A model generated the notes under the pieces. That model was not told where the DNA came from and ran no database searches. It was given only the letters and a program-made list of their open reading frames with translations. Shown here piece by piece: positions 1-64,000 of a DNA stretch of 64,000 nucleotides. The DNA is taken from positions 1 to 64,000 of the forward strand of contig NJIE01000018.1 of the NCBI GenBank assembly GCA_002213445.1. Reading direction: 5' to 3'. Each line of letters opens with the position of its first letter. Within the stretch, counting starts at the first letter, position 1. The translations under genes were made by a program, and so were the position numbers. The stretch is from Xenophilus sp. AP218F (lineage in GTDB: Bacteria > Pseudomonadota > Gammaproteobacteria > Burkholderiales > Chromobacteriaceae).

Positions 1-2730
1 TCCGCCTTCAACCAGGAACAGCGCCTGCTCACCCTCGACCTCGCCACCGAGGCCATCGCCGACGAGCAACTCCTCCCCCACGCCCTCTCCGGCGACGAGG
101 GCGTCTCCGAGTCCTACCGCTTCCGCCTCGCGTGCCTCTCCCCGGACGGCGCCATCGAACTAAAATCCCTGCTCGGCCTCTCCGCGCGCCTCGGCATCGC
201 CGGCGCCGACGGCCGCGAAACCGTCCGCTGCGGCGTCGTCTCCCAGGCCGAACGCCTCGGCGCCGACGGCGGCTTCGCCAAGTACGCGCTGACCATCGAA
301 CCGCCGTTCGCGCTGCTGCGCCATCGCCGCGCCTCCCGCGTGTTCCAGGACCTGTCCGTCCCCGACATCGTCCGCCAGATCTTCGCCGAGCATCAGCAAA
401 CCAACCCGGTGTTCGCCCGCGTCCAGAGCATCGCGTTCCAGATCGGCGACGCCGCCCCCCGCAGCTACTGCCTGCAGTACCGCGAGAGCGACTACGACTT
501 CATCGTCCGCCTCTTGCGCGAAGAGGGCTACGCCTGGCGCTTCGAGCATATCGACGGAGAAACGCCGCAAGTCCGGCTGGTGGTGTTCGACGACGTCTAT
601 ACCCTGCCGCCGGCCGCAGTCGAGCGCGTGCGCTTCCACCGCAGCGACGCCACCGAAACCGAGGACGGCCTGACCGACTGGCAAAGCCGCCGCCAGATCG
701 TGACCGGCAACGTCGCGCTGGCCACCTACGACTACCAGCCGGTGGCCACCCAGCACACCGGTGACGACAGCCGCGTCGAACAGGGCCAGGGCGGCGATGC
801 GCTGCAATCCAGCCTGCAGGACTACGATCCGCAAAGCCTCTATTACGCCGGCGACGCCGACCAGCTCGCCCATTACGCCCAGCTGCGCCAGCAGGCGCAC
901 GATCTGCAGGCCAAAGCCTTCGAAGGCGCCGGCACCGTCCGCGGCCTGACCGCCGGCCAGTGGTTCCGCCTCGACGACCACCCGGCCCACGACTTCGACA
1001 GCCACGAACAACGCGAATTCGTCGTCACCCGCCAGACGCTGAACGCCCGCAACAACCTGCCGGCCGACCTGCGCCGCGGTCTGGCGCAAGCCGCGCCCAG
1101 CCTCGTCGCCGACGAGCCGGTGCCCCCCTTCGCCACCGCCTTCCAGGCCCAGCGCCGCGGCATTCCGCTCACCCCGGTCTACGCCCACAGCCCGCACGCC
1201 AAGCCCACCTCGCTCGGCGTGCAAACCGCCACCGTGGTCGGCCCCGCCGGCGAAGAAGTCCACACCGACCCATACGGCCGCATCAAGGTGCAATTCCACT
1301 GGCAGCGACCGCAGGAACATCCCCAGTTCGGCGCCGGTCTCGACGACAAATCCAGCTGCTGGCTGCGCGTCGCCATGCCGTCCGCCGGCGCCGGCTGGGG
1401 CCACCAGTTCATCCCGCGCGTCGGCCAGGAAGTGCTGGTGGACTTCATCGAAGGCGATATCGACCGGCCGGTGATCACCGGCGTGCTGTACAACGGTAGC
1501 CACCCGACGCCCGACTTCAGCGGCGCGGGCAGCCTCCCCGCCAACAAGACCCTCTCCGGCATCAAATCCAAGGAGCATCAAGGCAGCGGCTACAACGAAC
1601 TGCTGTTCGACGACACCCCGAACGAAGTGCGCGCCAAGCTGTCCAGCGAACCGGGCAAGACCCAGCTTAACCAGGGCTACCTCGCCCACCCGCGCAGCAA
1701 CGGCAAAGCCCAGCCGCGCGGCGACGGCTTCGAACTCAGAACCGACCACCACGGCGCCATCCGCGCCGCGCATGGCCTGCTGCTCACCACCGAAGCGCAA
1801 AACGGCGCCGGCGGCAAACAGCTGGCGCGCGAACACGCCCAATCGCAACTCGACGCCGCGCTGTCGCTCTCCCAGGCGCTGGCCGAAACCGCCGCCGGCC
1901 AGCTGGCCGACACCATGGAAACCGGCCCCGACGCCATCGGCCCGGACAACGCCAAAACCGGCAAACAAGCCGACGGCCACCTGCAGCACCACGCCGCCGC
2001 GCTCAAAGCCTGGGAAGCCGGCAGCAACACCGACAAAGACGGCAAGACGGCCAAAGAGCAAGCCGGCCAGCAGCCGCTGCTGATCCTGTCCGGCCCGGCC
2101 GGCATCGCCTCCCTGACCGAACAAAGCCAGACCGTCTCGGCCGGGACGAACCTCAACCTCGTCGCTCAGCGCGACGCCAACCACACCACCGGCCGGCGCT
2201 GGATCCACAACGCGGGCCAGCACATCAGCCTGTTCGTGGCCGGGGTGAAGGACAAGATCGCGCTGAAGCTGATCGCCGCCAAAGGCAAGGTGCAGGTGCA
2301 GGCGCAGAGCGGCGAGATGGAGATGACCGCCGACAAGGATGTCACTATTACCTCCTGCAAAGGCGCGGTGCATATCGCCGCCAGCCAGGAGATTCTGCTG
2401 GCCAGCGGCGGGGGCTATATCCGCATCGCAGGTGGCAATATCGAAGTGCACTGCCCGGGTGAAGTCAGCGTCAAGGGGGCGAGCCATCAGTTGAGCGGAG
2501 GAGCCAGCATGAGCCGCAGCGCCGCCGAATTTCCGCGCGACCAAGGGCAGTTTGATCAGAAATTCCAAATCAAGTGGCAGGGATTGGAGGCGCCAGCCAG
2601 TAATCTGCCTTATCGCCTGAAAACACCGGATGGCGCGATTTTGGCGCAGGGAAAAACCAATGAATTGGGTGAGACCTCAATCAGCAAGAGCCAGGTTCCG
2701 GAAGGCGTGATAGTTGAAATTCTCAAATAA
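1..2730 (+). CDS. vgrG: Type VI secretion VgrG spike protein, 5' end outside window
   Basis: The frame is open from base 1, so only the start is missing; about 909 residues are visible. The order is that of a T6SS VgrG (TssI): a gp27-like base, a gp5-like OB fold (DPYGRIKVQFHW near residue 420, then GQEVLVDFIEGDIDRP and ITGVLYN near 475-500), a DUF2345-type beta-prism (about 640-820), and a short C-terminal extension resembling a transthyretin-like cargo adaptor (LPYRLKTPDGAIL to the end). VgrG trimers tip the T6SS tube and carry effectors. The next gene lies 36 bases downstream in the same direction and is the likely cargo of this extension. Base composition shifts to lower GC just before the stop, as is common where effector ends are exchanged. 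Confidence 0.95.
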   Translation, partial: SAFNQEQRLLTLDLATEAIADEQLLPHALSGDEGVSESYRFRLACLSPDGAIELKSLLGLSARLGIAGADGRETVRCGVVSQAERLGADGGFAKYALTIEPPFALLRHRRASRVFQDLSVPDIVRQIFAEHQQTNPVFARVQSIAFQIGDAAPRSYCLQYRESDYDFIVRLLREEGYAWRFEHIDGETPQVRLVVFDDVYTLPPAAVERVRFHRSDATETEDGLTDWQSRRQIVTGNVALATYDYQPVATQHTGDDSRVEQGQGGDALQSSLQDYDPQSLYYAGDADQLAHYAQLRQQAHDLQAKAFEGAGTVRGLTAGQWFRLDDHPAHDFDSHEQREFVVTRQTLNARNNLPADLRRGLAQAAPSLVADEPVPPFATAFQAQRRGIPLTPVYAHSPHAKPTSLGVQTATVVGPAGEEVHTDPYGRIKVQFHWQRPQEHPQFGAGLDDKSSCWLRVAMPSAGAGWGHQFIPRVGQEVLVDFIEGDIDRPVITGVLYNGSHPTPDFSGAGSLPANKTLSGIKSKEHQGSGYNELLFDDTPNEVRAKLSSEPGKTQLNQGYLAHPRSNGKAQPRGDGFELRTDHHGAIRAAHGLLLTTEAQNGAGGKQLAREHAQSQLDAALSLSQALAETAAGQLADTMETGPDAIGPDNAKTGKQADGHLQHHAAALKAWEAGSNTDKDGKTAKEQAGQQPLLILSGPAGIASLTEQSQTVSAGTNLNLVAQRDANHTTGRRWIHNAGQHISLFVAGVKDKIALKLIAAKGKVQVQAQSGEMEMTADKDVTITSCKGAVHIAASQEILLASGGGYIRIAGGNIEVHCPGEVSVKGASHQLSGGASMSRSAAEFPRDQGQFDQKFQIKWQGLEAPASNLPYRLKTPDGAILAQGKTNELGETSISKSQVPEGVIVEILK

Positions 2731-2766
2731 TGCCGCGCAAAAATAGTTTGCATGGAGCGTAAAGCA

Positions 2767-3627
2767 ATGAGTAAGGATCCGAATGTATTGGCGAGGCATC
2801 AGGCCATCCACACCCCAAGCAGCGATAAGCGCCCGGTGAGGATAGAGCATAGGCATTGCGACGACTACGTTCCCCCCGCAGCCGAAAACATCATTGGTCA
2901 GTGCGAATATTACTATCGCCCATTGCATAAGGAGTATGTGGAAAAGTCGGGCGTCAGCACTCTGAAGGCCATTCAGGCTTGGGCGACAGTCTGGGATCCT
3001 TGGGATAATCAAGAGGTGGTCAATAAATTGCTGCGCAATCGTGACCAGTTGATTGTGGCGAAAAGCAGCGATGGAAATTGGTCGCGCCACGCCAGTTTCA
3101 TGATGCGCCATATCGGTTGCGGCCACACACCTCCGGATTATTATGTCAGTTATGGCTACTACTACTGTTCTAACTATGGAAATAAATTACTGCCTAAATT
3201 AAGCCCGTCAGGGAGGGCATGGTTGGCATTGGGTAGAAAATATTTGCAAGAAAATATGGATAAGGGGTTAAGGCAAAACATGGAGGGAGATATAATAATT
3301 ATCCCTTGCAAGCGTTATCCAAATCGAAATGTAAATCTTAATATTCCGCAAAGAAAATTGGAATTGAATAATGCAAGCTTTAGGAATTTTGCTTTCGATA
3401 CCCATGTTCCCGCTTATCTAGATGCTGGGTTGGCAGATTTACCGGTTAGCGATCTAGTTAAAATTGGGGGGCAGCCCAATATCGAGGAATGGACCGATGG
3501 AGCCACATGGAAACAAGCGATTGACAGCGGCGTAGAAGTCGGCAAGGACTGGGGTGGACGCGCCGCGCAGAACAGCGCGGCGCTGGTGGAGCGCGCCATG
3601 AAAACGCTGATGTCGGTATTCAAATGA
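2767..3627 (+). CDS. Candidate T6SS effector encoded after VgrG
   Basis: This 286-residue protein is of no family I recognise with certainty. I chose the ATG at 2767 over 2752 because GGAG lies at a suitable distance upstream of it. Visible features are an N-terminal stretch rich in His, Cys and Tyr, a Tyr-rich segment near residue 130 (YVSYGYYYCSNYG), and a C-terminal half containing FRNFAFDTHVPAYLDAGL and a WTDGATWKQAI segment. No signal peptide or transmembrane helix is seen. Position directly after VgrG, lower GC than the rest of the window and a four-base overlap with a membrane-anchored protein gene all suggest an effector-immunity pair. The role is inferred from context; the toxic activity is unknown. 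Confidence 0.6.
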   Translation: MSKDPNVLARHQAIHTPSSDKRPVRIEHRHCDDYVPPAAENIIGQCEYYYRPLHKEYVEKSGVSTLKAIQAWATVWDPWDNQEVVNKLLRNRDQLIVAKSSDGNWSRHASFMMRHIGCGHTPPDYYVSYGYYYCSNYGNKLLPKLSPSGRAWLALGRKYLQENMDKGLRQNMEGDIIIIPCKRYPNRNVNLNIPQRKLELNNASFRNFAFDTHVPAYLDAGLADLPVSDLVKIGGQPNIEEWTDGATWKQAIDSGVEVGKDWGGRAAQNSAALVERAMKTLMSVFK

Positions 3628-4970
3628 TGAATGTCAAGGAAATATTATTCATGCCATTCAGGCCGCTGCGCAGGCTGCTTAAATGGTCGTTCATCGCCAT
3701 GCTGGGTTTGACCGTGCTGGCGGCTGGCGCTTATGGAATGTACAAGGTATTGAGCATGTGGACATATGAAACCGATTTGATGGAGCACGACAAACCTTAC
3801 GGCGGCGGCGACATGCGCGTCCGCGATCGTCAGGTGATGGTATTCAAACCGATCGGGCCGGAGTTGAAGCCGAAGCCATTTTCCGAGTGGAAAAACCCAG
3901 AAGTTGCCGAAATGGCAGAGCCGTGGATGAATGATATCGCTGAACAACTCAACCGCCACACGGTTCGCTTGCTCCGCGGGGATATGGACCAGGGCATCCG
4001 CCGCATTTTTGAGAAGCCGGGTCAAAACGGAGCGTGGTGGTTGTCACCGGACTGGAAGACCATATACGTCAGCACGGAGTGGACAAACTATCATTTGCCA
4101 AGTGGATCCGACGGGTACGGTCAGCGTTTGAGCACGCTCTGGAAATCGGTGGACGGCGGCCAGAGCTGGCGGCAAATGCCGTGGCCGGAACGTACCCCGG
4201 CCGGCCAGCCGCTATTCATGCCTGACGCCAAGCGCGGTTATCTGGTGGCCGACGGGATGCGCATTTGGCGCACTCTGGATGGTGGTGAACATTGGGATGC
4301 CATCCCGCTGCCGGCGTGGACCAATCAGCAATTGACCGGTCATCCCAGCGGAAACGGGTTACTGCCCATGATTAAGAGCAGCCGCGCTACCTTCAGCGCG
4401 TTTGACCTGGCCGAAGACGGTACCTTGCGGGTGGCGTTCTACGTACGCCAAGCCAAGCTGGCAGCCGGCATAGGCGAGGTCAAGGAAAGCACCTTGCTAT
4501 ACAGTTTGCCTTTTGCCGCGTCGCAGGAGGAACTGGCGCGCAAATGGATGCAGCCCGACATCGTGCTGCCACGGCAATCGGCGATGGATATCAAACCTGC
4601 GCGCGATGGCGGCCTGCATCTGATTGTGTTGCAAGGGCAGCTTCCGTCGGAAAAGGAAGTGAATACGCCGCGTCGCATTGCAGCTTACGCGCATTGGAAA
4701 GACGGCAAGGAAGATTACCGCCACGCATTTGAGCCGCATGTTATTCCCGGCGCGCTGTTCATCGGTCCACATGATCAGCTGGTGCTGGCCGGGGACAGCA
4801 AGAAACCCGATCAGACCATGAGTGATTCGATCACGCTGGTGAGCACGGACAAAGGCAGGCATTGGGATGAGACCGATGACGGCATGGCCTACGCCTGGTA
4901 TTACGAACAAGCAAAGAACCGCATCTGGAAGTACCAGTTACATTCCCTGTACTGGAGAGAGCTGAAATAG
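3624..4970 (+). CDS. Membrane-anchored Asp-box (BNR) repeat protein, candidate immunity protein
   Basis: The protein has 448 residues and starts by ATGA overlap with the upstream gene; the in-frame ATG at 3651, preceded by AAGGAA, is an alternative start. A basic N-terminus (PLRRLLKW) precedes one transmembrane segment (FIAMLGLTVLAAGAYGMY), so the rest should face the periplasm. At least three Asp-box/BNR-like motifs are visible: SVDGGQSW, TLDGGEHW and STDKGRHW. These point to a beta-propeller of the sialidase/YCF48 type. Translational coupling to the candidate effector suggests a periplasmic immunity protein, which is an inference. It could instead be an unrelated propeller-fold lipid or peptidoglycan sensor. 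Confidence 0.6.
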   Translation: MMNVKEILFMPFRPLRRLLKWSFIAMLGLTVLAAGAYGMYKVLSMWTYETDLMEHDKPYGGGDMRVRDRQVMVFKPIGPELKPKPFSEWKNPEVAEMAEPWMNDIAEQLNRHTVRLLRGDMDQGIRRIFEKPGQNGAWWLSPDWKTIYVSTEWTNYHLPSGSDGYGQRLSTLWKSVDGGQSWRQMPWPERTPAGQPLFMPDAKRGYLVADGMRIWRTLDGGEHWDAIPLPAWTNQQLTGHPSGNGLLPMIKSSRATFSAFDLAEDGTLRVAFYVRQAKLAAGIGEVKESTLLYSLPFAASQEELARKWMQPDIVLPRQSAMDIKPARDGGLHLIVLQGQLPSEKEVNTPRRIAAYAHWKDGKEDYRHAFEPHVIPGALFIGPHDQLVLAGDSKKPDQTMSDSITLVSTDKGRHWDETDDGMAYAWYYEQAKNRIWKYQLHSLYWRELK

Positions 4971-5161
4971 CGTCGCGGTAGCGTGGGCCTCGGCATATCG
5001 CTATGTCGATACAGCTGATATTTTCGAGGCCGCCAACGCTCGATTTGTCACACGCATCATCCAGAAAGCCTTACCAATCAAAAAAATTCTTTGGCATGCG
5101 TGTTGAGTTTATCCGGCCTGCGCGGTTCGAACCAATCTTGGGAGGCATATCCGCTACCTGA

Positions 5162-6439
5162 TCAAGCCTGCACCGGCAAAGCAAGCCCCGTCGCCAGCCG
5201 CAAGCCCTCCCCGTCCATATCAAACGGCAGCGCGAACAACCGCAGCCGCTCGTCAAACTCGAACGCCGGCAGCGGCGCGGCAAACCCGCGCCAGGCCGGG
5301 TAGATCAGCGCCATCTCGCCCTTGCCGTTCAGATAACGCTGGCCGTAGGCAAACAGCTGGTAGAAATCAGCCTGGCTCAATCCGTATTTGCCTTGCCGGT
5401 CGCCTTCGTTCAGCCGCTTCCACTTGGTGTCTAGCACCCACTTGTTCGAGCCTTGCTCGATCAGCAAATCCGGTTGCAGCTGGAACATGTCCTGCCCGTC
5501 GTGGGTGCACAGGTAATGGCGTTTAATCTGAGACCTCAGCTTTGCCCCTGGCAGCAAGCGGCCGCGCAGCCAGCGCGCCACATGGTTTTCGAACAGCCGC
5601 TCCATCGGGAACAGCAGGCTGACGCCGCGATACTGGCCCGCCACCGCCTTGGGCATGTGTCGGTGCAGAATCAGCTCGCACCATGGCTTGATGGGCTGGT
5701 AATGCGCCATCAGCCGGTCGTCGCGCCAGGCGTGGAAGTCCGCCGCTACATCGCAGCTGGCTGGCAGATCGTGCAGCAGGCCGGCCAATTCATGCGCCAG
5801 GCGCCAGTTGTCGGCGTCTTGCGCCGTCTGGCGCACCACTGCCAGCGCGCTTTGCAGTAGGCGATTTTCCGGGCGGTCAGGCAGAAACCTGTCATGGCGA
5901 ATCTGGAAAAAATGCTGCCGGCCCGGCGGCTGGCGCATCTGCTTCGCCACATCCAGTTGGCCGCGCAAGAAACGCTGTTCCTCCTCGATTCGTTGGTAGT
6001 CGTAGCGCAAACCACGCTTGAGCAGATGTTCCAGCGCCAGCAGAAACCGCCGCATCACCCACTCGGACAGCGGGGCGTCGAATAGCTGCAAGCCGGCTTC
6101 TTGCGCCTCGCGCGCCGGCATCTCCAGCGAGCCGGCGATCAACTTGCACAACAGACGGCGCGCGGAGCGTTCGCAGTCGCCTTCGCCATGATGCTTGGGC
6201 AGTATCTCAATCACCTGCCCGCACGGGCTTTCCAGCACGCCCACATGGCTATCCAGCCGCAGCCATTGCCGGCCATCCACCTGCAACAGCTGCGCGCCGC
6301 TGCGGCGAAACCCCGCCGCCAGATCGCACAACCAGTCAAACGCGGTCTGGCTGATCCGCGCTTCATCCAGCGAAGGCCCTGCCACCGGGCTGGTGGTCAG
6401 GCGCGCGTACTCGCGCACCACGATGCGCTCAGGCTTCAA
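5162..6439 (-). CDS. mcrC: McrC, nuclease subunit of McrBC restriction system
   Basis: This is the PD-(D/E)XK endonuclease partner of McrB in methylation-dependent (type IV) restriction. I place the start at TTG 6439, which gives 425 residues, overlaps the 3' end of mcrB by 11 bases and has GAGG just upstream. The open frame extends further upstream, but that part lies inside mcrB. Supporting segments are the N-terminal IVVREYARLT, the central RYDYQRIEEEQRFLRGQLD (typical of McrC), and a C-terminal nuclease core with QPDLLIEQGSNKWVLDTKWK (D...DTKWK). Translational coupling to mcrB fits a McrB-ring/McrC complex. DNA is cleaved after GTP-driven translocation. Confidence 0.9.
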   Translation of the reverse strand: MKPERIVVREYARLTTSPVAGPSLDEARISQTAFDWLCDLAAGFRRSGAQLLQVDGRQWLRLDSHVGVLESPCGQVIEILPKHHGEGDCERSARRLLCKLIAGSLEMPAREAQEAGLQLFDAPLSEWVMRRFLLALEHLLKRGLRYDYQRIEEEQRFLRGQLDVAKQMRQPPGRQHFFQIRHDRFLPDRPENRLLQSALAVVRQTAQDADNWRLAHELAGLLHDLPASCDVAADFHAWRDDRLMAHYQPIKPWCELILHRHMPKAVAGQYRGVSLLFPMERLFENHVARWLRGRLLPGAKLRSQIKRHYLCTHDGQDMFQLQPDLLIEQGSNKWVLDTKWKRLNEGDRQGKYGLSQADFYQLFAYGQRYLNGKGEMALIYPAWRGFAAPLPAFEFDERLRLFALPFDMDGEGLRLATGLALPVQA

Positions 6440-8879
6440 ATTCAGCCTCGCCGCCGACTGTTTGCGCGAGGGCAGCTTTGCCCGGTTTGACCGCGATGCC
6501 GCGATACGCGGCGGCACGCTCGAAAGCCGCATCGTTAAGTCGCCACGACGGTGTCTGCCGCAAGCTGTCCTGCACGCCGACAAATAAGGCCGACAGACTC
6601 AACGACTCATCTGCGACGATAAACGCATCGGCTTGCGATTTGTTCTGGTCGTTGAGCACCCAGCGGATGCGCTCCCAGTCTTCGAAGAAATACTCCTGAA
6701 GTAGCGGCAGAATCGCCTGGCGGAAGATCGCGGCTAGGCTGGTCAGGCTGGGTTCGGTCTGCAAAGACATGAAATAGGCATGTCCGATGGCGTGGTCGCG
6801 GTCCAGCAACACGTTGATGCGCTGGTTCATCGTCCGCAGCATTTGGCCGATATTGATCCCTTCCACAGCCACGCCGTCCAGCAGCTCCGGACGCGGCGGC
6901 ATTTCGGTAAAGGTGAAACGGCGGCGCAAAGCCAGGTCCAGTCCGGCCAGCGAGCGGTCTGCGGTGTTCATGGTGCCGATGATGTAGACGTTGTCCGGCA
7001 CGCTGAAGCTTTCCTTGGAATACGGCAGCGTCACCGACAGCGCCTCGGGCGCGCCGGCGCGTTTGGTCGGCTCGATCAGCGTGATCAACTCGCCGAAAAT
7101 GCGCGAGATATTGCCGCGGTTGATCTCGTCGATGATGAGAACATGGGGTTGGCCAGCAGATGATGTGTCTGGTGGTAACGCCAGCGCTGACGGCAATTGT
7201 TGACGAAGATAATCTGAAATGCCTTTCACATAGCTGGCGCAATACAACTTATCTATCGGCTTGTTCCTAAGCATCTTGCGGATTTGCTCAATATTGGCTG
7301 GCAAGCGAATATCTTTTTCACTAGCCAATGGCTCACAAGTCAACGTTGCATTACCAAGCCGGTAACTCACCTTGAATTGCTTTCCTGTTGCCGTTTTTAA
7401 CGTGATAGGTACTTCAGCTACCTGCTCCACAAACTGATCAAGGAATTCATCCAGACCAACGCTATCTGGCGTTCTGGTGGCATCGCTGCAGATTTGCTTG
7501 AATACCCCATCCACCACTTCGTAGCGGATCTGGCCGGTAGCATCGTCGGTTTCCGCCCGCAGCCCCTCGACAAAATCCTCGTAGCTGAAGCTCTGGTGAA
7601 ATGTCACAAAGCGCACCCGCCGCTCAGCGCTCAGCTCGTCAAACCGCGCCTTCAATGCCGCGCGGGCGGCCAGGCACGCCCCCAGCGCAGCATCTTGGTC
7701 GTCCTCTACCTGCTGGTAGGATTCAGCCGCGGCCGGGTCCAGAATCTGTAAGGCGGCGTAAATGGTTTGATAGGTTTTGCCGGTGCCGGGCGGCCCAAAA
7801 AGGATTCGATTAAGCGGAATGTTCATAATGGTTTTCCCCTTCGAGACCGCGATGTCAGGCTGGTTTTCCGTTTCGGCGCGCATGGTCTTTTCCATCTCCC
7901 GCACCGTCTGAAGCAACTGCCAGAGGGCGATATTGTTTTCCAACGCCTGCTCACTTGGCAGCGCTGCCTGCCGCATGCAACGGTTGATCGCCTCGTTTAG
8001 CTGATACCAGTCGCCGCTGGCGGTTTCCTTCAATTCGAAGTACTGCCCCAATTTACTCAGCAGATCGGCGCAATCATGCCAGTTGATCGTGGTAGTGAGC
8101 GTGCCCGGCCGGAATGCCGCGCAGATGCGGGCCAGCACCGCCGGACGGCGCTTGCTTACCCGGCCTTGCTCCAACGCTTCCTCCCATGCCTGGTTCAAGG
8201 CCCGATAGCAGGCATGATCGGGATTGCTTGCCAGGCGCAGAGTCAGTTCGCGCAACAGCGGCAAATTCTGATTGAATTCGGCAAAAGACAGGGCACCTGG
8301 GCCTACGCCTGACACGCCGTTATTCACCTCGCGCCAGAATCGGGCCAACGCCCCCTCGTCCAGTAATTCCGGTTGCTGGCAAATGCGCGCGGCCCAATTA
8401 GTAGTATCTCGATAAGATGGGAGCCAATCCGGCCTCGACTCCTCCTCATCCGTCATGCTCCAACGCGTGTATTGCAGCAGGCTATGCCGCCCGGTTCCTT
8501 CCTCCCAAAGCGCTTCCAGCGCTTGTCCCGCTTCGACGTCCAACACGAAAGCCGGCGGCGGGTTCAGCCAACGGCTATCGGGCAGCGCCCTGTATAGCAA
8601 AGGCAAAGGCAGCAATCCGTCGCGGCAACTGCCGCGCACCGACTCCACCTCAATTTCCACCGACCTTGTTCCCGCTGACTTCTTCAACCCCACTTGACGC
8701 ACCCGCCACCGCGACCAGATGCCCTGCGGCGCATCGCTCGCATTAAAACAGTACAGCCAATCGCCCTTGGCCGGCTCCACGCTCGCGATATCCCAGGCCA
8801 AAACATCGTAAACCTCGACGGGGCCATGTTTCAGATCTTGGGGAGACAAGGGAAGAATGATGGATTGAGGGTTGTTCAT
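6429..8879 (-). CDS. mcrB: McrB, GTP-dependent AAA+ subunit of McrBC restriction system
   Basis: The ATG at 8879, preceded by GGAG, gives 816 residues, far longer than E. coli McrB (about 460). The AAA+ core carries Walker A GPPGTGKT at about residues 361-368, Walker B HVLIIDEINRGN near 580 and the McrB-type sensor region IGTMNTADRS followed by LALRRRFTF. The roughly 350-residue N-terminal part differs from E. coli McrB and should hold the modified-base or other DNA-recognition domain. An inserted segment between Walker A and B (about 440-560) is also unusual. The protein forms the motor that recruits McrC. It sits next to an hsdS remnant, so the area is a small defence cluster. Confidence 0.9.
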   Translation of the reverse strand: MNNPQSIILPLSPQDLKHGPVEVYDVLAWDIASVEPAKGDWLYCFNASDAPQGIWSRWRVRQVGLKKSAGTRSVEIEVESVRGSCRDGLLPLPLLYRALPDSRWLNPPPAFVLDVEAGQALEALWEEGTGRHSLLQYTRWSMTDEEESRPDWLPSYRDTTNWAARICQQPELLDEGALARFWREVNNGVSGVGPGALSFAEFNQNLPLLRELTLRLASNPDHACYRALNQAWEEALEQGRVSKRRPAVLARICAAFRPGTLTTTINWHDCADLLSKLGQYFELKETASGDWYQLNEAINRCMRQAALPSEQALENNIALWQLLQTVREMEKTMRAETENQPDIAVSKGKTIMNIPLNRILFGPPGTGKTYQTIYAALQILDPAAAESYQQVEDDQDAALGACLAARAALKARFDELSAERRVRFVTFHQSFSYEDFVEGLRAETDDATGQIRYEVVDGVFKQICSDATRTPDSVGLDEFLDQFVEQVAEVPITLKTATGKQFKVSYRLGNATLTCEPLASEKDIRLPANIEQIRKMLRNKPIDKLYCASYVKGISDYLRQQLPSALALPPDTSSAGQPHVLIIDEINRGNISRIFGELITLIEPTKRAGAPEALSVTLPYSKESFSVPDNVYIIGTMNTADRSLAGLDLALRRRFTFTEMPPRPELLDGVAVEGINIGQMLRTMNQRINVLLDRDHAIGHAYFMSLQTEPSLTSLAAIFRQAILPLLQEYFFEDWERIRWVLNDQNKSQADAFIVADESLSLSALFVGVQDSLRQTPSWRLNDAAFERAAAYRGIAVKPGKAALAQTVGGEAEFEA

Positions 8880-8951
8880 CGGTAATGCTCCGGAGCCGGG
8901 GCGCATACTCCGGCTTGGTACAAAATAAAGCCGGCCCGTGGGCCTGCGTGG

Positions 8952-9616
8952 TTAAAGGGCTGCCTCGGCGTCCGGCAGGCGCAACTGGCCGGAGATCCGG
9001 CGGGGCGGCAGCGTGTCACGCAGGATAGCGAGGGTTTGGGCTTGTTGGTGATCAGCCTAAATTCCTGCTGAATGATGCTAACGGTCTGATCAAATACGTC
9101 CGCGACAGCTGCCGTAGGCACGGTCAACATATATCGGCCAAGTACATCGTTTTGTACGCGCTGACGCCCGCTAGTGCCGGACATGCTCTGAATTGCAAAT
9201 TCACGGAAGGCCGGTAAGCGTGCTAGCAAATAAGCATGATACGGCAGCAGCGACGATTTTGGCCGCATGACGATAAACTCGGTTGAGCCCCAAGCTGTTT
9301 CATCGTCCTCCAGAAAGTCAACAAACGCTGTCTTGCCGTTTTCTAGACATGGCATGATACGCGCAAGCAGCGTGTCGCCATTGACAAATCTTGCGCCCGA
9401 TCCGAGCTGCCGTTTGATCGCCTTTTCTATGGTATGCCCACTGGTTCCTACGCTGGCCATGTCGAGATACTTAGCGAAGGTTCCCTTTGAATCGCCACTG
9501 ATTGGGTAGACCCCGGCGCTGCCCCAATCCTCGACCCATCCTGCCCCGAAACCATTGGCGAATCCATTGGCGGTTTCGCCGCAAACTGCGGGACAGGATG
9601 CCAGTTGTGGGTACAA
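8952..9616 (-). pseudogene. hsdS remnant (type I restriction specificity subunit), frameshifted
   Basis: The reading frame shows the end of one target-recognition domain of a type I restriction S subunit: FVNGDTLLARIMPCLENGKT, WGSTEFIVMRPK and MSGTSGRQRV. The N-terminal half is absent. A single missing base near 9041 breaks the frame. In the adjacent frame the expected end (LAILRDTLPPRRISGQLRLP, then DAEAAL and a stop at 8952) follows directly. No hsdM or hsdR gene is present in the window. It is therefore a decayed fragment left beside mcrBC, and the apparent longer open frame to 8876 is an artefact of the frameshift. Confidence 0.8.
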
Positions 9617-9816
9617 CTGAAGGGGTGACTCAGGGCGCCGCCCCGAGACCCGGATACCCGTCAGGGACGCGGGCGGACCAATCTCTCCGGCGCAACCGGC
9701 ATTTCGCCGGGCCGAACCGGCGGGTATCGCAGTATCATGTCAGCCAGCGCGGAGCGCATGACTTGTGAGTCTTCGCTCTGGTTTTTCATCTTGCCGCACC
9801 GCTTTACCGGATTTTC
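9617..9816. other. Intergenic region between hsdS remnant and ankyrin gene
   Basis: About 200 bases separate the decayed minus-strand hsdS fragment from the plus-strand ankyrin gene. I see no convincing promoter, hairpin or small gene in it. It probably carries the promoter of the ankyrin-repeat gene. Confidence 0.3.
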
Positions 9817-12800
9817 ATGCCCGCATCTTCCATCCCGGCGGCCAAGCGCCGCGCTGGCGCCGCGCCGCGGCTAGCCAAACCTCTGCCCATTTTGCTGGCC
9901 CTCGCGCTCGCCTGGCCCGTCGTCGCGCCTGCCGCGCCCGCCGCATCGGCGGATTGCGACTGCGCGGACCCTTACCGCGCGTATACGCGCCAACCCACCG
10001 AAGACGTCCTGGCCTTGTTCCAGGCGGCCGCGACGCTGAACGAGGCGCGTTTTGGCCAGCTGATCGCCGCCATTCCGGATATCGCGGAATACGCGGTCAA
10101 GGGGCGGCCCTTGCTGGACGTGCTGCTCACGCCATCGCCCGCCCTGTTGCCGGCCGGCAAGTCCTGGACTGTCTATTACAACCTGCCGCAGTCAGAGCAG
10201 CAGCGGATCGCGGCGGCGCATCAGGCCGGCCTGCCGGCGAAAACCCGCATGCTGGCGCTGGCCTTGCGCCATGGAGCCAGCGCCAGCGACGTGGCCTATT
10301 ACGCGCGGCGGCCGCCGCTGCACTCGGCCTTGCTGTGGGGCACGCCGGAGATGGTCGCCCTGTTGTTGCGCCATGGCGCGGACCCCAAGCAGCGGGGCGA
10401 CGACGGCCAGCAGGCGCTGGAAGTGGCGCTGGACCCGGACATGTCCCGCCATGTCGGTTTCCTGCCGCTATTCGTGACAGCAGAGGAACGCACGCGGATG
10501 ATAGACCTGCTGATCCAGGCCGGCGCGCCGCTTCCGTTCCAGGCGCTGGATAAGGAGGCCGGCGGCGCGCGCCCCAGCGCCGATGCCGTCATCTGGCCCG
10601 CCGTGGCGGCCATGACCCGCGGCGACCGGGTGATGCGGCAGCTGGCGCGGCTGGGCACCACGCCGCTGGTGAGCGACGGCAAGGACATGTCGCTGGCGAT
10701 GGCGGCCCGCACCGGCAATCTGGACGGCTTGCGCTGGCTCAAGGAACACACTCCGCGGCAGACCGAGATTTCGCAATGGCGTGACCAGGGCTGGCAGAAA
10801 ACGCCGTTCGACCTGTGGGCGCAAGCCGCCTGCTGGGCCTTGTATCCGCATCAGCGCTTCGGCGCGCCTGGGGCCGGCCGGGATCAAGTGCTGACGGCGC
10901 TGATCACGCCGGACTTCCCCTGGCTGCAGGACAACCGGCTGGAAGCCAGGGCCTGGGACCCGATGGAGCCTACGCAAATATCCTTCCCCGAAGCCGGCCA
11001 CACCCTGCTGCACCATCTGGTCCACGCCGGCGACGAGGCCTGGGTCAAGCGCGTCATCGCCATGGGCGCGCCGGTGGACGGCGCGCCCGCGGGCAGCCGC
11101 GCCCCGCTTGCCCAAGCGGTGCTGGACGGCAATGTGTCGATGGCGCGCGTCTTGCTGGCGGCGGGGGCCGACCCGCTGGCCGGCGATGCGCAGCGTTCGC
11201 CCCTGTTTGAGATCATCAAGCCCAGAACGACGTGGGGCGAACCCTCCGCCCAGGACGCCGAGCGCCAGCGCGAGGCGCGCCGGCAGATCCTGGAACTGAT
11301 GCTGGCCCGGCTGACGCCGGCGCAAAAGGCGACGCTCGCCGCCCCGGAGCGTTCGCCGTTCGCCGCGCTGTTCGACAACCCGAGCGAGGCGCGACCGGAA
11401 CTGGCGCGCGCCTTGCTGCAAGCCGGGTTGCCGCTGCCGCCTCTGGACGGCGATACCGCCGCGTCCCTCATGGTTTCCGCCGGACCGGAGCTGATCGAGC
11501 TGCTGCTGGACCATGGCTTGCGCCTGCGCGAAGCCAAGGCTCCGCGCCCCTTGCTGGCGGCCGCCGTCGGTTGGGACAAGGCGCTGGTCGCCCGGCTGAT
11601 CGACGCCGGGGCCGATCCCAACCTGCCGGACAAGGACGGCCGCACCGCGGTGGCACTGGCCGCGCTGCGCGGCGACGTTGCCACTCTGGACCTGCTGCTG
11701 GCCAAAGGCGGGCGGCTGGACGCCGCGGCGACGCCGCAATCGCCGGAAACGCTGGACGAGCTGGCCGTCCGGTCGCGCAGCGAGGCGATGCTGGCGCGGC
11801 TGCAACTGCGCCGGATCGACTTGTCCGCGCGGTGTTTCGCCGGCCGGCCCGGCCTGGACGGCATCGTGCTGGACAGCAGCGACGCCTACTGGACCTGGCT
11901 GCTGCGACGCGGCTTCGGCCGAGCCGTCGGCGGCGGCTGCCCCAGCCAGCCCTTCGCCGAGCGGCTGATCGCCGACTCCCTGTCCTGGCGCGGCAATTAC
12001 GAAGCCGGCTGGAGCGGCGCGCGGCTGACGGCCCGCCTGGCCGATCTCTCGCGAATTCGGCCGATTCCCCGCCCGCGCGGGCAGGCCCTGATGGCCACCG
12101 CGCAGGAGCAGGGCCGGGAAGACGTGGTTCGCGCCTTGCAAGGTGTGGGCTTTGCCGCGCCCAAGCCGCGGGGAACGCCGTCGCTGCCGCCCGCCACGCC
12201 GGCCGAGCGCCAGGCGATGGCCAAGCTGGCCGGCGATTACTACCTGAGCGGGGTCAGAGAGGTGGGGTCGCAAATCCGCCTGCTGGCCGACGGGCGCTTC
12301 GCCTTCATGCTGGCCTACGGCTCGGTGGACCAGTCCGCTCGCGGGCAATGGCGACTCCGGCAGGGCGAGGTCAGCTTCCATACGCCCAAGGCGGCCGAGG
12401 CCGACGGCTGGCAACCCTTCCGCCGCGAGACCCCGCCGGCGCCCAGCGCCGCCGTGCCCGCCGACCGTCTGCGGATTCAGGTCCGCTACCGCGACCGCCC
12501 GCTCAGCGGCATCGAGATCGGGGCGCTCGGCTGCCAGCCGCCGGCACGCAACTGGGGCGAAACCAGCGATGGCGAGTGGGAAGGCCCGCTCGCCGGCGCC
12601 GCCTGCCAGATCGTGCTGCGCCATCCGCAACTGCAGGGCGGGCGGCCTTACGTCTATCAGGTGCCGCCGGCCGACCGCCAGGCCGGCGCCCGCTTCTTCG
12701 CGTTTCAGGCGGAGCCGGGCAAACAGGACGCGAGCCAGGCCTTCAACGTCCGGATGCGCCTCGTGGACGGCAAGCTGCAGTGGCGCGACGACGGCCGCAG

Positions 12801-12822
12801 CTGGACCTACATCAGGCAGTGA
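9817..12822 (+). CDS. Exported ankyrin-repeat protein
   Basis: The protein has 1001 residues. The N-terminus has a basic region then a hydrophobic signal segment (LPILLALALAWPVVAPAAPA) with a likely AxA cleavage before residue 45, so it is probably periplasmic or exported. Degenerate ankyrin repeats are spread along it: LLRHGADPKQRGDDGQQAL near 185, VIAMGAPVDG near 415, VLLAAGADPLAGDAQ near 450, LIDAGADPNLPDKDGRTAV near 595 and LLLAKGGRLD near 630. The last 250 residues lack repeats and include a beta-rich region (GDYYLSGVREVGSQIRLLAD). The gene stands alone, ends at a strong hairpin and faces the uronate operon. Ankyrin domains bind proteins; the partner cannot be deduced here. Confidence 0.8.
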   Translation: MPASSIPAAKRRAGAAPRLAKPLPILLALALAWPVVAPAAPAASADCDCADPYRAYTRQPTEDVLALFQAAATLNEARFGQLIAAIPDIAEYAVKGRPLLDVLLTPSPALLPAGKSWTVYYNLPQSEQQRIAAAHQAGLPAKTRMLALALRHGASASDVAYYARRPPLHSALLWGTPEMVALLLRHGADPKQRGDDGQQALEVALDPDMSRHVGFLPLFVTAEERTRMIDLLIQAGAPLPFQALDKEAGGARPSADAVIWPAVAAMTRGDRVMRQLARLGTTPLVSDGKDMSLAMAARTGNLDGLRWLKEHTPRQTEISQWRDQGWQKTPFDLWAQAACWALYPHQRFGAPGAGRDQVLTALITPDFPWLQDNRLEARAWDPMEPTQISFPEAGHTLLHHLVHAGDEAWVKRVIAMGAPVDGAPAGSRAPLAQAVLDGNVSMARVLLAAGADPLAGDAQRSPLFEIIKPRTTWGEPSAQDAERQREARRQILELMLARLTPAQKATLAAPERSPFAALFDNPSEARPELARALLQAGLPLPPLDGDTAASLMVSAGPELIELLLDHGLRLREAKAPRPLLAAAVGWDKALVARLIDAGADPNLPDKDGRTAVALAALRGDVATLDLLLAKGGRLDAAATPQSPETLDELAVRSRSEAMLARLQLRRIDLSARCFAGRPGLDGIVLDSSDAYWTWLLRRGFGRAVGGGCPSQPFAERLIADSLSWRGNYEAGWSGARLTARLADLSRIRPIPRPRGQALMATAQEQGREDVVRALQGVGFAAPKPRGTPSLPPATPAERQAMAKLAGDYYLSGVREVGSQIRLLADGRFAFMLAYGSVDQSARGQWRLRQGEVSFHTPKAAEADGWQPFRRETPPAPSAAVPADRLRIQVRYRDRPLSGIEIGALGCQPPARNWGETSDGEWEGPLAGAACQIVLRHPQLQGGRPYVYQVPPADRQAGARFFAFQAEPGKQDASQAFNVRMRLVDGKLQWRDDGRSWTYIRQ

Positions 12823-12827
12823 ACGCG

Positions 12828-12868
12828 AACGGCGCTGCGGACAGCCCAGGACCGTCCGCAGCGCCGTT
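12828..12868. terminator. Bidirectional hairpin between convergent genes
   Basis: A 15-bp perfect stem (AACGGCGCTGCGGAC and its complement) encloses an 11-base loop between the ankyrin gene stop and the stop of the minus-strand transporter gene. There is no long T run, so it may act as a weak intrinsic terminator or transcript stabiliser on both strands. Confidence 0.6.
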
Positions 12869-12884
12869 CAGGCTGCGGCCGCGC

Positions 12885-14189
12885 TTACGCGCCGCCCTTC
12901 AGCGCCGGCTCGCCCTCCTCCTTGAGCAGGCCAAGCCTGGCCGGCCGGTTCTGCAACACGGTCCACACCACCAGGCAGCCCAGCAGGTCGAACACCGCCA
13001 GCATGCCGAACAGGGGGCCGAAGCCGATGACGCTGGCCAGCCCGCCCACCACCAGCGTGAAGATGGTGCTGCCGCTCCACGCCGCCATGCCGGTCAGGCC
13101 GTTGGCGGTGGCCACCTCGTTGCGGCCGAACACGTCGGAGGCCAGCGTGATCAGCGCCCCGGACAGCGCCTGGTGGGCGAAACCGCCCACGCACAGCATG
13201 GCGATGGCGAGATAGGGGTTGACGAACAGGCCGATCAGGCCGGGGCCTATCATCATCGCCGAGCCCAGGGTCACCACCAGCTTGCGCGACACGATCAGGT
13301 TGGCGCCGAAATGCTTCTGGAAGAAGGCCGGCAGATAGCCGCCGACGATGCAGCCCAGATCGGCGAACAGCATCGGCATCCAGGCGAACATGGCGATCTG
13401 TTTCAGATCGAAGCCGTACTCCATGAACAGGAACATCGGAATCCAGGCGTTGAAGGTGCCCCAGGCCGGCTCGGCCAGAAAGCGCGGGATGGCGATGCCC
13501 CAGAACTGGCGGCAGCGGACGATCTCGCCCATCGAGGCGCGGCGGGTGTTGCTGCACTGGTGCTGCGCCTCCTGGCCGTCCAGGATGTACTGGCGCTCCT
13601 CGGCGCTGATCTTGGGGTGCCGCCCCGGCGCGTGGTAGCTGCGCAGCCACAGCGCCACCCACAGCAGCGACAGCGCGCCGCTGACCACGAACGCCAGCTC
13701 CCAGTTGCCTATCATGATGCACCAGGCCACCAGCGGCGGCGCCAGCATGCCGCCGATGGAGGAACCGACGTTGAACCAGCCCACCGCCTTGGGACGCTCC
13801 CTGGCCGGGAACCATTCGCTGGTGGCCTTGAGTCCGGCGGGAATCACCGCCGCCTCGGCCGCGCCCAGCGCGCCGCGGAACACCGCCAGCATCTGCCAGT
13901 TGCCCGCCAGCGCGTGGCACATATTCATCACCGCCCAGCCGATGGCGAATACCGCCAGCCCCACCTTGGTGCCCATCACGTCCAGCACCAGCCCGGCGAT
14001 GGGCTGCATCAGGGTGTAACAGGCCTTGAAGGCCGCGTCGACGTAGGAGTACTGCTCCGGCGTCATCCCCATTTCCACCATCATCGTCGGCGCGGCCACC
14101 GACAGCGAATTTCTCGCCAGATAGTTCAGGATCGTCCCCAGCGTCACCAGGCCGATCATGTACCAGCGAAGCCCTTTCAATGCGCGCAT
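12885..14189 (-). CDS. exuT: Hexuronate transporter, MFS family (ExuT-like)
   Basis: This is a 434-residue major facilitator of the anion:cation symporter branch with about twelve hydrophobic segments. It begins MRALKGLRWYMIGLVTLGTI and has NYLARNSLSVAAPTM in helix 1, PIAGLVLDVMGTKVG after helix 2, and the family-typical EWFPARERPKAVGWFNVGS. It should import glucuronate or galacturonate across the inner membrane with protons. It is the last gene of the uronate operon, about 30 bases after uxaC, so it is probably co-transcribed from the promoter in front of kdgK. The exact substrate is inferred from this context. Confidence 0.88.
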   Translation of the reverse strand: MRALKGLRWYMIGLVTLGTILNYLARNSLSVAAPTMMVEMGMTPEQYSYVDAAFKACYTLMQPIAGLVLDVMGTKVGLAVFAIGWAVMNMCHALAGNWQMLAVFRGALGAAEAAVIPAGLKATSEWFPARERPKAVGWFNVGSSIGGMLAPPLVAWCIMIGNWELAFVVSGALSLLWVALWLRSYHAPGRHPKISAEERQYILDGQEAQHQCSNTRRASMGEIVRCRQFWGIAIPRFLAEPAWGTFNAWIPMFLFMEYGFDLKQIAMFAWMPMLFADLGCIVGGYLPAFFQKHFGANLIVSRKLVVTLGSAMMIGPGLIGLFVNPYLAIAMLCVGGFAHQALSGALITLASDVFGRNEVATANGLTGMAAWSGSTIFTLVVGGLASVIGFGPLFGMLAVFDLLGCLVVWTVLQNRPARLGLLKEEGEPALKGGA

Positions 14190-14219
14190 GCTCGTTTCCC
14201 CTTGCAGTGAGCCGGCCGC

Positions 14220-15617
14220 TTAGTCGAAGCGGAAGTAGTGCTTGGCGTTGCGGTAGCAGATGTCAGCCGTCAGGTTCGCCATCAGTCCGGCGTCGTCCGG
14301 GTACTCTCCGCCGGCCATCCAGCGGCCCAGCTGCCGGCACAGCAGGCGGCGGAAGTAATCGTGGCGGGGGAAGGAAGCGAAGCTGCGCGAATCGGTGACC
14401 ATGCCGACAAAGGCGCCCAGCGCGCTGTGCGCGGCCAGGGTGCGCAGCTGCGCCAGATTGCCTTCCTGATGGTCGTTGAACCACCAGGCCGGGCCGAACT
14501 GCACCTTGCCCCTGGCTTCCGGCCCCTGGAAGTTGCCGAGCATGGTGCTCAGCACTTCGTTGAGGCCGGGGTTGAGGCAGAACAGAATGGTCTTGGGCAG
14601 CTGCTCGGCCGCGTCCAGCTTGTCGAGCAAGGCGGCGATGCCCGCGCCGCAGCTCATGTCCGAGATCGAATCGAAGCCGGCGTCCGCGCCCAGGCGGCGG
14701 AACTGGCGCGAGTTGTTGTTGCGCTGCGCGCCGATGTGCAGACACATGGTCCAGCCGTGTTCGGCGTAATGCCGCCCCAGCGCGGCCAGCAGGCCCGCCT
14801 GGAAGGCCGCTTGCTGCGCCGGGTCCAGAAGCTGGCCGTCCAGCCGCCGCTGGAACAGCGCTTCCAGCTCGCTCTCGCTCGGCATCTGCGCCGGCAGCGG
14901 CAAGTCGACGCCGTGATCGCTGACCCGCGCGCCGTGCCGGTGGAAAACCGCGATGCGGCTGGCCAGCGCCCGCGCCAGGCCAGCGAAGGTCTGCGCGCTC
15001 TCCCCGGTCAGCGCCGACAGGGTATGCAGATATTCGATGAAGCGGCTGTCGTTGATCTTCATCGCCCTATCGGGCCGGAAGGCCGGCACCACCCGGGTTT
15101 CCAGCTCGGAAGCGGCGATGGCGCGGTGATGGCTCAGGTCGTCGGCCGGATCGTCGGTGGTGCACACCACCTCCACCCTGGCCTGGCGCAGGAAGGACCA
15201 GCTGTCCATGCCGGCCAGCCGCTCGTTGAGCGCGTCCCACAGCCCGGCGGCGGAGGCCTCGTCGATCACCGCGTCCAGGCCGAACAGCTGGCGCAGCTCC
15301 AGGTGGCACCAGTGGTAGATCGGGTTGCCGACGGCCATCGGCATGATCCGGCAAAAGCGCAGGAATTTGTCGCGCGGGTCGGCGTCGCCGGTAATCAGCG
15401 CCTCCTCCACCCCGGCCGAGCGCATCAGCCGCCACTTGTAGTGGTCGGCGCCCAGCCACAGCTCGGTGATGTCGCGGTAGCCCTTGCGCTGGGCGATTTC
15501 CGCCGGCGGCAAGTGCGAGTGGTAATCGATGATGGGCATCGTCTTGGCGACATCGTGGTACAGCTTGCGCGCTTGCGCGGTGTCCAGCAGAAAATCGGCA
15601 TCCATGTAACGGCTCAT
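14220..15617 (-). CDS. uxaC: Uronate isomerase UxaC
   Basis: The 465-residue protein matches UxaC throughout. It begins FLLDTAQARKLYHDVAKTMP followed by IIDYHSHLPPAEIA, where HSH is the metal-site motif. Later come ICTDDPADDLxxH-like VVCTTDDPADDLSHH, then LHIGAQRNNN and VGMVTDSRSF. It converts D-glucuronate to D-fructuronate, or D-galacturonate to D-tagaturonate, in the cytoplasm. With UxuA, a mannonate oxidoreductase and KdgK nearby, the glucuronate branch (fructuronate to mannonate to KDG) is the supported route. No uxaA or uxaB is seen, so galacturonate use is not supported by this window. Confidence 0.95.
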   Translation of the reverse strand: MSRYMDADFLLDTAQARKLYHDVAKTMPIIDYHSHLPPAEIAQRKGYRDITELWLGADHYKWRLMRSAGVEEALITGDADPRDKFLRFCRIMPMAVGNPIYHWCHLELRQLFGLDAVIDEASAAGLWDALNERLAGMDSWSFLRQARVEVVCTTDDPADDLSHHRAIAASELETRVVPAFRPDRAMKINDSRFIEYLHTLSALTGESAQTFAGLARALASRIAVFHRHGARVSDHGVDLPLPAQMPSESELEALFQRRLDGQLLDPAQQAAFQAGLLAALGRHYAEHGWTMCLHIGAQRNNNSRQFRRLGADAGFDSISDMSCGAGIAALLDKLDAAEQLPKTILFCLNPGLNEVLSTMLGNFQGPEARGKVQFGPAWWFNDHQEGNLAQLRTLAAHSALGAFVGMVTDSRSFASFPRHDYFRRLLCRQLGRWMAGGEYPDDAGLMANLTADICYRNAKHYFRFD

Positions 15618-15644
15618 GACAACTGCTCCCGTAGAGAAACTGCG

Positions 15645-16499
15645 TTAAACACCCGAGTAAGCCGAGAAGCCCCCGTCCACCGGAATCACCACGCCGGTGA
15701 CGAAGCCGGAGGCCGGCTCGCTGGCCAGCCACAGCAGCGTGCCGGCCAGCTCGTGCGCTTCGCCGAAGCGGCCCATCGGGGTCTGGTTCAGGATCTTTCT
15801 GGCGCGCGGCGTCCATTCGCCGCTGCCCTCTTCCACCAGCAGCGCGTGGTTCTGGTTGGTGAGAAAGAAGCCGGGCGCCAGCGCGTTGACGCGGATGCCG
15901 GCCGGCGCGAAGTGGGTGGCCATCCATTGCGTGAAATTGCTGACCGCGGCCTTGGCGGCGCTATAGGCCGGGATCTTGGTCAACGGCCGGAAGGCGTTCA
16001 TCGACGAGATGTTGATCACCGCGCAGCCGGCGCGGCCCAGCATCTGGCGGGCGAATACCTGGGCGGGCAGCAGCGTGCCCATGAAGTTGAGCCGGAACAC
16101 GAACTCGACGCCTTCCGGCTCCAGATCGAAAAAGGAGGTCAACGCCGGGTCTTGCAGCTGTTCCGCGTCGAAGGTTTCCCGCGAGGTGGTGCCCTTGGGA
16201 TGATTGCCGCCGGCGCCGTTGACCAGGATGTCGCAGGGCCCCAGCCGCGCGGCGATCTCGTCGGCCGCCGCCTGCAGCGAGGCACGATCCAGCGCGTTGG
16301 CCTCCAGGCCCAGCGCGGCGTGGCCGGCGCCGCGCATCGCCTGGGCCAGCTCGGCCGCGGCCGCGCCGTTCAGGTCCAGCAGCGCCACCTTGGCCCCGGC
16401 GCGGGCCAGCGACCAGGCCAGCTCCGAACACAACACGCCGGCCGCGCCGGTCACCACCGCCACGCGGCCGTCCAGCGAAACGTCGAAAGGCTGTTTCAT
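15645..16499 (-). CDS. uxuB: D-mannonate (fructuronate) oxidoreductase, SDR family
   Basis: This 284-residue short-chain dehydrogenase has a Rossmann N-terminus (VAVVTGAAGVLCSELAWSLA), ILVNGAGGNHPKGTT, a catalytic Ser segment (VINISSMNAF) and YSAAKAAVSNFTQW with the YxxxK pair. The VIPVDGGFSAYSGV end is typical of the SDR mannonate oxidoreductases such as Bacillus YjmF, rather than the unrelated polyol-dehydrogenase UxuB of E. coli. It should interconvert D-fructuronate and D-mannonate with NAD(P)H. It lies one base after the uxuA stop and upstream of uxaC within the operon. The assignment to this substrate rests largely on the neighbours. Confidence 0.88.
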   Translation of the reverse strand: MKQPFDVSLDGRVAVVTGAAGVLCSELAWSLARAGAKVALLDLNGAAAAELAQAMRGAGHAALGLEANALDRASLQAAADEIAARLGPCDILVNGAGGNHPKGTTSRETFDAEQLQDPALTSFFDLEPEGVEFVFRLNFMGTLLPAQVFARQMLGRAGCAVINISSMNAFRPLTKIPAYSAAKAAVSNFTQWMATHFAPAGIRVNALAPGFFLTNQNHALLVEEGSGEWTPRARKILNQTPMGRFGEAHELAGTLLWLASEPASGFVTGVVIPVDGGFSAYSGV

Positions 16500-16500
16500 T

Positions 16501-17568
16501 TCATTCTCCTGATTGAAGGGTGGCGCGGGCCTTGGCTATGCCTTCCCACAGACCGGTGAGGTACATCGCTCCCAGGGCGCGGTCATAAAGGCCGTAGCCG
16601 GGCTTGCCCTGCTCGCCCCAGATCATGCGGCCGTGGTCGGGGCGGACGTAGCCGTCGAAACCGGCGTCGTGATAGGCCTGCACGATGGCGGCCATGTCCA
16701 GCGAGCCGGCGCAGGAAAGGTGGGCGGTTTCGTAGAAGTCGCCGTTGGGTTCGGTCTTGACGTTGCGCAGGTGGGCGAAGTGGATGCGGCCGCGGCCGGC
16801 GAACTCGCGCGCCAGCGCGACGATATCGTTGCCGCAGTCCGCGCCCAGCGAGCCCGAGCACAGGGTAAGACCGTTGGCCGGGCTGTCGACGATGGCCAAG
16901 AGCCGCGCCAGATCGTCGCGGTTCTTGACGATGCGCGGCAGGCCGAAGATGGGGCGCGGCGGATCGTCGGGGTGGATGGCCAGCTTGATGCCGACCTCCT
17001 CGGCGATGGGCACCACCTGCTCCAGAAAACGGGCCAGATGCCGCCACAGCGTTTCCTCGTCCACCTCGGCGTAGGCTTGCAGCAAGGCCTGCAGCTCTTC
17101 CGGGCGATAGCTGCTGTCCCAGCCCGGCAGCGCGATGCCCTGCGAGGCATCCACCCGCGCCAGCTCCTCGGTGCTGAACGCCAGCGTGGTGGAGCCGTCC
17201 GGCAGCACCTTGGCCAGCGTGGTGCGGGTCCAGTCGAACACCGGCATGAAGTTGTAGCAAACCACCTTGACGCCGCAGGCGGCCAGATGGCGCAGCGTCT
17301 GGCCGAAATTGGCGATCAGCCGCTCGGCGCCCGGCTTGCCGAGCTTGATGTCCTCGTGCACCGGCACGCTCTCGATGACCTCCATCGCCAGGCCGTGGGC
17401 CTGGACCTGCGCGCGCAGCGCCAGAATCGCGTCCAGCGGCCACACCTCTCCCACCGGCACGTCGTACAGCGCGGTCACCACGCCGCTCATGCCGGGAATC
17501 TGGCGGATATGGTCGAGTCGAACCGGGTCGTTCGGTCCGTACCAGCGAAAAGTCATTTTCATGCGCAA
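16501..17568 (-). CDS. uxuA: Mannonate dehydratase UxuA
   Basis: The 355-residue protein is Uxu[76 protein letters not shown] and [14 protein letters not shown] are all family signatures, including His and Asp residues of the metal site. It dehydrates D-mannonate to 2-keto-3-deoxy-D-gluconate (KDG), the substrate of the neighbouring KdgK. The start is the ATG at 17568, with an in-frame ATG at 17562 as alternative. It is the second gene of the operon, 25 bases after kdgK. Confidence 0.96.
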
Positions 17569-17593
17569 CTCCTGAATGCTCTTGGCAGAGCGG

Positions 17594-18589
17594 CTAGCGC
17601 TGGATGGCCGAAGCGGCCTCGCCAGCGAATTGTCGAATCCGTTCCGGGCGCATCAGCGCGAAGTCTCCGGGCAGGGTGTGTTTGAGCGCGGAACAGGCGG
17701 TTCCGAAATCGGCGCAGGCTTGGGCGTCCAGACCCTGAAGCAGGCCGTAGCTCACGCCGGCGGCGAAGGCGTCGCCGCCGCCTATCCGCTCCAGCACGCG
17801 CAGATCGCGTTCGGCCGCGACGCCGGCGCTGCCGTCGGCGAGCAGGACGCAGCCTTGCAGGCGATGGTGGCCGTGATGCAGCGTCTGGCGGCGGGTGGCG
17901 GCGAAAGCCCGCGGTTTTCCCTGGCCCGCCAGCGCGCGCCAGTGGCCGATCAGCTCGTCGGCGGACTGGGCGGCGGGCAGTCCGTACAACCCGGACAGGT
18001 CGGCCGCGCCAGCGAACAGCAAGTCGGCGCGGTCGGCCATATCGCGCAGGATGGGCCGCGCCGCGGCGTAGTCCCACAGCCGGGCACGGTAATTGACATC
18101 GAAAGCCAGTTTCACGCCGCGCGCTTTCGCCTCCTCCGCCAGCGCGAACGCCAGGGCGCGCGCCGACTCGGACAGGCCAAGGGTGATGCCGGACAGATAC
18201 AGCCAGCTTTGGCCGCGGAACAGCGCGGCGAGGTCCAGCCGCTCGGCGCGCAGATGGTTGATGGCGGCGTCGGCGCGGTCGTAGATGACCTGGCTGGCCC
18301 GCTGGCCGAAGCCCGACTCGCAGAAATAGACGCCCAGCCTGCGCGGCAGGCGGGCAATATGGCCGCAATCCAGCCCGCTGGCGCGCAAGGCGTGAAGGGC
18401 GAGATCGCCCAGTTCGCTGTCCGGCAGCGCGGTCAGCAGCCGGCACGGCACGCCCATGCCGCTCAGTGTGGCCAGAACATTGGATTCGCAACCGCCGACG
18501 TGCGCCTCCAGCAACCGCGCCGACGACAACGCGCCGGCGTCCGGCGGCGTCAAGCGCAGCAGCGTTTCCCCAAAACCTAACAGCGCCAT
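17594..18589 (-). CDS. kdgK: 2-dehydro-3-deoxygluconokinase KdgK, PfkB family
   Basis: The ATG at 18589 with GGGAGAG upstream gives 331 residues. PfkB sugar kinase motifs are present: [11 protein letters not shown] and [19 protein letters not shown] at the N-terminus, and the C-terminal nucleotide/catalytic motif [17 protein letters not shown] with its catalytic Asp. It phosphorylates KDG to KDPG, feeding the Entner-Doudoroff aldolase, whose gene is not in the window. It is the first gene of the operon, divergent from the GntR-type regulator. A palindromic operator lies about 40 bases upstream of its start. Confidence 0.93.
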
Positions 18590-18625
18590 GCAATCTCTCC
18601 CGAGCAATCTGGTAAGGTGGCCGGG

Positions 18626-18636
18626 TGGTCCGACCA
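18626..18636. promoter_or_regulatory. Candidate UxuR-type operator
   Basis: The perfect 11-bp dyad TGGTCCGACCA matches the TNGTNNNACNA pattern common for FadR-subfamily GntR operators. It lies between kdgK and the divergent GntR-family gene, closer to kdgK. The expected model is repression of the operon, relieved by a uronate pathway intermediate. Confidence 0.6.
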
Positions 18637-18786
18637 GTTGCCACCAAAGATACTCGGGCTTGCTCGCCGTCCGCAAGCGGCGACCCGGCACTTGTTTGAT
18701 CTATCCCAAATACAAATGGCCGGAGGAATCGGCCATCAGCGATGGTAAAATGCGCGCATCCTGACTCTTAACCGCCTGCCAAACCC

Positions 18787-19497
18787 ATGGAATTGCCAGC
18801 TCTCAAGTCCGAACGCATCTATCACCAGATTTTCAATGTGATCGGCCAATACATCGTGGACGGGCACTACCCGGTCGGCGGCTATCTGCCCGCCGAACGC
18901 GAGCTGAGCCAACAGCTGGGCGTCAGCCGCTCGTCGGTGCGCGAAGCGCTGGTGGCGCTGGAGATCGTCGGCATCGTGGAAATCCAGCGCGGCAAGGGCG
19001 TCTGCATCCTGCGCGCGCCGCAACAATGGCCCTTCTCCTTCGACGCCCCCAGCGTCAGCGACGGCAGCGTGGAAGACCTGCTGGAAGCGCGTTACGTGCT
19101 GGAAGGCGAACTGGCGGCGCTGGCCGCCGCGCGCGCCAGCGAGGCGCAGATGGCGGAGATGGAACGGCTGATCCAGGCCATGGCCGCGCAAAAGGAAGAA
19201 AACGCGGCTTCGCAGGCCCACGATAGGCAATTTCACATGCTGATCGCCGAGATGACCGGCAACGACGTGCTGCGCGACAAGGCGGGCACCTTGTGGAACC
19301 AGCGCTACGCGCCGCTGTTCCAGCAGCTGGAATCCCATTACGGCAAGTCGGACTGGGACAGCGTGGTAGGCGAACACCGCGCCGTCGCCGCGGCCATCCG
19401 CGCCCGCGACGCCCAGGCGGCGCGCGAAGCCATGCACGCCCACCTGCAAAGCGTCAGCGCCAAACTGCTGCGCGACGACCCCTCCGCCCCGAACTGA
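18787..19497 (+). CDS. uxuR: GntR-family (FCD) transcriptional regulator of hexuronate catabolism
   Basis: The 236-residue regulator has a winged helix-turn-helix in residues 8-75 (LPAERELSQQLGVSRSSVRE, ending VEIQRGKGVCIL) followed by an all-helical FCD ligand-binding domain (LEARYVLEGELAALAAARAS; FHMLIAEMTGNDVL; VVGEHRAVAAAIRARD). It is divergent from kdgK and almost certainly controls the uronate operon, as UxuR and ExuR do in other proteobacteria. The effector is likely a pathway metabolite. UxuR versus ExuR subtype cannot be decided by eye. Confidence 0.88.
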   Translation: MELPALKSERIYHQIFNVIGQYIVDGHYPVGGYLPAERELSQQLGVSRSSVREALVALEIVGIVEIQRGKGVCILRAPQQWPFSFDAPSVSDGSVEDLLEARYVLEGELAALAAARASEAQMAEMERLIQAMAAQKEENAASQAHDRQFHMLIAEMTGNDVLRDKAGTLWNQRYAPLFQQLESHYGKSDWDSVVGEHRAVAAAIRARDAQAAREAMHAHLQSVSAKLLRDDPSAPN

Positions 19498-19527
19498 GCT
19501 CCGCGGCGACGTGGTTCGCCCCTGGCG

Positions 19528-19543
19528 CGAGGGCTAGCCCTCG
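19528..19543. terminator. Perfect palindrome at convergent gene ends
   Basis: CGAGGGCTAGCCCTCG is a perfect 16-bp dyad between the regulator stop and the minus-strand KfrA-like gene, overlapping the latter's stop codon. There is no T run. It may serve as a weak two-way terminator or be coincidental. Confidence 0.35.
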
Positions 19544-20514
19544 TCCGGCCCCTGCGCCAGCCGTCGCAGCATGCCGTCCAGCGCGTGCCGCGCTTCCGCG
19601 TAGGCCGCGCGCGCGGAGGCTGCCTCCTGGCGCGCGGCGGCCAGCTCCGCTTCCCGCGCCTTGAGCGCCTGCGCCGCCTGACCGCTCTCCGCCTCGGCCA
19701 GGCCCAGTCGCTCGGCTTGCCGTTCCGCGTCCAGACGGGCCTGAGCCAGCTGCTCACGCGCCAGCGCGAGTTCGGTGCCAAGCAACGCCGTTTTCTGCCG
19801 CAGCTGGTCCAGCAACAGAGCCTGGTCGCGCTGCGCGGCCTGCTGGCCGTCCCGCAAGCGGGCCAGCTCCCTGGCCGATTGCTGCCGCTCGGCGATCAGC
19901 TCGTCGTTCAATAGCGAATAGCGGGTTTCCTGCTGGCGCAAGGCCTGCGCCGCGGCGGCGCGTTCGCGCTCGAAACCCGCCTCCAGCGCCTCGCGCTCCC
20001 GCTTCCACTCTTCCCGGTCCGCCTGTCCTTGCCGGCGCAGGTGTTCATGCTCCGTTTGCAGGCCCTCCAGCGCGCGCGCCTTCTCCGCCGCCAGCCGTTC
20101 GGCGTGCTCCCGCTCGCGAACCAGGGCGGCCAGATGCTCGTTGCCGGCGATGAGCTGGTCCTCGCATTCGGCCAGCCTGGCCTGCAAAGTCTGCCGCGCC
20201 TCGCTCCAGGCTTGCTGCAGCGGCGCGAACTCCGCCTGCGCCTGCCGATAAGCGTCGGCCCACAGCGACTGCAGGAACGGCGCGGCGTACTGCGCGAACG
20301 GCGCAGGCAAATCCGGCAAGACCGATTGGCGGCGCTGTTCTTCTTCCCACTCGGCGCGCACCTTGCGCAGTTCGCTGGTGATGGTGGACAGCGAGCCGCG
20401 GCCGATTTCCGCCAGCACCGCGGTCGACGCCGGCAGCTGGCCGGAAGCGCGCAGCTCGCGCCAGGCGATGTCGCGGGTCTGGGCGCGGGCGTCCTGGCGC
20501 AGGGCATCCGACAT
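19534..20514 (-). CDS. KfrA-like DNA-binding coiled-coil protein
   Basis: The ATG at 20514 with GGAGA upstream gives 326 residues; the longer frame to 20604 runs through the promoter region. The N-terminal 80 residues fit the KfrA N-terminal DNA-binding domain (ARTRDIAWRELRASGQ-like TRDIAWRELRASGQLPAST and EIGRGSLSTITSELRKVR). The remaining 240 residues are an almost continuous Ala/Glu/Arg/Gln heptad-rich coiled coil (for example EQLAQARLDAERQAERLG). KfrA proteins of plasmids are autorepressors involved in partition or stability. Here the gene is divergent from a tyrosine recombinase, with a palindrome in the shared promoter region. The role in this setting is inferred. Confidence 0.8.
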   Translation of the reverse strand: MSDALRQDARAQTRDIAWRELRASGQLPASTAVLAEIGRGSLSTITSELRKVRAEWEEEQRRQSVLPDLPAPFAQYAAPFLQSLWADAYRQAQAEFAPLQQAWSEARQTLQARLAECEDQLIAGNEHLAALVREREHAERLAAEKARALEGLQTEHEHLRRQGQADREEWKREREALEAGFERERAAAAQALRQQETRYSLLNDELIAERQQSARELARLRDGQQAAQRDQALLLDQLRQKTALLGTELALAREQLAQARLDAERQAERLGLAEAESGQAAQALKAREAELAAARQEAASARAAYAEARHALDGMLRRLAQGPDEG

Positions 20515-20546
20515 GGCGTTCTCCGGCAAAATGATATGAATGTAAT

Positions 20547-20563
20547 TTACAGTATTACTGTAA
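20547..20563. promoter_or_regulatory. Palindromic operator between kfrA-like gene and recombinase gene
   Basis: TTACAGTATTACTGTAA is a 17-bp dyad (6-bp arms TTACAG/CTGTAA) inside an AT-rich patch unlike its surroundings. It lies 33 bases from the KfrA-like start and about 128 bases from the recombinase start. It is a good candidate for the KfrA-type autorepressor site, possibly controlling both genes. Confidence 0.6.
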
Positions 20564-20690
20564 TTACACCAAGCAAAAAGGCATTGATACGTTATTATTT
20601 TCATAATAACGACGAATTTTGCTATGCTGTCGGAACCTGGCGCGGCGCGCCGGGAAACCGCTCAAATCCTTACCATTCAAGGAATTCGCC

Positions 20691-21836
20691 ATGACGCTCG
20701 CCCCTTTGCCCCCCGCGCCGGCCCCAGGCGCCGCCGGCGCGCCGACGCTGCTGTCCGACGACGACCTGCAGGCGATGCGCGATTGGCTGGAAGAAGTGGC
20801 CGTGGCGCGCTCGCCCAGCACCTGGATCAATTACCGCAAGGAGGCCGAGCGCTTCCTGATCTGGCTGGGCCAGCAAGGGCTGGCCTTGCGCCAGGTGCAG
20901 CGCCAGCAGGTCAACGCCTACCTGCAGCTGCTGCAGCGCCCGCCGACGGAGTGGATCAACGCGCGCCGCGCGCCGCGCGGCCATCCGGACTGGCGGCCGC
21001 TGGCCGGGCCGCTCAAGCCGGCCAGCCAGCGCCAGGCGATGACCATCCTGCACAATTGCTACGACTGGCTGCTGCTGCACGAGCGCGCCGGCGTCGCCCG
21101 CAACCCCTTCCGCCGCGTGCGCGTGCCGCGCGACCAGAGCAGCCTGTTCGAAGAGCGCATGCTGTCGGCGGCGGCGCTCAGCCAGCTGCAGGCCACGATA
21201 GAAGCGCTGCCGCGCGATTCGCTGCGCGACTATCACCACTACTACCGCGCCCGCTGGCTGACGGCGCTGCTCCTGATTGGCGGCCTGCGCCGCGAAGAGG
21301 TGGTAGCCGCGCGCATGGGCGATTTTCGCTACGACGCCAGCTACGACGTTTGGACCTTGCAAGTGACGGGCAAGGGCAACAAGCGCCGGGCGGTGACGGT
21401 GACCGAGGAGCTATGGGAGGAATTGCGCCGCTACCGGCGCAACGCGCTGGGCCTGGACGCCCCGCCCGCGCCGGAAGAAGACGCGCCGCTGATCTTCACG
21501 CTCAACGGCAAGGGCTGGCGCGAGCCGCGGCCGATTGGCGGCAAGCATCTTTACCGCCTGGTCAAGACGCTGCTGGCCCGCGCCGCCCGCCAGGCGCGCG
21601 ACGCAGGGCAGCCGCACCTGGCCGAGGAGTTGCTGCGCGCCTCGCCGCACTGGTTCCGCCACGCCTCGATCACCGGCAAGCTGGAAGCGCAGGTGCCGAT
21701 AGAAGACGTGGCCGAAGAACACGGCCATGTCCACATCGGCACCACGCAACGTTACGCCCACAAGCGCGTCGGCCTGCGCGCCAAGCGGCTGTCCACGGTC
21801 TCGCTCTTGCCCAAGAGCGGCCCGGAGCCAGCCTGA
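20691..21836 (+). CDS. Tyrosine recombinase / site-specific integrase
   Basis: The ATG at 20691, after AAGGAA, gives 381 residues. The N-terminal SAM-like core-binding domain (residues 20-130) begins SDDDLQAMRDWLEEVAVARS. The catalytic domain shows the full residue set: Arg in LIGGLRREEVV (about 198), Lys in VTGKGNKRRAV (about 226), HxxR in SPHWFRHASITGK (about 320), His in EEHGHVHIGTTQ and the nucleophile Tyr in QRYAHKR (about 355). It is longer than XerC/D (about 300) and has no excisionase beside it. I found no obvious att duplications. It could be a domesticated recombinase of a mobile region. Confidence 0.9.
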   Translation: MTLAPLPPAPAPGAAGAPTLLSDDDLQAMRDWLEEVAVARSPSTWINYRKEAERFLIWLGQQGLALRQVQRQQVNAYLQLLQRPPTEWINARRAPRGHPDWRPLAGPLKPASQRQAMTILHNCYDWLLLHERAGVARNPFRRVRVPRDQSSLFEERMLSAAALSQLQATIEALPRDSLRDYHHYYRARWLTALLLIGGLRREEVVAARMGDFRYDASYDVWTLQVTGKGNKRRAVTVTEELWEELRRYRRNALGLDAPPAPEEDAPLIFTLNGKGWREPRPIGGKHLYRLVKTLLARAARQARDAGQPHLAEELLRASPHWFRHASITGKLEAQVPIEDVAEEHGHVHIGTTQRYAHKRVGLRAKRLSTVSLLPKSGPEPA

Positions 21837-21854
21837 AACCGGTACAATGCCGCC

Positions 21855-22781
21855 ATGAGCGCAAACCCGCACGATCTGGTATTCAAACAGTTCCTGACCG
21901 ACCCCGCCACGGCGCGCGACTTCCTGGCCATCCACCTGCCGCCGGCGCTGCGCGCGCTGTGCGACCTGGACACGCTGCGGCTGGAATCCGGTTCCTTCAT
22001 CGAGCCGGAGTTGCGGCCGTATTATTCGGACATCCTGTATTCGGTGCAAAGCGCCGGGAAACCCGGCTACATCTACGCGGTGATCGAGCACCAATCCACG
22101 CCGGACAAGCTGATGGCCTTCCGCTTGATGCGCTACTGCATCGCCGCCATGCACCAGCACCTGCGCAACGGCCACGACCGGCTGCCGCTGGTGGCGCCGC
22201 TGCTGTTCTACCACGGCAGCGTCAGCCCCTACCCCTTCAGCACCAACTGGCTGGACCTGTTCGACACCCCGGACGCGGCGGCCGCGCTCTACAGCCGGGA
22301 TTTCCCGCTGGTGGACGTCACCGTGATCCCCGACGACGAAATCCTGCGCCACAAGCGGGTGGCTCTGCTGGAGCTGGTGCAAAAGCATATCCGCCAGCGC
22401 GACATGCTCGATCTGGCGCAGGAAATCGCCTTTCTGCTGCGGCTGGGCCTGTGTTCCACAGAACAGCTGGAATCGCTGTTACACTACATCTTGCAGACGG
22501 GCGAAACGGCGCAGCCGGACGTCTTCTTGCAAACCCTGGCGAACAGTTCGCCGCAGTACGAGGAATTAGTGATGACCATTGCCCAACAGCTCCGCCAGGA
22601 AGGCATCTCGGTGGGGATGGAGCGCGGCCGCCAGGAAGGGCTGCAAGAAGGCCTGCAGGCCGGCGAGAAAAAAGGCGTGCTGCAAGTGGCCCGCATGATG
22701 CTGGCCAAAGGCGTCGATCGCAAGATCATCCTGGAAACCACCGGTCTGAGCGAACAGGAGCTGAGCCAGCTCTCGCACTGA
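21855..22781 (+). CDS. Rpn-family PD-(D/E)XK nuclease (recombination-promoting)
   Basis: The 308-residue protein matches the Rpn/YhgA-type family formerly called transposase_31: N-terminal PHDLVFKQFLTDPATARDFL, the nuclease core YSDILYSVQS followed by YIYAVIEHQSTPDKLMAFRL (D...EHQS), and the family's C-terminal tail of repeated EG/GM turns (GMERGRQEGLQEGLQAGEKK) ending in a helix (ILETTGLSEQELSQL). E. coli RpnA is a Ca-stimulated endonuclease that promotes RecA-independent recombination. It is 18 bases downstream of the recombinase gene and likely shares its transcript. A strong terminator follows. Confidence 0.9.
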   Translation: MSANPHDLVFKQFLTDPATARDFLAIHLPPALRALCDLDTLRLESGSFIEPELRPYYSDILYSVQSAGKPGYIYAVIEHQSTPDKLMAFRLMRYCIAAMHQHLRNGHDRLPLVAPLLFYHGSVSPYPFSTNWLDLFDTPDAAAALYSRDFPLVDVTVIPDDEILRHKRVALLELVQKHIRQRDMLDLAQEIAFLLRLGLCSTEQLESLLHYILQTGETAQPDVFLQTLANSSPQYEELVMTIAQQLRQEGISVGMERGRQEGLQEGLQAGEKKGVLQVARMMLAKGVDRKIILETTGLSEQELSQLSH

Positions 22782-22802
22782 CCCGAACCTTCGCCCCATC
22801 CC

Positions 22803-22829
22803 GAAGCCCGGCCCGCAGCCGGGCTTTTT
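22803..22829 (+). terminator. Intrinsic terminator after rpn gene
   Basis: An AGCCCGGC/GCCGGGCT stem with a five-base loop is followed directly by five Ts. It separates the recombinase/nuclease transcript from the injection-system operon. Confidence 0.85.
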
Positions 22830-22858
22830 GCTGTCTTGCGCCGCCGCGCCGGGCCGAA

Positions 22859-22878
22859 TGTGTAGCAAATTGCGACAC
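22859..22878. promoter_or_regulatory. Palindromic 20-bp motif, copy 1
   Basis: TGTGTAGCAAATTGCGACAC is an imperfect dyad (GTAGCAA-N-TTGCGAC). An exact second copy lies at 57604-57623 and a variant at 62795-62813. This copy is 254 bases before the first sheath gene, just beyond the rpn terminator. It is a candidate operator for the structural operon or a ParB-type site. No clear -35/-10 pair is visible between it and the sheath start. Confidence 0.55.
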
Positions 22879-23052
22879 GATCCTCCCGCATCCCCTGCCC
22901 CGAATCCGCGCGACACAAACCGTGTGCCGCCCCCGCGCCGCGCCCGGCGGCCCGCGCTAAGATAGCGTCACCTCATCGGCATACGTCCGACCCCGGCCCC
23001 TGGCTTCGCGCAAGCCTCCGCCTTACCCCTTCCCAACGTCCCCTCCCCTAAC

Positions 23053-23079
23053 CCGGCCTGCCGCCTCACGGCAGGCCGG
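23053..23079 (+). promoter_or_regulatory. Leader hairpin upstream of first sheath gene
   Basis: An 11-bp perfect stem (CCGGCCTGCCG and complement) with loop CCTCA ends 33 bases before the sheath ATG and outside its ribosome-binding site (AAGGA). With no T run it is more likely a 5'-end stabiliser of an abundant transcript than a terminator. Confidence 0.5.
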
Positions 23080-23112
23080 CGTGTCCAGGGTTGAACAAGG
23101 AACAGACTCTTC

Positions 23113-24645
23113 ATGGCCAAGCCCTACAAAACCCCCGACGTCTACGTGACCGAGGTTTCCACCCTGCCGCCGTCCGTGGTGCAGGTCGCCACCGCCGTCC
23201 CAGCCTTCATCGGCAACGTCGCCAAAGTGCTGGACGACGGCGGCAACGCAATCGCCCCTCCCGTCTTTCCGGTCATTCGCCGCATCACCTCCATCGCCGA
23301 ATACGAGCAGTACTTCGGCGGGCCGGCGCTGTTGACCGGCACGCTCACCTGCGAGGTTACCCAAAAGAACAACCAAATCATCACGGCCAGCATTTCCTTT
23401 GAGGAAATGGCCGAGACCGGTCTAGATGACAAAAAGAACCCGGTATTCAGCAAAGGCACTTCCGCTGCCAAAGTCAATACCTTGTACTACGCGTTGCAGC
23501 TTTTCTTCGCTAACGGCGGCGGCGTCGCTTACGTGGCGGCCATAGGCGTGACAGGCGGCGGTCTGGCGGAAAATGTCGCGCAAACTACGCCCGTAGACGC
23601 GCTGAAAGCCGCGTTGATCGAACTGGAAAAAGCAGACGAAGTGACGCTGCTGCTGGCCCCGGAATTTGCCACTGCCGCAGATTATGCCGTTAACGCCGCG
23701 CAGCCCTTGCTGGCGCACGCCGCCAAGATGGGCGACCGTTTTGCATTGGTAGACGCGCCATCCACGATCAAACCCAACGACGTGAAGGCTTTGACCAGCT
23801 GGCGCGGCACGATCGCCGGCACGGTGGATACGCTGAAATACGGCGCAGCGTATTACCCGTTCCTGAACACCCCGCTGCAGGCCCAGCCCGATACTGGAAA
23901 AATCGTGGTCGCCGGCACCCTCAAGAAGATCACCGTTGACGAGAACGGCAAGGAACAGACGGCATCGTCCACCATGCCGGAAACCACTCTGGCCGCCTTG
24001 CTCAAGAAATACACCGGCTCGCAGCTGGAAGCTCAAACGCTGGCCCTGCTGGCGCAACAAACGCTGACCCTGCCGCCCTCCGCCGCCATCGCCGGCGTCT
24101 ACGCCCAGACCGACGCCGCCCGCGGCGTGTGGAAGGCACCGGCCAACGTCCCGCTCGCCGCCGTCAACGGCCCCGCCGTCATCGTCACCGCCGAACAGCA
24201 GGGCGAATTCAACGTCGACGCCACCGCCGGCAAGTCCATCAACGTCATCCGCGCCTTCACCGGCCAGGGCTCGCTGGTATGGGGCGCCCGCACCCTCGCC
24301 GGCAACAGCAACGAGTGGCGCTACATCAACGTCCGCCGCCTGTTCAACATGGTGGAGGAGTCGGTCAAGAAGGCCACCGCCTTCGCCATGTTCGAACCCA
24401 ATACCCCGATGACCTGGCTCAAGGTGAAGTCGATGATCGACTCCTACCTCACCGGCCTGTGGAAGCAGGGCGCGCTGTTCGGCGATACCGCCGAGCAGGC
24501 CTTCTTCGTCACCGTCGGCCTGGGCACCACCATGACCGAAGACGACATCAACAACGGCTACATGAACATCAAGATCGGCCTCGCCGCCGTCCGCCCCGCC
24601 GAGTTCATCGAGCTGGCCTTCTCCCACAAATCCATCGGCGCTTAA
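23113..24645 (+). CDS. eCIS contractile sheath protein 1
   Basis: The 510-residue protein has the tail-sheath signature of AFP/PVC/MAC-type systems: N-terminal YKTPDVYVTEVSTLPPSV and VATAVPAFIGNV, and a C-terminal core with WRYINVRRLFNMVEESVKKA, FEPNTPMTWLKVKSMIDSYL and VTVGLGTTMTEDDIN. The first 30 and last 200 residues are nearly the same as sheath 2, while residues about 33-310, including the surface domain, differ strongly. Sheath subunits polymerise around the tube and contract to drive it. It is the first gene of the structural operon, with AAGGA eight bases upstream of the ATG. Confidence 0.96.
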   Translation: MAKPYKTPDVYVTEVSTLPPSVVQVATAVPAFIGNVAKVLDDGGNAIAPPVFPVIRRITSIAEYEQYFGGPALLTGTLTCEVTQKNNQIITASISFEEMAETGLDDKKNPVFSKGTSAAKVNTLYYALQLFFANGGGVAYVAAIGVTGGGLAENVAQTTPVDALKAALIELEKADEVTLLLAPEFATAADYAVNAAQPLLAHAAKMGDRFALVDAPSTIKPNDVKALTSWRGTIAGTVDTLKYGAAYYPFLNTPLQAQPDTGKIVVAGTLKKITVDENGKEQTASSTMPETTLAALLKKYTGSQLEAQTLALLAQQTLTLPPSAAIAGVYAQTDAARGVWKAPANVPLAAVNGPAVIVTAEQQGEFNVDATAGKSINVIRAFTGQGSLVWGARTLAGNSNEWRYINVRRLFNMVEESVKKATAFAMFEPNTPMTWLKVKSMIDSYLTGLWKQGALFGDTAEQAFFVTVGLGTTMTEDDINNGYMNIKIGLAAVRPAEFIELAFSHKSIGA

Positions 24646-25118
24646 GCGCTAGGAGCCCGACATGGCCGTCAAACCACAAGATATCGCCAACACCTATCCC
24701 ATCCCGGTCTACCGCTTCGTCGTCTCCGTCGGCGGCGAATCGCTGTCCTTCTCCGAAGTCTCCGGCCTCGACATCGCCTACGAGACCATCACCTACAAGC
24801 ACGGCATGGGCAAAATCCATATGCCGGGCCAGCAGTCCGACATCAACATCACCCTCAAGCGCGGCCTGGTGAAGAAGCAGACCCAGTTCTACGACTGGAT
24901 CCACTCCATCTCCCTCAACCAGATCGACAAGCGCGACATCACCGTCAGCCTCACCGACGCCACCGGCCAGAAACCGGTCGTCACCTGGAACATCGCCAAC
25001 GCCTTCCCCAAGAAGCTCACCGCCCCGAGCTTCAACGGCGGCTCCAACGAAGTTTCCGTCGAGCAGCTTGAACTGATGGCCGACGACATCACCGTCACCT
25101 TCCACTAAGCCGCGCCGC
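24049..25118. repeat. Direct repeat, copy A (sheath 3' part plus tube)
   Basis: About 1070 bases, covering the last 200 codons of sheath 1, the spacer and all of tube 1, appear identical to 26047-27116 at a constant offset of 1998 bases. Shadow frames through both copies also translate identically, so synonymous sites are conserved too. This indicates a recent duplication or gene conversion. Confidence 0.9.
24662..25108 (+). CDS. eCIS inner tube protein 1 (gp19/Hcp-like)
   Basis: The 148-residue tube subunit has IANTYPIPVYRFVVSVGGES, FSEVSGLDIAYETITYKHGM and a C-terminal VEQLELMADDITVTFH, as in Afp1/Pvc1. It has a strong AGGAG site 17 bases after the sheath stop. The protein is identical to tube 2, encoded at 26660-27106. 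Hexameric rings of this protein form the conduit that carries cargo. Confidence 0.95.
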   Translation: MAVKPQDIANTYPIPVYRFVVSVGGESLSFSEVSGLDIAYETITYKHGMGKIHMPGQQSDINITLKRGLVKKQTQFYDWIHSISLNQIDKRDITVSLTDATGQKPVVTWNIANAFPKKLTAPSFNGGSNEVSVEQLELMADDITVTFH

Positions 25119-25150
25119 GCGCGCTTCGGCGCGGCCCGCGCGCCGCGTCC
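25111..25150 (+). promoter_or_regulatory. GC-only hairpin after tube 1
   Basis: Directly after the tube stop is an all-GC block with a CGCGC-TTCG-GCGCG core (a UUCG tetraloop in RNA) and further self-complementary CGCGCCGCG arms. There is no T run. It lies in the same position as the larger hairpin after tube 2, so it is a candidate mRNA-stability or attenuation element. Confidence 0.45.
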
Positions 25151-25170
25151 CTTTCCCCAAGGCAAATATC

Positions 25171-26643
25171 ATGAGCAAACCGTATACCACTCCCGACGTT
25201 TACGTGACCGAGGTTTCCACCCTGCCGCCGTCCGTGGTGCAAGTGGCCACCGCCATCCCGGCCTTCATCGGCTATGTGGAAAAAGCGCTGGACGACAACG
25301 GCAAGTCGATCGATGTCGGCATCGAAGCCAAAAACGACAAGGGCGTTTCCAACGGTAAAAGCATCGTCACCCGCCGCATCGGCTCGATGCTGGAATACGA
25401 ACAGTATTTCGGCGTCGGCGCGCCGCAATCGGGCACAGTCAAGAAAGGCAGCAACGGCCTGACTTTCCAGGCTGACCCGCAGTCTTTCATTCTCTACTAC
25501 GCGCTGCAGCACTTCTACGCCAACGGCGGCGGCGAGGCCTATATCGTGGCGGTGGGCGATTACCAGGCAACGCCCTCGGCCGGCGACTTCCAGAAGGGCA
25601 TCGCCAAGACCGAGGAGCTGGACGAAGTGACGCTGTTGCTGGCGCCGGAAGCCAGCCTGCTGAAGGTGACCACTACGCCCGCAGATCCCACAACCACCCC
25701 GGCCACTCCCGAAATCATCGTGCATTCGGACTACTACGGCAAAGTCGTCGCCGACATGCTGAGCCAGGCGAAAAAGCTGGGCGACCGCTTCGCGCTGATC
25801 GACCCGGTCGTCAAGGACAAAGACGGCCATGCTCTTTCCCTGAGCGCTTTTCGCAGCATTTTGCGCGATAACCTCACCGGCACCATCGATCAGCTGAAAT
25901 ACGGCGCGGCCTACTATCCGCAGCTGAACAGCAGCATCGCCCCGGCGATTGGCGATGGTTCGAAAATCAAGCTGAGCGGCTTCAGCCAGGCCTCGCTCGA
26001 CAAACTTGGCGTCGCCACCGCCGAATACGCCCAGGTGGCGGCCTTCCTGGCGCAACAAACGCTGACCCTGCCGCCCTCCGCCGCCATCGCCGGCGTCTAC
26101 GCCCAGACCGACGCCGCCCGCGGCGTGTGGAAGGCACCGGCCAACGTCCCGCTCGCCGCCGTCAACGGCCCCGCCGTCATCGTCACCGCCGAACAGCAGG
26201 GCGAATTCAACGTCGACGCCACCGCCGGCAAGTCCATCAACGTCATCCGCGCCTTCACCGGCCAGGGCTCGCTGGTATGGGGCGCCCGCACCCTCGCCGG
26301 CAACAGCAACGAGTGGCGCTACATCAACGTCCGCCGCCTGTTCAACATGGTGGAGGAGTCGGTCAAGAAGGCCACCGCCTTCGCCATGTTCGAACCCAAT
26401 ACCCCGATGACCTGGCTCAAGGTGAAGTCGATGATCGACTCCTACCTCACCGGCCTGTGGAAGCAGGGCGCGCTGTTCGGCGATACCGCCGAGCAGGCCT
26501 TCTTCGTCACCGTCGGCCTGGGCACCACCATGACCGAAGACGACATCAACAACGGCTACATGAACATCAAGATCGGCCTCGCCGCCGTCCGCCCCGCCGA
26601 GTTCATCGAGCTGGCCTTCTCCCACAAATCCATCGGCGCTTAA
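25171..26643 (+). CDS. eCIS contractile sheath protein 2
   Basis: The 490-residue paralogue of sheath 1 starts YTTPDVYVTEVSTLPPSV and VATAIPAFIGYVEK, then has its own middle part (for example IGSMLEYEQYFGVGAPQSG and LDEVTLLLAPEASLLKV). From residue about 293 (LAQQTLTLPPSAAIAGVYAQ) to the end it is identical to sheath 1. The divergent middle includes the domains that face outward in solved sheaths, so the two may differ in sheath stability or surface properties while sharing the same contractile core. AFP and PVC also encode several sheaths. Confidence 0.96.
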   Translation: MSKPYTTPDVYVTEVSTLPPSVVQVATAIPAFIGYVEKALDDNGKSIDVGIEAKNDKGVSNGKSIVTRRIGSMLEYEQYFGVGAPQSGTVKKGSNGLTFQADPQSFILYYALQHFYANGGGEAYIVAVGDYQATPSAGDFQKGIAKTEELDEVTLLLAPEASLLKVTTTPADPTTTPATPEIIVHSDYYGKVVADMLSQAKKLGDRFALIDPVVKDKDGHALSLSAFRSILRDNLTGTIDQLKYGAAYYPQLNSSIAPAIGDGSKIKLSGFSQASLDKLGVATAEYAQVAAFLAQQTLTLPPSAAIAGVYAQTDAARGVWKAPANVPLAAVNGPAVIVTAEQQGEFNVDATAGKSINVIRAFTGQGSLVWGARTLAGNSNEWRYINVRRLFNMVEESVKKATAFAMFEPNTPMTWLKVKSMIDSYLTGLWKQGALFGDTAEQAFFVTVGLGTTMTEDDINNGYMNIKIGLAAVRPAEFIELAFSHKSIGA

Positions 26644-27116
26644 GCGCTAGGAGCCCGACATGGCCGTCAAACCACAAGATATCGCCAACACCTATCCCAT
26701 CCCGGTCTACCGCTTCGTCGTCTCCGTCGGCGGCGAATCGCTGTCCTTCTCCGAAGTCTCCGGCCTCGACATCGCCTACGAGACCATCACCTACAAGCAC
26801 GGCATGGGCAAAATCCATATGCCGGGCCAGCAGTCCGACATCAACATCACCCTCAAGCGCGGCCTGGTGAAGAAGCAGACCCAGTTCTACGACTGGATCC
26901 ACTCCATCTCCCTCAACCAGATCGACAAGCGCGACATCACCGTCAGCCTCACCGACGCCACCGGCCAGAAACCGGTCGTCACCTGGAACATCGCCAACGC
27001 CTTCCCCAAGAAGCTCACCGCCCCGAGCTTCAACGGCGGCTCCAACGAAGTTTCCGTCGAGCAGCTTGAACTGATGGCCGACGACATCACCGTCACCTTC
27101 CACTAAGCCGCGCCGC
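26047..27116. repeat. Direct repeat, copy B (sheath 3' part plus tube)
   Basis: This is the second copy of the repeat described at 24049-25118. It starts inside the sheath 2 gene and ends just after the tube 2 stop at the first bases of the following hairpin. Recombination between copies would delete or duplicate one sheath-tube unit in frame. Confidence 0.9.
26660..27106 (+). CDS. eCIS inner tube protein 2, identical to tube 1
   Basis: The gene encodes the same 148 residues as the one at 24662-25108 and lies in the second copy of the 1070-base repeat. The AGGAG ribosome-binding site and 16-base spacer from the sheath stop are also the same. Two identical copies double the dosage of the most abundant component or reflect recent homogenisation. 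Confidence 0.95.
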   Translation: MAVKPQDIANTYPIPVYRFVVSVGGESLSFSEVSGLDIAYETITYKHGMGKIHMPGQQSDINITLKRGLVKKQTQFYDWIHSISLNQIDKRDITVSLTDATGQKPVVTWNIANAFPKKLTAPSFNGGSNEVSVEQLELMADDITVTFH

Positions 27117-27146
27117 TCCGGCCGGCCGCCAGGCGGCCGGCCGGAG
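27116..27146 (+). promoter_or_regulatory. Perfect 31-base GC palindrome after tube 2
   Basis: Arms 27116-27130 and 27132-27146 are perfectly complementary (CTCCGGCCGGCCGCC and its complement) around a single central A. There is no T run after it and the next ribosome-binding site follows within 5 bases. It marks the border between the abundant sheath/tube genes and the low-copy genes, so a role in stabilising the upstream mRNA or attenuating read-through is plausible. Confidence 0.55.
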
Positions 27147-27158
27147 CAAGGATTCCGC

Positions 27159-27614
27159 ATGGCCAAAACCATCCTGCCCTATCTCGCCGCCTACCGCTTC
27201 GCCGTCACCATGACGGTGGGGCTGAAAATGATCGCCAGCGACCTGCGCTTCCAGTCGGTGGGCAACCTCGACCTGGAACGCAAGCTGGAATGGCAAAACG
27301 GACAAGCCTTCCTGATCAAGGACGAGAGCATCAAGACCTTGACGCTCAAGCGCGGGCTGATCGCGCCGGGCAACGCCAAGGACAACCCGCTGGAAGACGC
27401 GACCCGGCAACAGATCACCCTCTGGAGCGAACGTCTGGTGCGCACCGACCTGCTGATCAACGCCTTGGACGACAAAGGCCAGCCCAAGGCCACCTGGAAA
27501 GTGGACGGCGCGGTGCTGCGCAAGATCGACTGGGGCGGCCTCGACGCCGGCCGCAACGAGATCCTGCTGGAAGAAATGCAGTTTGAATACCGCGTATTGC
27601 GTCCGTTCTCATGA
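27159..27614 (+). CDS. eCIS tube-like protein (Afp5-like tube initiator)
   Basis: The 151-residue tube-fold paralogue is clearly diverged from tubes 1 and 2: LPYLAAYRFAVTMTVGLKMI, GNLDLERKLEWQNGQAFLIK, TLTLKRGLIAPGN and a C-terminal NEILLEEMQFEYRVL. In AFP/PVC such second tube proteins (Afp5) join the tube to the baseplate hub. AAGGA precedes the ATG. The stop overlaps the next start by ATGA. Confidence 0.88.
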   Translation: MAKTILPYLAAYRFAVTMTVGLKMIASDLRFQSVGNLDLERKLEWQNGQAFLIKDESIKTLTLKRGLIAPGNAKDNPLEDATRQQITLWSERLVRTDLLINALDDKGQPKATWKVDGAVLRKIDWGGLDAGRNEILLEEMQFEYRVLRPFS

Positions 27615-27763
27615 CCATCCTGATCAAAGAGCTGAGCGTGCGGGTGGAGGTGGCCGCGCCGCCCGCCGCGCCCAAGCCGTCCGCGCCGCCGCCGGCCCCG
27701 CAACTGGCGCAACGCCTGCTGCGCCTGGCGCTGCAAAGCCAGCGCCGCCGCCAGCGCTGGTAA
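27611..27763 (+). CDS. Small eCIS protein, DUF5908-like
   Basis: This 50-residue gene begins in an ATGA overlap with the tube-like gene. Its N-terminus, MTILIKELSVRVEV, matches the start typical of DUF5908 proteins found at this place in eCIS operons. A Pro/Ala linker and an Arg-rich end (LQSQRRRQRW) follow. The function in the particle is not known; position suggests a baseplate or hub accessory like Afp6. Confidence 0.75.
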   Translation: MTILIKELSVRVEVAAPPAAPKPSAPPPAPQLAQRLLRLALQSQRRRQRW

Positions 27764-27782
27764 CTCTGGAGACAACAGCCAC

Positions 27783-28496
27783 ATGAGCGATTCAAGTTTG
27801 CCGCAACTGACCCTGCAGGCCTATCTGGACAAGGACTGCAGCCAGACCAAGGGCAACGGCTGGATCATTCCCTACCAGCCGGGCAGCCTGAAGCTGACGC
27901 TGAACAACGAACAAAAAGAAACCAAGGTGCTGGGCTCGACCAGCAAGGTCGCCTACCAGGGCACGCCGGCGGCCACGCTGACGGTCACCTTGCTGCTGTA
28001 CAAGGTGTACTACGAGGATTGGCAAGCGTTCCAGTCAGGCAAGGGCCGCGCGGTCAAGGAGCAGCTCAAGCTGCTGTACGAAAGCCTGTACCAGGTCAAC
28101 GGCGACACCCATCAACCCTCCTTCGTCACCGTAGACTGGGGCGAAGACCTGCTGCTGCCCTACGCCGGCAAGAAATTCCGCGGCGTGCTCACCCGCGCCG
28201 ACGCCAGCGAGCAGCACAACGACGGCAAGGGCACGCCCACCTACATCAAGGTGGAATGCTCGTTCACCGAGATTCCGCCGGACGTGGACGCCAAGAAGAA
28301 CTCGCCCGACCTCACCCACTACCGCAAGGTGGTGGCGGGCGACCGGCTGGACTACAAGACCTGGCAGATCTACGGAGACGGTTCGCTAACGCCACAGGTG
28401 GCGCGCGGCAACGATCTGGACAGCCCGCGCCTGATCGCGCCCGGCCAGGTGCTGAGCTTCCCGCCCTTCTCCACCAGCGTGGAGAGCCAGCCATGA
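27783..28496 (+). CDS. LysM-containing baseplate protein (Afp7-like)
   Basis: The 237-residue protein has a phage gp53-like body (GWIIPYQPGSLKLTLNNEQK and FRGVLTRADASEQHND) and a C-terminal LysM-like domain (about 183-230: VVAGDRLDYKTWQIYGDGSL then NDLDSPRLIAPGQVLSFPPF). In contractile systems this protein ties the tube hub to the wedges. The ATG follows the spacer after the small DUF5908-like gene, and the stop overlaps the spike gene by four bases. Confidence 0.9.
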   Translation: MSDSSLPQLTLQAYLDKDCSQTKGNGWIIPYQPGSLKLTLNNEQKETKVLGSTSKVAYQGTPAATLTVTLLLYKVYYEDWQAFQSGKGRAVKEQLKLLYESLYQVNGDTHQPSFVTVDWGEDLLLPYAGKKFRGVLTRADASEQHNDGKGTPTYIKVECSFTEIPPDVDAKKNSPDLTHYRKVVAGDRLDYKTWQIYGDGSLTPQVARGNDLDSPRLIAPGQVLSFPPFSTSVESQP

Positions 28497-30085
28497 CCGA
28501 TATCGCCTGCTCGATCGGCAGCGTCAAGCTGCAAGCCTGGCACCTGGCGCGCATGGAGTGCGAAGCCGCCGCCAACCAGCCCACGCGGCTGACTCTGGAC
28601 ATCGCCGGCGACAGCCTGGATGACGCCGCCTGGCCCAAGGGCGCGGACACCGTCGAGCTGGGCAGCGCCGTCTCGCTCGACCTGACCCCGGATGGCGAGA
28701 AACAACCCAAGACCCTGTTCAAGGGCCTGCTCACCGAACGGCGGCTGGTGCTGGACGGCGACCAGGCGCTGCTGCGCCTGGTATGCCACTGCAGCGCGGT
28801 GAAGGCCGGCGTCGGCGCGCTCGGCGCGGTCAAGAAAGACAAGATCAAGGACGGCGCGCTGGTCAAGGAAGTGCTGGAAACAGCCGGCGTCGCGCTGGCC
28901 GGCAAGCAGGCCAAGGCCGACAGCGAGCATCCGCAACGGGTGCTGCCGCCGGTCACTCCCTGGCTGTACGCGCGGCATCTGGCCGCCGCCAACGGCCTGG
29001 TGCTGGTTTCCAGCGCCGACGGCGTGGCGCTGCACGACCCGCAAGCCAAGAGCAAGGCCCAGCTCTTCAAACTGGGGCTATCCGCCTTGCTGAGCGTGGA
29101 GTTGGCCGAGGATGCGGAAGACGCCATCCCCGAAGCCGGCGTCGACGCCTGGAGCGTCAAGGAGCAATCCACGCCGGCCACCCAGCCGGCCAAGGCCGAC
29201 GACGCCCAATCCGCGCCGGCCGGCAAGCTGGGCCGCAAGGCGATCAAGACGCGCAGCGCCGCGCCCATTCCCAAAACCGCCTGCGAGGCGCTGGCGCGCG
29301 CCCGCGTCGCCCGCGCCGCGCTCGCCTCGCGCCAGGGCAGCGTGGAAGTCGCCGGCTATCCGCCGGCCTGGGTCGGCGAGCGGATCAAGCTGGACAAGGC
29401 GCCCAAGAGTCTGCAGAGCGAATTCTGGGTGGGCGGCGTCCACGTCACGCTGGACGAGCAAGGCCTGCGCAGCACGCTGCAACTGGGACTGGAGCCGGAA
29501 CGCTTCGACCCGCCCGCGCCGCTGCCGACGCCGCCGCTGATGACCGGCGTGATCCAGCCCTACCAGGACGACCCCGCCGCGCTGCTGCGCCTGCCGGTCA
29601 AGCTGATGGGCGTGCCCGACCCCGACAACCTCGCCTTCGCCCGGCTCGCCACGCCGCTGGCCGGCAAGGACCGCGGCCTCTACCTGCCCTTGCAGCCGGA
29701 CGATGAAGTGGTAGTCGGCTTTCTGGGCGACAGCTGGGACTGGCCGGTGATTCTGGGCGCGACGCACAACCCCAAGCAGAAGCCGCCCTTCCCCTACGGC
29801 AAGGAAATGCCCAAGCACGGCCTGGTGCTGGAAAAGGACACGCAGCAGCTGATCTTCGACGCCAAGGACCAGAACCTGATCCTCGGCAACGACGCCGACA
29901 CCGACCTCAAGCTTTCCAAGAAAGACGGCCTGGCCGCCCGGCGCGGCAAAGACTTGCTCAAGCTGGCCAAGGGGGCGGCGCTGCAAAGTCCGGACAACGG
30001 CCTGAAGCTGAGCGGCAAAGCCGGCGAGATCAAGAGCGACGGCGCGCTCGACATCAAGGTCGGCAGCAGCGTCAACATTTCCTGA
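28493..30085 (+). CDS. eCIS VgrG-like spike protein (Afp8-like)
   Basis: The 530-residue protein has a gp27-like part (ITxYR-type KLQAWHLARMEC through YARHLAAANGLVLVSS), a gp5 OB domain (LMTGVIQPYQDDPAALLRLP, PLQPDDEVVVGFLGDSWDWP, VILGATHNPKQKPPFPYG) and a beta-helical needle (LILGNDADTDLKLSKKDG to GALDIKVGSSVNIS). It is shorter than the T6SS VgrG at the left edge and lacks its DUF2345 extension. It forms the central spike under the tube and bears the PAAR-like tip encoded two genes later. Confidence 0.93.
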   Translation: MTDIACSIGSVKLQAWHLARMECEAAANQPTRLTLDIAGDSLDDAAWPKGADTVELGSAVSLDLTPDGEKQPKTLFKGLLTERRLVLDGDQALLRLVCHCSAVKAGVGALGAVKKDKIKDGALVKEVLETAGVALAGKQAKADSEHPQRVLPPVTPWLYARHLAAANGLVLVSSADGVALHDPQAKSKAQLFKLGLSALLSVELAEDAEDAIPEAGVDAWSVKEQSTPATQPAKADDAQSAPAGKLGRKAIKTRSAAPIPKTACEALARARVARAALASRQGSVEVAGYPPAWVGERIKLDKAPKSLQSEFWVGGVHVTLDEQGLRSTLQLGLEPERFDPPAPLPTPPLMTGVIQPYQDDPAALLRLPVKLMGVPDPDNLAFARLATPLAGKDRGLYLPLQPDDEVVVGFLGDSWDWPVILGATHNPKQKPPFPYGKEMPKHGLVLEKDTQQLIFDAKDQNLILGNDADTDLKLSKKDGLAARRGKDLLKLAKGAALQSPDNGLKLSGKAGEIKSDGALDIKVGSSVNIS

Positions 30086-30095
30086 GGACTTCGCC

Positions 30096-30494
30096 ATGCA
30101 AGACAACGCTTTTCTCGGCCAGGGCTGGGCCTTCCCCATCCGCTTCCTGCGCCCCGACTTCGTCCAGCTGCAAAGCGGCGAGGGGCTGATCCGCCAATCC
30201 ATGCGGCTGATCCTCTCCACCCTGCCCGGCGAGCGCGCGATGCGGCCGGACTTCGGCTCGCAGCTCAACCGCGCCCTGTTCGACGGCGTGGACGGCCGCA
30301 CCCTGCACAACCTGGAACACAGCGTCCAGGACGCGCTCTCCCGCTTCGAGCCGCGCATCGACATCAACGACGTCGCCGCCCTGGCCGGCGACGAAGCCGG
30401 CCAGGTATGGATACGCGTCGACTACACCGTGCGCGAGACCAATACCCGCAACAACCTGGTCTACCCCTTCTGGCTGACCGAGGCTGCGCAATGA
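30096..30494 (+). CDS. Baseplate wedge protein, gp25/Afp9-like
   Basis: The 132-residue protein has the gp25-family pattern: GWAFPIRFL, then LILSTLPGERAMRPDFGSQL and later VRETNTRNNLVYPFWL. Family members (T4 gp25, TssE, Afp9) connect the wedge to the first sheath ring. GAGGA precedes the start. The stop overlaps the next gene by ATGA. Confidence 0.93.
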   Translation: MQDNAFLGQGWAFPIRFLRPDFVQLQSGEGLIRQSMRLILSTLPGERAMRPDFGSQLNRALFDGVDGRTLHNLEHSVQDALSRFEPRIDINDVAALAGDEAGQVWIRVDYTVRETNTRNNLVYPFWLTEAAQ

Positions 30495-30931
30495 GCAAGC
30501 AAGCGCTGCTCAGCGGCGACCAGATCCTGTGCAAGGGCCCGATGGGCAAGGCCATCCTGCTGGCCCCGGTTCCGCTGCCGCTCGCCGGCAGCGGCCAGAA
30601 ACTCAAAGTGGGCGGCAAGCCGGTGGCGGTGGAAGGCGACATCGCCAAATCCAAGCTGCCCGGGCCCTACATAGCCGGCCCGCACGCCATTCCCGGCGTG
30701 CTGCTGCTGCAGGCCGACAAGGAAGAAGCCAATCAGCTGAGCACCAAACTGAAAGTGCGCGGCAAGAAAGTGCTGCTCAAGGAAGCCGCGCCCATCAAAG
30801 GCAAGCTCACCGCGCCGGCGATGAAGCCCAATCCGCCGCCGGCTCCGCCGGAACCGGACAGCACCAGCGAATACAAGGCCCCCAAGGGCGGCACGCCCAT
30901 CGCCCCGCCCAGCAAGCTCAAGACCGTCTGA
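30491..30931 (+). CDS. PAAR-like spike tip protein (Afp10-like)
   Basis: The 146-residue protein starts in a four-base overlap. It contains a compact Gly/Lys beta region with PAAR/DUF4150-like features (LLSGDQILCKGPMGKAILLA, VGGKPVAVEGDIAKSKLPGP, YIAGPHAIPGVLLL) and ends in a Pro-rich tail with TPIAPPSKLKTV. At this position in AFP/PVC operons the product caps the spike. The assignment to the PAAR fold is moderately certain. Confidence 0.75.
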   Translation: MSKQALLSGDQILCKGPMGKAILLAPVPLPLAGSGQKLKVGGKPVAVEGDIAKSKLPGPYIAGPHAIPGVLLLQADKEEANQLSTKLKVRGKKVLLKEAAPIKGKLTAPAMKPNPPPAPPEPDSTSEYKAPKGGTPIAPPSKLKTV

Positions 30932-30955
30932 CACCTCTCTTACGCAGACCACACC

Positions 30956-33900
30956 ATGCCCAAACCCCTCTCCACCCTATCTCCCTCCGCCGGCACGCTG
31001 CAAAGCCGGCGCGCGCTGCCGGCGCAAGACCCCGCCACCTTCAGCGTGGAAGAGCGCGGCGCGCTGGACTGGCTGGCCGTCTGGCAAGACCTGGCCGGCA
31101 AGCTGCGCTTTTACGCGCCCGACGGCCAGGAACAAGGCCGCTGGAGCGACCTGCTGCCGCCGCCGGCGGACTGGCCGGCGCTGGCCGCCTGGCTGGACGA
31201 GGGACAGCCGCTGCCCGAACGGCTCAAAGCGCGCGCCGCCCAACCGCAATTGGCGCTGCTGCTGGCCTTCCTGCGCCTGCAGCGCCATCCGCGCGCCGCC
31301 TTCGCCAATCTGACCGAACGCCACCGCCAGGATTATTACCGCCGCCGCCTGGCGCTCGCGCCGCGCGCCGGCCAGCCCGACGAAGCCGATGTGCTGCTCA
31401 CCCTCAACGACGGCGTCGAGGCCATGACGCTGCCCGCCGGCGCCGCCTTCGACGCCGGGCTGGACGCGCAAGGCAGGCAGCGCGTTTACCGCAGCCTGGA
31501 CGATCTGCCTCTCAGCCAGGCCAAACTGGCCGCCGCGCTGACGCTGGCGCAAACGCGCGCCGGCGGCCAAACCCGGTTGCGCGCCGCCAGACTGCTGGAC
31601 GCCGCCGCCGGCCTGGACTGGCCGGCCGAGGCGCAAGCGGTGATGGGCAGCATGGACGGCGCGCGCGCCGCGCCGCAGACGCTGGGCGTGCGGCTGGAGT
31701 CGCCGCTGCTGGCCATGCAAGCCGGCCAGCGCGCGCTGATCCTGACCTTCTCCGGCCTGGACGCGATCAGCTGGCTGCAGGCGCTGGGACCGGACAAGGC
31801 CGACGACACAGCCCTGAGCGCGGCCTTCAACCAGGCCTGGCAAGCCCGCGCCGGCGGCGCGGAAGGCCCGCTCGCGCTGCCGCCGGCCCGTCTGCTGCGC
31901 AACCGGACGCCGTTCCGCCTGGGCGAGAGAGACAGCCCAAGCTCGGGCGAGCCCAGCCTGCAAATCGTCTGGACGCTGGATGAGGGCGCGCCGGCGCTGC
32001 AAGGCGCGGACGGCGGCGCGCCGTGGCTGGAAATGACGCTGCGCGCCGACGGCGACGCGCTGGCCGGCGATCTGGCCGTCTGGCAAGGCCTGAAATGGCA
32101 AAACGCGGCGCTCGCGGTCGAATGCCGCGGCCTCGCGCCGGCTTGCGCGCGCAACAGCGACGGCGTCGTCGACGTCAGCGCCGCCTTCGACGCCTTCCCC
32201 GGCCCGGTGCGCGACGGCAACCGCCTGTGGCTGGCGCACCCGGAATGGTGGAACAAGCCGCTGGCCGAAATCCGGCTGGACCTGGCCTGGGAAGGCCGGC
32301 CCGGCAATCTGGAGCAATACTATCAGCTGTACCGCTCGGCGGTGGGCATGGCCGCGCCCACCCCGCGCGCGCGCCTCGTCGCCAGCCCCACCAGCGGCTA
32401 TCTGCCGAACGCGGCGGAGCCGGCGCTGCTGAGCGCCGACCGGGAAAGCGTGACCTTCTCCCTCAGCCGAAGCGGCGCGGCCCTGCCCGGCCAACCGGAA
32501 GAATGGCCCGCCGATCCTCAAGCCTGGCCCGGCTGGTTCGCGCTGGAATATCGCGGCGGCGGCTTCGGCCACGCCGAAGAAGCCGCCGCCGCCAACGTGC
32601 TGGCCGGCCGCTACACCGCCGCCCTGCTGCAGTGGAGCCGGCAGCCGCCGGTGCTGACTTCGGCAATCGGCAGCACCAACAGCGGCTGGAGCAGCCAGCT
32701 CGCCTCGCCCGGGGGCGGCACGCTGCCTTGGGAATCCGGAAGCGTCGGCGAGCAGCAGCTGACGCTGAATTACAACCGCGCCTTCCGCCCCGCCAGCCTG
32801 CAACTGTCCCTCGCGGACGATAACCGGTTGGGAAAAAAACCCTGCCTGTACGGCAGCCGCGACGGCTCGACGTGGGAACGGCTTCTGGATTTGCCCAACC
32901 TTTCACCCAAACAGAATGTCACGCTGCCGCTCTCGGTAGACGGAAGTTACTCGCGCTACCGGTTGGCGGCCTTGCCCGGCGACATCCCGCAGTCCTCATC
33001 CATCAAGTTGCAAAGCCTGAGCATCCAGGAAGCGGCGGCGGGCGAGCCGCCCCAGCCAGACGTCCTGCCGCCGCCGTACACCCCGCGCCTGTCCGCCGTC
33101 CGGCTGGGCTACCGCGGCCAGGCGCGCGACGGCGACAATTTGTCGGTATGGCAGCTGCACCCCATCGGCCGCCTGCCCGCGCCCTTGCAATCCAAAGCCA
33201 ACGCCGGGGCGCGCTACACCCCGGTGGCCGATGAAATGGGCGCGGCCAGCGCGCTGTATCTGGGCTTCGCCCAGCTGACCAGCCCCTGCCAGCTCACCCT
33301 GCGCCCGGAGCTGATCGCCCGCGACAACGGCGATGCCGGCCTTCCCGATCCGCAATGGAAAGCGCTGACGCCGCAAGGCTGGATCAAATTGCAAGCCGAC
33401 AAGCAAGGCCAGGGCGACGAAGTGGCCGCCGTGCTCAGCGACCAAAGCAACGGCCTGCGCAACAGCGGCATCGTGCGCCTGCAACTGCCGGCGCTATGGC
33501 GCGACGACGCGGGCCTGAGCTGGATCTGCGTCCAGCAGCCGCCGGCGGACGACGCGCAGGCCGCGCCGCCCGCTTACGCCGACCTCGCCCGCGTCGCCCC
33601 GCACGCGGTGCGCGTCCGCTATCAGGGCAGCGACGACGCCCACCTGGCCGCGCCCTTGCCGGCGCAAAGCATCGCCGCCTTGCTGCCGCCCCTGCCGCAA
33701 GTGGCTGAGGTCAGCCAGCCGGCCGCCTCGCAGGACGGCCACCCCGGCGAAGACGACGTCCGCTTCGCCATCCGCGCCGCGGAACGCCTCAGCCACAAGA
33801 ACCGCGCCCTGCAAGCCCGCGACTACGAAAGACTGGCGTTGGACGCCTTCCCGCGGCTGGCGCTGGCGCGCGCCGAACGCGGCGAAGGCGGCGCGGTGCG

Positions 33901-34525
33901 GCTGGTGGTCGCGCCCTGGCCCGACCGCGACGGCCAGCTGCAACCGCAACCCAGCCGCCAGCTGCAGACCGCCATCGCCGCCAGGCTCTCGCCGCAGATG
34001 CCGATCAACGCCAGTCTGAGCGTCGCCGCCCCGCGCTATCGCGTCTGCCGCATCGGCTGCAATCTGGTGCTCAAGCCCGCCTACGAACCCGGCGCCGCGC
34101 TGCGCGCCCTCAACGCCCGGCTGGTGGACTTTCTATCGCCGTGGCGGGGCAACGGCGAACAGGGGCAAAAGCAGTACCTGAGCGCCGTCAGCCGCTTCCT
34201 CTGCGCCCAAGCCGAAGTGGCCGCGGTGGTAGCCCTGCGCAGCGAATATCTGGACGACGCCGGCGACTGGATCACCAACTACCAGCCCTGGCTGGACTGC
34301 CAGGCCCAACCCGGCCTCGCCCGCGCCGATCTGCTGGTCCCCGCCGCGCAACACCTGTTCGTGCAATTGAGCGACAGCCGCCAGCTGTTCGAGGGCATAG
34401 GCGTGATGGAGCTGGAGTTCGACTTCATCGTCGCCCAGCCGCGCCCGCCCATTCTTACCGCTCCCATCGGCCAAGGCCGCGTGGGGATCGACCTCGCCGT
34501 CTCCTTCCTCCCTGGACAGCCATGA
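30956..34525 (+). CDS. Baseplate J-like protein (Afp11-like)
   Basis: The 1189-residue protein is the large baseplate wedge component. N-terminal parts (SVEERGALDWLAVWQDLAGK, LNDGVEAMTLPAGAAFDAGL) and a C-terminal block (RFAIRAAERLSHKNRALQAR then DYERLALDAFPRLALARAER) match Afp11/gpJ proteins of eCIS. In between is a discoidin-like segment (about 560-690: LTSAIGSTNSGWSSQLASPG and LYGSRDGSTWERLLDLPN) that looks like an inserted carbohydrate- or surface-binding beta-sandwich. The overlap with the next gene is ATGA. Confidence 0.9.
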   Translation: MPKPLSTLSPSAGTLQSRRALPAQDPATFSVEERGALDWLAVWQDLAGKLRFYAPDGQEQGRWSDLLPPPADWPALAAWLDEGQPLPERLKARAAQPQLALLLAFLRLQRHPRAAFANLTERHRQDYYRRRLALAPRAGQPDEADVLLTLNDGVEAMTLPAGAAFDAGLDAQGRQRVYRSLDDLPLSQAKLAAALTLAQTRAGGQTRLRAARLLDAAAGLDWPAEAQAVMGSMDGARAAPQTLGVRLESPLLAMQAGQRALILTFSGLDAISWLQALGPDKADDTALSAAFNQAWQARAGGAEGPLALPPARLLRNRTPFRLGERDSPSSGEPSLQIVWTLDEGAPALQGADGGAPWLEMTLRADGDALAGDLAVWQGLKWQNAALAVECRGLAPACARNSDGVVDVSAAFDAFPGPVRDGNRLWLAHPEWWNKPLAEIRLDLAWEGRPGNLEQYYQLYRSAVGMAAPTPRARLVASPTSGYLPNAAEPALLSADRESVTFSLSRSGAALPGQPEEWPADPQAWPGWFALEYRGGGFGHAEEAAAANVLAGRYTAALLQWSRQPPVLTSAIGSTNSGWSSQLASPGGGTLPWESGSVGEQQLTLNYNRAFRPASLQLSLADDNRLGKKPCLYGSRDGSTWERLLDLPNLSPKQNVTLPLSVDGSYSRYRLAALPGDIPQSSSIKLQSLSIQEAAAGEPPQPDVLPPPYTPRLSAVRLGYRGQARDGDNLSVWQLHPIGRLPAPLQSKANAGARYTPVADEMGAASALYLGFAQLTSPCQLTLRPELIARDNGDAGLPDPQWKALTPQGWIKLQADKQGQGDEVAAVLSDQSNGLRNSGIVRLQLPALWRDDAGLSWICVQQPPADDAQAAPPAYADLARVAPHAVRVRYQGSDDAHLAAPLPAQSIAALLPPLPQVAEVSQPAASQDGHPGEDDVRFAIRAAERLSHKNRALQARDYERLALDAFPRLALARAERGEGGAVRLVVAPWPDRDGQLQPQPSRQLQTAIAARLSPQMPINASLSVAAPRYRVCRIGCNLVLKPAYEPGAALRALNARLVDFLSPWRGNGEQGQKQYLSAVSRFLCAQAEVAAVVALRSEYLDDAGDWITNYQPWLDCQAQPGLARADLLVPAAQHLFVQLSDSRQLFEGIGVMELEFDFIVAQPRPPILTAPIGQGRVGIDLAVSFLPGQP

Positions 34526-35694
34526 ACCCGCAAACCTTTCCCCAGAACCTGAACGAACTCGAACTGCGCTACGCCTACCTGCGCCAAGCCTTCCAGCGTG
34601 GCGCGGTGCCCGATGAAGACGCCTACGCGGCGCTGATCCAGCTCAGCCGCGACGCAGCCGCCGGCGTCCTCGCGCTGCGCGAGGCCTACGCCCACGCCGG
34701 CGCATCCGCCATTCAGACCGGCGACCCGCTATTTCTGGCGCTGGAAGCCCGCGACCAGAGCATGGAAACCGAGCTGGCCGCGCTGCGCCAAGGCCAGGCC
34801 CAGCTGCAAACCCAATGCGCGGAACTGGCGGCGGCCCTGACCCAGAACGCAGCGCAGCCCGTCGAGACCCAAACGCCAGCCGAAACGCCGGCAAGCGACG
34901 CCCCGGCTGCTGCCGACGACGCGCCCGCCGACGACGCGCCGACCACGCCGGCGACAACGGAAACGCCGACGACCGAGCCGGCCCCGGCCGCCCCACCGGC
35001 CGACGTACCAGCGCCAGCCGAAACGCCGGCAGTCGACATCCCGGCTGCTGCCGACACCGCGCCCGCCGAAGACGCGCCGACTACGCCGGCGACAACGGAA
35101 ACGCCGATGACCGAACCGGCCCCGGCCGCCCCGCCGGCCGACGTACCAGCGCCAGCCGAAACGCCGGTCGCAGAAACCCCTGCTGCCGACGCCGCCGCAC
35201 CAGCCGGCGATGAACCGACCGCGCCGACGACAACGGCAACCCCGGCGACCGAACCAGCCCCGGCCGCCCAGCCGGCCGACGTACCAGCGCCAGCCGAAAC
35301 GCCGGCAGTCGACACCCCGGCTGCTGCCGACGCCGCGCCCGCCGAAGACGCGCCGACCACGCCGGCGACAACGGAAACGCCGATGACCGAACCAGCCCCG
35401 GCCGCCCAGCCGGCCGACGTACCAGCGTCAGCCGAAACGCCGGCAGTCGACATCCCGCCAGTTGCCGACGCCGCGTCCGTCGACGATGCGCCGGCATCGA
35501 CCGAACCCCCGACAACCGAACCAGCCCCGGCCGCCCAGCCGACCGATGCTCAAACGGCGGCCGAAACCCCGGCGGCGGAAACCGCCAGCCAGACGCCGCC
35601 GGAGGCCAGCGCCGCCGAAAACGCCGCGCCGGCTGACGGGAGCAAGGTGCCCTCCGCGCTGCGCCGCCTGTTCGATTCGCTGCGAGGCCAATGA
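34522..35694 (+). CDS. eCIS baseplate-associated protein with long Pro/Ala/Thr/Glu repeat tail
   Basis: This 390-residue protein is translationally coupled on both sides. Residues 1-110 are helical (ELELRYAYLRQAFQRGAVPD, a short coiled coil around METELAALRQGQAQLQTQ). Residues about 115-365 are five imperfect 46-residue repeats rich in Pro, Ala, Thr, Asp and Glu (units such as DAPTTPATTETPMTEPAPA). The end is a short basic helix (KVPSALRRLFDSLRGQ). The composition implies an extended, disordered acidic tether. It could link the baseplate to fibres or act as a spacer. I know no named family for it. Confidence 0.7.
   Translation: MNPQTFPQNLNELELRYAYLRQAFQRGAVPDEDAYAALIQLSRDAAAGVLALREAYAHAGASAIQTGDPLFLALEARDQSMETELAALRQGQAQLQTQCAELAAALTQNAAQPVETQTPAETPASDAPAAADDAPADDAPTTPATTETPTTEPAPAAPPADVPAPAETPAVDIPAAADTAPAEDAPTTPATTETPMTEPAPAAPPADVPAPAETPVAETPAADAAAPAGDEPTAPTTTATPATEPAPAAQPADVPAPAETPAVDTPAAADAAPAEDAPTTPATTETPMTEPAPAAQPADVPASAETPAVDIPPVADAASVDDAPASTEPPTTEPAPAAQPTDAQTAAETPAAETASQTPPEASAAENAAPADGSKVPSALRRLFDSLRGQ
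34860..35620. repeat. Tandem 138-base repeats coding a Pro/Ala-rich tether
   Basis: About five imperfect units of 46 codons each, with near-identical blocks such as GCCGACGTACCAGCGCCAGC recurring every 138 bases. Copy number is likely to vary between strains by slippage or recombination without loss of frame. Confidence 0.85.
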
Positions 35695-38123
35695 TGGCGC
35701 AAACCATAGACCCGCACCTGCAGCTGCCGCCGCACCAGGACTTCGCTGCCTTGCGCGACGAAGCCGTCGGCTTCCTGACCGCGCTGGACGGCCAGCCCTG
35801 GACCGACTTCAACCCTTCCGAGCCGGGTCTGACCCTGCTGGAAACCGCACTCACCGGCCTCGTCGACCTGGGCTATCGGCTGGACCACGACATCGCCGAC
35901 CTGCTGGCGCCGGCGGCGGCGGACGAAGCCTGGCAAGCCTTGCCCGACGGGGCCGCGGCCCTGTCCTGCGAGCCCGTCAGCCAGCACGATCTCGCGCTCG
36001 CGCTGGCCGACCAGCCGGCGCTGAGCGCCGCCAGCCTCGCCGCCGCGCCGGAGCCGGGCGCGATCGACGTGTGGCTGACGCCGCGCCGCGCGCTGGACGA
36101 TCGGGAAAAACTGGCGGCGCGCCAGGCAGCCTGGCGGCGCTTTCACCGCCAGCGGCCGCTCGGCCTGCGGCCCGGCCGGATCATGGTGCGCGACAAGGCC
36201 TCGCTCTACCTGTTCCCCGAGTTGGAGCTCAGCGCCGCGGCCCCGGCCGAAGAAACGCTGGCCGCCCTGATCCTCCTGTGGCGGCAGGCGCTGCAAGCAC
36301 CGCCTGTGTACCAAAGCGCCGCCGCCTGCCTCGCGGCGGGGCAAAGCGGTGATACCGTGTACGACGGCCCCCTGCTGGAGCAGGGCGTGCGCCAGGACGG
36401 CCCCGCCGCGGACGGCCAGGCGCTGGCCAGCCGCCTGATAGACCTCGCCCTCGGCTTGCCGGGCGTCGCCCGCGTGGACAGCCTGCAATTCTCCGCCGCG
36501 CCGGCCAAAGAGACGCTGTCCGACCGCAGCGACGGCGTCTGGAGCTGGACCGCGCCGGACAACAGCTATTTGCTGCTGGAGAGCGAAGAGCTGATCAATT
36601 GGTGGAGCGGCGCGGCCATGCTCAAAGGCCAGAATTTCGATCCGCTGCACCGCGACGGCCAGCGCCTGCGCGTCGACGCCGCCCGCCTGCGCGCCCTGCT
36701 GGCGGCCCAGGCCGCGGCCGACGCCGCCGCGCCGGCCCTGCCGCCGGCCTTCGGCCGCTATCGCCGCCTGTCCGATTTTCCGGCGTTCTCGCCCGCGCTG
36801 CCGGCCCAGTTCGGGCTGAGCGGCCCCAGTCCCGGCGCGAGCGCGCAGGAAAAAGCCGGCCTGTCGCAGCTGCAGGCCTATTTATTGCCGCTGGAGCAGT
36901 TGCAGGCCAACCAGGCCGCGCAGCTGGAAAACATCCGCCAGCTGCTGGAACTGCCGCGCGGCGACTGGCTGGCCACGCTGTCCGCGCTGCTGGCCAAGAT
37001 GCAGGCCAGCGAAAGCCTCAGCCGCGCCGATATCGACGCCTTCTGGCGCGCGGCGGCGGCCTTGCCGCCCAGCACGCTGCGCCAGCCGGTGTCGCCGCTG
37101 CCGCTGGCCGAAGACCTGCTCGCGGCGGACGATCTGGCCGCCTACCGCGCGGCCGGGGCCGAAACCGCGCTGGAGACGCCGCTGTCGGAACGCTGGCTGG
37201 ACCGCACCCTGCGCCGGCTGCGGCACCTGCTGGCGCGCTTTGGCGAAAGCCTGCCCGACGCCGCCCAGCTGCGTTATCGCGGCGTGTTCGGCCACTACGC
37301 CGCGCAGCTGCTGGCCAGCGGCTCGGCGCTGCCCATCCCGGCCGACGCGCTGCCGGCGCGGCTGGCCGCCCTGAAGCAGGCGCTGGACCTGGCCGGCTTT
37401 CTGCTGGACTTCCCGCGCCTGAGCGCGGCGCGCGGCAGCGGCGCGGACATCGCCGCCTCGCTGCACAGCCGCAGCGGCCTGGAATGGCGCCTGGCGCGCC
37501 GCCTCGGCATCCCGCTGGAGCACAGCCCGCTTTCGCTGGGCAACCGCGAAGGGCTGTATCTGGTGGAAGGCGCGCTGTTGCCGCGCCGCGACGGCAGCGC
37601 GCCGCCGGCCGAAGAGGCCGGCCGCCTGTACTGGATCTTGCCCAGCTACGGCTGCCGCTTCGGCAACGACGCCTTCCGCCGCCTGGTGGAGCAAGCCATC
37701 TGCGAAGAAACGCCGCTGCACCTGCAAGCGATGGTGTGCTGGCTGGACGGCGCGGCGCTCAACCAGTTCGAAAGGCTCTACCGCCACTGGCGCGCCAAGT
37801 GGCTGGAGCTGGGCGGCCCGGCCGCGCCCAGCGTGCCCGGCGAAGCCGACTGGCGCGCCGACGGCGCGCCGCAAAGCCGCCGCGCCCGGTTATGGGACTG
37901 CAGCCAGATGCTGGCCGACGCCCTGGCCGCCAGCGCCATCATCCCGCCCTTCGATCCGGAACGCTGGCTCAGCCACATCGGCCGCGACGAAATCGGCGGC
38001 AGCTTCACCCTGGGCTACGCGGACGTTCCCGTTCTGCGTCCCGCCACCCCGGACGGAAAAATCGGCGACGCGAGCAGGCCTTACGTCATTGCCGTCTCCG
38101 CCCCCCTCCCCCTGAACGACTGA
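35691..38123 (+). CDS. Large eCIS baseplate protein (Afp12-like)
   Basis: The 810-residue protein starts in an ATGATGG overlap. Its N-terminus contains the Afp12/Pvc12 hallmark WTDFNPSEPGLTLLETALTG followed by LVDLGYRLDHDIADLLA. Later parts include SNSYLLLE-like PDNSYLLLESEELINWW and a C-terminal YWILPSYGCRFGNDAFRRLV, typical of these proteins. It forms wedges together with the baseplate-J protein. It is followed after 12 bases by the fibre gene. Confidence 0.9.
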   Translation: MMAQTIDPHLQLPPHQDFAALRDEAVGFLTALDGQPWTDFNPSEPGLTLLETALTGLVDLGYRLDHDIADLLAPAAADEAWQALPDGAAALSCEPVSQHDLALALADQPALSAASLAAAPEPGAIDVWLTPRRALDDREKLAARQAAWRRFHRQRPLGLRPGRIMVRDKASLYLFPELELSAAAPAEETLAALILLWRQALQAPPVYQSAAACLAAGQSGDTVYDGPLLEQGVRQDGPAADGQALASRLIDLALGLPGVARVDSLQFSAAPAKETLSDRSDGVWSWTAPDNSYLLLESEELINWWSGAAMLKGQNFDPLHRDGQRLRVDAARLRALLAAQAAADAAAPALPPAFGRYRRLSDFPAFSPALPAQFGLSGPSPGASAQEKAGLSQLQAYLLPLEQLQANQAAQLENIRQLLELPRGDWLATLSALLAKMQASESLSRADIDAFWRAAAALPPSTLRQPVSPLPLAEDLLAADDLAAYRAAGAETALETPLSERWLDRTLRRLRHLLARFGESLPDAAQLRYRGVFGHYAAQLLASGSALPIPADALPARLAALKQALDLAGFLLDFPRLSAARGSGADIAASLHSRSGLEWRLARRLGIPLEHSPLSLGNREGLYLVEGALLPRRDGSAPPAEEAGRLYWILPSYGCRFGNDAFRRLVEQAICEETPLHLQAMVCWLDGAALNQFERLYRHWRAKWLELGGPAAPSVPGEADWRADGAPQSRRARLWDCSQMLADALAASAIIPPFDPERWLSHIGRDEIGGSFTLGYADVPVLRPATPDGKIGDASRPYVIAVSAPLPLND

Positions 38124-38135
38124 CAAGGACGTTTC

Positions 38136-41100
38136 ATGACCCCGCAAACCACCCGCGCCGACCTGGAAACCAAGTTCGGCAACAACCAGACCCCGACGGG
38201 AGAAGACTTCAAGAGCCTGCTCGCCAGCACGCTGATCCAGCGCGACGACGGCGTCAGGCTCAGCGACGACCAGTCCACGCTGACGCTCTCCAAACCCGCC
38301 CAGGCCACGCAAGGCCTGAGCGTAGGCCAGACGTTCAAGGCGCAAGGCGACGCCCGCTTCGACAGAGCCGTCAACGTCGGCGGCGCAGCCGTCTTCAACG
38401 ACGCCCTGAGCGTGGGCAAGGCCGCCGCGTTCCAGGACAAGGTCAACGTCGTCGGCCCTCTCAGCCTGAACGATCTCCACGCCAACGGCCCGGCCGCCTT
38501 CCAGAACGACATCGCCGTGCAAGGCGACGCGACGCTGGCCAAGGGGCTGGCCGTGCAAGGCGCGGCCACCTTCAAAGAAGGCTTCGCCGCCGCCAAGCCG
38601 GCCAGCTTCGCGCAAGGCTTTTCCGCCGACGGTCCTGCCGTCTTCAATCAGGCGCTGAGCGCCAACGGCCCGGCCGATTTCAAGCAGACGCTGACCGCCA
38701 ACGGCCCGGCCGTCTTCAACCAGTCTCTGACCGCCCATATCGCGCCGGATCTGCAAAATGGCCTGAGCGTGGCCGGCCTGGCCAATTTCGACGCAGCCGT
38801 AGGCAAGGTCACCGTGCTGGCCGGCAATGGTCTGGAAGTCCGAGGCGACAGCGCGCTCTCCACGCTGTCGGTAAGCGGCGACGCCAAGATCCACGCCAAT
38901 CTCGAAGTGCAAGACCGCATCCGCGCCGAATCCCTGCATCTGGACGGCAACGCCGAACTGGACGGCGGCGCCCGGCTGAGCGGCCTGCTGGCGGTTGCCG
39001 GCCCGGCCAATTTGCAGGGCGGCGCGGCGGTGAAGAACGGCTTAGTGGCCGATACCCTCGCCGTCAACGGCGCGCTGCAGGCCGCGGCCGACGCGCGCGT
39101 CGACGGCAATCTGGCGCTGGGCAGTCAGCTGGCGGTGGCCGGTCCGTCTCAATTGCGCGGCGGCCTGGCCGTCACCCAGGGCATCGTCGGCGACACGCTG
39201 CACATCAATCAAAGCATGCAGGTGGCCGACGGGGCCCAGATCGGCGGCGACGCCACCCTGGGCGGCTTCCTGTCGGTGGCCGGCCCGGCTGCGCTCAACG
39301 GCGGCTTGACGGTGGAAAACGGCATCGCCGGCGACAGCCTCAACGTAGCCGGCGCGCTGCGCGCCGGCGGCCCCGGCCGCATCGACGGCGGCCTGACGCT
39401 GGGCGACTTCCTGACCACGGCGGGCCAAACCGAGCTCCAGGGCGGCCTGAAGGTGGCAAACGGCATCGTCGGCGACAGCCTGCACCTCTCCGGCGGCATG
39501 CAAGTGGCCGATACCGTCCAGATCGGCGGCGACGCCACCTTGGGCGGCTTCCTGTCGGTGGCCGGCCCGGCCGCGCTCAACGGCGGCCTGAAGGTGGAAA
39601 ACGGCATCGCCGGCGACAGCCTGCACGTGTCGCAGGGCATGCAAGTGGCCGATACCGCCCAGATCGGCGGCGACGTCACCATCGGCGGCTTCCTCGACGC
39701 CGCCGGCCCGGCCCGGCTCAACGGCGGCCTGAAGGTGGAAAACGGCATCGCCGGCGACAGCCTGACGCTTGGCGGCCCCGCTCGCCTCGACGGCGGCGCG
39801 GCGGTGCAAGGCGGCCTCGCCAGCGACAGCCTGCACGTCTCGCAGGGCATGCAAGTGGCCGATACCGTCCAGATCGGCGGCGACGCCACCCTGGGCGGCT
39901 TCCTGTCGGTGGCCGGCCCGGCCGCGCTAAACGGCGGCCTGAAGGTGGAAAACGGCATCGCCGGCGACAGCCTGCACGTCTCGCAAGGCATGCAAGTGGC
40001 CGATACCGCCCAGATCGGCGGCGACGTCACCATCGGCGGCTTTCTCGACGCCGCCGGCCCGGCCCGACTCAACGACAGCCTGACCGTGGCCGCCCACGCC
40101 GAAGTCGGCGGCGACGCCCGGGTAGCCGGCCAGGCCAGCCTGAGCGGCGGCGTGGTGATCAGCCCCAGTCAACAGGAGACGATTCCCTTGGAAATCCGCA
40201 ACCCCCATCAAAACACCACGCCGTTGATGGTCAGCCCCAGCGGCGCGATCGGCGTCAACACCGCCCAGCCGGCGGCCCAACTGCATGTCGTCGCCCAGGA
40301 CAAGCGCGCGCCGCTGCGCATCGCCCTGCCCGGCGCGGACGGCAAGGAAATGGCCGCGCTCAGCGTCAACGCCGCCGGCCAGCTGGCCATCGGCCGCGAT
40401 TCGGCCTGCGCGGCGCTGGACGTGGCCGGCGACGGCCTCCTGGACGGCACCCTGCGCGTGCTGCGCGATCTGGACGTGGACGGCAAGGCCGTGCTGCATC
40501 AGGCGCAGGTGGAAACCGCGCTGAACGTGGACGGCGCGGCCACCGTCAAAGGCGCGCTCACCGCCGACGGCGCGGCGCTGTTCGGCAACGGCCAGACCAC
40601 CCACGGCCAGGCGGTGTTCCACAACGACGTGGACGCCAAGGCCAGCCTGTCCATCGCCGGCGCGCTGTCGGCGCAAGGCGACGCCGACCTGAAAAAAACC
40701 CTGCGCGTGCGCGGCGCGCTCGCCGCCGACGACGCCGCGCAGCTGAACGGCGCGCTGACCGTGGCCGGCGCGGCGCTGTTCCAGAACGCGCTGGAAGTGA
40801 AGAAGGCCATCAAGGTCGCCGACCATAGCGAACTCTCCGGCGGCGTCACCGTGCTGGGCCAAGCCAACCTCAAGGGCGGCATGACGCTGGCGCACGGCGA
40901 CATGGTGCACACCATCTCCGCCGACCCCTATCTGGGCGAGGAAGACGCCAACCACCGCACCCTGGCCACCCAACTGGCGGTGAAATCCTACGTCGATACC
41001 TACGCCTCGCCGTTCGGCCGCGGCGGCCGCACCTGGAGCATCCGCACCCAGGCCGAGTTCGAACAGGTGTTCGGCGACGGCTCCGGCGAAAAAACCATCG

Positions 41101-41960
41101 CCGACAACAGCACCATCATCCTGCTGCCGCCGCGCGAGCACGGCCACAGCCACCCCTACACCCGCCTCGACGGCAGCCGCATCGAGCCGGGCTGCGACGA
41201 ATGGCAAGCCATCGCCGCCTACGCGCTACGCAACCCGGTGCGGCTGGGCAGCGGCGTCAGCATCGTCGGCTTCAACGAAGACGCGATGCGCGTGATCAAG
41301 ACCGCCGCCGATTGCCGCTTCCTGATCGAAGGCCGCCCGGCGCAGCCTGTCGTCCAGGTCGCGCTGCAAGGCTTCACCTTCGACGGCGCCGGCCTGCCGT
41401 ATGGCGGCCACGGCGGCGCGATCAGCCTGCGCCACGCCCGCGACGTCGTCGTCTCGGCCCGCCTGGTGGGCCACGTGGCGCGCGGCAACGGCGGCGCGCT
41501 GTTCGCGGAGAATAGCCGCCGCGTCAAGGCCGACAACATCCACGCCTGCTTCGCGCAAAGCGACGCCCCGCGCGCGCGCCTGAGCTTCGGCGGCGCGGCC
41601 TACGGTCTTTCCGACAGCGACATCGTCGCCAGCCGCTGCTACGCCGACGTCGGCGGCGCGGTGGCCCAGTGCCACGACAGCCGCGCCCGCGCGCAAGGCT
41701 GCCAGGCGCTGTACGGCGGCGCGGCCTACGCCAGCGAACGGCTGACGCTGAACGCGCGTTACTGCACCGCCCACTACCAGGGCGGCGGCGCTTACGGCTG
41801 CCCGGACCTGACCGCCAGCGGCTACTGGACCGGCAACTACAGCTCGCAATTCGGCAACCGCAACATCGCCGCCTACACCGGCAACCGCCAGTGGAACCTG
41901 TGGCGCGGCGACTTCATCGAGCGCCGCATCGAACCGGGCTGGCACTGCCACGACCTGTAA
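38136..41960 (+). CDS. eCIS tail fibre 1, repeat-built with beta-helix C-terminus
   Basis: The 1274-residue fibre begins with a short attachment domain (TRADLETKFGNNQTPTGEDF) that resembles the start of the second fibre at 58272. Residues 70-350 are short beta-repeats (VFNQALSANGPADFKQ type). Residues 356-650 contain six 47-residue repeats (MQVADTVQIGGDATLGGFLS) and one half unit. A further head region follows. Residues about 1075-1274 form a right-handed beta-helix-like domain (GHGGAISLRHARDVVVSARL; GGGAYGCPDLTASGYWTGNY). It should bind the target surface. It replaces the adenovirus-like Afp13 fibre seen in AFP. Confidence 0.88.
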   Translation: MTPQTTRADLETKFGNNQTPTGEDFKSLLASTLIQRDDGVRLSDDQSTLTLSKPAQATQGLSVGQTFKAQGDARFDRAVNVGGAAVFNDALSVGKAAAFQDKVNVVGPLSLNDLHANGPAAFQNDIAVQGDATLAKGLAVQGAATFKEGFAAAKPASFAQGFSADGPAVFNQALSANGPADFKQTLTANGPAVFNQSLTAHIAPDLQNGLSVAGLANFDAAVGKVTVLAGNGLEVRGDSALSTLSVSGDAKIHANLEVQDRIRAESLHLDGNAELDGGARLSGLLAVAGPANLQGGAAVKNGLVADTLAVNGALQAAADARVDGNLALGSQLAVAGPSQLRGGLAVTQGIVGDTLHINQSMQVADGAQIGGDATLGGFLSVAGPAALNGGLTVENGIAGDSLNVAGALRAGGPGRIDGGLTLGDFLTTAGQTELQGGLKVANGIVGDSLHLSGGMQVADTVQIGGDATLGGFLSVAGPAALNGGLKVENGIAGDSLHVSQGMQVADTAQIGGDVTIGGFLDAAGPARLNGGLKVENGIAGDSLTLGGPARLDGGAAVQGGLASDSLHVSQGMQVADTVQIGGDATLGGFLSVAGPAALNGGLKVENGIAGDSLHVSQGMQVADTAQIGGDVTIGGFLDAAGPARLNDSLTVAAHAEVGGDARVAGQASLSGGVVISPSQQETIPLEIRNPHQNTTPLMVSPSGAIGVNTAQPAAQLHVVAQDKRAPLRIALPGADGKEMAALSVNAAGQLAIGRDSACAALDVAGDGLLDGTLRVLRDLDVDGKAVLHQAQVETALNVDGAATVKGALTADGAALFGNGQTTHGQAVFHNDVDAKASLSIAGALSAQGDADLKKTLRVRGALAADDAAQLNGALTVAGAALFQNALEVKKAIKVADHSELSGGVTVLGQANLKGGMTLAHGDMVHTISADPYLGEEDANHRTLATQLAVKSYVDTYASPFGRGGRTWSIRTQAEFEQVFGDGSGEKTIADNSTIILLPPREHGHSHPYTRLDGSRIEPGCDEWQAIAAYALRNPVRLGSGVSIVGFNEDAMRVIKTAADCRFLIEGRPAQPVVQVALQGFTFDGAGLPYGGHGGAISLRHARDVVVSARLVGHVARGNGGALFAENSRRVKADNIHACFAQSDAPRARLSFGGAAYGLSDSDIVASRCYADVGGAVAQCHDSRARAQGCQALYGGAAYASERLTLNARYCTAHYQGGGAYGCPDLTASGYWTGNYSSQFGNRNIAAYTGNRQWNLWRGDFIERRIEPGWHCHDL
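39201..40075. repeat. 47-codon (141-base) repeats inside fibre 1
   Basis: Six units, some almost identical in DNA, follow the pattern QVADxxQIGGDxTxGGF...ENGIAGDSL. One 23-residue half unit interrupts the array near 39760. Such arrays lengthen or shorten fibres by recombination. Confidence 0.85.
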
Positions 41961-42029
41961 CCCTCCCCATCCTTCCCCGCGGCGGCCGCCCGCGCCGCCG
42001 CGCGCACGCTTTCCTCTCTGGAGCCCGCT

Positions 42030-42482
42030 ATGACCCGCTACATCAAATGCTCGCGCCTCAACGGCCTGGTGATCGACGACACGCTGGCCGCCGACGCCGG
42101 CGACCTGATCCAGCCCAACCTGTTCTGGGTAGCCGTGGAACCCAACGCCCAGGGCGGCGGCGACTGGCAACGCCGCCACCCCAACGACGTGGTGATCTTC
42201 TCGCCCCTGCCGCCCTTCGCCGACAACGACCCGCGCCCCATCGTGCCGGCGCGCCAGGGCGGCTTCCAGCATCAGATCGATGCCGCCGCCCCGCTGCTCA
42301 AGCAGCTGGAGCGCCAGGACCAGGACACGCTGATGCGCGCCAGGCTGGACCAATGGTGCATGAGCCAGCCGGAAGGCAATGAACAGGCCTTCCTCGACCA
42401 GGGCCGCCTGGACCCGGCCTCGCCGCGCTACCGCGCCTACCAGCAAGCGCTGCAAGCCCTCAAGCGCGAACACGGCCTGTAA
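42030..42482 (+). CDS. Small eCIS operon protein of unknown function
   Basis: The 150-residue protein is preceded by GGAG. It begins MTRYIKCSRLNGLVIDDTLA, has an aromatic/Pro-rich middle (RRHPNDVVIFSPLPPFADND) and a helical C-terminal half (AAPLLKQLERQDQDTLMRAR). No signal peptide or membrane helix is visible. It lies between the fibre and tape-measure genes, in line with both, so it is probably a structural or assembly component. I do not recognise a family. Confidence 0.7.
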   Translation: MTRYIKCSRLNGLVIDDTLAADAGDLIQPNLFWVAVEPNAQGGGDWQRRHPNDVVIFSPLPPFADNDPRPIVPARQGGFQHQIDAAAPLLKQLERQDQDTLMRARLDQWCMSQPEGNEQAFLDQGRLDPASPRYRAYQQALQALKREHGL

Positions 42483-42488
42483 ATCGCC

Positions 42489-45191
42489 ATGACCGAACTG
42501 ACCGTCGACAGGATGACCCTGGACGCGCGCCTGCCGCGCGCCGACAACGCCCTCATCGACCGCCTCCAGCGCGCGCTGTCGCGCTGGAGCGACGAGAGCC
42601 GCCTGCGCGCGCCGGACAATCTGGCCGCGCGGGTGCTGCCCGCGCTGACGCTGGACCTGGGCCGCATCCCCGAAGCCGATCTGGAACGCGAACTGACGGC
42701 GCGGCTGGACCGCGCGCTCGCCGCCGCGCTGGCCGGCCTGACGCCGCCGCTGGACGAGCGCGGCCGCCGCGCCGAAATCGCCCGCTGGCTGCAACACGGC
42801 ACGCCGCTGTGGACCCAGCCCTCGCTCAGCGCCACCGCGCTGGGCGCGCTGCTCTACAGCGAACTGCGCCGCGGCGACGGCGCGGCGTGGCTGACGCCGC
42901 TGCTCTCCCGCCAGGCGGCCAGACTGCGCCTGCTGCGCCTGCCCGCGCCGCTGGTGGAGGCGATACTGGACTGGCTGGAACAAGCGCTGCCCGTCGCCAA
43001 ACCGGACGGCAACGCCGACAACGCCGCCGCCCGGCTCGCTCGACCCGCCGCCGGGGCGGACGAAGCCGGAGCCGAATCCCAGACGGCGCGCCGCGGCCCA
43101 GCATCCGGCGCCGGAGACGCCGCGCCGGACGCCGCCCGACAGTCCGAAGCGGAAACCGCCTGCGGGCTCACTTCCGACTCGACACCCGCCGGTGCCGCCG
43201 CCGAAGACCTGGCCCCGTCCGCCGCGACGGACACGGGGCAGGCAGCCGGCCAGACCGCCTCCCGCGCCGCCCGGCCCCAGGCCGCCGGCGAGGCCGAAAG
43301 CGATGCGGAGCGCCCCTCGACGCCGGCCCAGCGGCTGGCGCGGCTGCTCAACGTCTGGGACGACGCCCAGCCGCTCAGCGGCCGCGAACGCGGCTACTGG
43401 CGTCGCCTGCTCAAGGACATAGAACACGGCCTCGCCGCCGGCCCCGGCGGCGACGACGCCTGGCTTGAGTGGCTGACGGCAGAAGTGGCCCGCCGCGGCG
43501 CGCCGCCCGGCCTCGCGCCCTTGCTGGACGCCCTGCTGGAACACAGCCGGCTGCCCTTGCGCCCCGGCACCCTGCGCGCCAGGCGGCGGGTGCAGGCGCT
43601 GCGCGGCGGCGAGATCTCGGACGGCGCGGCCGACCTCGCCGGCCGGCTGCTGCACGCGCTGGGCAAGACGCCGCGCCTCGTCCCGCTTCTGGACGCGCTG
43701 CGCGCCGCCGAAGCGGAATTGCCGCCGGCGCGCCTGAACGCCGCCTTGCGGCTGTGGCTGGCCAACGCCTGGCGCATCCTGCAGCCGGAAGCGCGCGCCT
43801 GGCCGCAAAGCGACGCCGAAGCCGCCGCCCGGCTGCGCCAGACCCTGCGCGAAGACGCGCGCCAGGCCGCCCTCCCCGCCTTGCTGGCCGCGCTGGAGGC
43901 CAGAATCGCCGAAGCCCGCGCCGCCGACAGCGACGAGCGCGCGTTGTGCGACCTGATCGAACTGCCGCGCCTGCTGGCCAGCCCGGCGCTGCCGGCGCGG
44001 CTGGCCGAGCAGCTGGAGCGCTTCCTCGCCGCCTCCGCGCCCGGCCTGCGCTGGCGGCGCAAGCTCAACCGCCAGCTGCGGCTCTGGAGCGAGGGCCGCG
44101 CCGCGCCGCAAGACTACGCCTGGGAACAGGAAGCGCGCGAGCGGCTGGCGGCGTGGGCAAGCCGCCTCGCCCCGCTGGCCGCCAGCCCCGTGCAGATCGC
44201 CGCGCTGCGGGCCTGCCGCGCGCCCGGCGACGCGCACCGCCAGGCGCTGGCCGCCCGCTTGCTGGCGCTGGAGAAACTGCTGCCGCCGCTGCTGGGCGCC
44301 CATCCTGAACTCGCCGCCGCCCCGCACTGGCAGCAGCAGCTCAAGCGGCTGCGGCTCAAACTGTGGCGCGGCGCGGCCGCGCCCTGGCAACCGCTGGCCG
44401 AAGCGCTGGCGGCGCAATGCGCCGACGCGCAAGGCCTGCCCGGCCTGTGGCCGGACGCCTTGACGCTGGACGAAGACACGCTGGCGCAGAGGCTGGAAGC
44501 GGCGCGCGAACCGGCGCTGGCCCAGGCCTGGCAAGCGGCCCGCGCCCTCTCGCGCCCCTTGCGCGGCGACGAGCGCCGCCAATGGCGCGAGGCGGCCGAC
44601 GCGCTGCGCCAGCTGCTGGACGGGCAAAGCCTGGATCAGGACAGCCGCTTCTGGTGCGACGACGCCGGCCTGGTGCTGCTGTGGCCCTTCCTGCCGGAGT
44701 GGTTCCGCCGCGCCGGCTGGCTGGACGACGACGGCCACTGGCTGGACGAAGCTTGCCAGCTCAAGGCCTGGCGCGCGCTGGCCGGCCTGATCGGCCGCGC
44801 CGAAGACCACGAGCAAGGCCACACCGCCAGGCTGCTGGCCGGGCTGGAAATCGACGAGCCGCTGGCCGACGCGCCGGAAATGTCGGCGGCGGAAAGCGCC
44901 GCCTGTTCCGACGCCTGCGCCGCTTTCGAACAGGCCTGGGCCGCGGCCATGCCCGCCATGCCGCTGGCCAGCGGCATCTCCCAGCTGTTCCTGCGCCGCC
45001 AGGGCGTCTGGCGCATCAGCCAGGCCGGCTGGCAGCTGAGCGTGGAGGGCCAGTCGCAAGACATCCTGCTCGCCCGCCTGCCCTGGTCGCTGGGGCTGGC
45101 CATGCTGCCCTGGCGCGAAGACCTGCTCACCATCAACTGGCAGCGCCCGGCGCTGCCCGCCGCCGAAGAGAACCCGCATGCACCCGACTGA
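42489..45191 (+). CDS. Contractile injection system tape-measure protein (CIS_TMP type, Afp14-like)
   Basis: The 900-residue protein is rich in Ala, Leu and Arg. An N-terminal LDARLPRADNALIDRLQRAL, a WLQHGTPLW segment, and the conserved C-terminal pattern DDAGLVLLWPFLPEWFRRAG ... SISQLFLRR-like GISQLFLRRQGVWRIS ... ILLARLPWSLGLAMLPW fit CIS_TMP proteins. A low-complexity stretch at about 185-285 joins the two parts. The protein should set particle length during assembly. Its stop overlaps the ATPase start by 14 bases. The ribosome-binding site is weak, as expected for a low-copy component. Confidence 0.88.
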   Translation: MTELTVDRMTLDARLPRADNALIDRLQRALSRWSDESRLRAPDNLAARVLPALTLDLGRIPEADLERELTARLDRALAAALAGLTPPLDERGRRAEIARWLQHGTPLWTQPSLSATALGALLYSELRRGDGAAWLTPLLSRQAARLRLLRLPAPLVEAILDWLEQALPVAKPDGNADNAAARLARPAAGADEAGAESQTARRGPASGAGDAAPDAARQSEAETACGLTSDSTPAGAAAEDLAPSAATDTGQAAGQTASRAARPQAAGEAESDAERPSTPAQRLARLLNVWDDAQPLSGRERGYWRRLLKDIEHGLAAGPGGDDAWLEWLTAEVARRGAPPGLAPLLDALLEHSRLPLRPGTLRARRRVQALRGGEISDGAADLAGRLLHALGKTPRLVPLLDALRAAEAELPPARLNAALRLWLANAWRILQPEARAWPQSDAEAAARLRQTLREDARQAALPALLAALEARIAEARAADSDERALCDLIELPRLLASPALPARLAEQLERFLAASAPGLRWRRKLNRQLRLWSEGRAAPQDYAWEQEARERLAAWASRLAPLAASPVQIAALRACRAPGDAHRQALAARLLALEKLLPPLLGAHPELAAAPHWQQQLKRLRLKLWRGAAAPWQPLAEALAAQCADAQGLPGLWPDALTLDEDTLAQRLEAAREPALAQAWQAARALSRPLRGDERRQWREAADALRQLLDGQSLDQDSRFWCDDAGLVLLWPFLPEWFRRAGWLDDDGHWLDEACQLKAWRALAGLIGRAEDHEQGHTARLLAGLEIDEPLADAPEMSAAESAACSDACAAFEQAWAAAMPAMPLASGISQLFLRRQGVWRISQAGWQLSVEGQSQDILLARLPWSLGLAMLPWREDLLTINWQRPALPAAEENPHAPD

Positions 45192-47025
45192 CTGGGGTTT
45201 TGAACCCGACGCGCTGCTGGACGCCGCGCTCGCCATGCTGGAGCGCGGCGACGAAGCCGCCTGGGCCGACGCCTGCCGCGCGGCGCTGGCCGGCGCGCGC
45301 GCGCCGCAAGCGCTGGCGCGGCTGGACCTGAACGGCTTCGACGCCGTCTGCCTGGCCCTGGCGCTCGCGCTGGACGCCGGCCACCCGGCCGCGGCGGCGC
45401 TGGCCGGCGAGCGCGGCCCAAGCCTGCACCTGCTGGCGCAGCTGGCCAGCCCACAAGCCGACGACTACCCGGCCGCGCTGGCGCGTTTGGCCGACGGCCC
45501 GCTCGCCCGCCGCCGCCTGCTGATCCACGGCGGCGGCGACAACTGGGCCCGCCTGCGGCTCAGCCCGCAACTGGCCCAGCAGCTGGCGGCCGGCCGCGGC
45601 CAGACGCTGGACCTCAACCGCCTGCTGCTGCGGCTGCCCGCGCCCCCCGGGCTGCTGGCCCGCCCCGGCCTGCCGGCGGCGCGCGGCTGCCAGCTCACCG
45701 GCCCGACGGGCAGCGGCCGCAAAAGCGCGCTCCTGGCCGCCGCCGGCGACGCGCCGGTCTATCTCGCCAACAGCGAACGCTTTTACCAGTTCGACGCGCC
45801 CGAAGAGCTGCTGGCCGATCTGCTGACCTTCGTCGATCTCAACCACGGCTGGCTGTTGTGGCCGGACGAGGACCGGCTGATCCGCCACCCCACCTTGCTC
45901 GCGCAGATCGAGGCCTGGCTGGACGGCCACCCCGAGCGCCGCTTCGCGCGGTTGGCGGAACGGCCGGAGCACGCCCCGGCCTGCCTCGCCGCCGAATGGC
46001 GCTTCGGCCTGCCCGCGCCGGAAGAAGCCGCCTTGCTGTGGCGCGCGCTGTGCGGCGACGCCGGCCCCGCCGACGCCGAGCTGGCCGAGCTGGCCGCGCG
46101 TTACCCGCTCCTGCCCGGCGACATGCGCCGGGTGGCCGACGCCGCCCGCGCCCACGGTTTGAGCGCCGCCGCGCTGGGCGCCGCCTGCTTGGGCCACCAG
46201 CCCTCCAGCCTGGGCGCGCTGGCGCGGCGCGTGGCCCCGCGGGCGCGGCTGGCCGACATGACCCTGGCAGACGGGGAACGCGCCGCGCTGGCCGAACTCT
46301 CGCTGCGCTACCGCGAACGCGGCCGCCTGCGCGCCGAAGGGCTCACCCACGCCGACGGCCTCACCGCCCTGTTCTGGGGCAAACCCGGCACCGGCAAGAC
46401 GCTGGCCGCCCACGCGCTGGCCGCCGAGCTGGCGCTGCCGCTCTACCAGGTCAATCTGGCCCAGGTGAGCAGCAAGTGGATAGGCGAAACCGAAAAACAC
46501 CTGGCCGCGCTGTTCGACGCCGCCGAGCGCCAACCCTGCCTGCTGTTCTTCGACGAGGCCGACGCGGTGTTCGGCAAGCGCAGCGAGGTGAAGGACAGCC
46601 ACGACCGCAACGCCAACCTGTCGGTCAGCTACCTGCTGCAAAGGCTGGACGAAAGCAGCGCGCTGGCCATCCTCGCCAGCAACTTCAAGCAGAACCTGGA
46701 CCCGGCCTTCCTGCGCCGCTTCGCCATCGCCATCGAATTTTCCGACCCGGACCCGGGGCGGCGGCTCTCCTTGTGGCAGGCGCGCGCCGGACAACTGGAG
46801 CTGCCGCCGGAAAGGCTGGCCGCGCTGGCCAGAGACTTCGAACTCACCCCGGCGCAGGTGGCCAACGTGGCGCTGGGCGCGCGTCTGGCCCAACTGGCCT
46901 ACCCGGCGCTGTCCCCGGCCGAACGGCTGGCCCACGCGCTGCTACGCGAATTCGACAAAACCAACCAGCGCTATCCGCTGCAAACGCGCGTGAACGCCTG
47001 GCTGCAAGGAAACCGCCATGTATAA
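45178..47025 (+). CDS. eCIS AAA+ ATPase (Afp15-like)
   Basis: The 615-residue ATPase has an N-terminal regulatory half with one degenerate P-loop (LTGPTGSGRKSALLAA, about 178) and a canonical AAA+ domain with Walker A GKPGTGKT at 401, Walker B LLFFDEADAVFGKRSEVKDS at 455, sensor ILASNFKQNLDPAFLRRF and arginine finger region. This is the ATPase conserved in eCIS operons, thought to act in assembly or cargo loading rather than sheath recycling. Its gene is coupled to both neighbours by overlaps. Confidence 0.94.
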   Translation: MHPTDWGFEPDALLDAALAMLERGDEAAWADACRAALAGARAPQALARLDLNGFDAVCLALALALDAGHPAAAALAGERGPSLHLLAQLASPQADDYPAALARLADGPLARRRLLIHGGGDNWARLRLSPQLAQQLAAGRGQTLDLNRLLLRLPAPPGLLARPGLPAARGCQLTGPTGSGRKSALLAAAGDAPVYLANSERFYQFDAPEELLADLLTFVDLNHGWLLWPDEDRLIRHPTLLAQIEAWLDGHPERRFARLAERPEHAPACLAAEWRFGLPAPEEAALLWRALCGDAGPADAELAELAARYPLLPGDMRRVADAARAHGLSAAALGAACLGHQPSSLGALARRVAPRARLADMTLADGERAALAELSLRYRERGRLRAEGLTHADGLTALFWGKPGTGKTLAAHALAAELALPLYQVNLAQVSSKWIGETEKHLAALFDAAERQPCLLFFDEADAVFGKRSEVKDSHDRNANLSVSYLLQRLDESSALAILASNFKQNLDPAFLRRFAIAIEFSDPDPGRRLSLWQARAGQLELPPERLAALARDFELTPAQVANVALGARLAQLAYPALSPAERLAHALLREFDKTNQRYPLQTRVNAWLQGNRHV

Positions 47026-47917
47026 CAGCAACTTCGCGCTGCTCACCCGCGCGCTGCAAACCCTGCTGGCGCAAAACGTGCTGGCCAACGTGCCCGGCCT
47101 GAAAATCACCACCGCCGTCCCCGGCCGCGACTTTCAAAGCCGGCTGTCGGAGCGGTCCGAGCCGGTGCTCAATCTTTACCTCACCGGCGTCCGCCAGGAC
47201 CTCAGCCGCCGCATGAGCGACCCGGGCGCCATCCTGCGCGCCGGCGACAACAAAAGCGGCGCCACCGACGCCTTCCCGCGCATCATCGCCCTCACCTACA
47301 TGGTGACCGCCTGGAGCAGCGAAGGCGACAATGACGCCGAAATGCAGCAGGACCTGCTCTATCGCGTGCTGCAGGGCATGACCAACTACCCGGAGCTGCC
47401 GGACGCCATCGCCAAGCAGGCCGGCCTCGACACCAACGGCTTTCCGGTGCAGCTGGACATGCTGCACGAGCGCGACGGCGGCATCCGCAGCGGCGATTAC
47501 TGGAGCGCGCTGGGCACGCCGCCGCGCCCGCTGCTGGAGCTCACCGCGCTGATCCCCATCCAGGAAGGCAGCCCGGCCACCCTGCCGCTGATCCGCGAGC
47601 TGGGCTACGACGCCCACCCGCTGCAAGACGCGCCGCCGCCCACGCCGCCAGCGCAAAACCCGCAGATATCCGGCATCGTCAGCGCGCCCTTCCCGCCCAA
47701 TCTGCTGCAGCTGCAGCTGCGCGGCATGGAAACCGGCCACCGCAGCGCCTGGATCCGCCCGGACGCGCAAGGCCGCTTCAGCGTCAACAGCCTGCCGGAC
47801 GACGACTACATGATCCGCCTGGCCCCGGACGACAAGGCCCTGGCCAAGAAATGGTGGGGGCCGCTGCTGGCCGACGTCTTGAACGACGGCGAAACCGTCA
47901 AAGTCACCTGGGGCTGA
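47018..47917 (+). CDS. DUF4255 cap/terminator protein (Afp16-like)
   Basis: The 299-residue protein begins NSNFALLTRALQTLLAQNVL, continues with LNLYLTGVRQDLSRRMSDPG and ALTYMVTAWSSEGDNDAEMQ, and matches DUF4255. In AFP and PVC the last structural gene (Afp16) caps the distal end of tube and sheath. The C-terminal 80 residues (SGIVSAPFPPNLLQLQLRGM, then VNSLPDDDYMIRLAPDDKAL) look like an added carboxypeptidase-regulatory-type beta-sandwich. It ends the tightly coupled gene block. Confidence 0.92.
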   Translation: MYNSNFALLTRALQTLLAQNVLANVPGLKITTAVPGRDFQSRLSERSEPVLNLYLTGVRQDLSRRMSDPGAILRAGDNKSGATDAFPRIIALTYMVTAWSSEGDNDAEMQQDLLYRVLQGMTNYPELPDAIAKQAGLDTNGFPVQLDMLHERDGGIRSGDYWSALGTPPRPLLELTALIPIQEGSPATLPLIRELGYDAHPLQDAPPPTPPAQNPQISGIVSAPFPPNLLQLQLRGMETGHRSAWIRPDAQGRFSVNSLPDDDYMIRLAPDDKALAKKWWGPLLADVLNDGETVKVTWG

Positions 47918-47947
47918 CCCACTCCACTCGCCAGGAAAGGAAACCGC

Positions 47948-48388
47948 ATGCACGTAGCCGCCACAACCAACGGCTTTGACGCCTCCCACTGGGCCGCGGA
48001 CCGGGCCAGCGCGCTGGCGAAATCCCGCGCCCGGGTCAATGGCGGCGCGGTGAATCAAAGCGTCTGCTTCAACAGCGTGGACCATAACGACGACGCCCTG
48101 CGCAACCGGATGGTAGATGCAGTGAAAGGCACAACCGCCACCGGCGACACGGTCGTCAAAAAAAGCTCCAGCAAGCTCTACAGCTGGGCCGGCGTCTCCA
48201 TCCCTTCCGGCAGCGCGATCCGCAACGCCATGTCGGCCTGGAAGCAAGACGGCACGCTCAGAGACAACAGCGGTTTCGCATCTCCCAAGTGGTACGGCAC
48301 CATCTGGCTGGGCAAAACCAAATCGGAAGAATGGAGCCGCGCGGTGATGTACCACATCGGCTACGAGCGGGCCTACAACGGCCAGTGA
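47948..48388 (+). CDS. Unrecognised small protein after eCIS cap gene, candidate cargo
   Basis: The 146-residue protein has a strong GGAAAGGA site and follows the cap gene by 30 bases, so it is likely on the same transcript. It contains DASHWAADRASALAKSRARV near the start and YSWAGVSIPSGSAIRNAMSA and WYGTIWLGKTKSEEWSRAVM later. No transport signal or membrane segment is visible. Its place at the end of the structural operon is where cargo genes usually sit, but no activity can be assigned. Confidence 0.6.
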   Translation: MHVAATTNGFDASHWAADRASALAKSRARVNGGAVNQSVCFNSVDHNDDALRNRMVDAVKGTTATGDTVVKKSSSKLYSWAGVSIPSGSAIRNAMSAWKQDGTLRDNSGFASPKWYGTIWLGKTKSEEWSRAVMYHIGYERAYNGQ

Positions 48389-48498
48389 TCGGACACGCTG
48401 GCCTTTTTGCCGGGAATCAATAATTCAATTAGCATTAGAAGGCATTGGACTCTATGAAGAACAGGCAACACCCGTCCTCTTACTTCCGGAGCCTGACC

Positions 48499-48768
48499 AT
48501 GTCCATCAAAGTCACCAACAACTCCAACGAAACCTACCAGGTCGCCATCAACCAATGGGGTACCGGCGGCGATACCAGCTATTTCACGCTCACCCCGGGC
48601 AAGAGCGATAGCTGGGATCGCACCGACTTCCGCGGCTTTGTGCTGTCCTTGCAGGCGCGCGGCAAAAGCACGGCCTACATCGTTTTCCCGGAAGACGACA
48701 TCAGCATCAATGAAAGCAATGTCACGGCCAATGGCAAAGCGCTCAATCACGCTGTGGCCGCCGCCTGA
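48499..48768 (+). CDS. Small beta-rich protein of unknown function
   Basis: I prefer the ATG at 48499, with CGGAG upstream, over the one at 48445; this gives 89 residues. The sequence (VTNNSNETYQVAINQWGTGG, YFTLTPGKSDSWDRTDFRGF, AYIVFPEDDISINESNVTAN) predicts a small beta-sandwich with many Asn and Asp. It could be a secreted or cargo protein. It is followed at once by a strong bidirectional terminator, closing the structural transcript. Confidence 0.6.
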   Translation: MSIKVTNNSNETYQVAINQWGTGGDTSYFTLTPGKSDSWDRTDFRGFVLSLQARGKSTAYIVFPEDDISINESNVTANGKALNHAVAAA

Positions 48769-48786
48769 GTTTCCAAACCGGCCCCG

Positions 48787-48826
48787 CAATGAAAAAACCC
48801 GCCAAGGCGGGTTTTTTTCATTGCGG
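48787..48826. terminator. Strong bidirectional intrinsic terminator
   Basis: A GCAATGAAAAAACCCGCC arm pairs with GGCGGGTTTTTTTCATTGC around AAG. The A and T tracts make it work on both strands. It ends the injection-system transcript and the minus-strand nuclease-like gene that converges on it. Confidence 0.92.
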
Positions 48827-48858
48827 GCGCGGCCAAGTCACAGGGCCAAGGCGCGAAG

Positions 48859-49428
48859 TCAGGCGGCTTCATTGCTTACCCACAGCGTGGGCGTGCTGGA
48901 TTTCAATGCGCCGGAGGGAGCGTAAACATCGGTATTGGCTCTGACCCAGCGACAGAAGTAATCCATATAGCCGCTGCCGTTCAGCGTCGCCTGGTCCGCT
49001 GTGCTCAACTTGGTTCCCCCCAGCGCGGCCGCCGTAGGGGCACCGCCGCTGTAATCGGCTGTCACCGAATACCGGATGTTGTCGCCGGCCTCGATGGCGC
49101 TTTTCGCGTCCTTCTCGAAGTAATTCAGCATGGTGGTGTTGGCGCTTTTGGTGATCGGCGTCAGGTTATCCATATTGTCGCCGCCGCCGATGTGATGGTT
49201 GAGCAAGTGGCCCTGCACCATATAGTTTTCAGCAAACGTCTGGATGCCCGCGGACAAGCCTTTCAAGCCGCCCCACCAGCTGGGGCGCGACGCCGGCGGC
49301 GACTTGCCCGCCGCCTTCAGGGCGGCCTTCTCCGCGCCAAATAGCTCTGCTTCCATTGCCGTGCCGCAATCATTCCTTCGCTTGCCGAACCCAGCCTTGG
49401 AATGGGTACAACCCTTTATGACCTGCAT
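48859..49428 (-). CDS. Candidate nuclease cargo with GHLLN motif
   Basis: The start is ATG 49428 with GAGGAAAG upstream, giving 189 residues; the longer open frame runs back into a REP element. The core YMVQGHLLNHHIGGGDNMDN then LTPITKSANTTMLNYFEKD matches the GH...N.xP.(T)...N...E arrangement of DNA/RNA non-specific (His-metal-finger) endonucleases attached to many eCIS and toxin proteins. The same block recurs in the protein at 56445. Cargo status and catalytic activity are inferred. Confidence 0.65.
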   Translation of the reverse strand: MQVIKGCTHSKAGFGKRRNDCGTAMEAELFGAEKAALKAAGKSPPASRPSWWGGLKGLSAGIQTFAENYMVQGHLLNHHIGGGDNMDNLTPITKSANTTMLNYFEKDAKSAIEAGDNIRYSVTADYSGGAPTAAALGGTKLSTADQATLNGSGYMDYFCRWVRANTDVYAPSGALKSSTPTLWVSNEAA

Positions 49429-49514
49429 GCTGCTTTCCTCCTGGTTTGTCGTCTCGGATAGAGATTCGCCAACGCCTCCTCCTTCCGGAACACATCTCCC
49501 GGATGCCGCCAGCC

Positions 49515-49678
49515 GTAGGGTGCGATACCCGGCCCCCGCCAAATCCATGCGGCCCATTCAACAACCGGGCATCGCACCGACATGTTGCGTTGCGCGGTGC
49601 GACGCCCGGCGGGTGAGGTTTTGCGTGGGGAAGCTTGATGCCGGGTGTCGCACCCTACGATTGCGCCGTACGGCCGTG
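49515..49678. repeat. REP element pair (BIME-like), copy 1
   Basis: Four half-sites form two hairpins: GTAGGGTGCGATACCCGGC at the left, CCGGGCATCGCACCG, CGGTGCGACGCCCGG, and GCCGGGTGTCGCACCCTAC at the right, then ATTGCGCCGTACGGCCGT. The outer ends are inverted repeats of each other. Copies 2 and 3 share the same layout. Confidence 0.9.
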
Positions 49679-49712
49679 TCAGAAATGACAGGGCTATTTG
49701 ATTTAAGGCTAA

Positions 49713-50504
49713 GTGAATCTGGCCGATGAAAAAGACAAGCGCACCATAAAAGTAAACAATATGCTCACCATCCCCGCCGTAGGCATCCCATCCGGCAAGC
49801 TGCCCTCCTTCACCATTCCTGCGGTAAACCTATCCCGCGACAACGCCTCGCAGCCTGCCTCCGCGACGCAGGCCTCGGCAGCCGCGAGCGCCACCGACAC
49901 CTATGGTCTGAGCCAGGACATGCTTCAGATCATCAAAAGCCAAGATGTGCGCAACATCAGCATCCAGAATTTGATTCAGCTGACGCGGTTGATGAGGATA
50001 GACGGCAAGATCGACGATTACACGGCATCCATGGCGTACGGACTGCAAATAGACAAGGGCTTGGGGCAAAAAATCGACGCGGCCGCATATTTCAACCAGG
50101 AGATGGATTCCGTCAAGCAGCTGCAAGCCTCCGGAAGAATTCAGTTCCAGCCCTCCGCCTTAAGCGGCTATCAGGGCGCGCAACAGCTGATGCAAAAGCT
50201 GGCGGCATGGCACGACGCGCTGCAAAAAGACGACCGGGTGCAAGCGGCGCCCGAAGACGGGTTGCAGCAGGCGCTGGATAGCCGCTTGCTGACGGCCTGG
50301 GTGTCGGAGCGCCTTCAGGGCGCGGCGGCGGAGCACGGTGAAAAAGACTGGGCGGCCATCTCCCGCGCCATGCAAGCCAAGGGCATGGCCCTGAAACCGA
50401 TGGATCCAGGCTCGACCGTGGCGCAGCGGCTTGACGCCGCGTGGCAGGATTATCAGCAGTGGGCCGGGCAAACCCGCCAGCCGGGCATCGACACAAGCGC
50501 CTGA
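49713..50504 (+). CDS. Helical protein of unknown function in cargo island
   Basis: The frame starts at GTG 49713 (AAGG upstream); ATG 49761 is an alternative and gives 247 residues. An N-terminal Pro/Ser/Ala-rich segment (SGKLPSFTIPAVNLSRDN, then QASAAASATDTYG) precedes a mostly helical body (DVRNISIQNLIQLTRLMRID, AAAYFNQEMDSVKQLQASGR). A flexible N-terminus followed by a folded domain is common in injected cargo. The gene is bounded on both sides by REP elements, suggesting a cassette. I recognise no family. Confidence 0.6.
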   Translation: MNLADEKDKRTIKVNNMLTIPAVGIPSGKLPSFTIPAVNLSRDNASQPASATQASAAASATDTYGLSQDMLQIIKSQDVRNISIQNLIQLTRLMRIDGKIDDYTASMAYGLQIDKGLGQKIDAAAYFNQEMDSVKQLQASGRIQFQPSALSGYQGAQQLMQKLAAWHDALQKDDRVQAAPEDGLQQALDSRLLTAWVSERLQGAAAEHGEKDWAAISRAMQAKGMALKPMDPGSTVAQRLDAAWQDYQQWAGQTRQPGIDTSA

Positions 50505-50527
50505 GTCCAGCGCCGGGCCGGGCCGGC

Positions 50528-50693
50528 GTAGGGTGCGATACCCGGCTTCGATCGAAGCGATGCGGCCCCCTGCCGCCGGGCATCGCACCGATTTTCGTAT
50601 TGCATGGGAGCGGCGCGACGCCCGGCGGGTGAGGTTTTGCGTGTGGGAGGTTGATGCCGGGTGTCGCACCCTACGATTGCGCCGTACGGCCGT
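50528..50693. repeat. REP element pair (BIME-like), copy 2
   Basis: Same four half-site structure as copy 1, about 166 bases, ending with ATTGCGCCGTACGGCCGT. It lies between the helical orphan gene and the reverse transcriptase gene. Confidence 0.9.
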
Positions 50694-50761
50694 GGCCAGC
50701 CTCCGGGTGACGCCACGCCTCTACCGCTGTTATGCTGCGGCCGGAAAAAGGAGAACGCGCG

Positions 50762-51748
50762 ATGCTGCGCCAGGCGCTGGCCGATCACGACAATCTGGAA
50801 GCCGCTTACCGCTGGCTATGCCGCCAGCGGCGCGACTACGGCCACAACGACGACGTGTGGGGCCTGCGCCGCGCCTGGGCGCAGCTGAAGCCCCGCCTCG
50901 CCGCCGATTTGCTGGCTGGCCGCTACCGGCTGGGGCCGCTGATGCAACGGCGCGGGCGCGATGGCTCCAGCTGCCTGCTGTGGAGCGCGCAGGACGCTTT
51001 GGCGCTGCGCGCGCTGGCGCAAGTGTTGGGCGAGGCCTGGGCGGAGCAGCACTCGCCACACTGCTACCACGTGGCCGGGCGCGGCGGCTTGAAAGGCGCG
51101 GTGCGCGCCTTGCGCCGGCAGCTGCCGGGCCGCGCCTTCGTGTTCCGCACCGATGTGAAGGGCTACTACGCCAATATCGACCACGGCTGGCTCAAGCTGC
51201 AGCTGGCGGAACGGATTGACGACGACTACCTGCTGGCCTTGATCGGCGACTACATCGCCTGCACCGTGTGCGACGGCGGCGAATTCCGCACAGCCGCGCG
51301 CGGCATCACCCGCGGCTGCCCCTTGGCCCCGCTGTTGGGCGCGCTGCACCTGGACGAGCTGGACCGCGCCATGGCCGGCCTGCCGGTGGCCTATATCCGC
51401 TATATGGACGACTGGGTGGTGCTGGCCGACAGCCGCTGGCGGCTGCGCCGCGCCATCGCCCGCGTCAATGAAATCTTGGGCAAACTGGGCCTGCGCCAGC
51501 ACCCGGACAAAACCTTCATCGGCCGCGTGGCGGCCGGCTTTGAATTCTTGGGCTACCACCACACGGACAAGGACATCACGGTGGCGGCCAAAACGCTGCA
51601 ACGCAGCCGCGAGCAGATCACCCGGCTTTACGAGCAAGGCGCGGACCACACCCGCGTTGGGGAGTATTTGCGACTCTAGCTGCGCTGGTGCGAGAGCGGG
51701 ATAGAGCGGTTGAGCGAATGCGCGGCGGTGATGGGCTTGCGGGCGTGA
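50762..51748 (+). pseudogene. Reverse transcriptase, group II-intron-like, with in-frame TAG
   Basis: The start ATG 50762 follows AGGAG. RT motifs are intact: FRTDVKGYYANIDHGWLKLQ, RGITRGCPLAPLLGALHL, the catalytic YIRYMDDWVVLADSRWRL and KTFIGRVAAGFEFLGY. A TAG at 51677 ends the frame after 305 residues, yet the same frame stays open for 23 further codons (LRWCESGIERLSECAAVMGL) to TGA at 51748. The TAG therefore looks like a nonsense change in the thumb-side tail, possibly from a Trp codon. Motif 4 is not of the SQ type of diversity-generating retroelements. No maturase domain follows. All core motifs precede the stop, so a truncated enzyme might still be active. Confidence 0.75.
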
Positions 51749-51755
51749 TTGGAGG

Positions 51756-51945
51756 GTAGGGTGCGATACCCGGCGCCCGCAGAATCCATGCAACCTACCC
51801 AACGGCCGGGCTTCGCACCGATTTTTGTGTTGCGTTGGAACGATGTGATGGGAGTTGGAGCGGGGCGACGCCCGGCGGGTGAGGTGTTGGGGGAGAGAGG
51901 TTGATGCCGGGTGTCACTCCCTACGATTGCACCGTACGGCCGTTG
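51756..51945. repeat. REP element pair (BIME-like), copy 3
   Basis: This copy follows the reverse transcriptase frame by eight bases. It has the same hairpin pair as copies 1 and 2 with several changes (for example GTGTCACTCCCTAC at the right arm). Its right end supplies the last codons and stop of the RAYT remnant on the minus strand. Confidence 0.88.
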
Positions 51946-52145
51946 AACCAGCGCCAGCGCAAGGCGAAATCGCTATAGCCCGGCGGCAGATCCCGCACGC
52001 CATGGCGATGATCCGGTAACTCCTCCCTGCCGCGGATGATTACCGGGAGCGAGCCCTGCCTGGCGCGCACAGCCTCGCGCAGGTCGTCGATGTGGCGTGT
52101 CCGCAGATTCTTGCCCCGCCTTTGCAGCAAGGTCACGGTGCCCAT
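51921..52145 (-). pseudogene. RAYT (REP-associated tyrosine transposase) remnant
   Basis: The 74-residue frame shows a RAYT core: GTVTLLQRRGKNLRTRHIDD then LREAVRARQGS, the HUH-type motif ELPDHRHG and LPPGYSDFALRWRWFNGR. The family is normally about 150 residues or more. The N-terminal FT-strand start is cut, and the catalytic-Tyr region is lost where REP copy 3 begins. RAYTs move REP sequences, so this is likely the decayed source of the elements in this island. Confidence 0.75.
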
Positions 52146-52149
52146 ATGA

Positions 52150-52905
52150 TCACATGAGTTCTGTCACCTGACCTTTGACCCCCCCATTCGTGATTGCCGC
52201 GTACTTTCGCCCGTCATGCTCTAGCCTAACATCCAACGGGAGTTCGATACCGTTATAACTACCATAGTTTACCACTCTACGAGCCAATTCATTACTTGCG
52301 GACCACTTGCCCGATCTGAAATCTTTCTCTTTTTTGGCCCAACGAGTTTCTGTAAACGGGTACGTGTTACGTACATCCGCGTTGTGCACCGTCAGTAACA
52401 GCTGCGTATACTGTTTTGTACCCTGCCTTTTCTCCAGCTGCGCTAACCCTTCGGCCACCAAGCTCGAAACCGCACTCTCTGCTGGACTCGTGCTAGCTTT
52501 AAGTTCTAACGCTTGTGTATCACGCCGCGCTACCACCATTTTATTGTCATCAACTACGGTCCAAACCATTTTCTCCACCCTTACATCTGGATCTTTATCC
52601 GTGTCCGCCCCCAAAATTGCGATCGCACTATCCACAAAATTTTTCCCTACCCTGGTATGATCTCTCGCCTTTTGCACCTCATACAAATATGCCTGGGACT
52701 TGTTATAATAATTTTTTGTCCACGCTTCGAGACCCTCAGATGCCTGTTCTACCTCATGTGACATCCTGCCACCCTGGTCGTGCGATGACATCTCTTCCGC
52801 ACTTTTCAACTCTCCAATATACTCTTCCATTTTAGTGCTTACCCACCTATAATATTTGTCCCCATTACTAAGATTGCCCCTCGCACTTTCAATATGATTT
52901 TGCAT
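52150..52905 (-). CDS. Low-GC orphan gene 1, candidate acquired cargo
   Basis: The 251-residue protein has base and codon use unlike the rest of the window (near half AT). The N-terminal 100 residues are charged and helical (NGDKYYRWVSTKMEEYIGEL); the C-terminal half looks alpha/beta (MVWTVVDDNKMVVARRDTQA; LLLTVHNADVRNTYPFTETR; VVNYGSYNGIELPLDVRLEH). It has no signal peptide. It ends five bases before the RAYT remnant. I recognise no family; an injected effector or a toxin-type protein is possible from context only. Confidence 0.55.
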   Translation of the reverse strand: MQNHIESARGNLSNGDKYYRWVSTKMEEYIGELKSAEEMSSHDQGGRMSHEVEQASEGLEAWTKNYYNKSQAYLYEVQKARDHTRVGKNFVDSAIAILGADTDKDPDVRVEKMVWTVVDDNKMVVARRDTQALELKASTSPAESAVSSLVAEGLAQLEKRQGTKQYTQLLLTVHNADVRNTYPFTETRWAKKEKDFRSGKWSASNELARRVVNYGSYNGIELPLDVRLEHDGRKYAAITNGGVKGQVTELM

Positions 52906-53007
52906 AATCTTTCCCCTTTTATATTTTAGGATAACCTGGCTGCGTTTCGAAATTCAGACCGCTGAAATCCCCATATCGTCCAAATCTATTCAACACCGTC
53001 CACCTCG

Positions 53008-53120
53008 CGACATAGCACCGATTACCATCTCACGTTGAGATGGGGCGACGACCTACGGATACTATCGCGAGAGAGTCCTAAGCATGGTGTCCCTTTCTTC
53101 GGTAATACCGGACGACCGTG
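53008..53120. repeat. Strongly degenerate REP copy 5
   Basis: The order CATAGCACCGATT ... GGGGCGACGACC ... GAGAGAGTCC ... GGTGTCCCTTTCTTCGGTAA ... GACGACCGTG follows that of REP copies 2 and 3 along about 110 bases with many substitutions. It lies between the two low-GC orphan genes. This shows an older REP insertion in the same segment. Confidence 0.5.
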
Positions 53121-53123
53121 ATG

Positions 53124-53624
53124 TCATTTTTTCTTAGCCTTCTGTTTAGATTTCGAACTCGTTACGAACACTTCTACTATGGTACTTTTTGAATTCACCC
53201 ACTTGAGTAAGTCAAACCCCACCAACGCTACGTTATCAGGCTCGTCCATCCGCGTAACTAACGTCGGCTTCTTTTTATCCTTCACCGAGTCCTCATTCTC
53301 CACTACATGCTGCGTAATCACGTCACTGGTTATCATGGACCGTAAAGTCGGCATCTCGAACCAACAACCCCGCTCATAGTCCGGATCTGTCGTTGACTTG
53401 CCAGCTAAGTTGACACTATTCCTATGCCCCGATGATATCCACTTTACTTGGTATTTCTCCGCTCCCTTTTCATCATGAAAATTAAGCGGCAGCCACCTTT
53501 TCGCCACCGATTCCTTCCCAAACTCCTGCTTACTTCCGAAACGCGACCACTTTGTTTGATCCAACAAATCCTTATGTATTTTTTGCTCATTTAGATCTTC
53601 CTTGGCTTGATTTTTTGCTTGCAC
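53124..53624 (-). CDS. Low-GC orphan gene 2
   Basis: The 166-residue, Lys-rich protein is in the same low-GC segment and orientation as orphan 1. It starts MQAKNQAKEDLNEQKIHKDL, has YQVKWISSGHRNSVNLAGKS and CWFEMPTLRSMITSDVITQH in the middle, and ends in a very basic tail (SSKSKQKAKKK). No membrane or export signal is visible. It may be cargo or an immunity/chaperone partner of orphan 1, but the roughly 220-base gap holding a degenerate REP makes coupling uncertain. Confidence 0.5.
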   Translation of the reverse strand: MQAKNQAKEDLNEQKIHKDLLDQTKWSRFGSKQEFGKESVAKRWLPLNFHDEKGAEKYQVKWISSGHRNSVNLAGKSTTDPDYERGCWFEMPTLRSMITSDVITQHVVENEDSVKDKKKPTLVTRMDEPDNVALVGFDLLKWVNSKSTIVEVFVTSSKSKQKAKKK

Positions 53625-53727
53625 GGTTCCTATATCCTTTCTCTATGCCATCACGGTTCATCAAGAAATAGCGGGACAGTCCACCATTTCCTACCTTCCC
53701 AACTCTTCCTCACCACCTCGAGACTGC

Positions 53728-54312
53728 ACCACCCTCCCACTCCTCACATTCCCCCCCTAACCGCAGACTCCCTCCCCACTCCTATAACCCCAAACACCGC
53801 CCCATCCATCCCCTCCCTCGCCACTCCGGCGCGACGTAGGTGAAAACATTCACCGCGCCGCCTTCAGCACCAGCACGCAGCACGATGAATCCGACAAGCC
53901 CCAGCGCCGGGTGCAGCAGCGCCAACGGCAGGGCGGCTGGACCGGTGGCCTCTTCGCTTATCCACTCCGCCGCCGCGTCCACGTCTGACCAGTCCGGCAG
54001 GCGGGTCAGCGTCATATCGTGGCCGTCGCGGCAGGCCCAGGCCAGTTCTCGGCGTGGTGGGGCATCAGCGGCGACAGCGCCAGGCCGGTGTCTTCGCACC
54101 GGGCCCGCGCCGGGTCCCAGCCCTGGCGGGCGACAAAGCGGCTTTGCCAATCGTTAAAGCGCGCGCGCAGGCTGCGGGTTTTGGGGTGGTCCGGCTCCAC
54201 GGCCTCCAACGCGGCGAGGATGTCTTCCGCGCGCGGCGCGTCGCCGGTGAGCATTTCCAGCAGCGCCAGGTTGTGCAGCGCCGGGGCCGGGTTGGCGGCC
54301 TGCGGCAGGGCC
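53728..54312 (-). pseudogene. Frameshifted partial copy of the 3' end of the GNAT-like gene
   Basis: This segment matches 54388-54974 at an offset of about 660 bases. Coded in two frames are the same blocks as in the intact gene: ALHNLALLEMLTGDAPRAED, then after a one-base deletion near 54048, PALPLALLHPALGLVGFIVL-like sequence and APEWRGRGWMGR. The end nearest 53728 is degraded and poor in G on the plus strand. It is a tandem partial duplication with a REP element at the junction. Confidence 0.8.
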
Positions 54313-54375
54313 GTAGGGTGCGATACCCGGCCACCGAGATTCCTGTGATCCGCTTTACGGCCGGGCATCGTACCG
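54313..54375. repeat. Single REP hairpin, copy 4
   Basis: One GTAGGGTGCGATACCCGGC ... CCGGGCATCGTACCG hairpin lies exactly between the pseudogene copy and the intact gene. It provides the last codons and stop (54355) of the intact minus-strand gene. Confidence 0.85.
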
Positions 54376-56283
54376 CTCGCGTCTCAACACCCGCCCACTC
54401 CGCACATTCCCGCTCCAGACCTCCGATTCGAGCTCGCCGGCTAACAAAGACAAACCCCGCCCCATCCACCCCCGCCCGCGCCATTCTGGCGCGACGAAGG
54501 TGCAGACATTGACCGCGCCACCGTCTGCCCCAGCACGCAACACGATGAACCCCACCAGCCCCAGCGCCGGGTGCAGCAGCGCCAGCGGCAGGGCGGCCGG
54601 GTCAGCGGCCTCTTCGCTTATCCACGCCGCGGCGGCGTCCACATCGGCCAAGTCCGGTAGCCGTGTCAGCGCCATGTCGTGGACATCGCGGCAGGCCCAG
54701 GCCAGTTCGCGGGCGTGGTGCGGCATCAGCGGCGACAGCGCCAGGCCGGTGCCGTCGCACCGGGCGCGCGCCGGGTCCCAGCCCAGGCGGGCGGCAAAGC
54801 AGCTTTGCCAGTCGTTAATGCGCGCGCGCAGGCGGCGGGTTTTGGGGTGGTCCGGCTCCACGGCCTCCAGCGCGGCGAGGATGTCTTCCGCGCGCGGCGC
54901 GTCGCCGGTGAGCATTTCCAGCAGCGCCAGGTTGTGCAGCGCCGGGGCCGGGTTGGCGGCCTGCGGCAGCGCGTCCAGCAACGCCGCCCGCGCCACGCCG
55001 TAATGCGCGAAGCGCATGGCGAGGCAGCCTAAAGAAAATGCGTGCGCCTCGCCGGGGCGGGCGCGCTGCCAGGCCTGCTCCAGCGCCGCCAGCCAGGCGG
55101 CGCGCTGGGCCGGGTCTATCTCCTGTTTTTCCAGCTCTTCCATATGCCGCGCCAGATAGCGCGGGTTGCAGCCGGCGCGCTGGACTGCCGCCAGGCTGGC
55201 CGCCTCGTCGCCGAACAGCGCGTCCGCCTGCCAGCCTTGCGCCGCCAGGCGGGTGAGCGGCCACGGCGCGTGGCCATCTTGCAGCACGCCGTGCAGCAGC
55301 GCGGCTTGCTCGCCCGCCCGCCACAGCGCGCGCAAGGCGGGGTGGCGGCGGACGATGGCTTCGGCATTGAGCGGCAGCGCCGCGTCCAGTTCTGCCGGCA
55401 GCGTTTGCGGCGGCGCGGCGGCGTAAGCCAGGTCCGCCAGATGCACCAGCACGCCGTCCGGGTGGGCGGCGCTTAGGGTATCCAGGTGGGCAAATAGCGT
55501 GACCGGCAGCGCGGCCACGCCGCAGTCGGCGCGGCCTTGCTGGCGCGCCGCCAAGGCTTGATCGGCCGCGTCGTCGAACAGCGGCGGCAGCTCCGGTTGC
55601 GGCAGCGGGCCGCCGACGGCGATCTTGACTGGTTCGGCGGGATAGTCCGCGCGCGGCGTCAAGCGCCAGCGCGGGCCGTCTTCCGTCATCGCCACCCGCG
55701 CCTGCCAGGCTTCGCCATAGTGGTTCCAGGCGATTTTGGCCGGGCGGCGGCTGTAGTGGCCGTGGGCGATCAGCGCGGCGTGGCGGCCGGCTTGCGGGGC
55801 CACGTCGCCGTCCGCGATCTGCCAGTGGCCTTGTTGTATCAATTCGGCGATGTCGTCCTGCTCGGCCACGTGCGGCAAGGCGTGGTAGAGGCGGAACACG
55901 GCGGGCGGCATGCCCAGCTCGCCGGCTTCGTCCAGCAGGTTGCGCCACAGCTGCCAGGCGTAAGCGCCGTCGTGGCTGCCGGGCAGGTGCACGGTGACGG
56001 GCGCGTCCGCATCCGCCGCGCCGTCCAGCAGGAAGGCCAGCAGCTGGCGCGCGGCACAGAGCGCGCCGCCGCCCTCGTGCGCCAGCGCCGGGGCCAGCCG
56101 CGCCGGGCTGTCCGTCCACAGGCCGCTGTCCTCGCTGGGCAAATCCGGCGCGCCCTCCGGCGCGGTGGAGACCGGCGGCGGACGGCGAGCGATGGGCTGC
56201 GGGTTGTAAACGGGCTGGGCCGGCGCGGGGCGCGGCAAGAGGCGCAGCGGGTGCACGGAGGCGGTGTGGGCGGCTTGGCTCAT
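54355..56283 (-). CDS. Large unknown protein with GNAT-like C-terminus
   Basis: The 642-residue protein has no family I can name for its first 500 residues. These include a hydrolase/methyltransferase-like stretch (LPGSHDGAYAWQLWRNLLDE, HAALIAHGHYSRRPAKIAWN) and a TPR-like helical part (ALHNLALLEMLTGDAPRAED). Residues about 560-630 resemble a GNAT acetyltransferase: LGLVGFIVLRAG, VNVCTFVAPEWRGRGWMGRG with the RGRGxxG acetyl-CoA loop, then a helix. The C-terminus (ERYDARP) is encoded by the REP element, so the native end has been replaced. It might modify cargo or eCIS proteins; that is speculation from location. Confidence 0.55.
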   Translation of the reverse strand: MSQAAHTASVHPLRLLPRPAPAQPVYNPQPIARRPPPVSTAPEGAPDLPSEDSGLWTDSPARLAPALAHEGGGALCAARQLLAFLLDGAADADAPVTVHLPGSHDGAYAWQLWRNLLDEAGELGMPPAVFRLYHALPHVAEQDDIAELIQQGHWQIADGDVAPQAGRHAALIAHGHYSRRPAKIAWNHYGEAWQARVAMTEDGPRWRLTPRADYPAEPVKIAVGGPLPQPELPPLFDDAADQALAARQQGRADCGVAALPVTLFAHLDTLSAAHPDGVLVHLADLAYAAAPPQTLPAELDAALPLNAEAIVRRHPALRALWRAGEQAALLHGVLQDGHAPWPLTRLAAQGWQADALFGDEAASLAAVQRAGCNPRYLARHMEELEKQEIDPAQRAAWLAALEQAWQRARPGEAHAFSLGCLAMRFAHYGVARAALLDALPQAANPAPALHNLALLEMLTGDAPRAEDILAALEAVEPDHPKTRRLRARINDWQSCFAARLGWDPARARCDGTGLALSPLMPHHARELAWACRDVHDMALTRLPDLADVDAAAAWISEEAADPAALPLALLHPALGLVGFIVLRAGADGGAVNVCTFVAPEWRGRGWMGRGLSLLAGELESEVWSGNVRSGRVLRRERYDARP

Positions 56284-56444
56284 GATGGGCTGGCGGAATA
56301 AGGCCCGGGCGGGCGGGTGGGGCGCAGGCTGCTGCCTGGCGCGGGGACTGTCCGGCCACTATACGCCAAAGCGGCGGCTTGCCCAGCCGGGCGCGACACA
56401 GGCGGTGGAGCGGGGGCGGCATGCGGGGCGAAGTTGAGCGCATC

Positions 56445-57554
56445 ATGGCAGCACGCTCTTCCCCGCCGCCATCGCGCGCCCCTTCTCTTCTGGTACGCCT
56501 CATGCACGCCCTCCCCGCCACACGCATCCAGCATCGCTACAGCTACGTCAACGTCCTCATGCCGGACCCGCCCAACCTGGCCGGCGTGGTCAAACCATAC
56601 AAGGTGGGCCAGCGCATGGACGCCCGCCTCAACCCGGACGACGTGGTGGTGGGCAGCGCCACCGGCCCCAACTGGACCTGGATGCAGGCTTTGCGCCAGC
56701 GTTACGCCGCCGCCAACGTGGTGCGCGGCCATTTGCTCAATCACGATCTGGGCGGCCGGTCGGTGGAGGAGAATCTGTACCCGATTTCCACTTCCGCCAA
56801 CGGCGAGCACAGCCGCAACGTGGAAGTTCACGTCAAGGAAGCGCTGGCCGATACCAAGCGGCTGGCTTGGGACCAGCCGGTGGAGTACTCGGTGCAGGTG
56901 CAGGAAAACGCCGCGCACGACCCGGCAGCGGCCCGCTTTGTGTGCGACTGGGAATACGGCCCCAGCGGCGGCCGCGTGGCTCAGACCTATACCGTGACAT
57001 CCAATTTGCAGCTGGGGTCGGCCTATTCCGGCCGCGCCACCGGCCCCAAGCTGGCCAGCTGGGACCACGACAAGGGCGGCAGCCTGGCGCAGGAACGCAT
57101 CGCCTTCGCGGGGCTGAGCCCCAGGGTCAGCGCCGAGTGGCACGATGCCACCAACCCGGCCCCCGCCCTGGAACCCAGCGTGGAAGCGCCGGGCGGCCAC
57201 GGCGGGCTGCCGGATTGGTGGAAAAACAATCAATGGACGCTGGAGAGCTGGGCCAAAGCGCCGCTGCTTGAGGCGCTGGCGTGGATGGACACGCAAAGCG
57301 CCCAGGGCAAGGACACGGCGTTTTCCTTCGGCACGCTGCCCCGGGCGGAAGCGGAAGACATCGTGGATGCCTGCGCCACGCCCAAAACCGGCCAGCCGCT
57401 GGCCGCGTCGGTTTGGAACCGATACTGGAAATGGCTGCAAGCCGACGGCGCGCGGCGCGGCTGGTTCTTGTCCAACTACGCGCTCGTCAAGCCGGACCCG
57501 GCGCGGCTGGTGCCCGACTTCGTCCAGTGGGCCAAGGATGAGCTGCTGACCTGA
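56445..57554 (+). CDS. Candidate nuclease cargo with GHLLN motif, larger form
   Basis: The start is uncertain (56379, 56421, 56445 or 56502 are in frame); from 56445 the protein has 369 residues. The region NWTWMQALRQRYAAANVVRG followed by HLLNHDLGGRSVEENLYPIS, then TSANGEHSRNVEVHVKEAL, matches the nuclease-like block in the protein at 48859-49428 and DNA/RNA non-specific endonuclease domains. The C-terminal 180 residues are separate (SWDHDKGGSLAQERIAFAGL; LPDWWKNNQWTLESWAKAPL) and lack a known match. It lies just before the second palindromic motif and the fibre/lysis module. Cargo role is inferred. Confidence 0.6.
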   Translation: MAARSSPPPSRAPSLLVRLMHALPATRIQHRYSYVNVLMPDPPNLAGVVKPYKVGQRMDARLNPDDVVVGSATGPNWTWMQALRQRYAAANVVRGHLLNHDLGGRSVEENLYPISTSANGEHSRNVEVHVKEALADTKRLAWDQPVEYSVQVQENAAHDPAAARFVCDWEYGPSGGRVAQTYTVTSNLQLGSAYSGRATGPKLASWDHDKGGSLAQERIAFAGLSPRVSAEWHDATNPAPALEPSVEAPGGHGGLPDWWKNNQWTLESWAKAPLLEALAWMDTQSAQGKDTAFSFGTLPRAEAEDIVDACATPKTGQPLAASVWNRYWKWLQADGARRGWFLSNYALVKPDPARLVPDFVQWAKDELLT

Positions 57555-57603
57555 GCCGCGCGTCTCGCCGGCGCGACAGCAAGCGCGGCGGCATGGCACA
57601 GCC

Positions 57604-57623
57604 TGTGTAGCAAATTGCGACAC
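57604..57623. promoter_or_regulatory. Palindromic 20-bp motif, copy 2
   Basis: This is an exact copy of the motif at 22859-22878 (TGTGTAGCAAATTGCGACAC). It is 248 bases before the Cro-like regulator gene, almost the same distance as copy 1 is before the first sheath gene. That matched spacing supports a shared regulatory or segregation role. Confidence 0.55.
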
Positions 57624-57754
57624 TCACCGCGCCGCGGCGGGCCGGACTCAAGCGCCAGCCACAGGGCGACGCTGGCCAAAGCCTTGTCAAACCAGCGTTT
57701 CCGGCGAACCCAGGCGCGCTTTCATCCACCAGGTTTTGCTTTTTGCAGCTGTAA

Positions 57755-57810
57755 ATGATAATTGAGTTTTAATTTAAGCAATGCAATGATATCGGCAATT
57801 TGATATCGCT
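57755..57810 (+). promoter_or_regulatory. AT-rich promoter region with direct repeats before Cro-like gene
   Basis: An unusually AT-rich patch contains TTGAGT and, about 17 bases on, ATGATA, a plausible -35/-10 pair. GATATCG occurs twice, at 57788 and 57802, 14 bases apart; each contains the palindrome GATATC. These are candidate operators for autoregulation by the downstream Cro-like protein. Confidence 0.45.
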
Positions 57811-57851
57811 TGCTTCCACCACCCGCCTACCTCATGTCACGGATCACTGCC

Positions 57852-58100
57852 ATGGAACTTTCGGTCTACATCCACTGCATCGGCGATGAAACCGCCGCCC
57901 GCCAATTCGGCGTCGCCATCCGCACCGCCAGCAGCTGGCGCAGAATGGAGCGCGCGCCCAGCCCGCAGCAGGCGCTGAAAATCGTTGAATTGAGCGCCGG
58001 CAAGGTGGACTGGAAGGGCATTTACGCGCCCTACGCCCGCCATCGTCTGCGTCGCGCCGGCGAGCGTTCGCTGCCCTCCTCGCTGCGGCTGGGCGACTGA
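57852..58100 (+). CDS. Cro-like helix-turn-helix regulator
   Basis: The 82-residue protein has a single HTH (ETAARQFGVAIRTASSWRRM) followed by a short helical end with WKGIYAPYARHRLRR. This resembles small Cro/YdaS-type phage repressors. I chose ATG 57852; ATG 57834 is an in-frame alternative. It opens the module encoding the second fibre and lysis genes and is preceded by repeated GATATCG sites. It likely controls its own expression and perhaps that module. Confidence 0.65.
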   Translation: MELSVYIHCIGDETAARQFGVAIRTASSWRRMERAPSPQQALKIVELSAGKVDWKGIYAPYARHRLRRAGERSLPSSLRLGD

Positions 58101-58152
58101 AGCGCCTACACGCCCCGTGAGCCGCGGCGCGCCCGCCGCGCGCCCGCTTTGC

Positions 58153-58189
58153 CATAATCTTCCTGTCTTGCCGCCTGGGTTCCCGGGCG
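58153..58189 (+). promoter_or_regulatory. CATAATCT-plus-hairpin leader before fibre 2
   Basis: CATAATCT (58153-58160) is a good -10-like element. Eleven bases later comes an 8-bp hairpin with a TT loop (CGCCTGGG/CCCGGGCG, 58172-58189). The same arrangement and spacing occurs at 60718-60755 before the lysis genes. No matching -35 is visible, so an activator or alternative sigma factor may be needed. Confidence 0.45.
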
Positions 58190-58271
58190 ACGTCTTTCCC
58201 CGCCTTGCGCGCGGCCCCATGCCACATCCCCCGGCCTCGCGCGCGGGCATCTTCCCTTCTGGAAACCCGCC

Positions 58272-59819
58272 ATGCCCACATTCAATCTCCACTCCCGCGC
58301 CGAGCTCAAAAAGCGCTTCTCCGCCGGCAGCAAGCCCACCGCCGCCGATTTCGCCAATCTGCTGGACAGCGTGCCCAACCTGGGCGACGACAAACTGGTA
58401 GCCAACGACGCGCTGCAACTGCAGATCAGCGCCGACGCCAGCGGCAAAACCACGCTGACGGCGCTGCCCGACGCCAAATTGCAAGGCAACCTGCAGGTTG
58501 CCGGCCCCGCCACGCTGGCCTCCGCGCTGACGGTGCAAGGCGCGGCCACCCTGAACGGCGCGGCGTCCGCCGCTGCCCTCAACGTGCAAAACGCCGCCGC
58601 CTTCAACGGCCCCGCCGCCTTCGCGTCCACGCTGACGGCGCAAGGCGCGGTCGAACTGGCCGGCGCCACTCACGCCGCCGATCTGAAAGCGGATCAGCTG
58701 ACGCTGTCGTCCACCGCGCCGGTCAAGTCCATTCGCGGCAAGGACTTGCAACTGAGCGCCCAGCCGGACGCGGAGCTGGCCACCGTGGGCGCCATTCGCC
58801 AGTACGTGGCGGAAACCTCGCTGGGACTGACGCTGCGCGCCAGCGCCAAGGCAGTGGCCGTGGACTACTTCGACGTCAAGAGCCCGCCGGCCAGTGTGGA
58901 CGGCGTGTTGCTGGCCAAGGGCGATACCATCTTGCTGACCAACCAGGGCGGCGGCAAAGGCCACCCCGACAACCGGCTGTGGACCTGGGGCGACGCCGGT
59001 TGGCAACGCGCCGCCGCCACCGACGGCGACCCGTACTACGAACTGGAGCCGGGCACCGCGGTGCTGGCGCTGATGGGCAACGCCAACGGCGGCAAGCTGT
59101 GGGTGATGACCGCCGCCAGCGGCGATCCGCAATGGGCGCCGCGCACCGACCTGGACTACCTGAGCGCCGGCGACGGCCTGAAGAAATCCGGGCTGATCAT
59201 GCAGGTTAACCTGGCGGCCAACAGCGGGCTGGCCGCCGACCCTTCCGGCCTGAAAGTGGGGGCCGGCAACGGACTGATAGCCAGCGGCGGCAACGTCCAT
59301 ATCGCCGTCGGCAATGGCCTGGACGCCAGCGCCGATTTGCTGCAGCTGAAACTGGACCCGGCCGGCGGGTTGTCCGCCGTCCCGGCTGGTCTCAAGGCCA
59401 ATATCGGCCCAGGCCTCGCCATCGCCGGCAACGCGCTTCAGGTGAGCACCGCGGGCGACAGCGGCTTGTTCTCCGACGCCGCCGGCCTGAAGGTGGGCGC
59501 GGGCAACGGACTGGTGGCCAGCGGCGGCAGCATCCACGTGGCCGCCGGCAACGGCCTGGACGCCAGCGCGGATTTGTTGAAGCTGAAACTCAACTCCGCT
59601 GGTGGGTTGATCGCCGACGCATCCGGCTTGCAGGTAAGCGCCGGAACAGGCCTGACAGCGGGCAGCTCGCTGGCGGTAGACACCAACTGGCTAAACAAAA
59701 CCTGGCTGCCGCAGCGAATCGCGATGGTGGCGGAAGGACCAACGTCGGACGACACCTTGGCGCGCGTGAATCAGGCTTTGGCCGCCGGCGCGCTGCTGGT
59801 CGGCACTTACCGGAGTTGA
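58272..59819 (+). CDS. Second tail fibre / receptor-binding protein
   Basis: The 515-residue fibre starts with SRAELKKRFSAGSKPTAADF, which resembles the attachment region of fibre 1 (TRADLETKFGNNQTPTGEDF). Short beta-repeats follow (GAATLNGAASAAALNVQNAA), then a C1q/needle-like central region (WTWGDAGWQRAAATDGDPYY). The last 200 residues repeat LKVGAGNGLIASGGNVHIAV-type units, as in phage tail fibres. The common N-terminus implies it docks on the same baseplate site as fibre 1, giving an alternative target range. The next gene starts four bases after its stop. Confidence 0.85.
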   Translation: MPTFNLHSRAELKKRFSAGSKPTAADFANLLDSVPNLGDDKLVANDALQLQISADASGKTTLTALPDAKLQGNLQVAGPATLASALTVQGAATLNGAASAAALNVQNAAAFNGPAAFASTLTAQGAVELAGATHAADLKADQLTLSSTAPVKSIRGKDLQLSAQPDAELATVGAIRQYVAETSLGLTLRASAKAVAVDYFDVKSPPASVDGVLLAKGDTILLTNQGGGKGHPDNRLWTWGDAGWQRAAATDGDPYYELEPGTAVLALMGNANGGKLWVMTAASGDPQWAPRTDLDYLSAGDGLKKSGLIMQVNLAANSGLAADPSGLKVGAGNGLIASGGNVHIAVGNGLDASADLLQLKLDPAGGLSAVPAGLKANIGPGLAIAGNALQVSTAGDSGLFSDAAGLKVGAGNGLVASGGSIHVAAGNGLDASADLLKLKLNSAGGLIADASGLQVSAGTGLTAGSSLAVDTNWLNKTWLPQRIAMVAEGPTSDDTLARVNQALAAGALLVGTYRS

Positions 59820-59822
59820 AAC

Positions 59823-60581
59823 ATGGCCATTTATCAAAATGGATCGACTCAATGCGTTCCATCCATCTATGGACCGACATCCGCCGGGACAAAACGACTA
59901 AGCGCCGTCTATGCCCAAGTATCGGGGGCCACTTGCCGTATTTATGAAGATAGCAATCTGGCGGTTTTTGTTAATGCGGCATATCACTTCATCAGCAACA
60001 ACGAAGCAAATGAATCATTGAACGTTAGGAATACGCTAGTCCGCAACGGGCTCGGTGGATTCTCCGTGTTTGACAGCATGACGACCTCAGGCCAACTCTT
60101 GGCGCTAGCTGGAAAAAAATATCTGGTGATTCCTGATTTGGAGCATGGCGATTTGCTTGCCGACCTTGGTAATAATGCTTTAAGTTCTTTGCTGAATTTT
60201 GTTGGTCGGGGTGGTCATTTGCTGCTTTTCCACACAGGCACATGCACTGTCCGCCTGATGGAAAACTTCGATATGAAAATCTCTTCAATACTGCCAAGCG
60301 GCGATTTCAAACGAACTTCCGAATCATTACCAGGTTTGCCTGCCAACCTTCCAGATAGTTTGGTGTTCGCAATGAATCCACCCAGTTGTAGTAGCATCAT
60401 GGCTCTTAAAATCTCCGATTCGAACAGAACAGCCTACACAGTTTTGTACGGCAATAGCGACAATGCCGGGGTTCTAAGTTTTACTTATGGTCAAGGGCGA
60501 GTGAGTTATCTGGGTTGGGACTGGTGCGGCAAAAGCAACGCCAACTGGGAAGCCGTGTTGATTGGTTTGCTGCAGGTTTAA
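59823..60581 (+). CDS. Fibre-linked protein of unknown function, AT-richer than neighbours
   Basis: The 252-residue protein has GGAG upstream and lies four bases after fibre 2. Its composition is clearly lower in GC. Visible are a Cys-containing N-terminus (NGSTQCVPSIYG, VSGATCRIYED), a central alpha/beta region like glutamine-amidotransferase-like folds (KKYLVIPDLEHGDLLADLGN; VGRGGHLLLFHTGTC) and GQGRVSYLGWDWCGKSNANW near the end. It could be the receptor-binding tip or a fibre chaperone acquired together with fibre 2. No firm family. Confidence 0.6.
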   Translation: MAIYQNGSTQCVPSIYGPTSAGTKRLSAVYAQVSGATCRIYEDSNLAVFVNAAYHFISNNEANESLNVRNTLVRNGLGGFSVFDSMTTSGQLLALAGKKYLVIPDLEHGDLLADLGNNALSSLLNFVGRGGHLLLFHTGTCTVRLMENFDMKISSILPSGDFKRTSESLPGLPANLPDSLVFAMNPPSCSSIMALKISDSNRTAYTVLYGNSDNAGVLSFTYGQGRVSYLGWDWCGKSNANWEAVLIGLLQV

Positions 60582-60904
60582 GCTGTCACTCGGACTGACA
60601 TTCAAACCCGCTGTGATTTGCGCGCCGGTCCGCTGGGGGAGCGCATGGCGTCCATGCCCCCCGCCAGTCCGCACACCGCCCGTGAATCGCCAATGCGCCG
60701 GCCCCGCTCCGCTCTGACATAATCTGTTTGCCACCCTCGCCCTGGTTCCAAGGCGAAATGCCGTCCCATCTCTTATCCCGATTCGGTCACTCGCCCTGCC
60801 AGGTCCAGGGTGGCTTCCCCCAGCAACCTCCAGATTCGACACCGCCATGCCCTGCCATTCATCCCCAACGCCTTCCGCCGTCGCTCTTCGCCAGGAATGG
60901 GCCG
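60582..60904. other. Long leader between fibre 2 module and lysis genes
   Basis: About 320 bases without a supported gene. The first 130 bases show nothing clear. At 60718 begins the CATAATCT-plus-hairpin element, and about 180 untranslated bases follow before the holin-like start. An upstream in-frame ATG at 60728 would add 59 residues of unlikely composition (Pro/Gln/Ser-rich), so I leave it out. Confidence 0.5.
60718..60755 (+). promoter_or_regulatory. CATAATCT-plus-hairpin leader before lysis genes
   Basis: CATAATCT at 60718-60725 is followed by an imperfect 8-bp hairpin with a TT loop (CGCCCTGG/CCAAGGCG, 60738-60755). This mirrors the element at 58153-58189 in order and spacing. It probably drives the lysis cassette. 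Confidence 0.45.
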
Positions 60905-61180
60905 ATGCCTGAAGCCGCGCGTCCCGCCGATTACGACCGCCGCTTGCAGGCGCTGGAAACCGCCATCTCCGAGCTGGCGCGCCAACGCGAGGCCCAGCAG
61001 CGCACGCTGGACGAACTGCACGCCGTGGTCAACGACCTGCGCGACTTGCTGCAAGCCTGGGAAACCACCCGCGGCGCTTTCCACCTGCTGCGCGCGCTGG
61101 GCAACGCCGCGCGCTGGCTGATCACCGTGGCCGCCGCCGTGGCGGCGCTATGGCTGTGGATGAAGTCCAGCTTCAAGTAG
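60905..61180 (+). CDS. Holin-like protein (XhlA-type layout)
   Basis: The 91-residue protein has an N-terminal coiled coil (DYDRRLQALETAISELARQR and LDELHAVVNDLRDLLQAWE) and one C-terminal membrane helix (WLITVAAAVAALWLWM) with a short basic tail. This is the layout of XhlA-like haemolysin/holin accessory proteins of phages and phage-derived particles. I chose ATG 60905, next to GGG/AGGA. It is the first gene of the lysis cassette. Whether it alone forms lesions is not known. Confidence 0.75.
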   Translation: MPEAARPADYDRRLQALETAISELARQREAQQRTLDELHAVVNDLRDLLQAWETTRGAFHLLRALGNAARWLITVAAAVAALWLWMKSSFK

Positions 61181-61234
61181 CCGCGCCTTTTTTTTCCGAT
61201 TTCGCCGCCAGCGGGCGGTTTTTCCTCCGAGGTC

Positions 61235-62263
61235 ATGATGCTTATTTCGCTTATCCGACGCGCGCGTCTGCCGGAACGCTGGCAGCGCCGACTGCAAGAC
61301 TGGCGCCGCGATTTGCGCGGCGACCTGGTTCGCCTGGCCTGGCTATCGCTGGTCGCTGGCTTCAGCCTGCTGGCGCTCAACCGGCTGCCCTGGGCCGGCA
61401 CCCCGGGCGACCTGCTCTCCGCGCTGGCCTTCGTGCTGGCGGCGATGACGCTGCTCAGCCACGCGCTGCGCCGCATCCTGCTGCCGCGCGTGCAGTTGGG
61501 CGAGCTGGCGGTTTGCGCCCAGCGCGAGCCGCTGTCCGCCGCCATCGCCTTCGCCGCCGTCCTGCTGTTCAAGGCCTGCCTGCTGTTCGCCTTCGTCCTC
61601 TTGTTCATCATGCCCGGCCACGCGGCCGCCCTGCCCGCCGGCTTGCCCGCCAACGCTTACCGCAACTTGCCGCTGGTGCTCAGCGAGCAGCGCTCCCTGT
61701 GGCCGGATCATCCTGCGCCTTCGGTGCTGGCGGCGCAGATCGAACAGGAAACCTGCCCCTCGCTCGGCTCGCGCCAGTGCTGGTCGGAGCGCGCCGAGCT
61801 GAAGACCGCGCGCGAACACGGCGTGGGCCTGGGCCAGGTGACGCGCACCGCGCGCTTCGACACCCTGGCCGATCTCAAACGCCAGCACGGCAAGCTGCTG
61901 GCCGGCTGGTCGTGGAGCCGCCCTTACGACGCGCGCCTGCAAGCGCGGGCGCTGGTGCTGCAGGATAAACGCTGCTATCAGCCTTTGAGCGGCGTAGCCA
62001 ACGCCGAAGAACGGCTGGCGATGGCGCTCAATTGCTACAACGCCGGCCCCGGCATGCTGGCCATCAGCCGCAGCCGCTGCGCGGCGCAAACCGGCTGCGA
62101 TCCGGCGCGCTGGTTCGGCCACGTGGAGCGGGCGGAAGGGCCCAGCCGCCGCGTCGGCTACGGACAGCGCTCGTTCTACACCATCAGCCGCGAATACGTG
62201 TCCAACATCATGCTCAAGCGCCGGCCGCGATATCACTTTCTGGACGCGCCGAGGCCGGCATGA
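61235..62263 (+). CDS. Membrane-anchored lytic transglycosylase-like endolysin
   Basis: The 342-residue protein has two or three N-terminal hydrophobic segments (VRLAWLSLVAGFSLLAL, LLSALAFVLAAMTLLSHAL, and FAAVLLFKACLLFAFVLLFI). A lysozyme-like SLT domain follows, with the catalytic Glu candidate in LAAQIEQETCPS, GVGLGQVTRTARFD and ALNCYNAGPGML. Four to six Cys residues suggest disulphides in the periplasm. It should cut peptidoglycan during lysis. The stop overlaps the i-spanin start (ATGATG). Confidence 0.85.
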   Translation: MMLISLIRRARLPERWQRRLQDWRRDLRGDLVRLAWLSLVAGFSLLALNRLPWAGTPGDLLSALAFVLAAMTLLSHALRRILLPRVQLGELAVCAQREPLSAAIAFAAVLLFKACLLFAFVLLFIMPGHAAALPAGLPANAYRNLPLVLSEQRSLWPDHPAPSVLAAQIEQETCPSLGSRQCWSERAELKTAREHGVGLGQVTRTARFDTLADLKRQHGKLLAGWSWSRPYDARLQARALVLQDKRCYQPLSGVANAEERLAMALNCYNAGPGMLAISRSRCAAQTGCDPARWFGHVERAEGPSRRVGYGQRSFYTISREYVSNIMLKRRPRYHFLDAPRPA

Positions 62264-62739
62264 TGGGCCGCGTGCTGCTAGTGGCCATGCTGGCTTTCAT
62301 CGCCGGCGTGATGCTGGGCCGCGCGCGGGCGCAAGACCAGGCCCTGCGTCAGGGCGAAGCGCAGCGCGAAGCCTGGCTGCGCCGCTGGCAGGAGCAGGAG
62401 CGCGGCAACGCCGCCCTGGCGCGCCGGCTGGCCGACGAGGCCCTGCGGCGCGAATCCGCCGTTCGATCACTGGAGCGCAATCTTGAAGACTATCGCCATC
62501 GCGTTCGCCAGCGCGTGTTGCTGCCTGGCGCTTGGCGGCTGCAGCACGACGCCGCCGCCCGCCTGTCCGCCGCTGCCCAGCCCGCCGCCGACACTATTGA
62601 CGCCGCCCGGCCAGTTGATGACCTTGCCGCCCTGGAAACCGTCACCGGCAACTACGTCCAATGCCAGGAATGGCGCGCCGCGCTGATAGGCTGGCAACAA
62701 TGGCATCGGCAGCTGGCCGTGCCGGCCGCTTCGCCATGA
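62260..62739 (+). CDS. i-spanin (Rz-like)
   Basis: The 159-residue protein starts in overlap with the endolysin gene. It has a single N-terminal membrane anchor (VLLVAMLAFIAGVMLGRARA) and then a periplasmic coiled coil (ALRQGEAQREAWLRRWQEQE, ESAVRSLERNLEDYRHRV). This is the Rz architecture. With the lipoprotein encoded inside it, it would fuse inner and outer membranes in the last step of lysis. Confidence 0.82.
   Translation: MMGRVLLVAMLAFIAGVMLGRARAQDQALRQGEAQREAWLRRWQEQERGNAALARRLADEALRRESAVRSLERNLEDYRHRVRQRVLLPGAWRLQHDAAARLSAAAQPAADTIDAARPVDDLAALETVTGNYVQCQEWRAALIGWQQWHRQLAVPAASP
62483..62686 (+). CDS. o-spanin lipoprotein (Rz1-like), nested in the Rz-like gene
   Basis: The 67-residue frame lies entirely within the i-spanin gene in another frame. 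It starts at TTG 62483 with GGAG upstream and has a lipoprotein signal with lipobox (FASACCCLALGGC). A Pro-rich mature part follows (STTPPPACPPLPSPPPTLLT). Size, lipobox, Pro richness and nesting are exactly those of phage Rz1 proteins. Confidence 0.85.
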   Translation: MKTIAIAFASACCCLALGGCSTTPPPACPPLPSPPPTLLTPPGQLMTLPPWKPSPATTSNARNGAPR

Positions 62740-62753
62740 AGCGCCGAAACCAA

Positions 62754-62791
62754 AAGCGCTGCCGCTTGGATAGCGGCAGCGCTTGTTTTTT
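62754..62791 (+). terminator. Intrinsic terminator after the lysis cassette
   Basis: A 13-bp stem (AAGCGCTGCCGCT/AGCGGCAGCGCTT) with a five-base loop is followed by G and six Ts. It ends the lysis transcript and faces the parB gene on the other strand. Confidence 0.9.
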
Positions 62792-62794
62792 GGA

Positions 62795-62813
62795 GTGTAG
62801 CAAGTTGCTACGC
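62795..62813. promoter_or_regulatory. Palindromic motif, variant copy 3
   Basis: GTGTAGCAAGTTGCTACGC contains the perfect dyad GTAGCAA-G-TTGCTAC, the symmetrical form of the motif at 22859 and 57604. It overlaps the parB stop codon and directly follows the lysis terminator. Confidence 0.5.
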
Positions 62814-63719
62814 TTTTTCGGCCAGCAGCGCCTGCAGGAATTGTTCCAGCCTGGCGGCTTCGTCTTCGCTCAGGGCGCTGGCTTTGAGCTTGATCGACAG
62901 GTGTTTCTCGTCGCGGGTAAAGGTGCCCACCGCTTTGCCGGCGCGCGCAAGCTTGGTGCTCAGGCGCTCCACCGGCGCGCGGGATTCCGCCGGCGCGTGC
63001 AGCAGGCGCTGCACATAGGCGGCGAACTTGCCTTGCTCCAGCTCGCCCTGTTCCAGCGCGCTCCAGGCGCGATCCAGCGCCGAATCCAGCGCTGGGCCGT
63101 GATCGACGTGGTCCAGCAGGCGCTTGAGTTCGCTGGCCGCGGCGCGCGACATCAGTCGCGGCGCATGCTCCAAGCGTTCGCGCAGCCGGGCGGGCAGGGC
63201 CTCGAAGGCGAAATAGCGGTACATGTCTTCGCGATTCATGCCCAGCGATTCGGCCAGCTTCTTCTTGGAGGGAAACAGGTTCTCGATCCGGCGCAGCGCC
63301 TGGCCGATTTCATAATCGGCCAGATCCTGGCGATCTATGTTCTCCACCAGGGCCAGCACCGCCATGTCGGCGTCGGCGGACGACACCACGATGGCCTCGA
63401 TGCTGCTCTTGCCGAGCAGTTCGTGGGCGCGCAGCCGGCGTTCGCCGGCGATCAACTGGTAGCGGTTGCCGTGCCGACGCACGCTCACCGGTTGCAGCAG
63501 CCCGGCTTCGGCGATGGAGGAGGCCAGCGCGTTCAGATCTTCCAGCGGAAAGGAGCGGCGCGGCTGGTAGGGGTTGGGATCGATCAGGCCCAACTCCAGC
63601 CGCACGTGCTGGCGGCCTTCGTCGAATTCGGCCTCTTGCGGCGATTCGCGGTGGCGCTGGTTGTTCTCGGCCAGTTTCCTGGCCAGCATGGCTTTAAGAT
63701 TCTTGGACATCTTGCTCAT
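62808..63719 (-). CDS. parB: ParB-family partition protein
   Basis: The 303-residue protein has the ParB N-terminal domain (LIDPNPYQPRRSFPLEDLNA, LLQPVSVRRHGNRYQLIAGE ending GERRLRAHELLG), the family motif LVENIDRQDLADYEIGQALR and an HTH region (KKKLAESLGMNREDMYRYFA). It overlaps parA by 26 bases. The sequence looks more like plasmid or accessory-replicon ParB than chromosomal Spo0J, and the canonical chromosomal parS was not seen nearby. The C-terminus is a likely dimerisation domain. Confidence 0.9.
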   Translation of the reverse strand: MSKMSKNLKAMLARKLAENNQRHRESPQEAEFDEGRQHVRLELGLIDPNPYQPRRSFPLEDLNALASSIAEAGLLQPVSVRRHGNRYQLIAGERRLRAHELLGKSSIEAIVVSSADADMAVLALVENIDRQDLADYEIGQALRRIENLFPSKKKLAESLGMNREDMYRYFAFEALPARLRERLEHAPRLMSRAAASELKRLLDHVDHGPALDSALDRAWSALEQGELEQGKFAAYVQRLLHAPAESRAPVERLSTKLARAGKAVGTFTRDEKHLSIKLKASALSEDEAARLEQFLQALLAEKA

Positions 63720-64000
63720 CGCTTGCGGTTTCTTCGGTCGGCGCGCGCGGGCTGAGCGCCAGCTGCGTCGCGATCAGTTGCGCCAGGGCGCGGAATTCGC
63801 GCGCCACCTTGGCGGAACGGTCCAGGCTATGCAGGCTGGTTTGCGCCATCGCCGCCTGGTTGACGCGGGTGCTGGTGGGAATGCGCACCGGCAGCAATTT
63901 GCCGATCTGCTCGCGGGCCGCGCCTTCGATCAGCCGGCAGACGGTTTGCCGTTCGTCGTGCTTGACCAGCAGGGCGCCCAGCAGCTCCAGTTGCGGGTTG
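63694..64000 (-). CDS. parA: ParA-family partition ATPase, C-terminal part, start outside window
   Basis: The frame is open to the window edge and shows the last 100 or so residues. LELLGALLVKHDERQTVCRL, KLLPVRIPTSTRVNQAAMAQ and AREFRALAQLI match the ParA C-terminal region, where ILxTxI and the late helix lie. The Walker A part is outside the window. It overlaps parB, the usual parAB order, supporting a working partition operon. Confidence 0.85.
   Translation of the reverse strand, partial: NPQLELLGALLVKHDERQTVCRLIEGAAREQIGKLLPVRIPTSTRVNQAAMAQTSLHSLDRSAKVAREFRALAQLIATQLALSPRAPTEETASDEQDVQES

Follow-up and report, generated by a model that had tools for sequence, protein, structure and literature searches.

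An Afp/PVC-class particle operon linked to lysis, partition and replication genes in a plasmid-type element of Xenophilus sp. AP218F

To our knowledge, how eCIS particles exit from cells is still open for most systems. A type 10 secretion system consists of a holin, an endolysin and a spanin pair. R-type tailocins (pyocins) are described, in part of one account, as carrying a regulator, a holin, an endolysin and spanins together with their contractile particle (PMC10598620), and passages of a 2014 survey separate Afp/PVC-like clusters from pyocins partly by an absent lysis system and indicate that pyocins appear without the ATPase (PMC4122934). Lysis genes beside afp on plasmid pADAP of Serratia entomophila are stated in a section of a review (PMC12961389). 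The published account of plasmid pChV1 of Chromobacterium violaceum ATCC 12472 takes it for a probable defective bacteriophage and reports one putative lysis protein, and the first half of that paper's text names neither an eCIS nor a release set (PMC5871888).

Here we analyzed a window of 64,000 nucleotides from Xenophilus sp. AP218F. We read the region as a pChV1-type plasmid element encoding one complete delivery unit, with an Afp/PVC-class particle and its cargo, an exchangeable second fibre, a holin/endolysin/spanin set of its own for release, and genes for partition and replication; we put the probability of this reading at about three in four. The same combination of eCIS, lysis set and parAB was found in four lineages, namely this genome, C. 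violaceum plasmids, Iodobacter fluviatilis plasmid pl1 and a Parachitinimonas caeni contig.

The particle operon and its cargo island

An earlier note had proposed a complete AFP/PVC/MAC-type eCIS operon at 23113-47917, and the Pfam and PDB matches, which run in Afp order along the + strand, agree with it. The operon opens with a duplicated sheath-tube pair (sheath 1 and tube 1, 23113..25108; sheath 2 and tube 2, 25171..27106; PF17482 and PF06841 in each), the second of which gave PDB matches to Pvc1/Afp1 and to Afp/Pvc/All3325 sheaths. These are followed by a third tube gene at an Afp5-like position (27159..27614; PF06841), a CIS tube/Afp7-like protein (27783..28496; PF19266, E 9.5e-17), a VgrG-like spike (28019..30085 as the longest ORF, the true start probably lying later; PF04717), a gp25-like baseplate protein (30096..30494; PF04965), a spike tip (30407..30931; PF19267) and a baseplate J-like protein (30956..34525; PF04865). 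Further downstream lie an Afp12/Pvc12-like baseplate protein (35691..38123; PDB matches SalCis12, Algo12, Pvc12 and Afp12), a first fibre assigned by its Afp13 position (38136..41960), which has an N-terminus in common with the second fibre and 51-52% identity to pChV1-type plasmids, a tape measure protein (42489..45191; PF19268, E 8.5e-42), an Afp15-like AAA ATPase (45178..47025; PF00004; 72-73% to three C. violaceum plasmids) and a Pvc16-family tail terminator (47018..47917; PF14065, E 1.9e-16). By gene content this system falls in the Afp/PVC class: a single operon encodes a gp19-type tube, a C-terminal sheath domain, gp25, baseplate J, a spike and a spike tip, and there are also an AAA ATPase, a CIS tape measure and a Pvc16 terminator.

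Candidate cargo genes occupy both strands of the adjoining island (47948..57554). A DNA/RNA non-specific endonuclease (48859-49557, - strand), a GNAT/TPR-like protein (54355-56283, - strand) and the gene at 56379-57554 each have a homologue in pChV1; the GNAT match fell below the cut-off for the window protein and just above it for the pChV1 protein. The island also encodes a UG4 reverse transcriptase (50732-51679). Its role as a diversity-generating retroelement acting on the fibres was considered and rejected, since it matches RT_UG4 and the closest large repeat copies part of the GNAT gene at 90%, with differences that look mixed by eye. In the window, about 10 kb with genes on both strands separate the structural genes from the lysis module, so the two are not one transcript here. 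Scans for promoters and terminators showed no clear excess relative to shuffled sequences.

The second fibre and the lysis set

Beyond the island, the earlier note had listed a Cro-like regulator, a second fibre, a lysis set and parAB in this order; the last three were all found, a 252-aa gene has to be added, and the label "Cro-like" was not confirmed. The small regulator candidate (57852..58100, + strand; TTG-start ORF 57810-58100) is conserved in two of the three other lineages (74-86%; 86% to pChV1-type plasmids and 74% to P. caeni), had no match in the Iodobacter pl1 stretch, and gave no Pfam match at E 0.01 and a sole PDB match at E 0.53. The second fibre (58272..59819, + strand) combines an eCIS-type N-terminus, a phage-family middle part and a repeat shaft. 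Its first 50 residues were matched in 17 of 24 other eCIS genomes and at none of 10 endolysin-homologue loci (E<=0.01), while residues 139-331 match a phage family labelled head decoration (phrog_2647, 3.8e-10), indicating that part of the gene is phage-related; a tblastn search of 50,697 phage records with the whole fibre found nothing at E 1e-5. Between the fibre and the holin-like gene lies a variable, fibre-linked protein of 252 aa (59823..60581, + strand; 32% by tblastn to the pChV1-type gene), at whose place P. caeni has a different gene. A structure model of this protein had a pLDDT of 33.7 and was discarded.

The holin-like protein (60905..61180, + strand) has, by eye, a charged N-part and one C-terminal hydrophobic segment. 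It is 65-68% identical over 81 aa to plasmids L188/L189 and P. caeni, and searches of Pfam and PHROG up to E 0.1 matched it to no holin family. The endolysin (61235..62263, + strand) joins a membrane part at its N-terminus to a domain resembling lytic transglycosylases. It matches phrog_669 "endolysin" (5.7e-16), and its N-terminal part weakly matches the holin family phrog_8226 (E 0.019); identity is 80, 70 and 66% to pChV1, Iodobacter and P. caeni, respectively. The candidate inner-membrane spanin Rz (62260..62739, + strand) matches phrog_4952 (8.9e-10), a family whose only label is "signal peptide motif", and is named Rz because of the gene layout and of a nested, proline-rich lipoprotein frame with a lipobox, the outer-membrane spanin candidate Rz1 (62483..62686, + strand), detected by a signature scan. 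The endolysin and this nested pair fit the endolysin and spanin parts of a holin-endolysin-spanin lysis cassette. The scan was positive in the window and at seven of the 10 endolysin-homologue loci, each of these seven a lysis cassette that includes a spanin-like pair. L057, L058 and L059, the remaining three, are surrounded by housekeeping-type genes, and inspection by eye showed no spanin there. The scan missed P. caeni, where the pair is present with a related Rz1-like frame, and its matches in G273 and G269 were judged spurious by eye.

Plasmid genes and recurrence in other lineages

The plasmid-type nature of the whole element and its kinship to pChV1 are absent from the earlier note. The content of the interval it had delimited, 23113..62739, is real, but the unit runs on through parB (62808..63719, - strand; PF02195, E 7.3e-24; 73% to pChV1), parA (63694..64000, on to 64527 of the contig, - strand; AAA_31; 93% over 246 aa to pChV1) and a set of replication genes, reaching about 68.7 kb of the contig. 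ParA, ParB, a replication initiator and palindromes at parAB place it, by gene content, with the pChV1-type plasmids. A 17-bp palindrome, TGTAGCAAATTGCGACA, brackets the element on the left (22861..22877, about 250 bp before the sheath ORF), recurs as the same variant at 57606..57622, and is also present at the end of parB (62796..62812). Allowing at most one mismatch, six of its seven places in the 3.98-Mb genome fall at 22861-68698, and the outermost ones delimit 45.8 kb. The palindrome flanks parAB in all four lineages; those upstream of the eCIS and of the regulator were seen in the window only, the three C. violaceum plasmids scanned having just two, at parAB. Apart from the palindrome, the left and right ends of the element have a single 14-mer in common, which is GC-rich. 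A KfrA-like plasmid DNA-binding protein (19534..20604, - strand; PF11740, E 3.2e-13) and a tyrosine recombinase/integrase (20619..21836, + strand; PF00589, E 3.5e-16), both of uncertain membership, lie just outside the left palindrome. The contig has chromosome-type flanking genes (the right flank judged by eye) and no end overlap of 15-399 bp. When an empty site was sought in 18 other genomes of the genus with the flanks 15640-19500 and contig 69099-73999, only short matches were obtained except in G013, which retains about half of the left flank stretch at 68% and has no eCIS match. No capsid, terminase or portal gene was found among the scanned window ORFs or pChV1's 38 annotated genes.

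Relatives carrying the structural operon without the lysis module, which the earlier note had named as contrary evidence, were sought. Each of the three nearest eCIS lineages found has the module, whereas more distant eCIS, including G005 and G012 of the same genus, do not show it; among 24 other eCIS genomes, several covered in part, the lysis and eCIS set was seen in P. caeni only. This recurring linkage supports the proposal of a self-contained, phage-like delivery unit. It might instead reflect shared ancestry only, the particle or lysis genes of this genome no longer working. The partial GNAT duplicate, the opposite-strand cargo genes and the duplicated sheath-tube pair are compatible with such decay, as is the IS interruption in Iodobacter pl1, where IS21 genes lie between fibre and Pvc16 and no tape measure or ATPase is annotated there; however, the lysis and structural ORFs used here are open, the spanins keep their two-frame layout and the endolysin many of its positions, and we regard decay as improbable.

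It is slightly less probable still that the lysis genes form a type-10-like secretion system that stands alone, exporting other proteins such as the window's nuclease and lying near the eCIS by chance. The component classes are the same, and part of one report describes comparable lysis freeing a Tc toxin in Yersinia entomophaga (PMC10847048). The constant partners of the set, however, are the eCIS and parAB; it includes a fibre with an eCIS-type N-terminus, and it lies just upstream of the sheath gene both in Iodobacter pl1 (252 bp between spanin and sheath genes) and in P. caeni (one 371-aa ORF between).

In a tree of 41 endolysin rows, the five eCIS-linked ones cluster together (SH-aLRT 100), separate from the 36 other homologues, which come from 10 family-genome loci and 26 viral contigs. 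The structural trees are weak: in the sheath tree, the branch that sets the five lysis-linked eCIS apart has an SH-aLRT of 3, and the tube tree does not resolve them from G005, G012 and pADAP. Iodobacter pairs with P. caeni in the endolysin tree (90) and with Chromobacterium in the sheath tree (94). That the lysis module and second fibre are leftovers of an unrelated prophage beside the eCIS, an objection the earlier note had anticipated, is very unlikely, for although endolysin homologues occur in 78 phage records and in family genomes, and the fibre's middle part matches a phage family, the separate endolysin group and the linkage conserved in four lineages largely refute it; the fibre's eCIS-type N-terminus and the lack of a whole-fibre match in the phage records searched also speak against it. 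An ancient phage origin of the lysis module is likely, though not from an unrelated neighbour.

Proposed release and comparison with known systems

Genes for the particle, for cell bursting and for plasmid inheritance travel together in several water and soil bacteria, suggesting that the particle probably encodes its own route out of the cell. From this arrangement we infer co-expression and working as one unit, with lysis, particle release and a target. On some signal, the regulator near 57852 would permit expression; particles would assemble and load cargo; the holin-like protein and membrane-anchored transglycosylase would open the inner membrane and wall, and Rz/Rz1 would break the outer membrane, such that a fraction of cells would burst and free the particles. 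With about even odds, we further consider that these loci represent a family of self-contained eCIS plasmids not recognised so far, which would lack heads, resemble phage-plasmids, be inherited through parAB and arm the host with a cargo-loaded particle freed by their own lysis set; mobile eCIS would keep release genes taken from different phages on separate occasions (transglycosylase type here, lambda-holin and lysozyme in Serratia), and chromosomal eCIS would tend to lose them and rely on host lysis.

Different from a type 10 secretion system, the lysis set in the window is tied to a particle and fibre and not to secreted enzymes alone. Like R-type tailocins, the window pairs a regulator candidate and holin-like, endolysin and spanin genes with contractile particle genes, but it has in addition an eCIS AAA ATPase, a Pvc16 terminator, a spike tip and cargo candidates. 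The pADAP Afp is likewise a plasmid-borne eCIS, with a holin, a lysis protein, a second holin and a lysozyme annotated directly upstream of the tube gene, yet its lysis proteins differ from those of the window, and its lysis set had no tblastn match in the window or other stretches at E 0.01.

The closest counterpart, pChV1, is one of the circular C. violaceum plasmids of 43-49 kb that carry the element. It shares with the window the eCIS, cargo nuclease, regulator candidate, GNAT protein, second fibre and 252-aa-type gene, as well as the holin-like, endolysin and spanin genes, parAB and the replication initiator, and its 30 consecutive annotated genes from sheath to spanin lie on one strand. 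While pChV1 is a free circle of 44.2 kb, the window element sits on a contig with chromosome-type flanks. The published "defective bacteriophage" plasmid is thereby re-read as an eCIS plasmid, and since particle and lysis set are paired in C. violaceum ATCC 12472, a widely used laboratory strain, the question of eCIS release becomes testable by gene removal. An eCIS beside a lysis cassette has its precedent in Serratia pADAP; the self-contained plasmid-type variant described here is itself new.

The particle operon, its candidate cargo island and the putative release module

Profile searches confirmed the complete extracellular contractile injection system (eCIS) operon that the earlier note had placed at 23113-47917, with the core parts arranged in Afp order. 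By PDB sequence search, its tube matches Pvc1 and Afp1, its sheath Afp/Pvc/All3325, and its Afp12-like protein Pvc12/Afp12/Algo12. The sheath-tube pair is present twice in tandem (23113-27106). At the eCIS of G012, a genome of the same genus, four sheath-type and three tube-type matches are consecutive (L063:9553-15601).

The order of a second fibre and lysis set followed by par genes also held, at 57852-62739 and beyond. Within this interval, the gene for a small conserved protein is followed by those for a 515-aa fibre, a 252-aa protein, a holin-like protein, an endolysin and Rz, with Rz1 nested in the last; parB (62808-63719) and parA (63694-64527 of the contig) were identified by family match. 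The 'Cro-like' label of the regulator candidate found no support in Pfam and PDB searches. Rz matches a PHROG family whose sole label is 'signal peptide motif', so the naming as spanins depends on the two-frame layout. The endolysin carries an N-terminal membrane part, closed, as judged by eye, by a signal-peptide-like stretch, an arrangement in which export and activation could be combined in a single protein.

At E 1e-5, none of 50,697 phage records matched the whole second fibre. The middle part of the fibre does match phrog_2647 (3.8e-10), a family with the label head decoration, and a repeat match of adenovirus-fibre type was found (3.2e-05). The N-termini of the first and second fibres are alike (E 2e-08), and the first 50 aa of the second have matches in 17 of 24 other eCIS genomes and in none of 10 endolysin-homologue loci (E<=0.01). 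Since the N-terminus is shared with eCIS and absent from those loci, and the middle part matches a phage family, the second fibre is most likely an additional, mosaic fibre of the eCIS particle.

Cargo candidates include a non-specific endonuclease. The cargo island also carries a UG4-class reverse transcriptase (50732-51679), a 55% relative of which neighbours a fibre-like gene within the eCIS of G005, of the same genus (L067:9662-10582). According to the available text of PMC8934634, fimbrial genes adjoin UG4 enzymes in 66% of cases; neither tail fibres nor contractile systems came up when that paper was searched for such terms. Repeats of ~165-190 nt with the core GTAGGGTGCGATACCCGGC lie between cargo cassettes (49514-49678, 50527-50694, 51755-51944 and 54312), and six of eight whole-genome matches to the core (<=1 mismatch) fall inside the island. 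At 53791-54308, the 3' part of the GNAT-like gene (54355-56283) recurs as an incomplete copy with 90% identity.

Linkage of the eCIS and the lysis module across genomes and plasmids

Among 61 family genomes, the eCIS tape-measure family occurs in five, the window's own included, and the endolysin in 13. The endolysin was unmatched in the eCIS genomes G005 and G039 and lies ~1 Mb or farther from the eCIS in G012 and G038. By eye, lysis cassettes with a spanin-like pair, mostly adjoining tail-type genes, make up seven of ten inspected endolysin loci, and the remaining three lie among housekeeping-type genes. The family relatives alone would count against linkage. At most listed family loci the membrane part is encoded by a small gene of its own before the enzyme, whereas in the eCIS-linked endolysins the two are fused. 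In three genus members (L057, L058 and L059), the endolysin relative is preceded by a small membrane-protein gene; given the housekeeping-type neighbours and no spanins seen by eye, a host-owned use is possible there.

The tape-measure family occurs in 21 of 399 genomes of the order, own counted, and synteny was compared at 24 eCIS stretches (20 others of the order and four family genomes), of which those of G226, G367, G310, G170, G275, G088 and G293 are shortened by contig ends, that of G269 is close to a contig start and that of G387 was compared over only 20 of 44.7 kb. The expected synteny held in one, Parachitinimonas caeni DQS-5 (G332), where the module (regulator 74%, holin 68%, endolysin 66%, Rz 35%, fibre N-terminus 52% identity) lies upstream of the sheath on a single strand, with one 371-aa ORF separating Rz from sheath. 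A scan of 84,980 species genomes with two short peptide patterns, which may omit the source genome of the window and genomes very close to it, returned this strain as the sole relative. The other 23 stretches matched neither the window's endolysin nor the pADAP lysis proteins, and their two spanin-scan matches were judged spurious by eye. The module's absence from them is moderately secure, since the spanin scan missed the P. caeni pair and the searches covered the window's endolysin family and the pADAP lysis proteins.

The endolysin matched six of 72,556 plasmid records, four from Chromobacterium violaceum, one from Iodobacter and one from Pseudomonas; two of the C. violaceum records, each 49,107 bp, may be one plasmid. 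The eCIS tube is likewise present in the C. violaceum and Iodobacter plasmids, which supply the top five of 67 plasmid matches to the pChV1 tube; the Pseudomonas plasmid is not among the 40 matches listed. Most window genes have a counterpart in the circular, 44,212-bp pChV1: tube (91%), ATPase (72%), nuclease (63%), GNAT (58%), regulator (86%), second fibre (45%), 252-aa gene (32%), holin (65%), endolysin (80%), Rz (51%), ParB (73%), ParA (93%) and replication initiator (55%). In the cargo island, the reverse transcriptase and several further genes were unmatched in pChV1. From spanin to sheath, all 30 annotated pChV1 genes are on the same strand. Iodobacter fluviatilis pl1 runs parA, parB, fibre, small opposite-strand gene, holin, endolysin, Rz and sheath, with a 252-bp Rz-sheath gap, and P. 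caeni has parA (60%) and parB (43%) ~11 kb past the eCIS. The proposed linkage of particle operon and lysis module is thus supported and extended, recurring with parAB in all these lineages; the differing gene orders would be expected of circular elements that had been opened, or had rearranged, at various positions.

The palindrome TGTAGCAAnTTGCTACA stands on both sides of parAB in all four lineages, and the available text of PMC5871888 reports the same repeat beside parAB in pChV1. On the window's contig it lies at 22861, 57606, 62796, 64614, 68419 and 68682, six of the seven places in the whole genome (<=1 mismatch); the outermost bracket 45.8 kb, and the palindromes divide the eCIS, lysis and par modules. 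It may be a ParB site. The copies that precede the sheath and regulator genes by ~250 bp could couple expression; three C. violaceum plasmids scanned are without them there. A KfrA-like gene and an integrase are located at the element's left edge, and its flanks look chromosomal (vgrG and uronate genes; by eye, a biosynthetic cluster). McrBC-like restriction genes lie upstream (5162-8906).

Gene trees and the proposed working

In a 41-row endolysin tree, the five eCIS-linked rows form a single group (SH-aLRT 100) that includes none of the 10 loci from family genomes or the 26 viral contigs, four of 30 viral loci having been dropped by the E-value limit. On this tree and the conserved linkage, we rejected the possibility that the lysis module is a neighbouring unrelated prophage. 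The structural trees agree less firmly: in the sheath tree a single branch, supported at 3, divides the five lysis-linked eCIS from the rest, and in the tube tree they are not separated from G005, G012 and pADAP. Identity to the window drops from pChV1 through Iodobacter to P. caeni for endolysin, tube, sheath, Rz, second fibre and ParB; the holin breaks this order (65, 46 and 68%, over unequal compared lengths). The partner of Iodobacter, P. caeni or Chromobacterium, differs between endolysin and sheath trees.

On these sequence comparisons, the best reading, to which we give a probability of about three in four, is a pChV1-type plasmid element that encodes a particle together with its own putative release set. 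In its proposed working, expression would be regulated, particles would be assembled and loaded, and the holin-like protein, the transglycosylase and the spanins would then lyse some of the cells. The phage-family match of the second fibre slightly reduced our confidence in this reading (0.77 to 0.76).

Comparison with known systems

In the open-licence literature we found no published description of this lysis family, eCIS and parAB element as one unit. The available text of the pChV1 paper takes the plasmid to be, probably, a defective bacteriophage, assigns it a single putative lysis protein and mentions tail-like particles previously seen in C. violaceum (PMC5871888). As far as their available texts state, lysis systems were absent from Afp/PVC-like clusters in a 2014 survey (PMC4122934), and the cassette is missing from some eCIS loci in a 2023 review (PMC10598620). 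In pADAP, a lambda-type holin, a lysis protein, a second holin and a lysozyme are annotated before the tube gene, and the available part of a 2026 review in substance reports these lysis genes by the eCIS (PMC12961389). Six of 62 more distant plasmid tube matches, from outside the family, were inspected; a lysozyme or GH19 hydrolase is annotated <=10 kb upstream of the tube in four and none in two. From pADAP and these four it follows that a release set adjoining an eCIS is already known.
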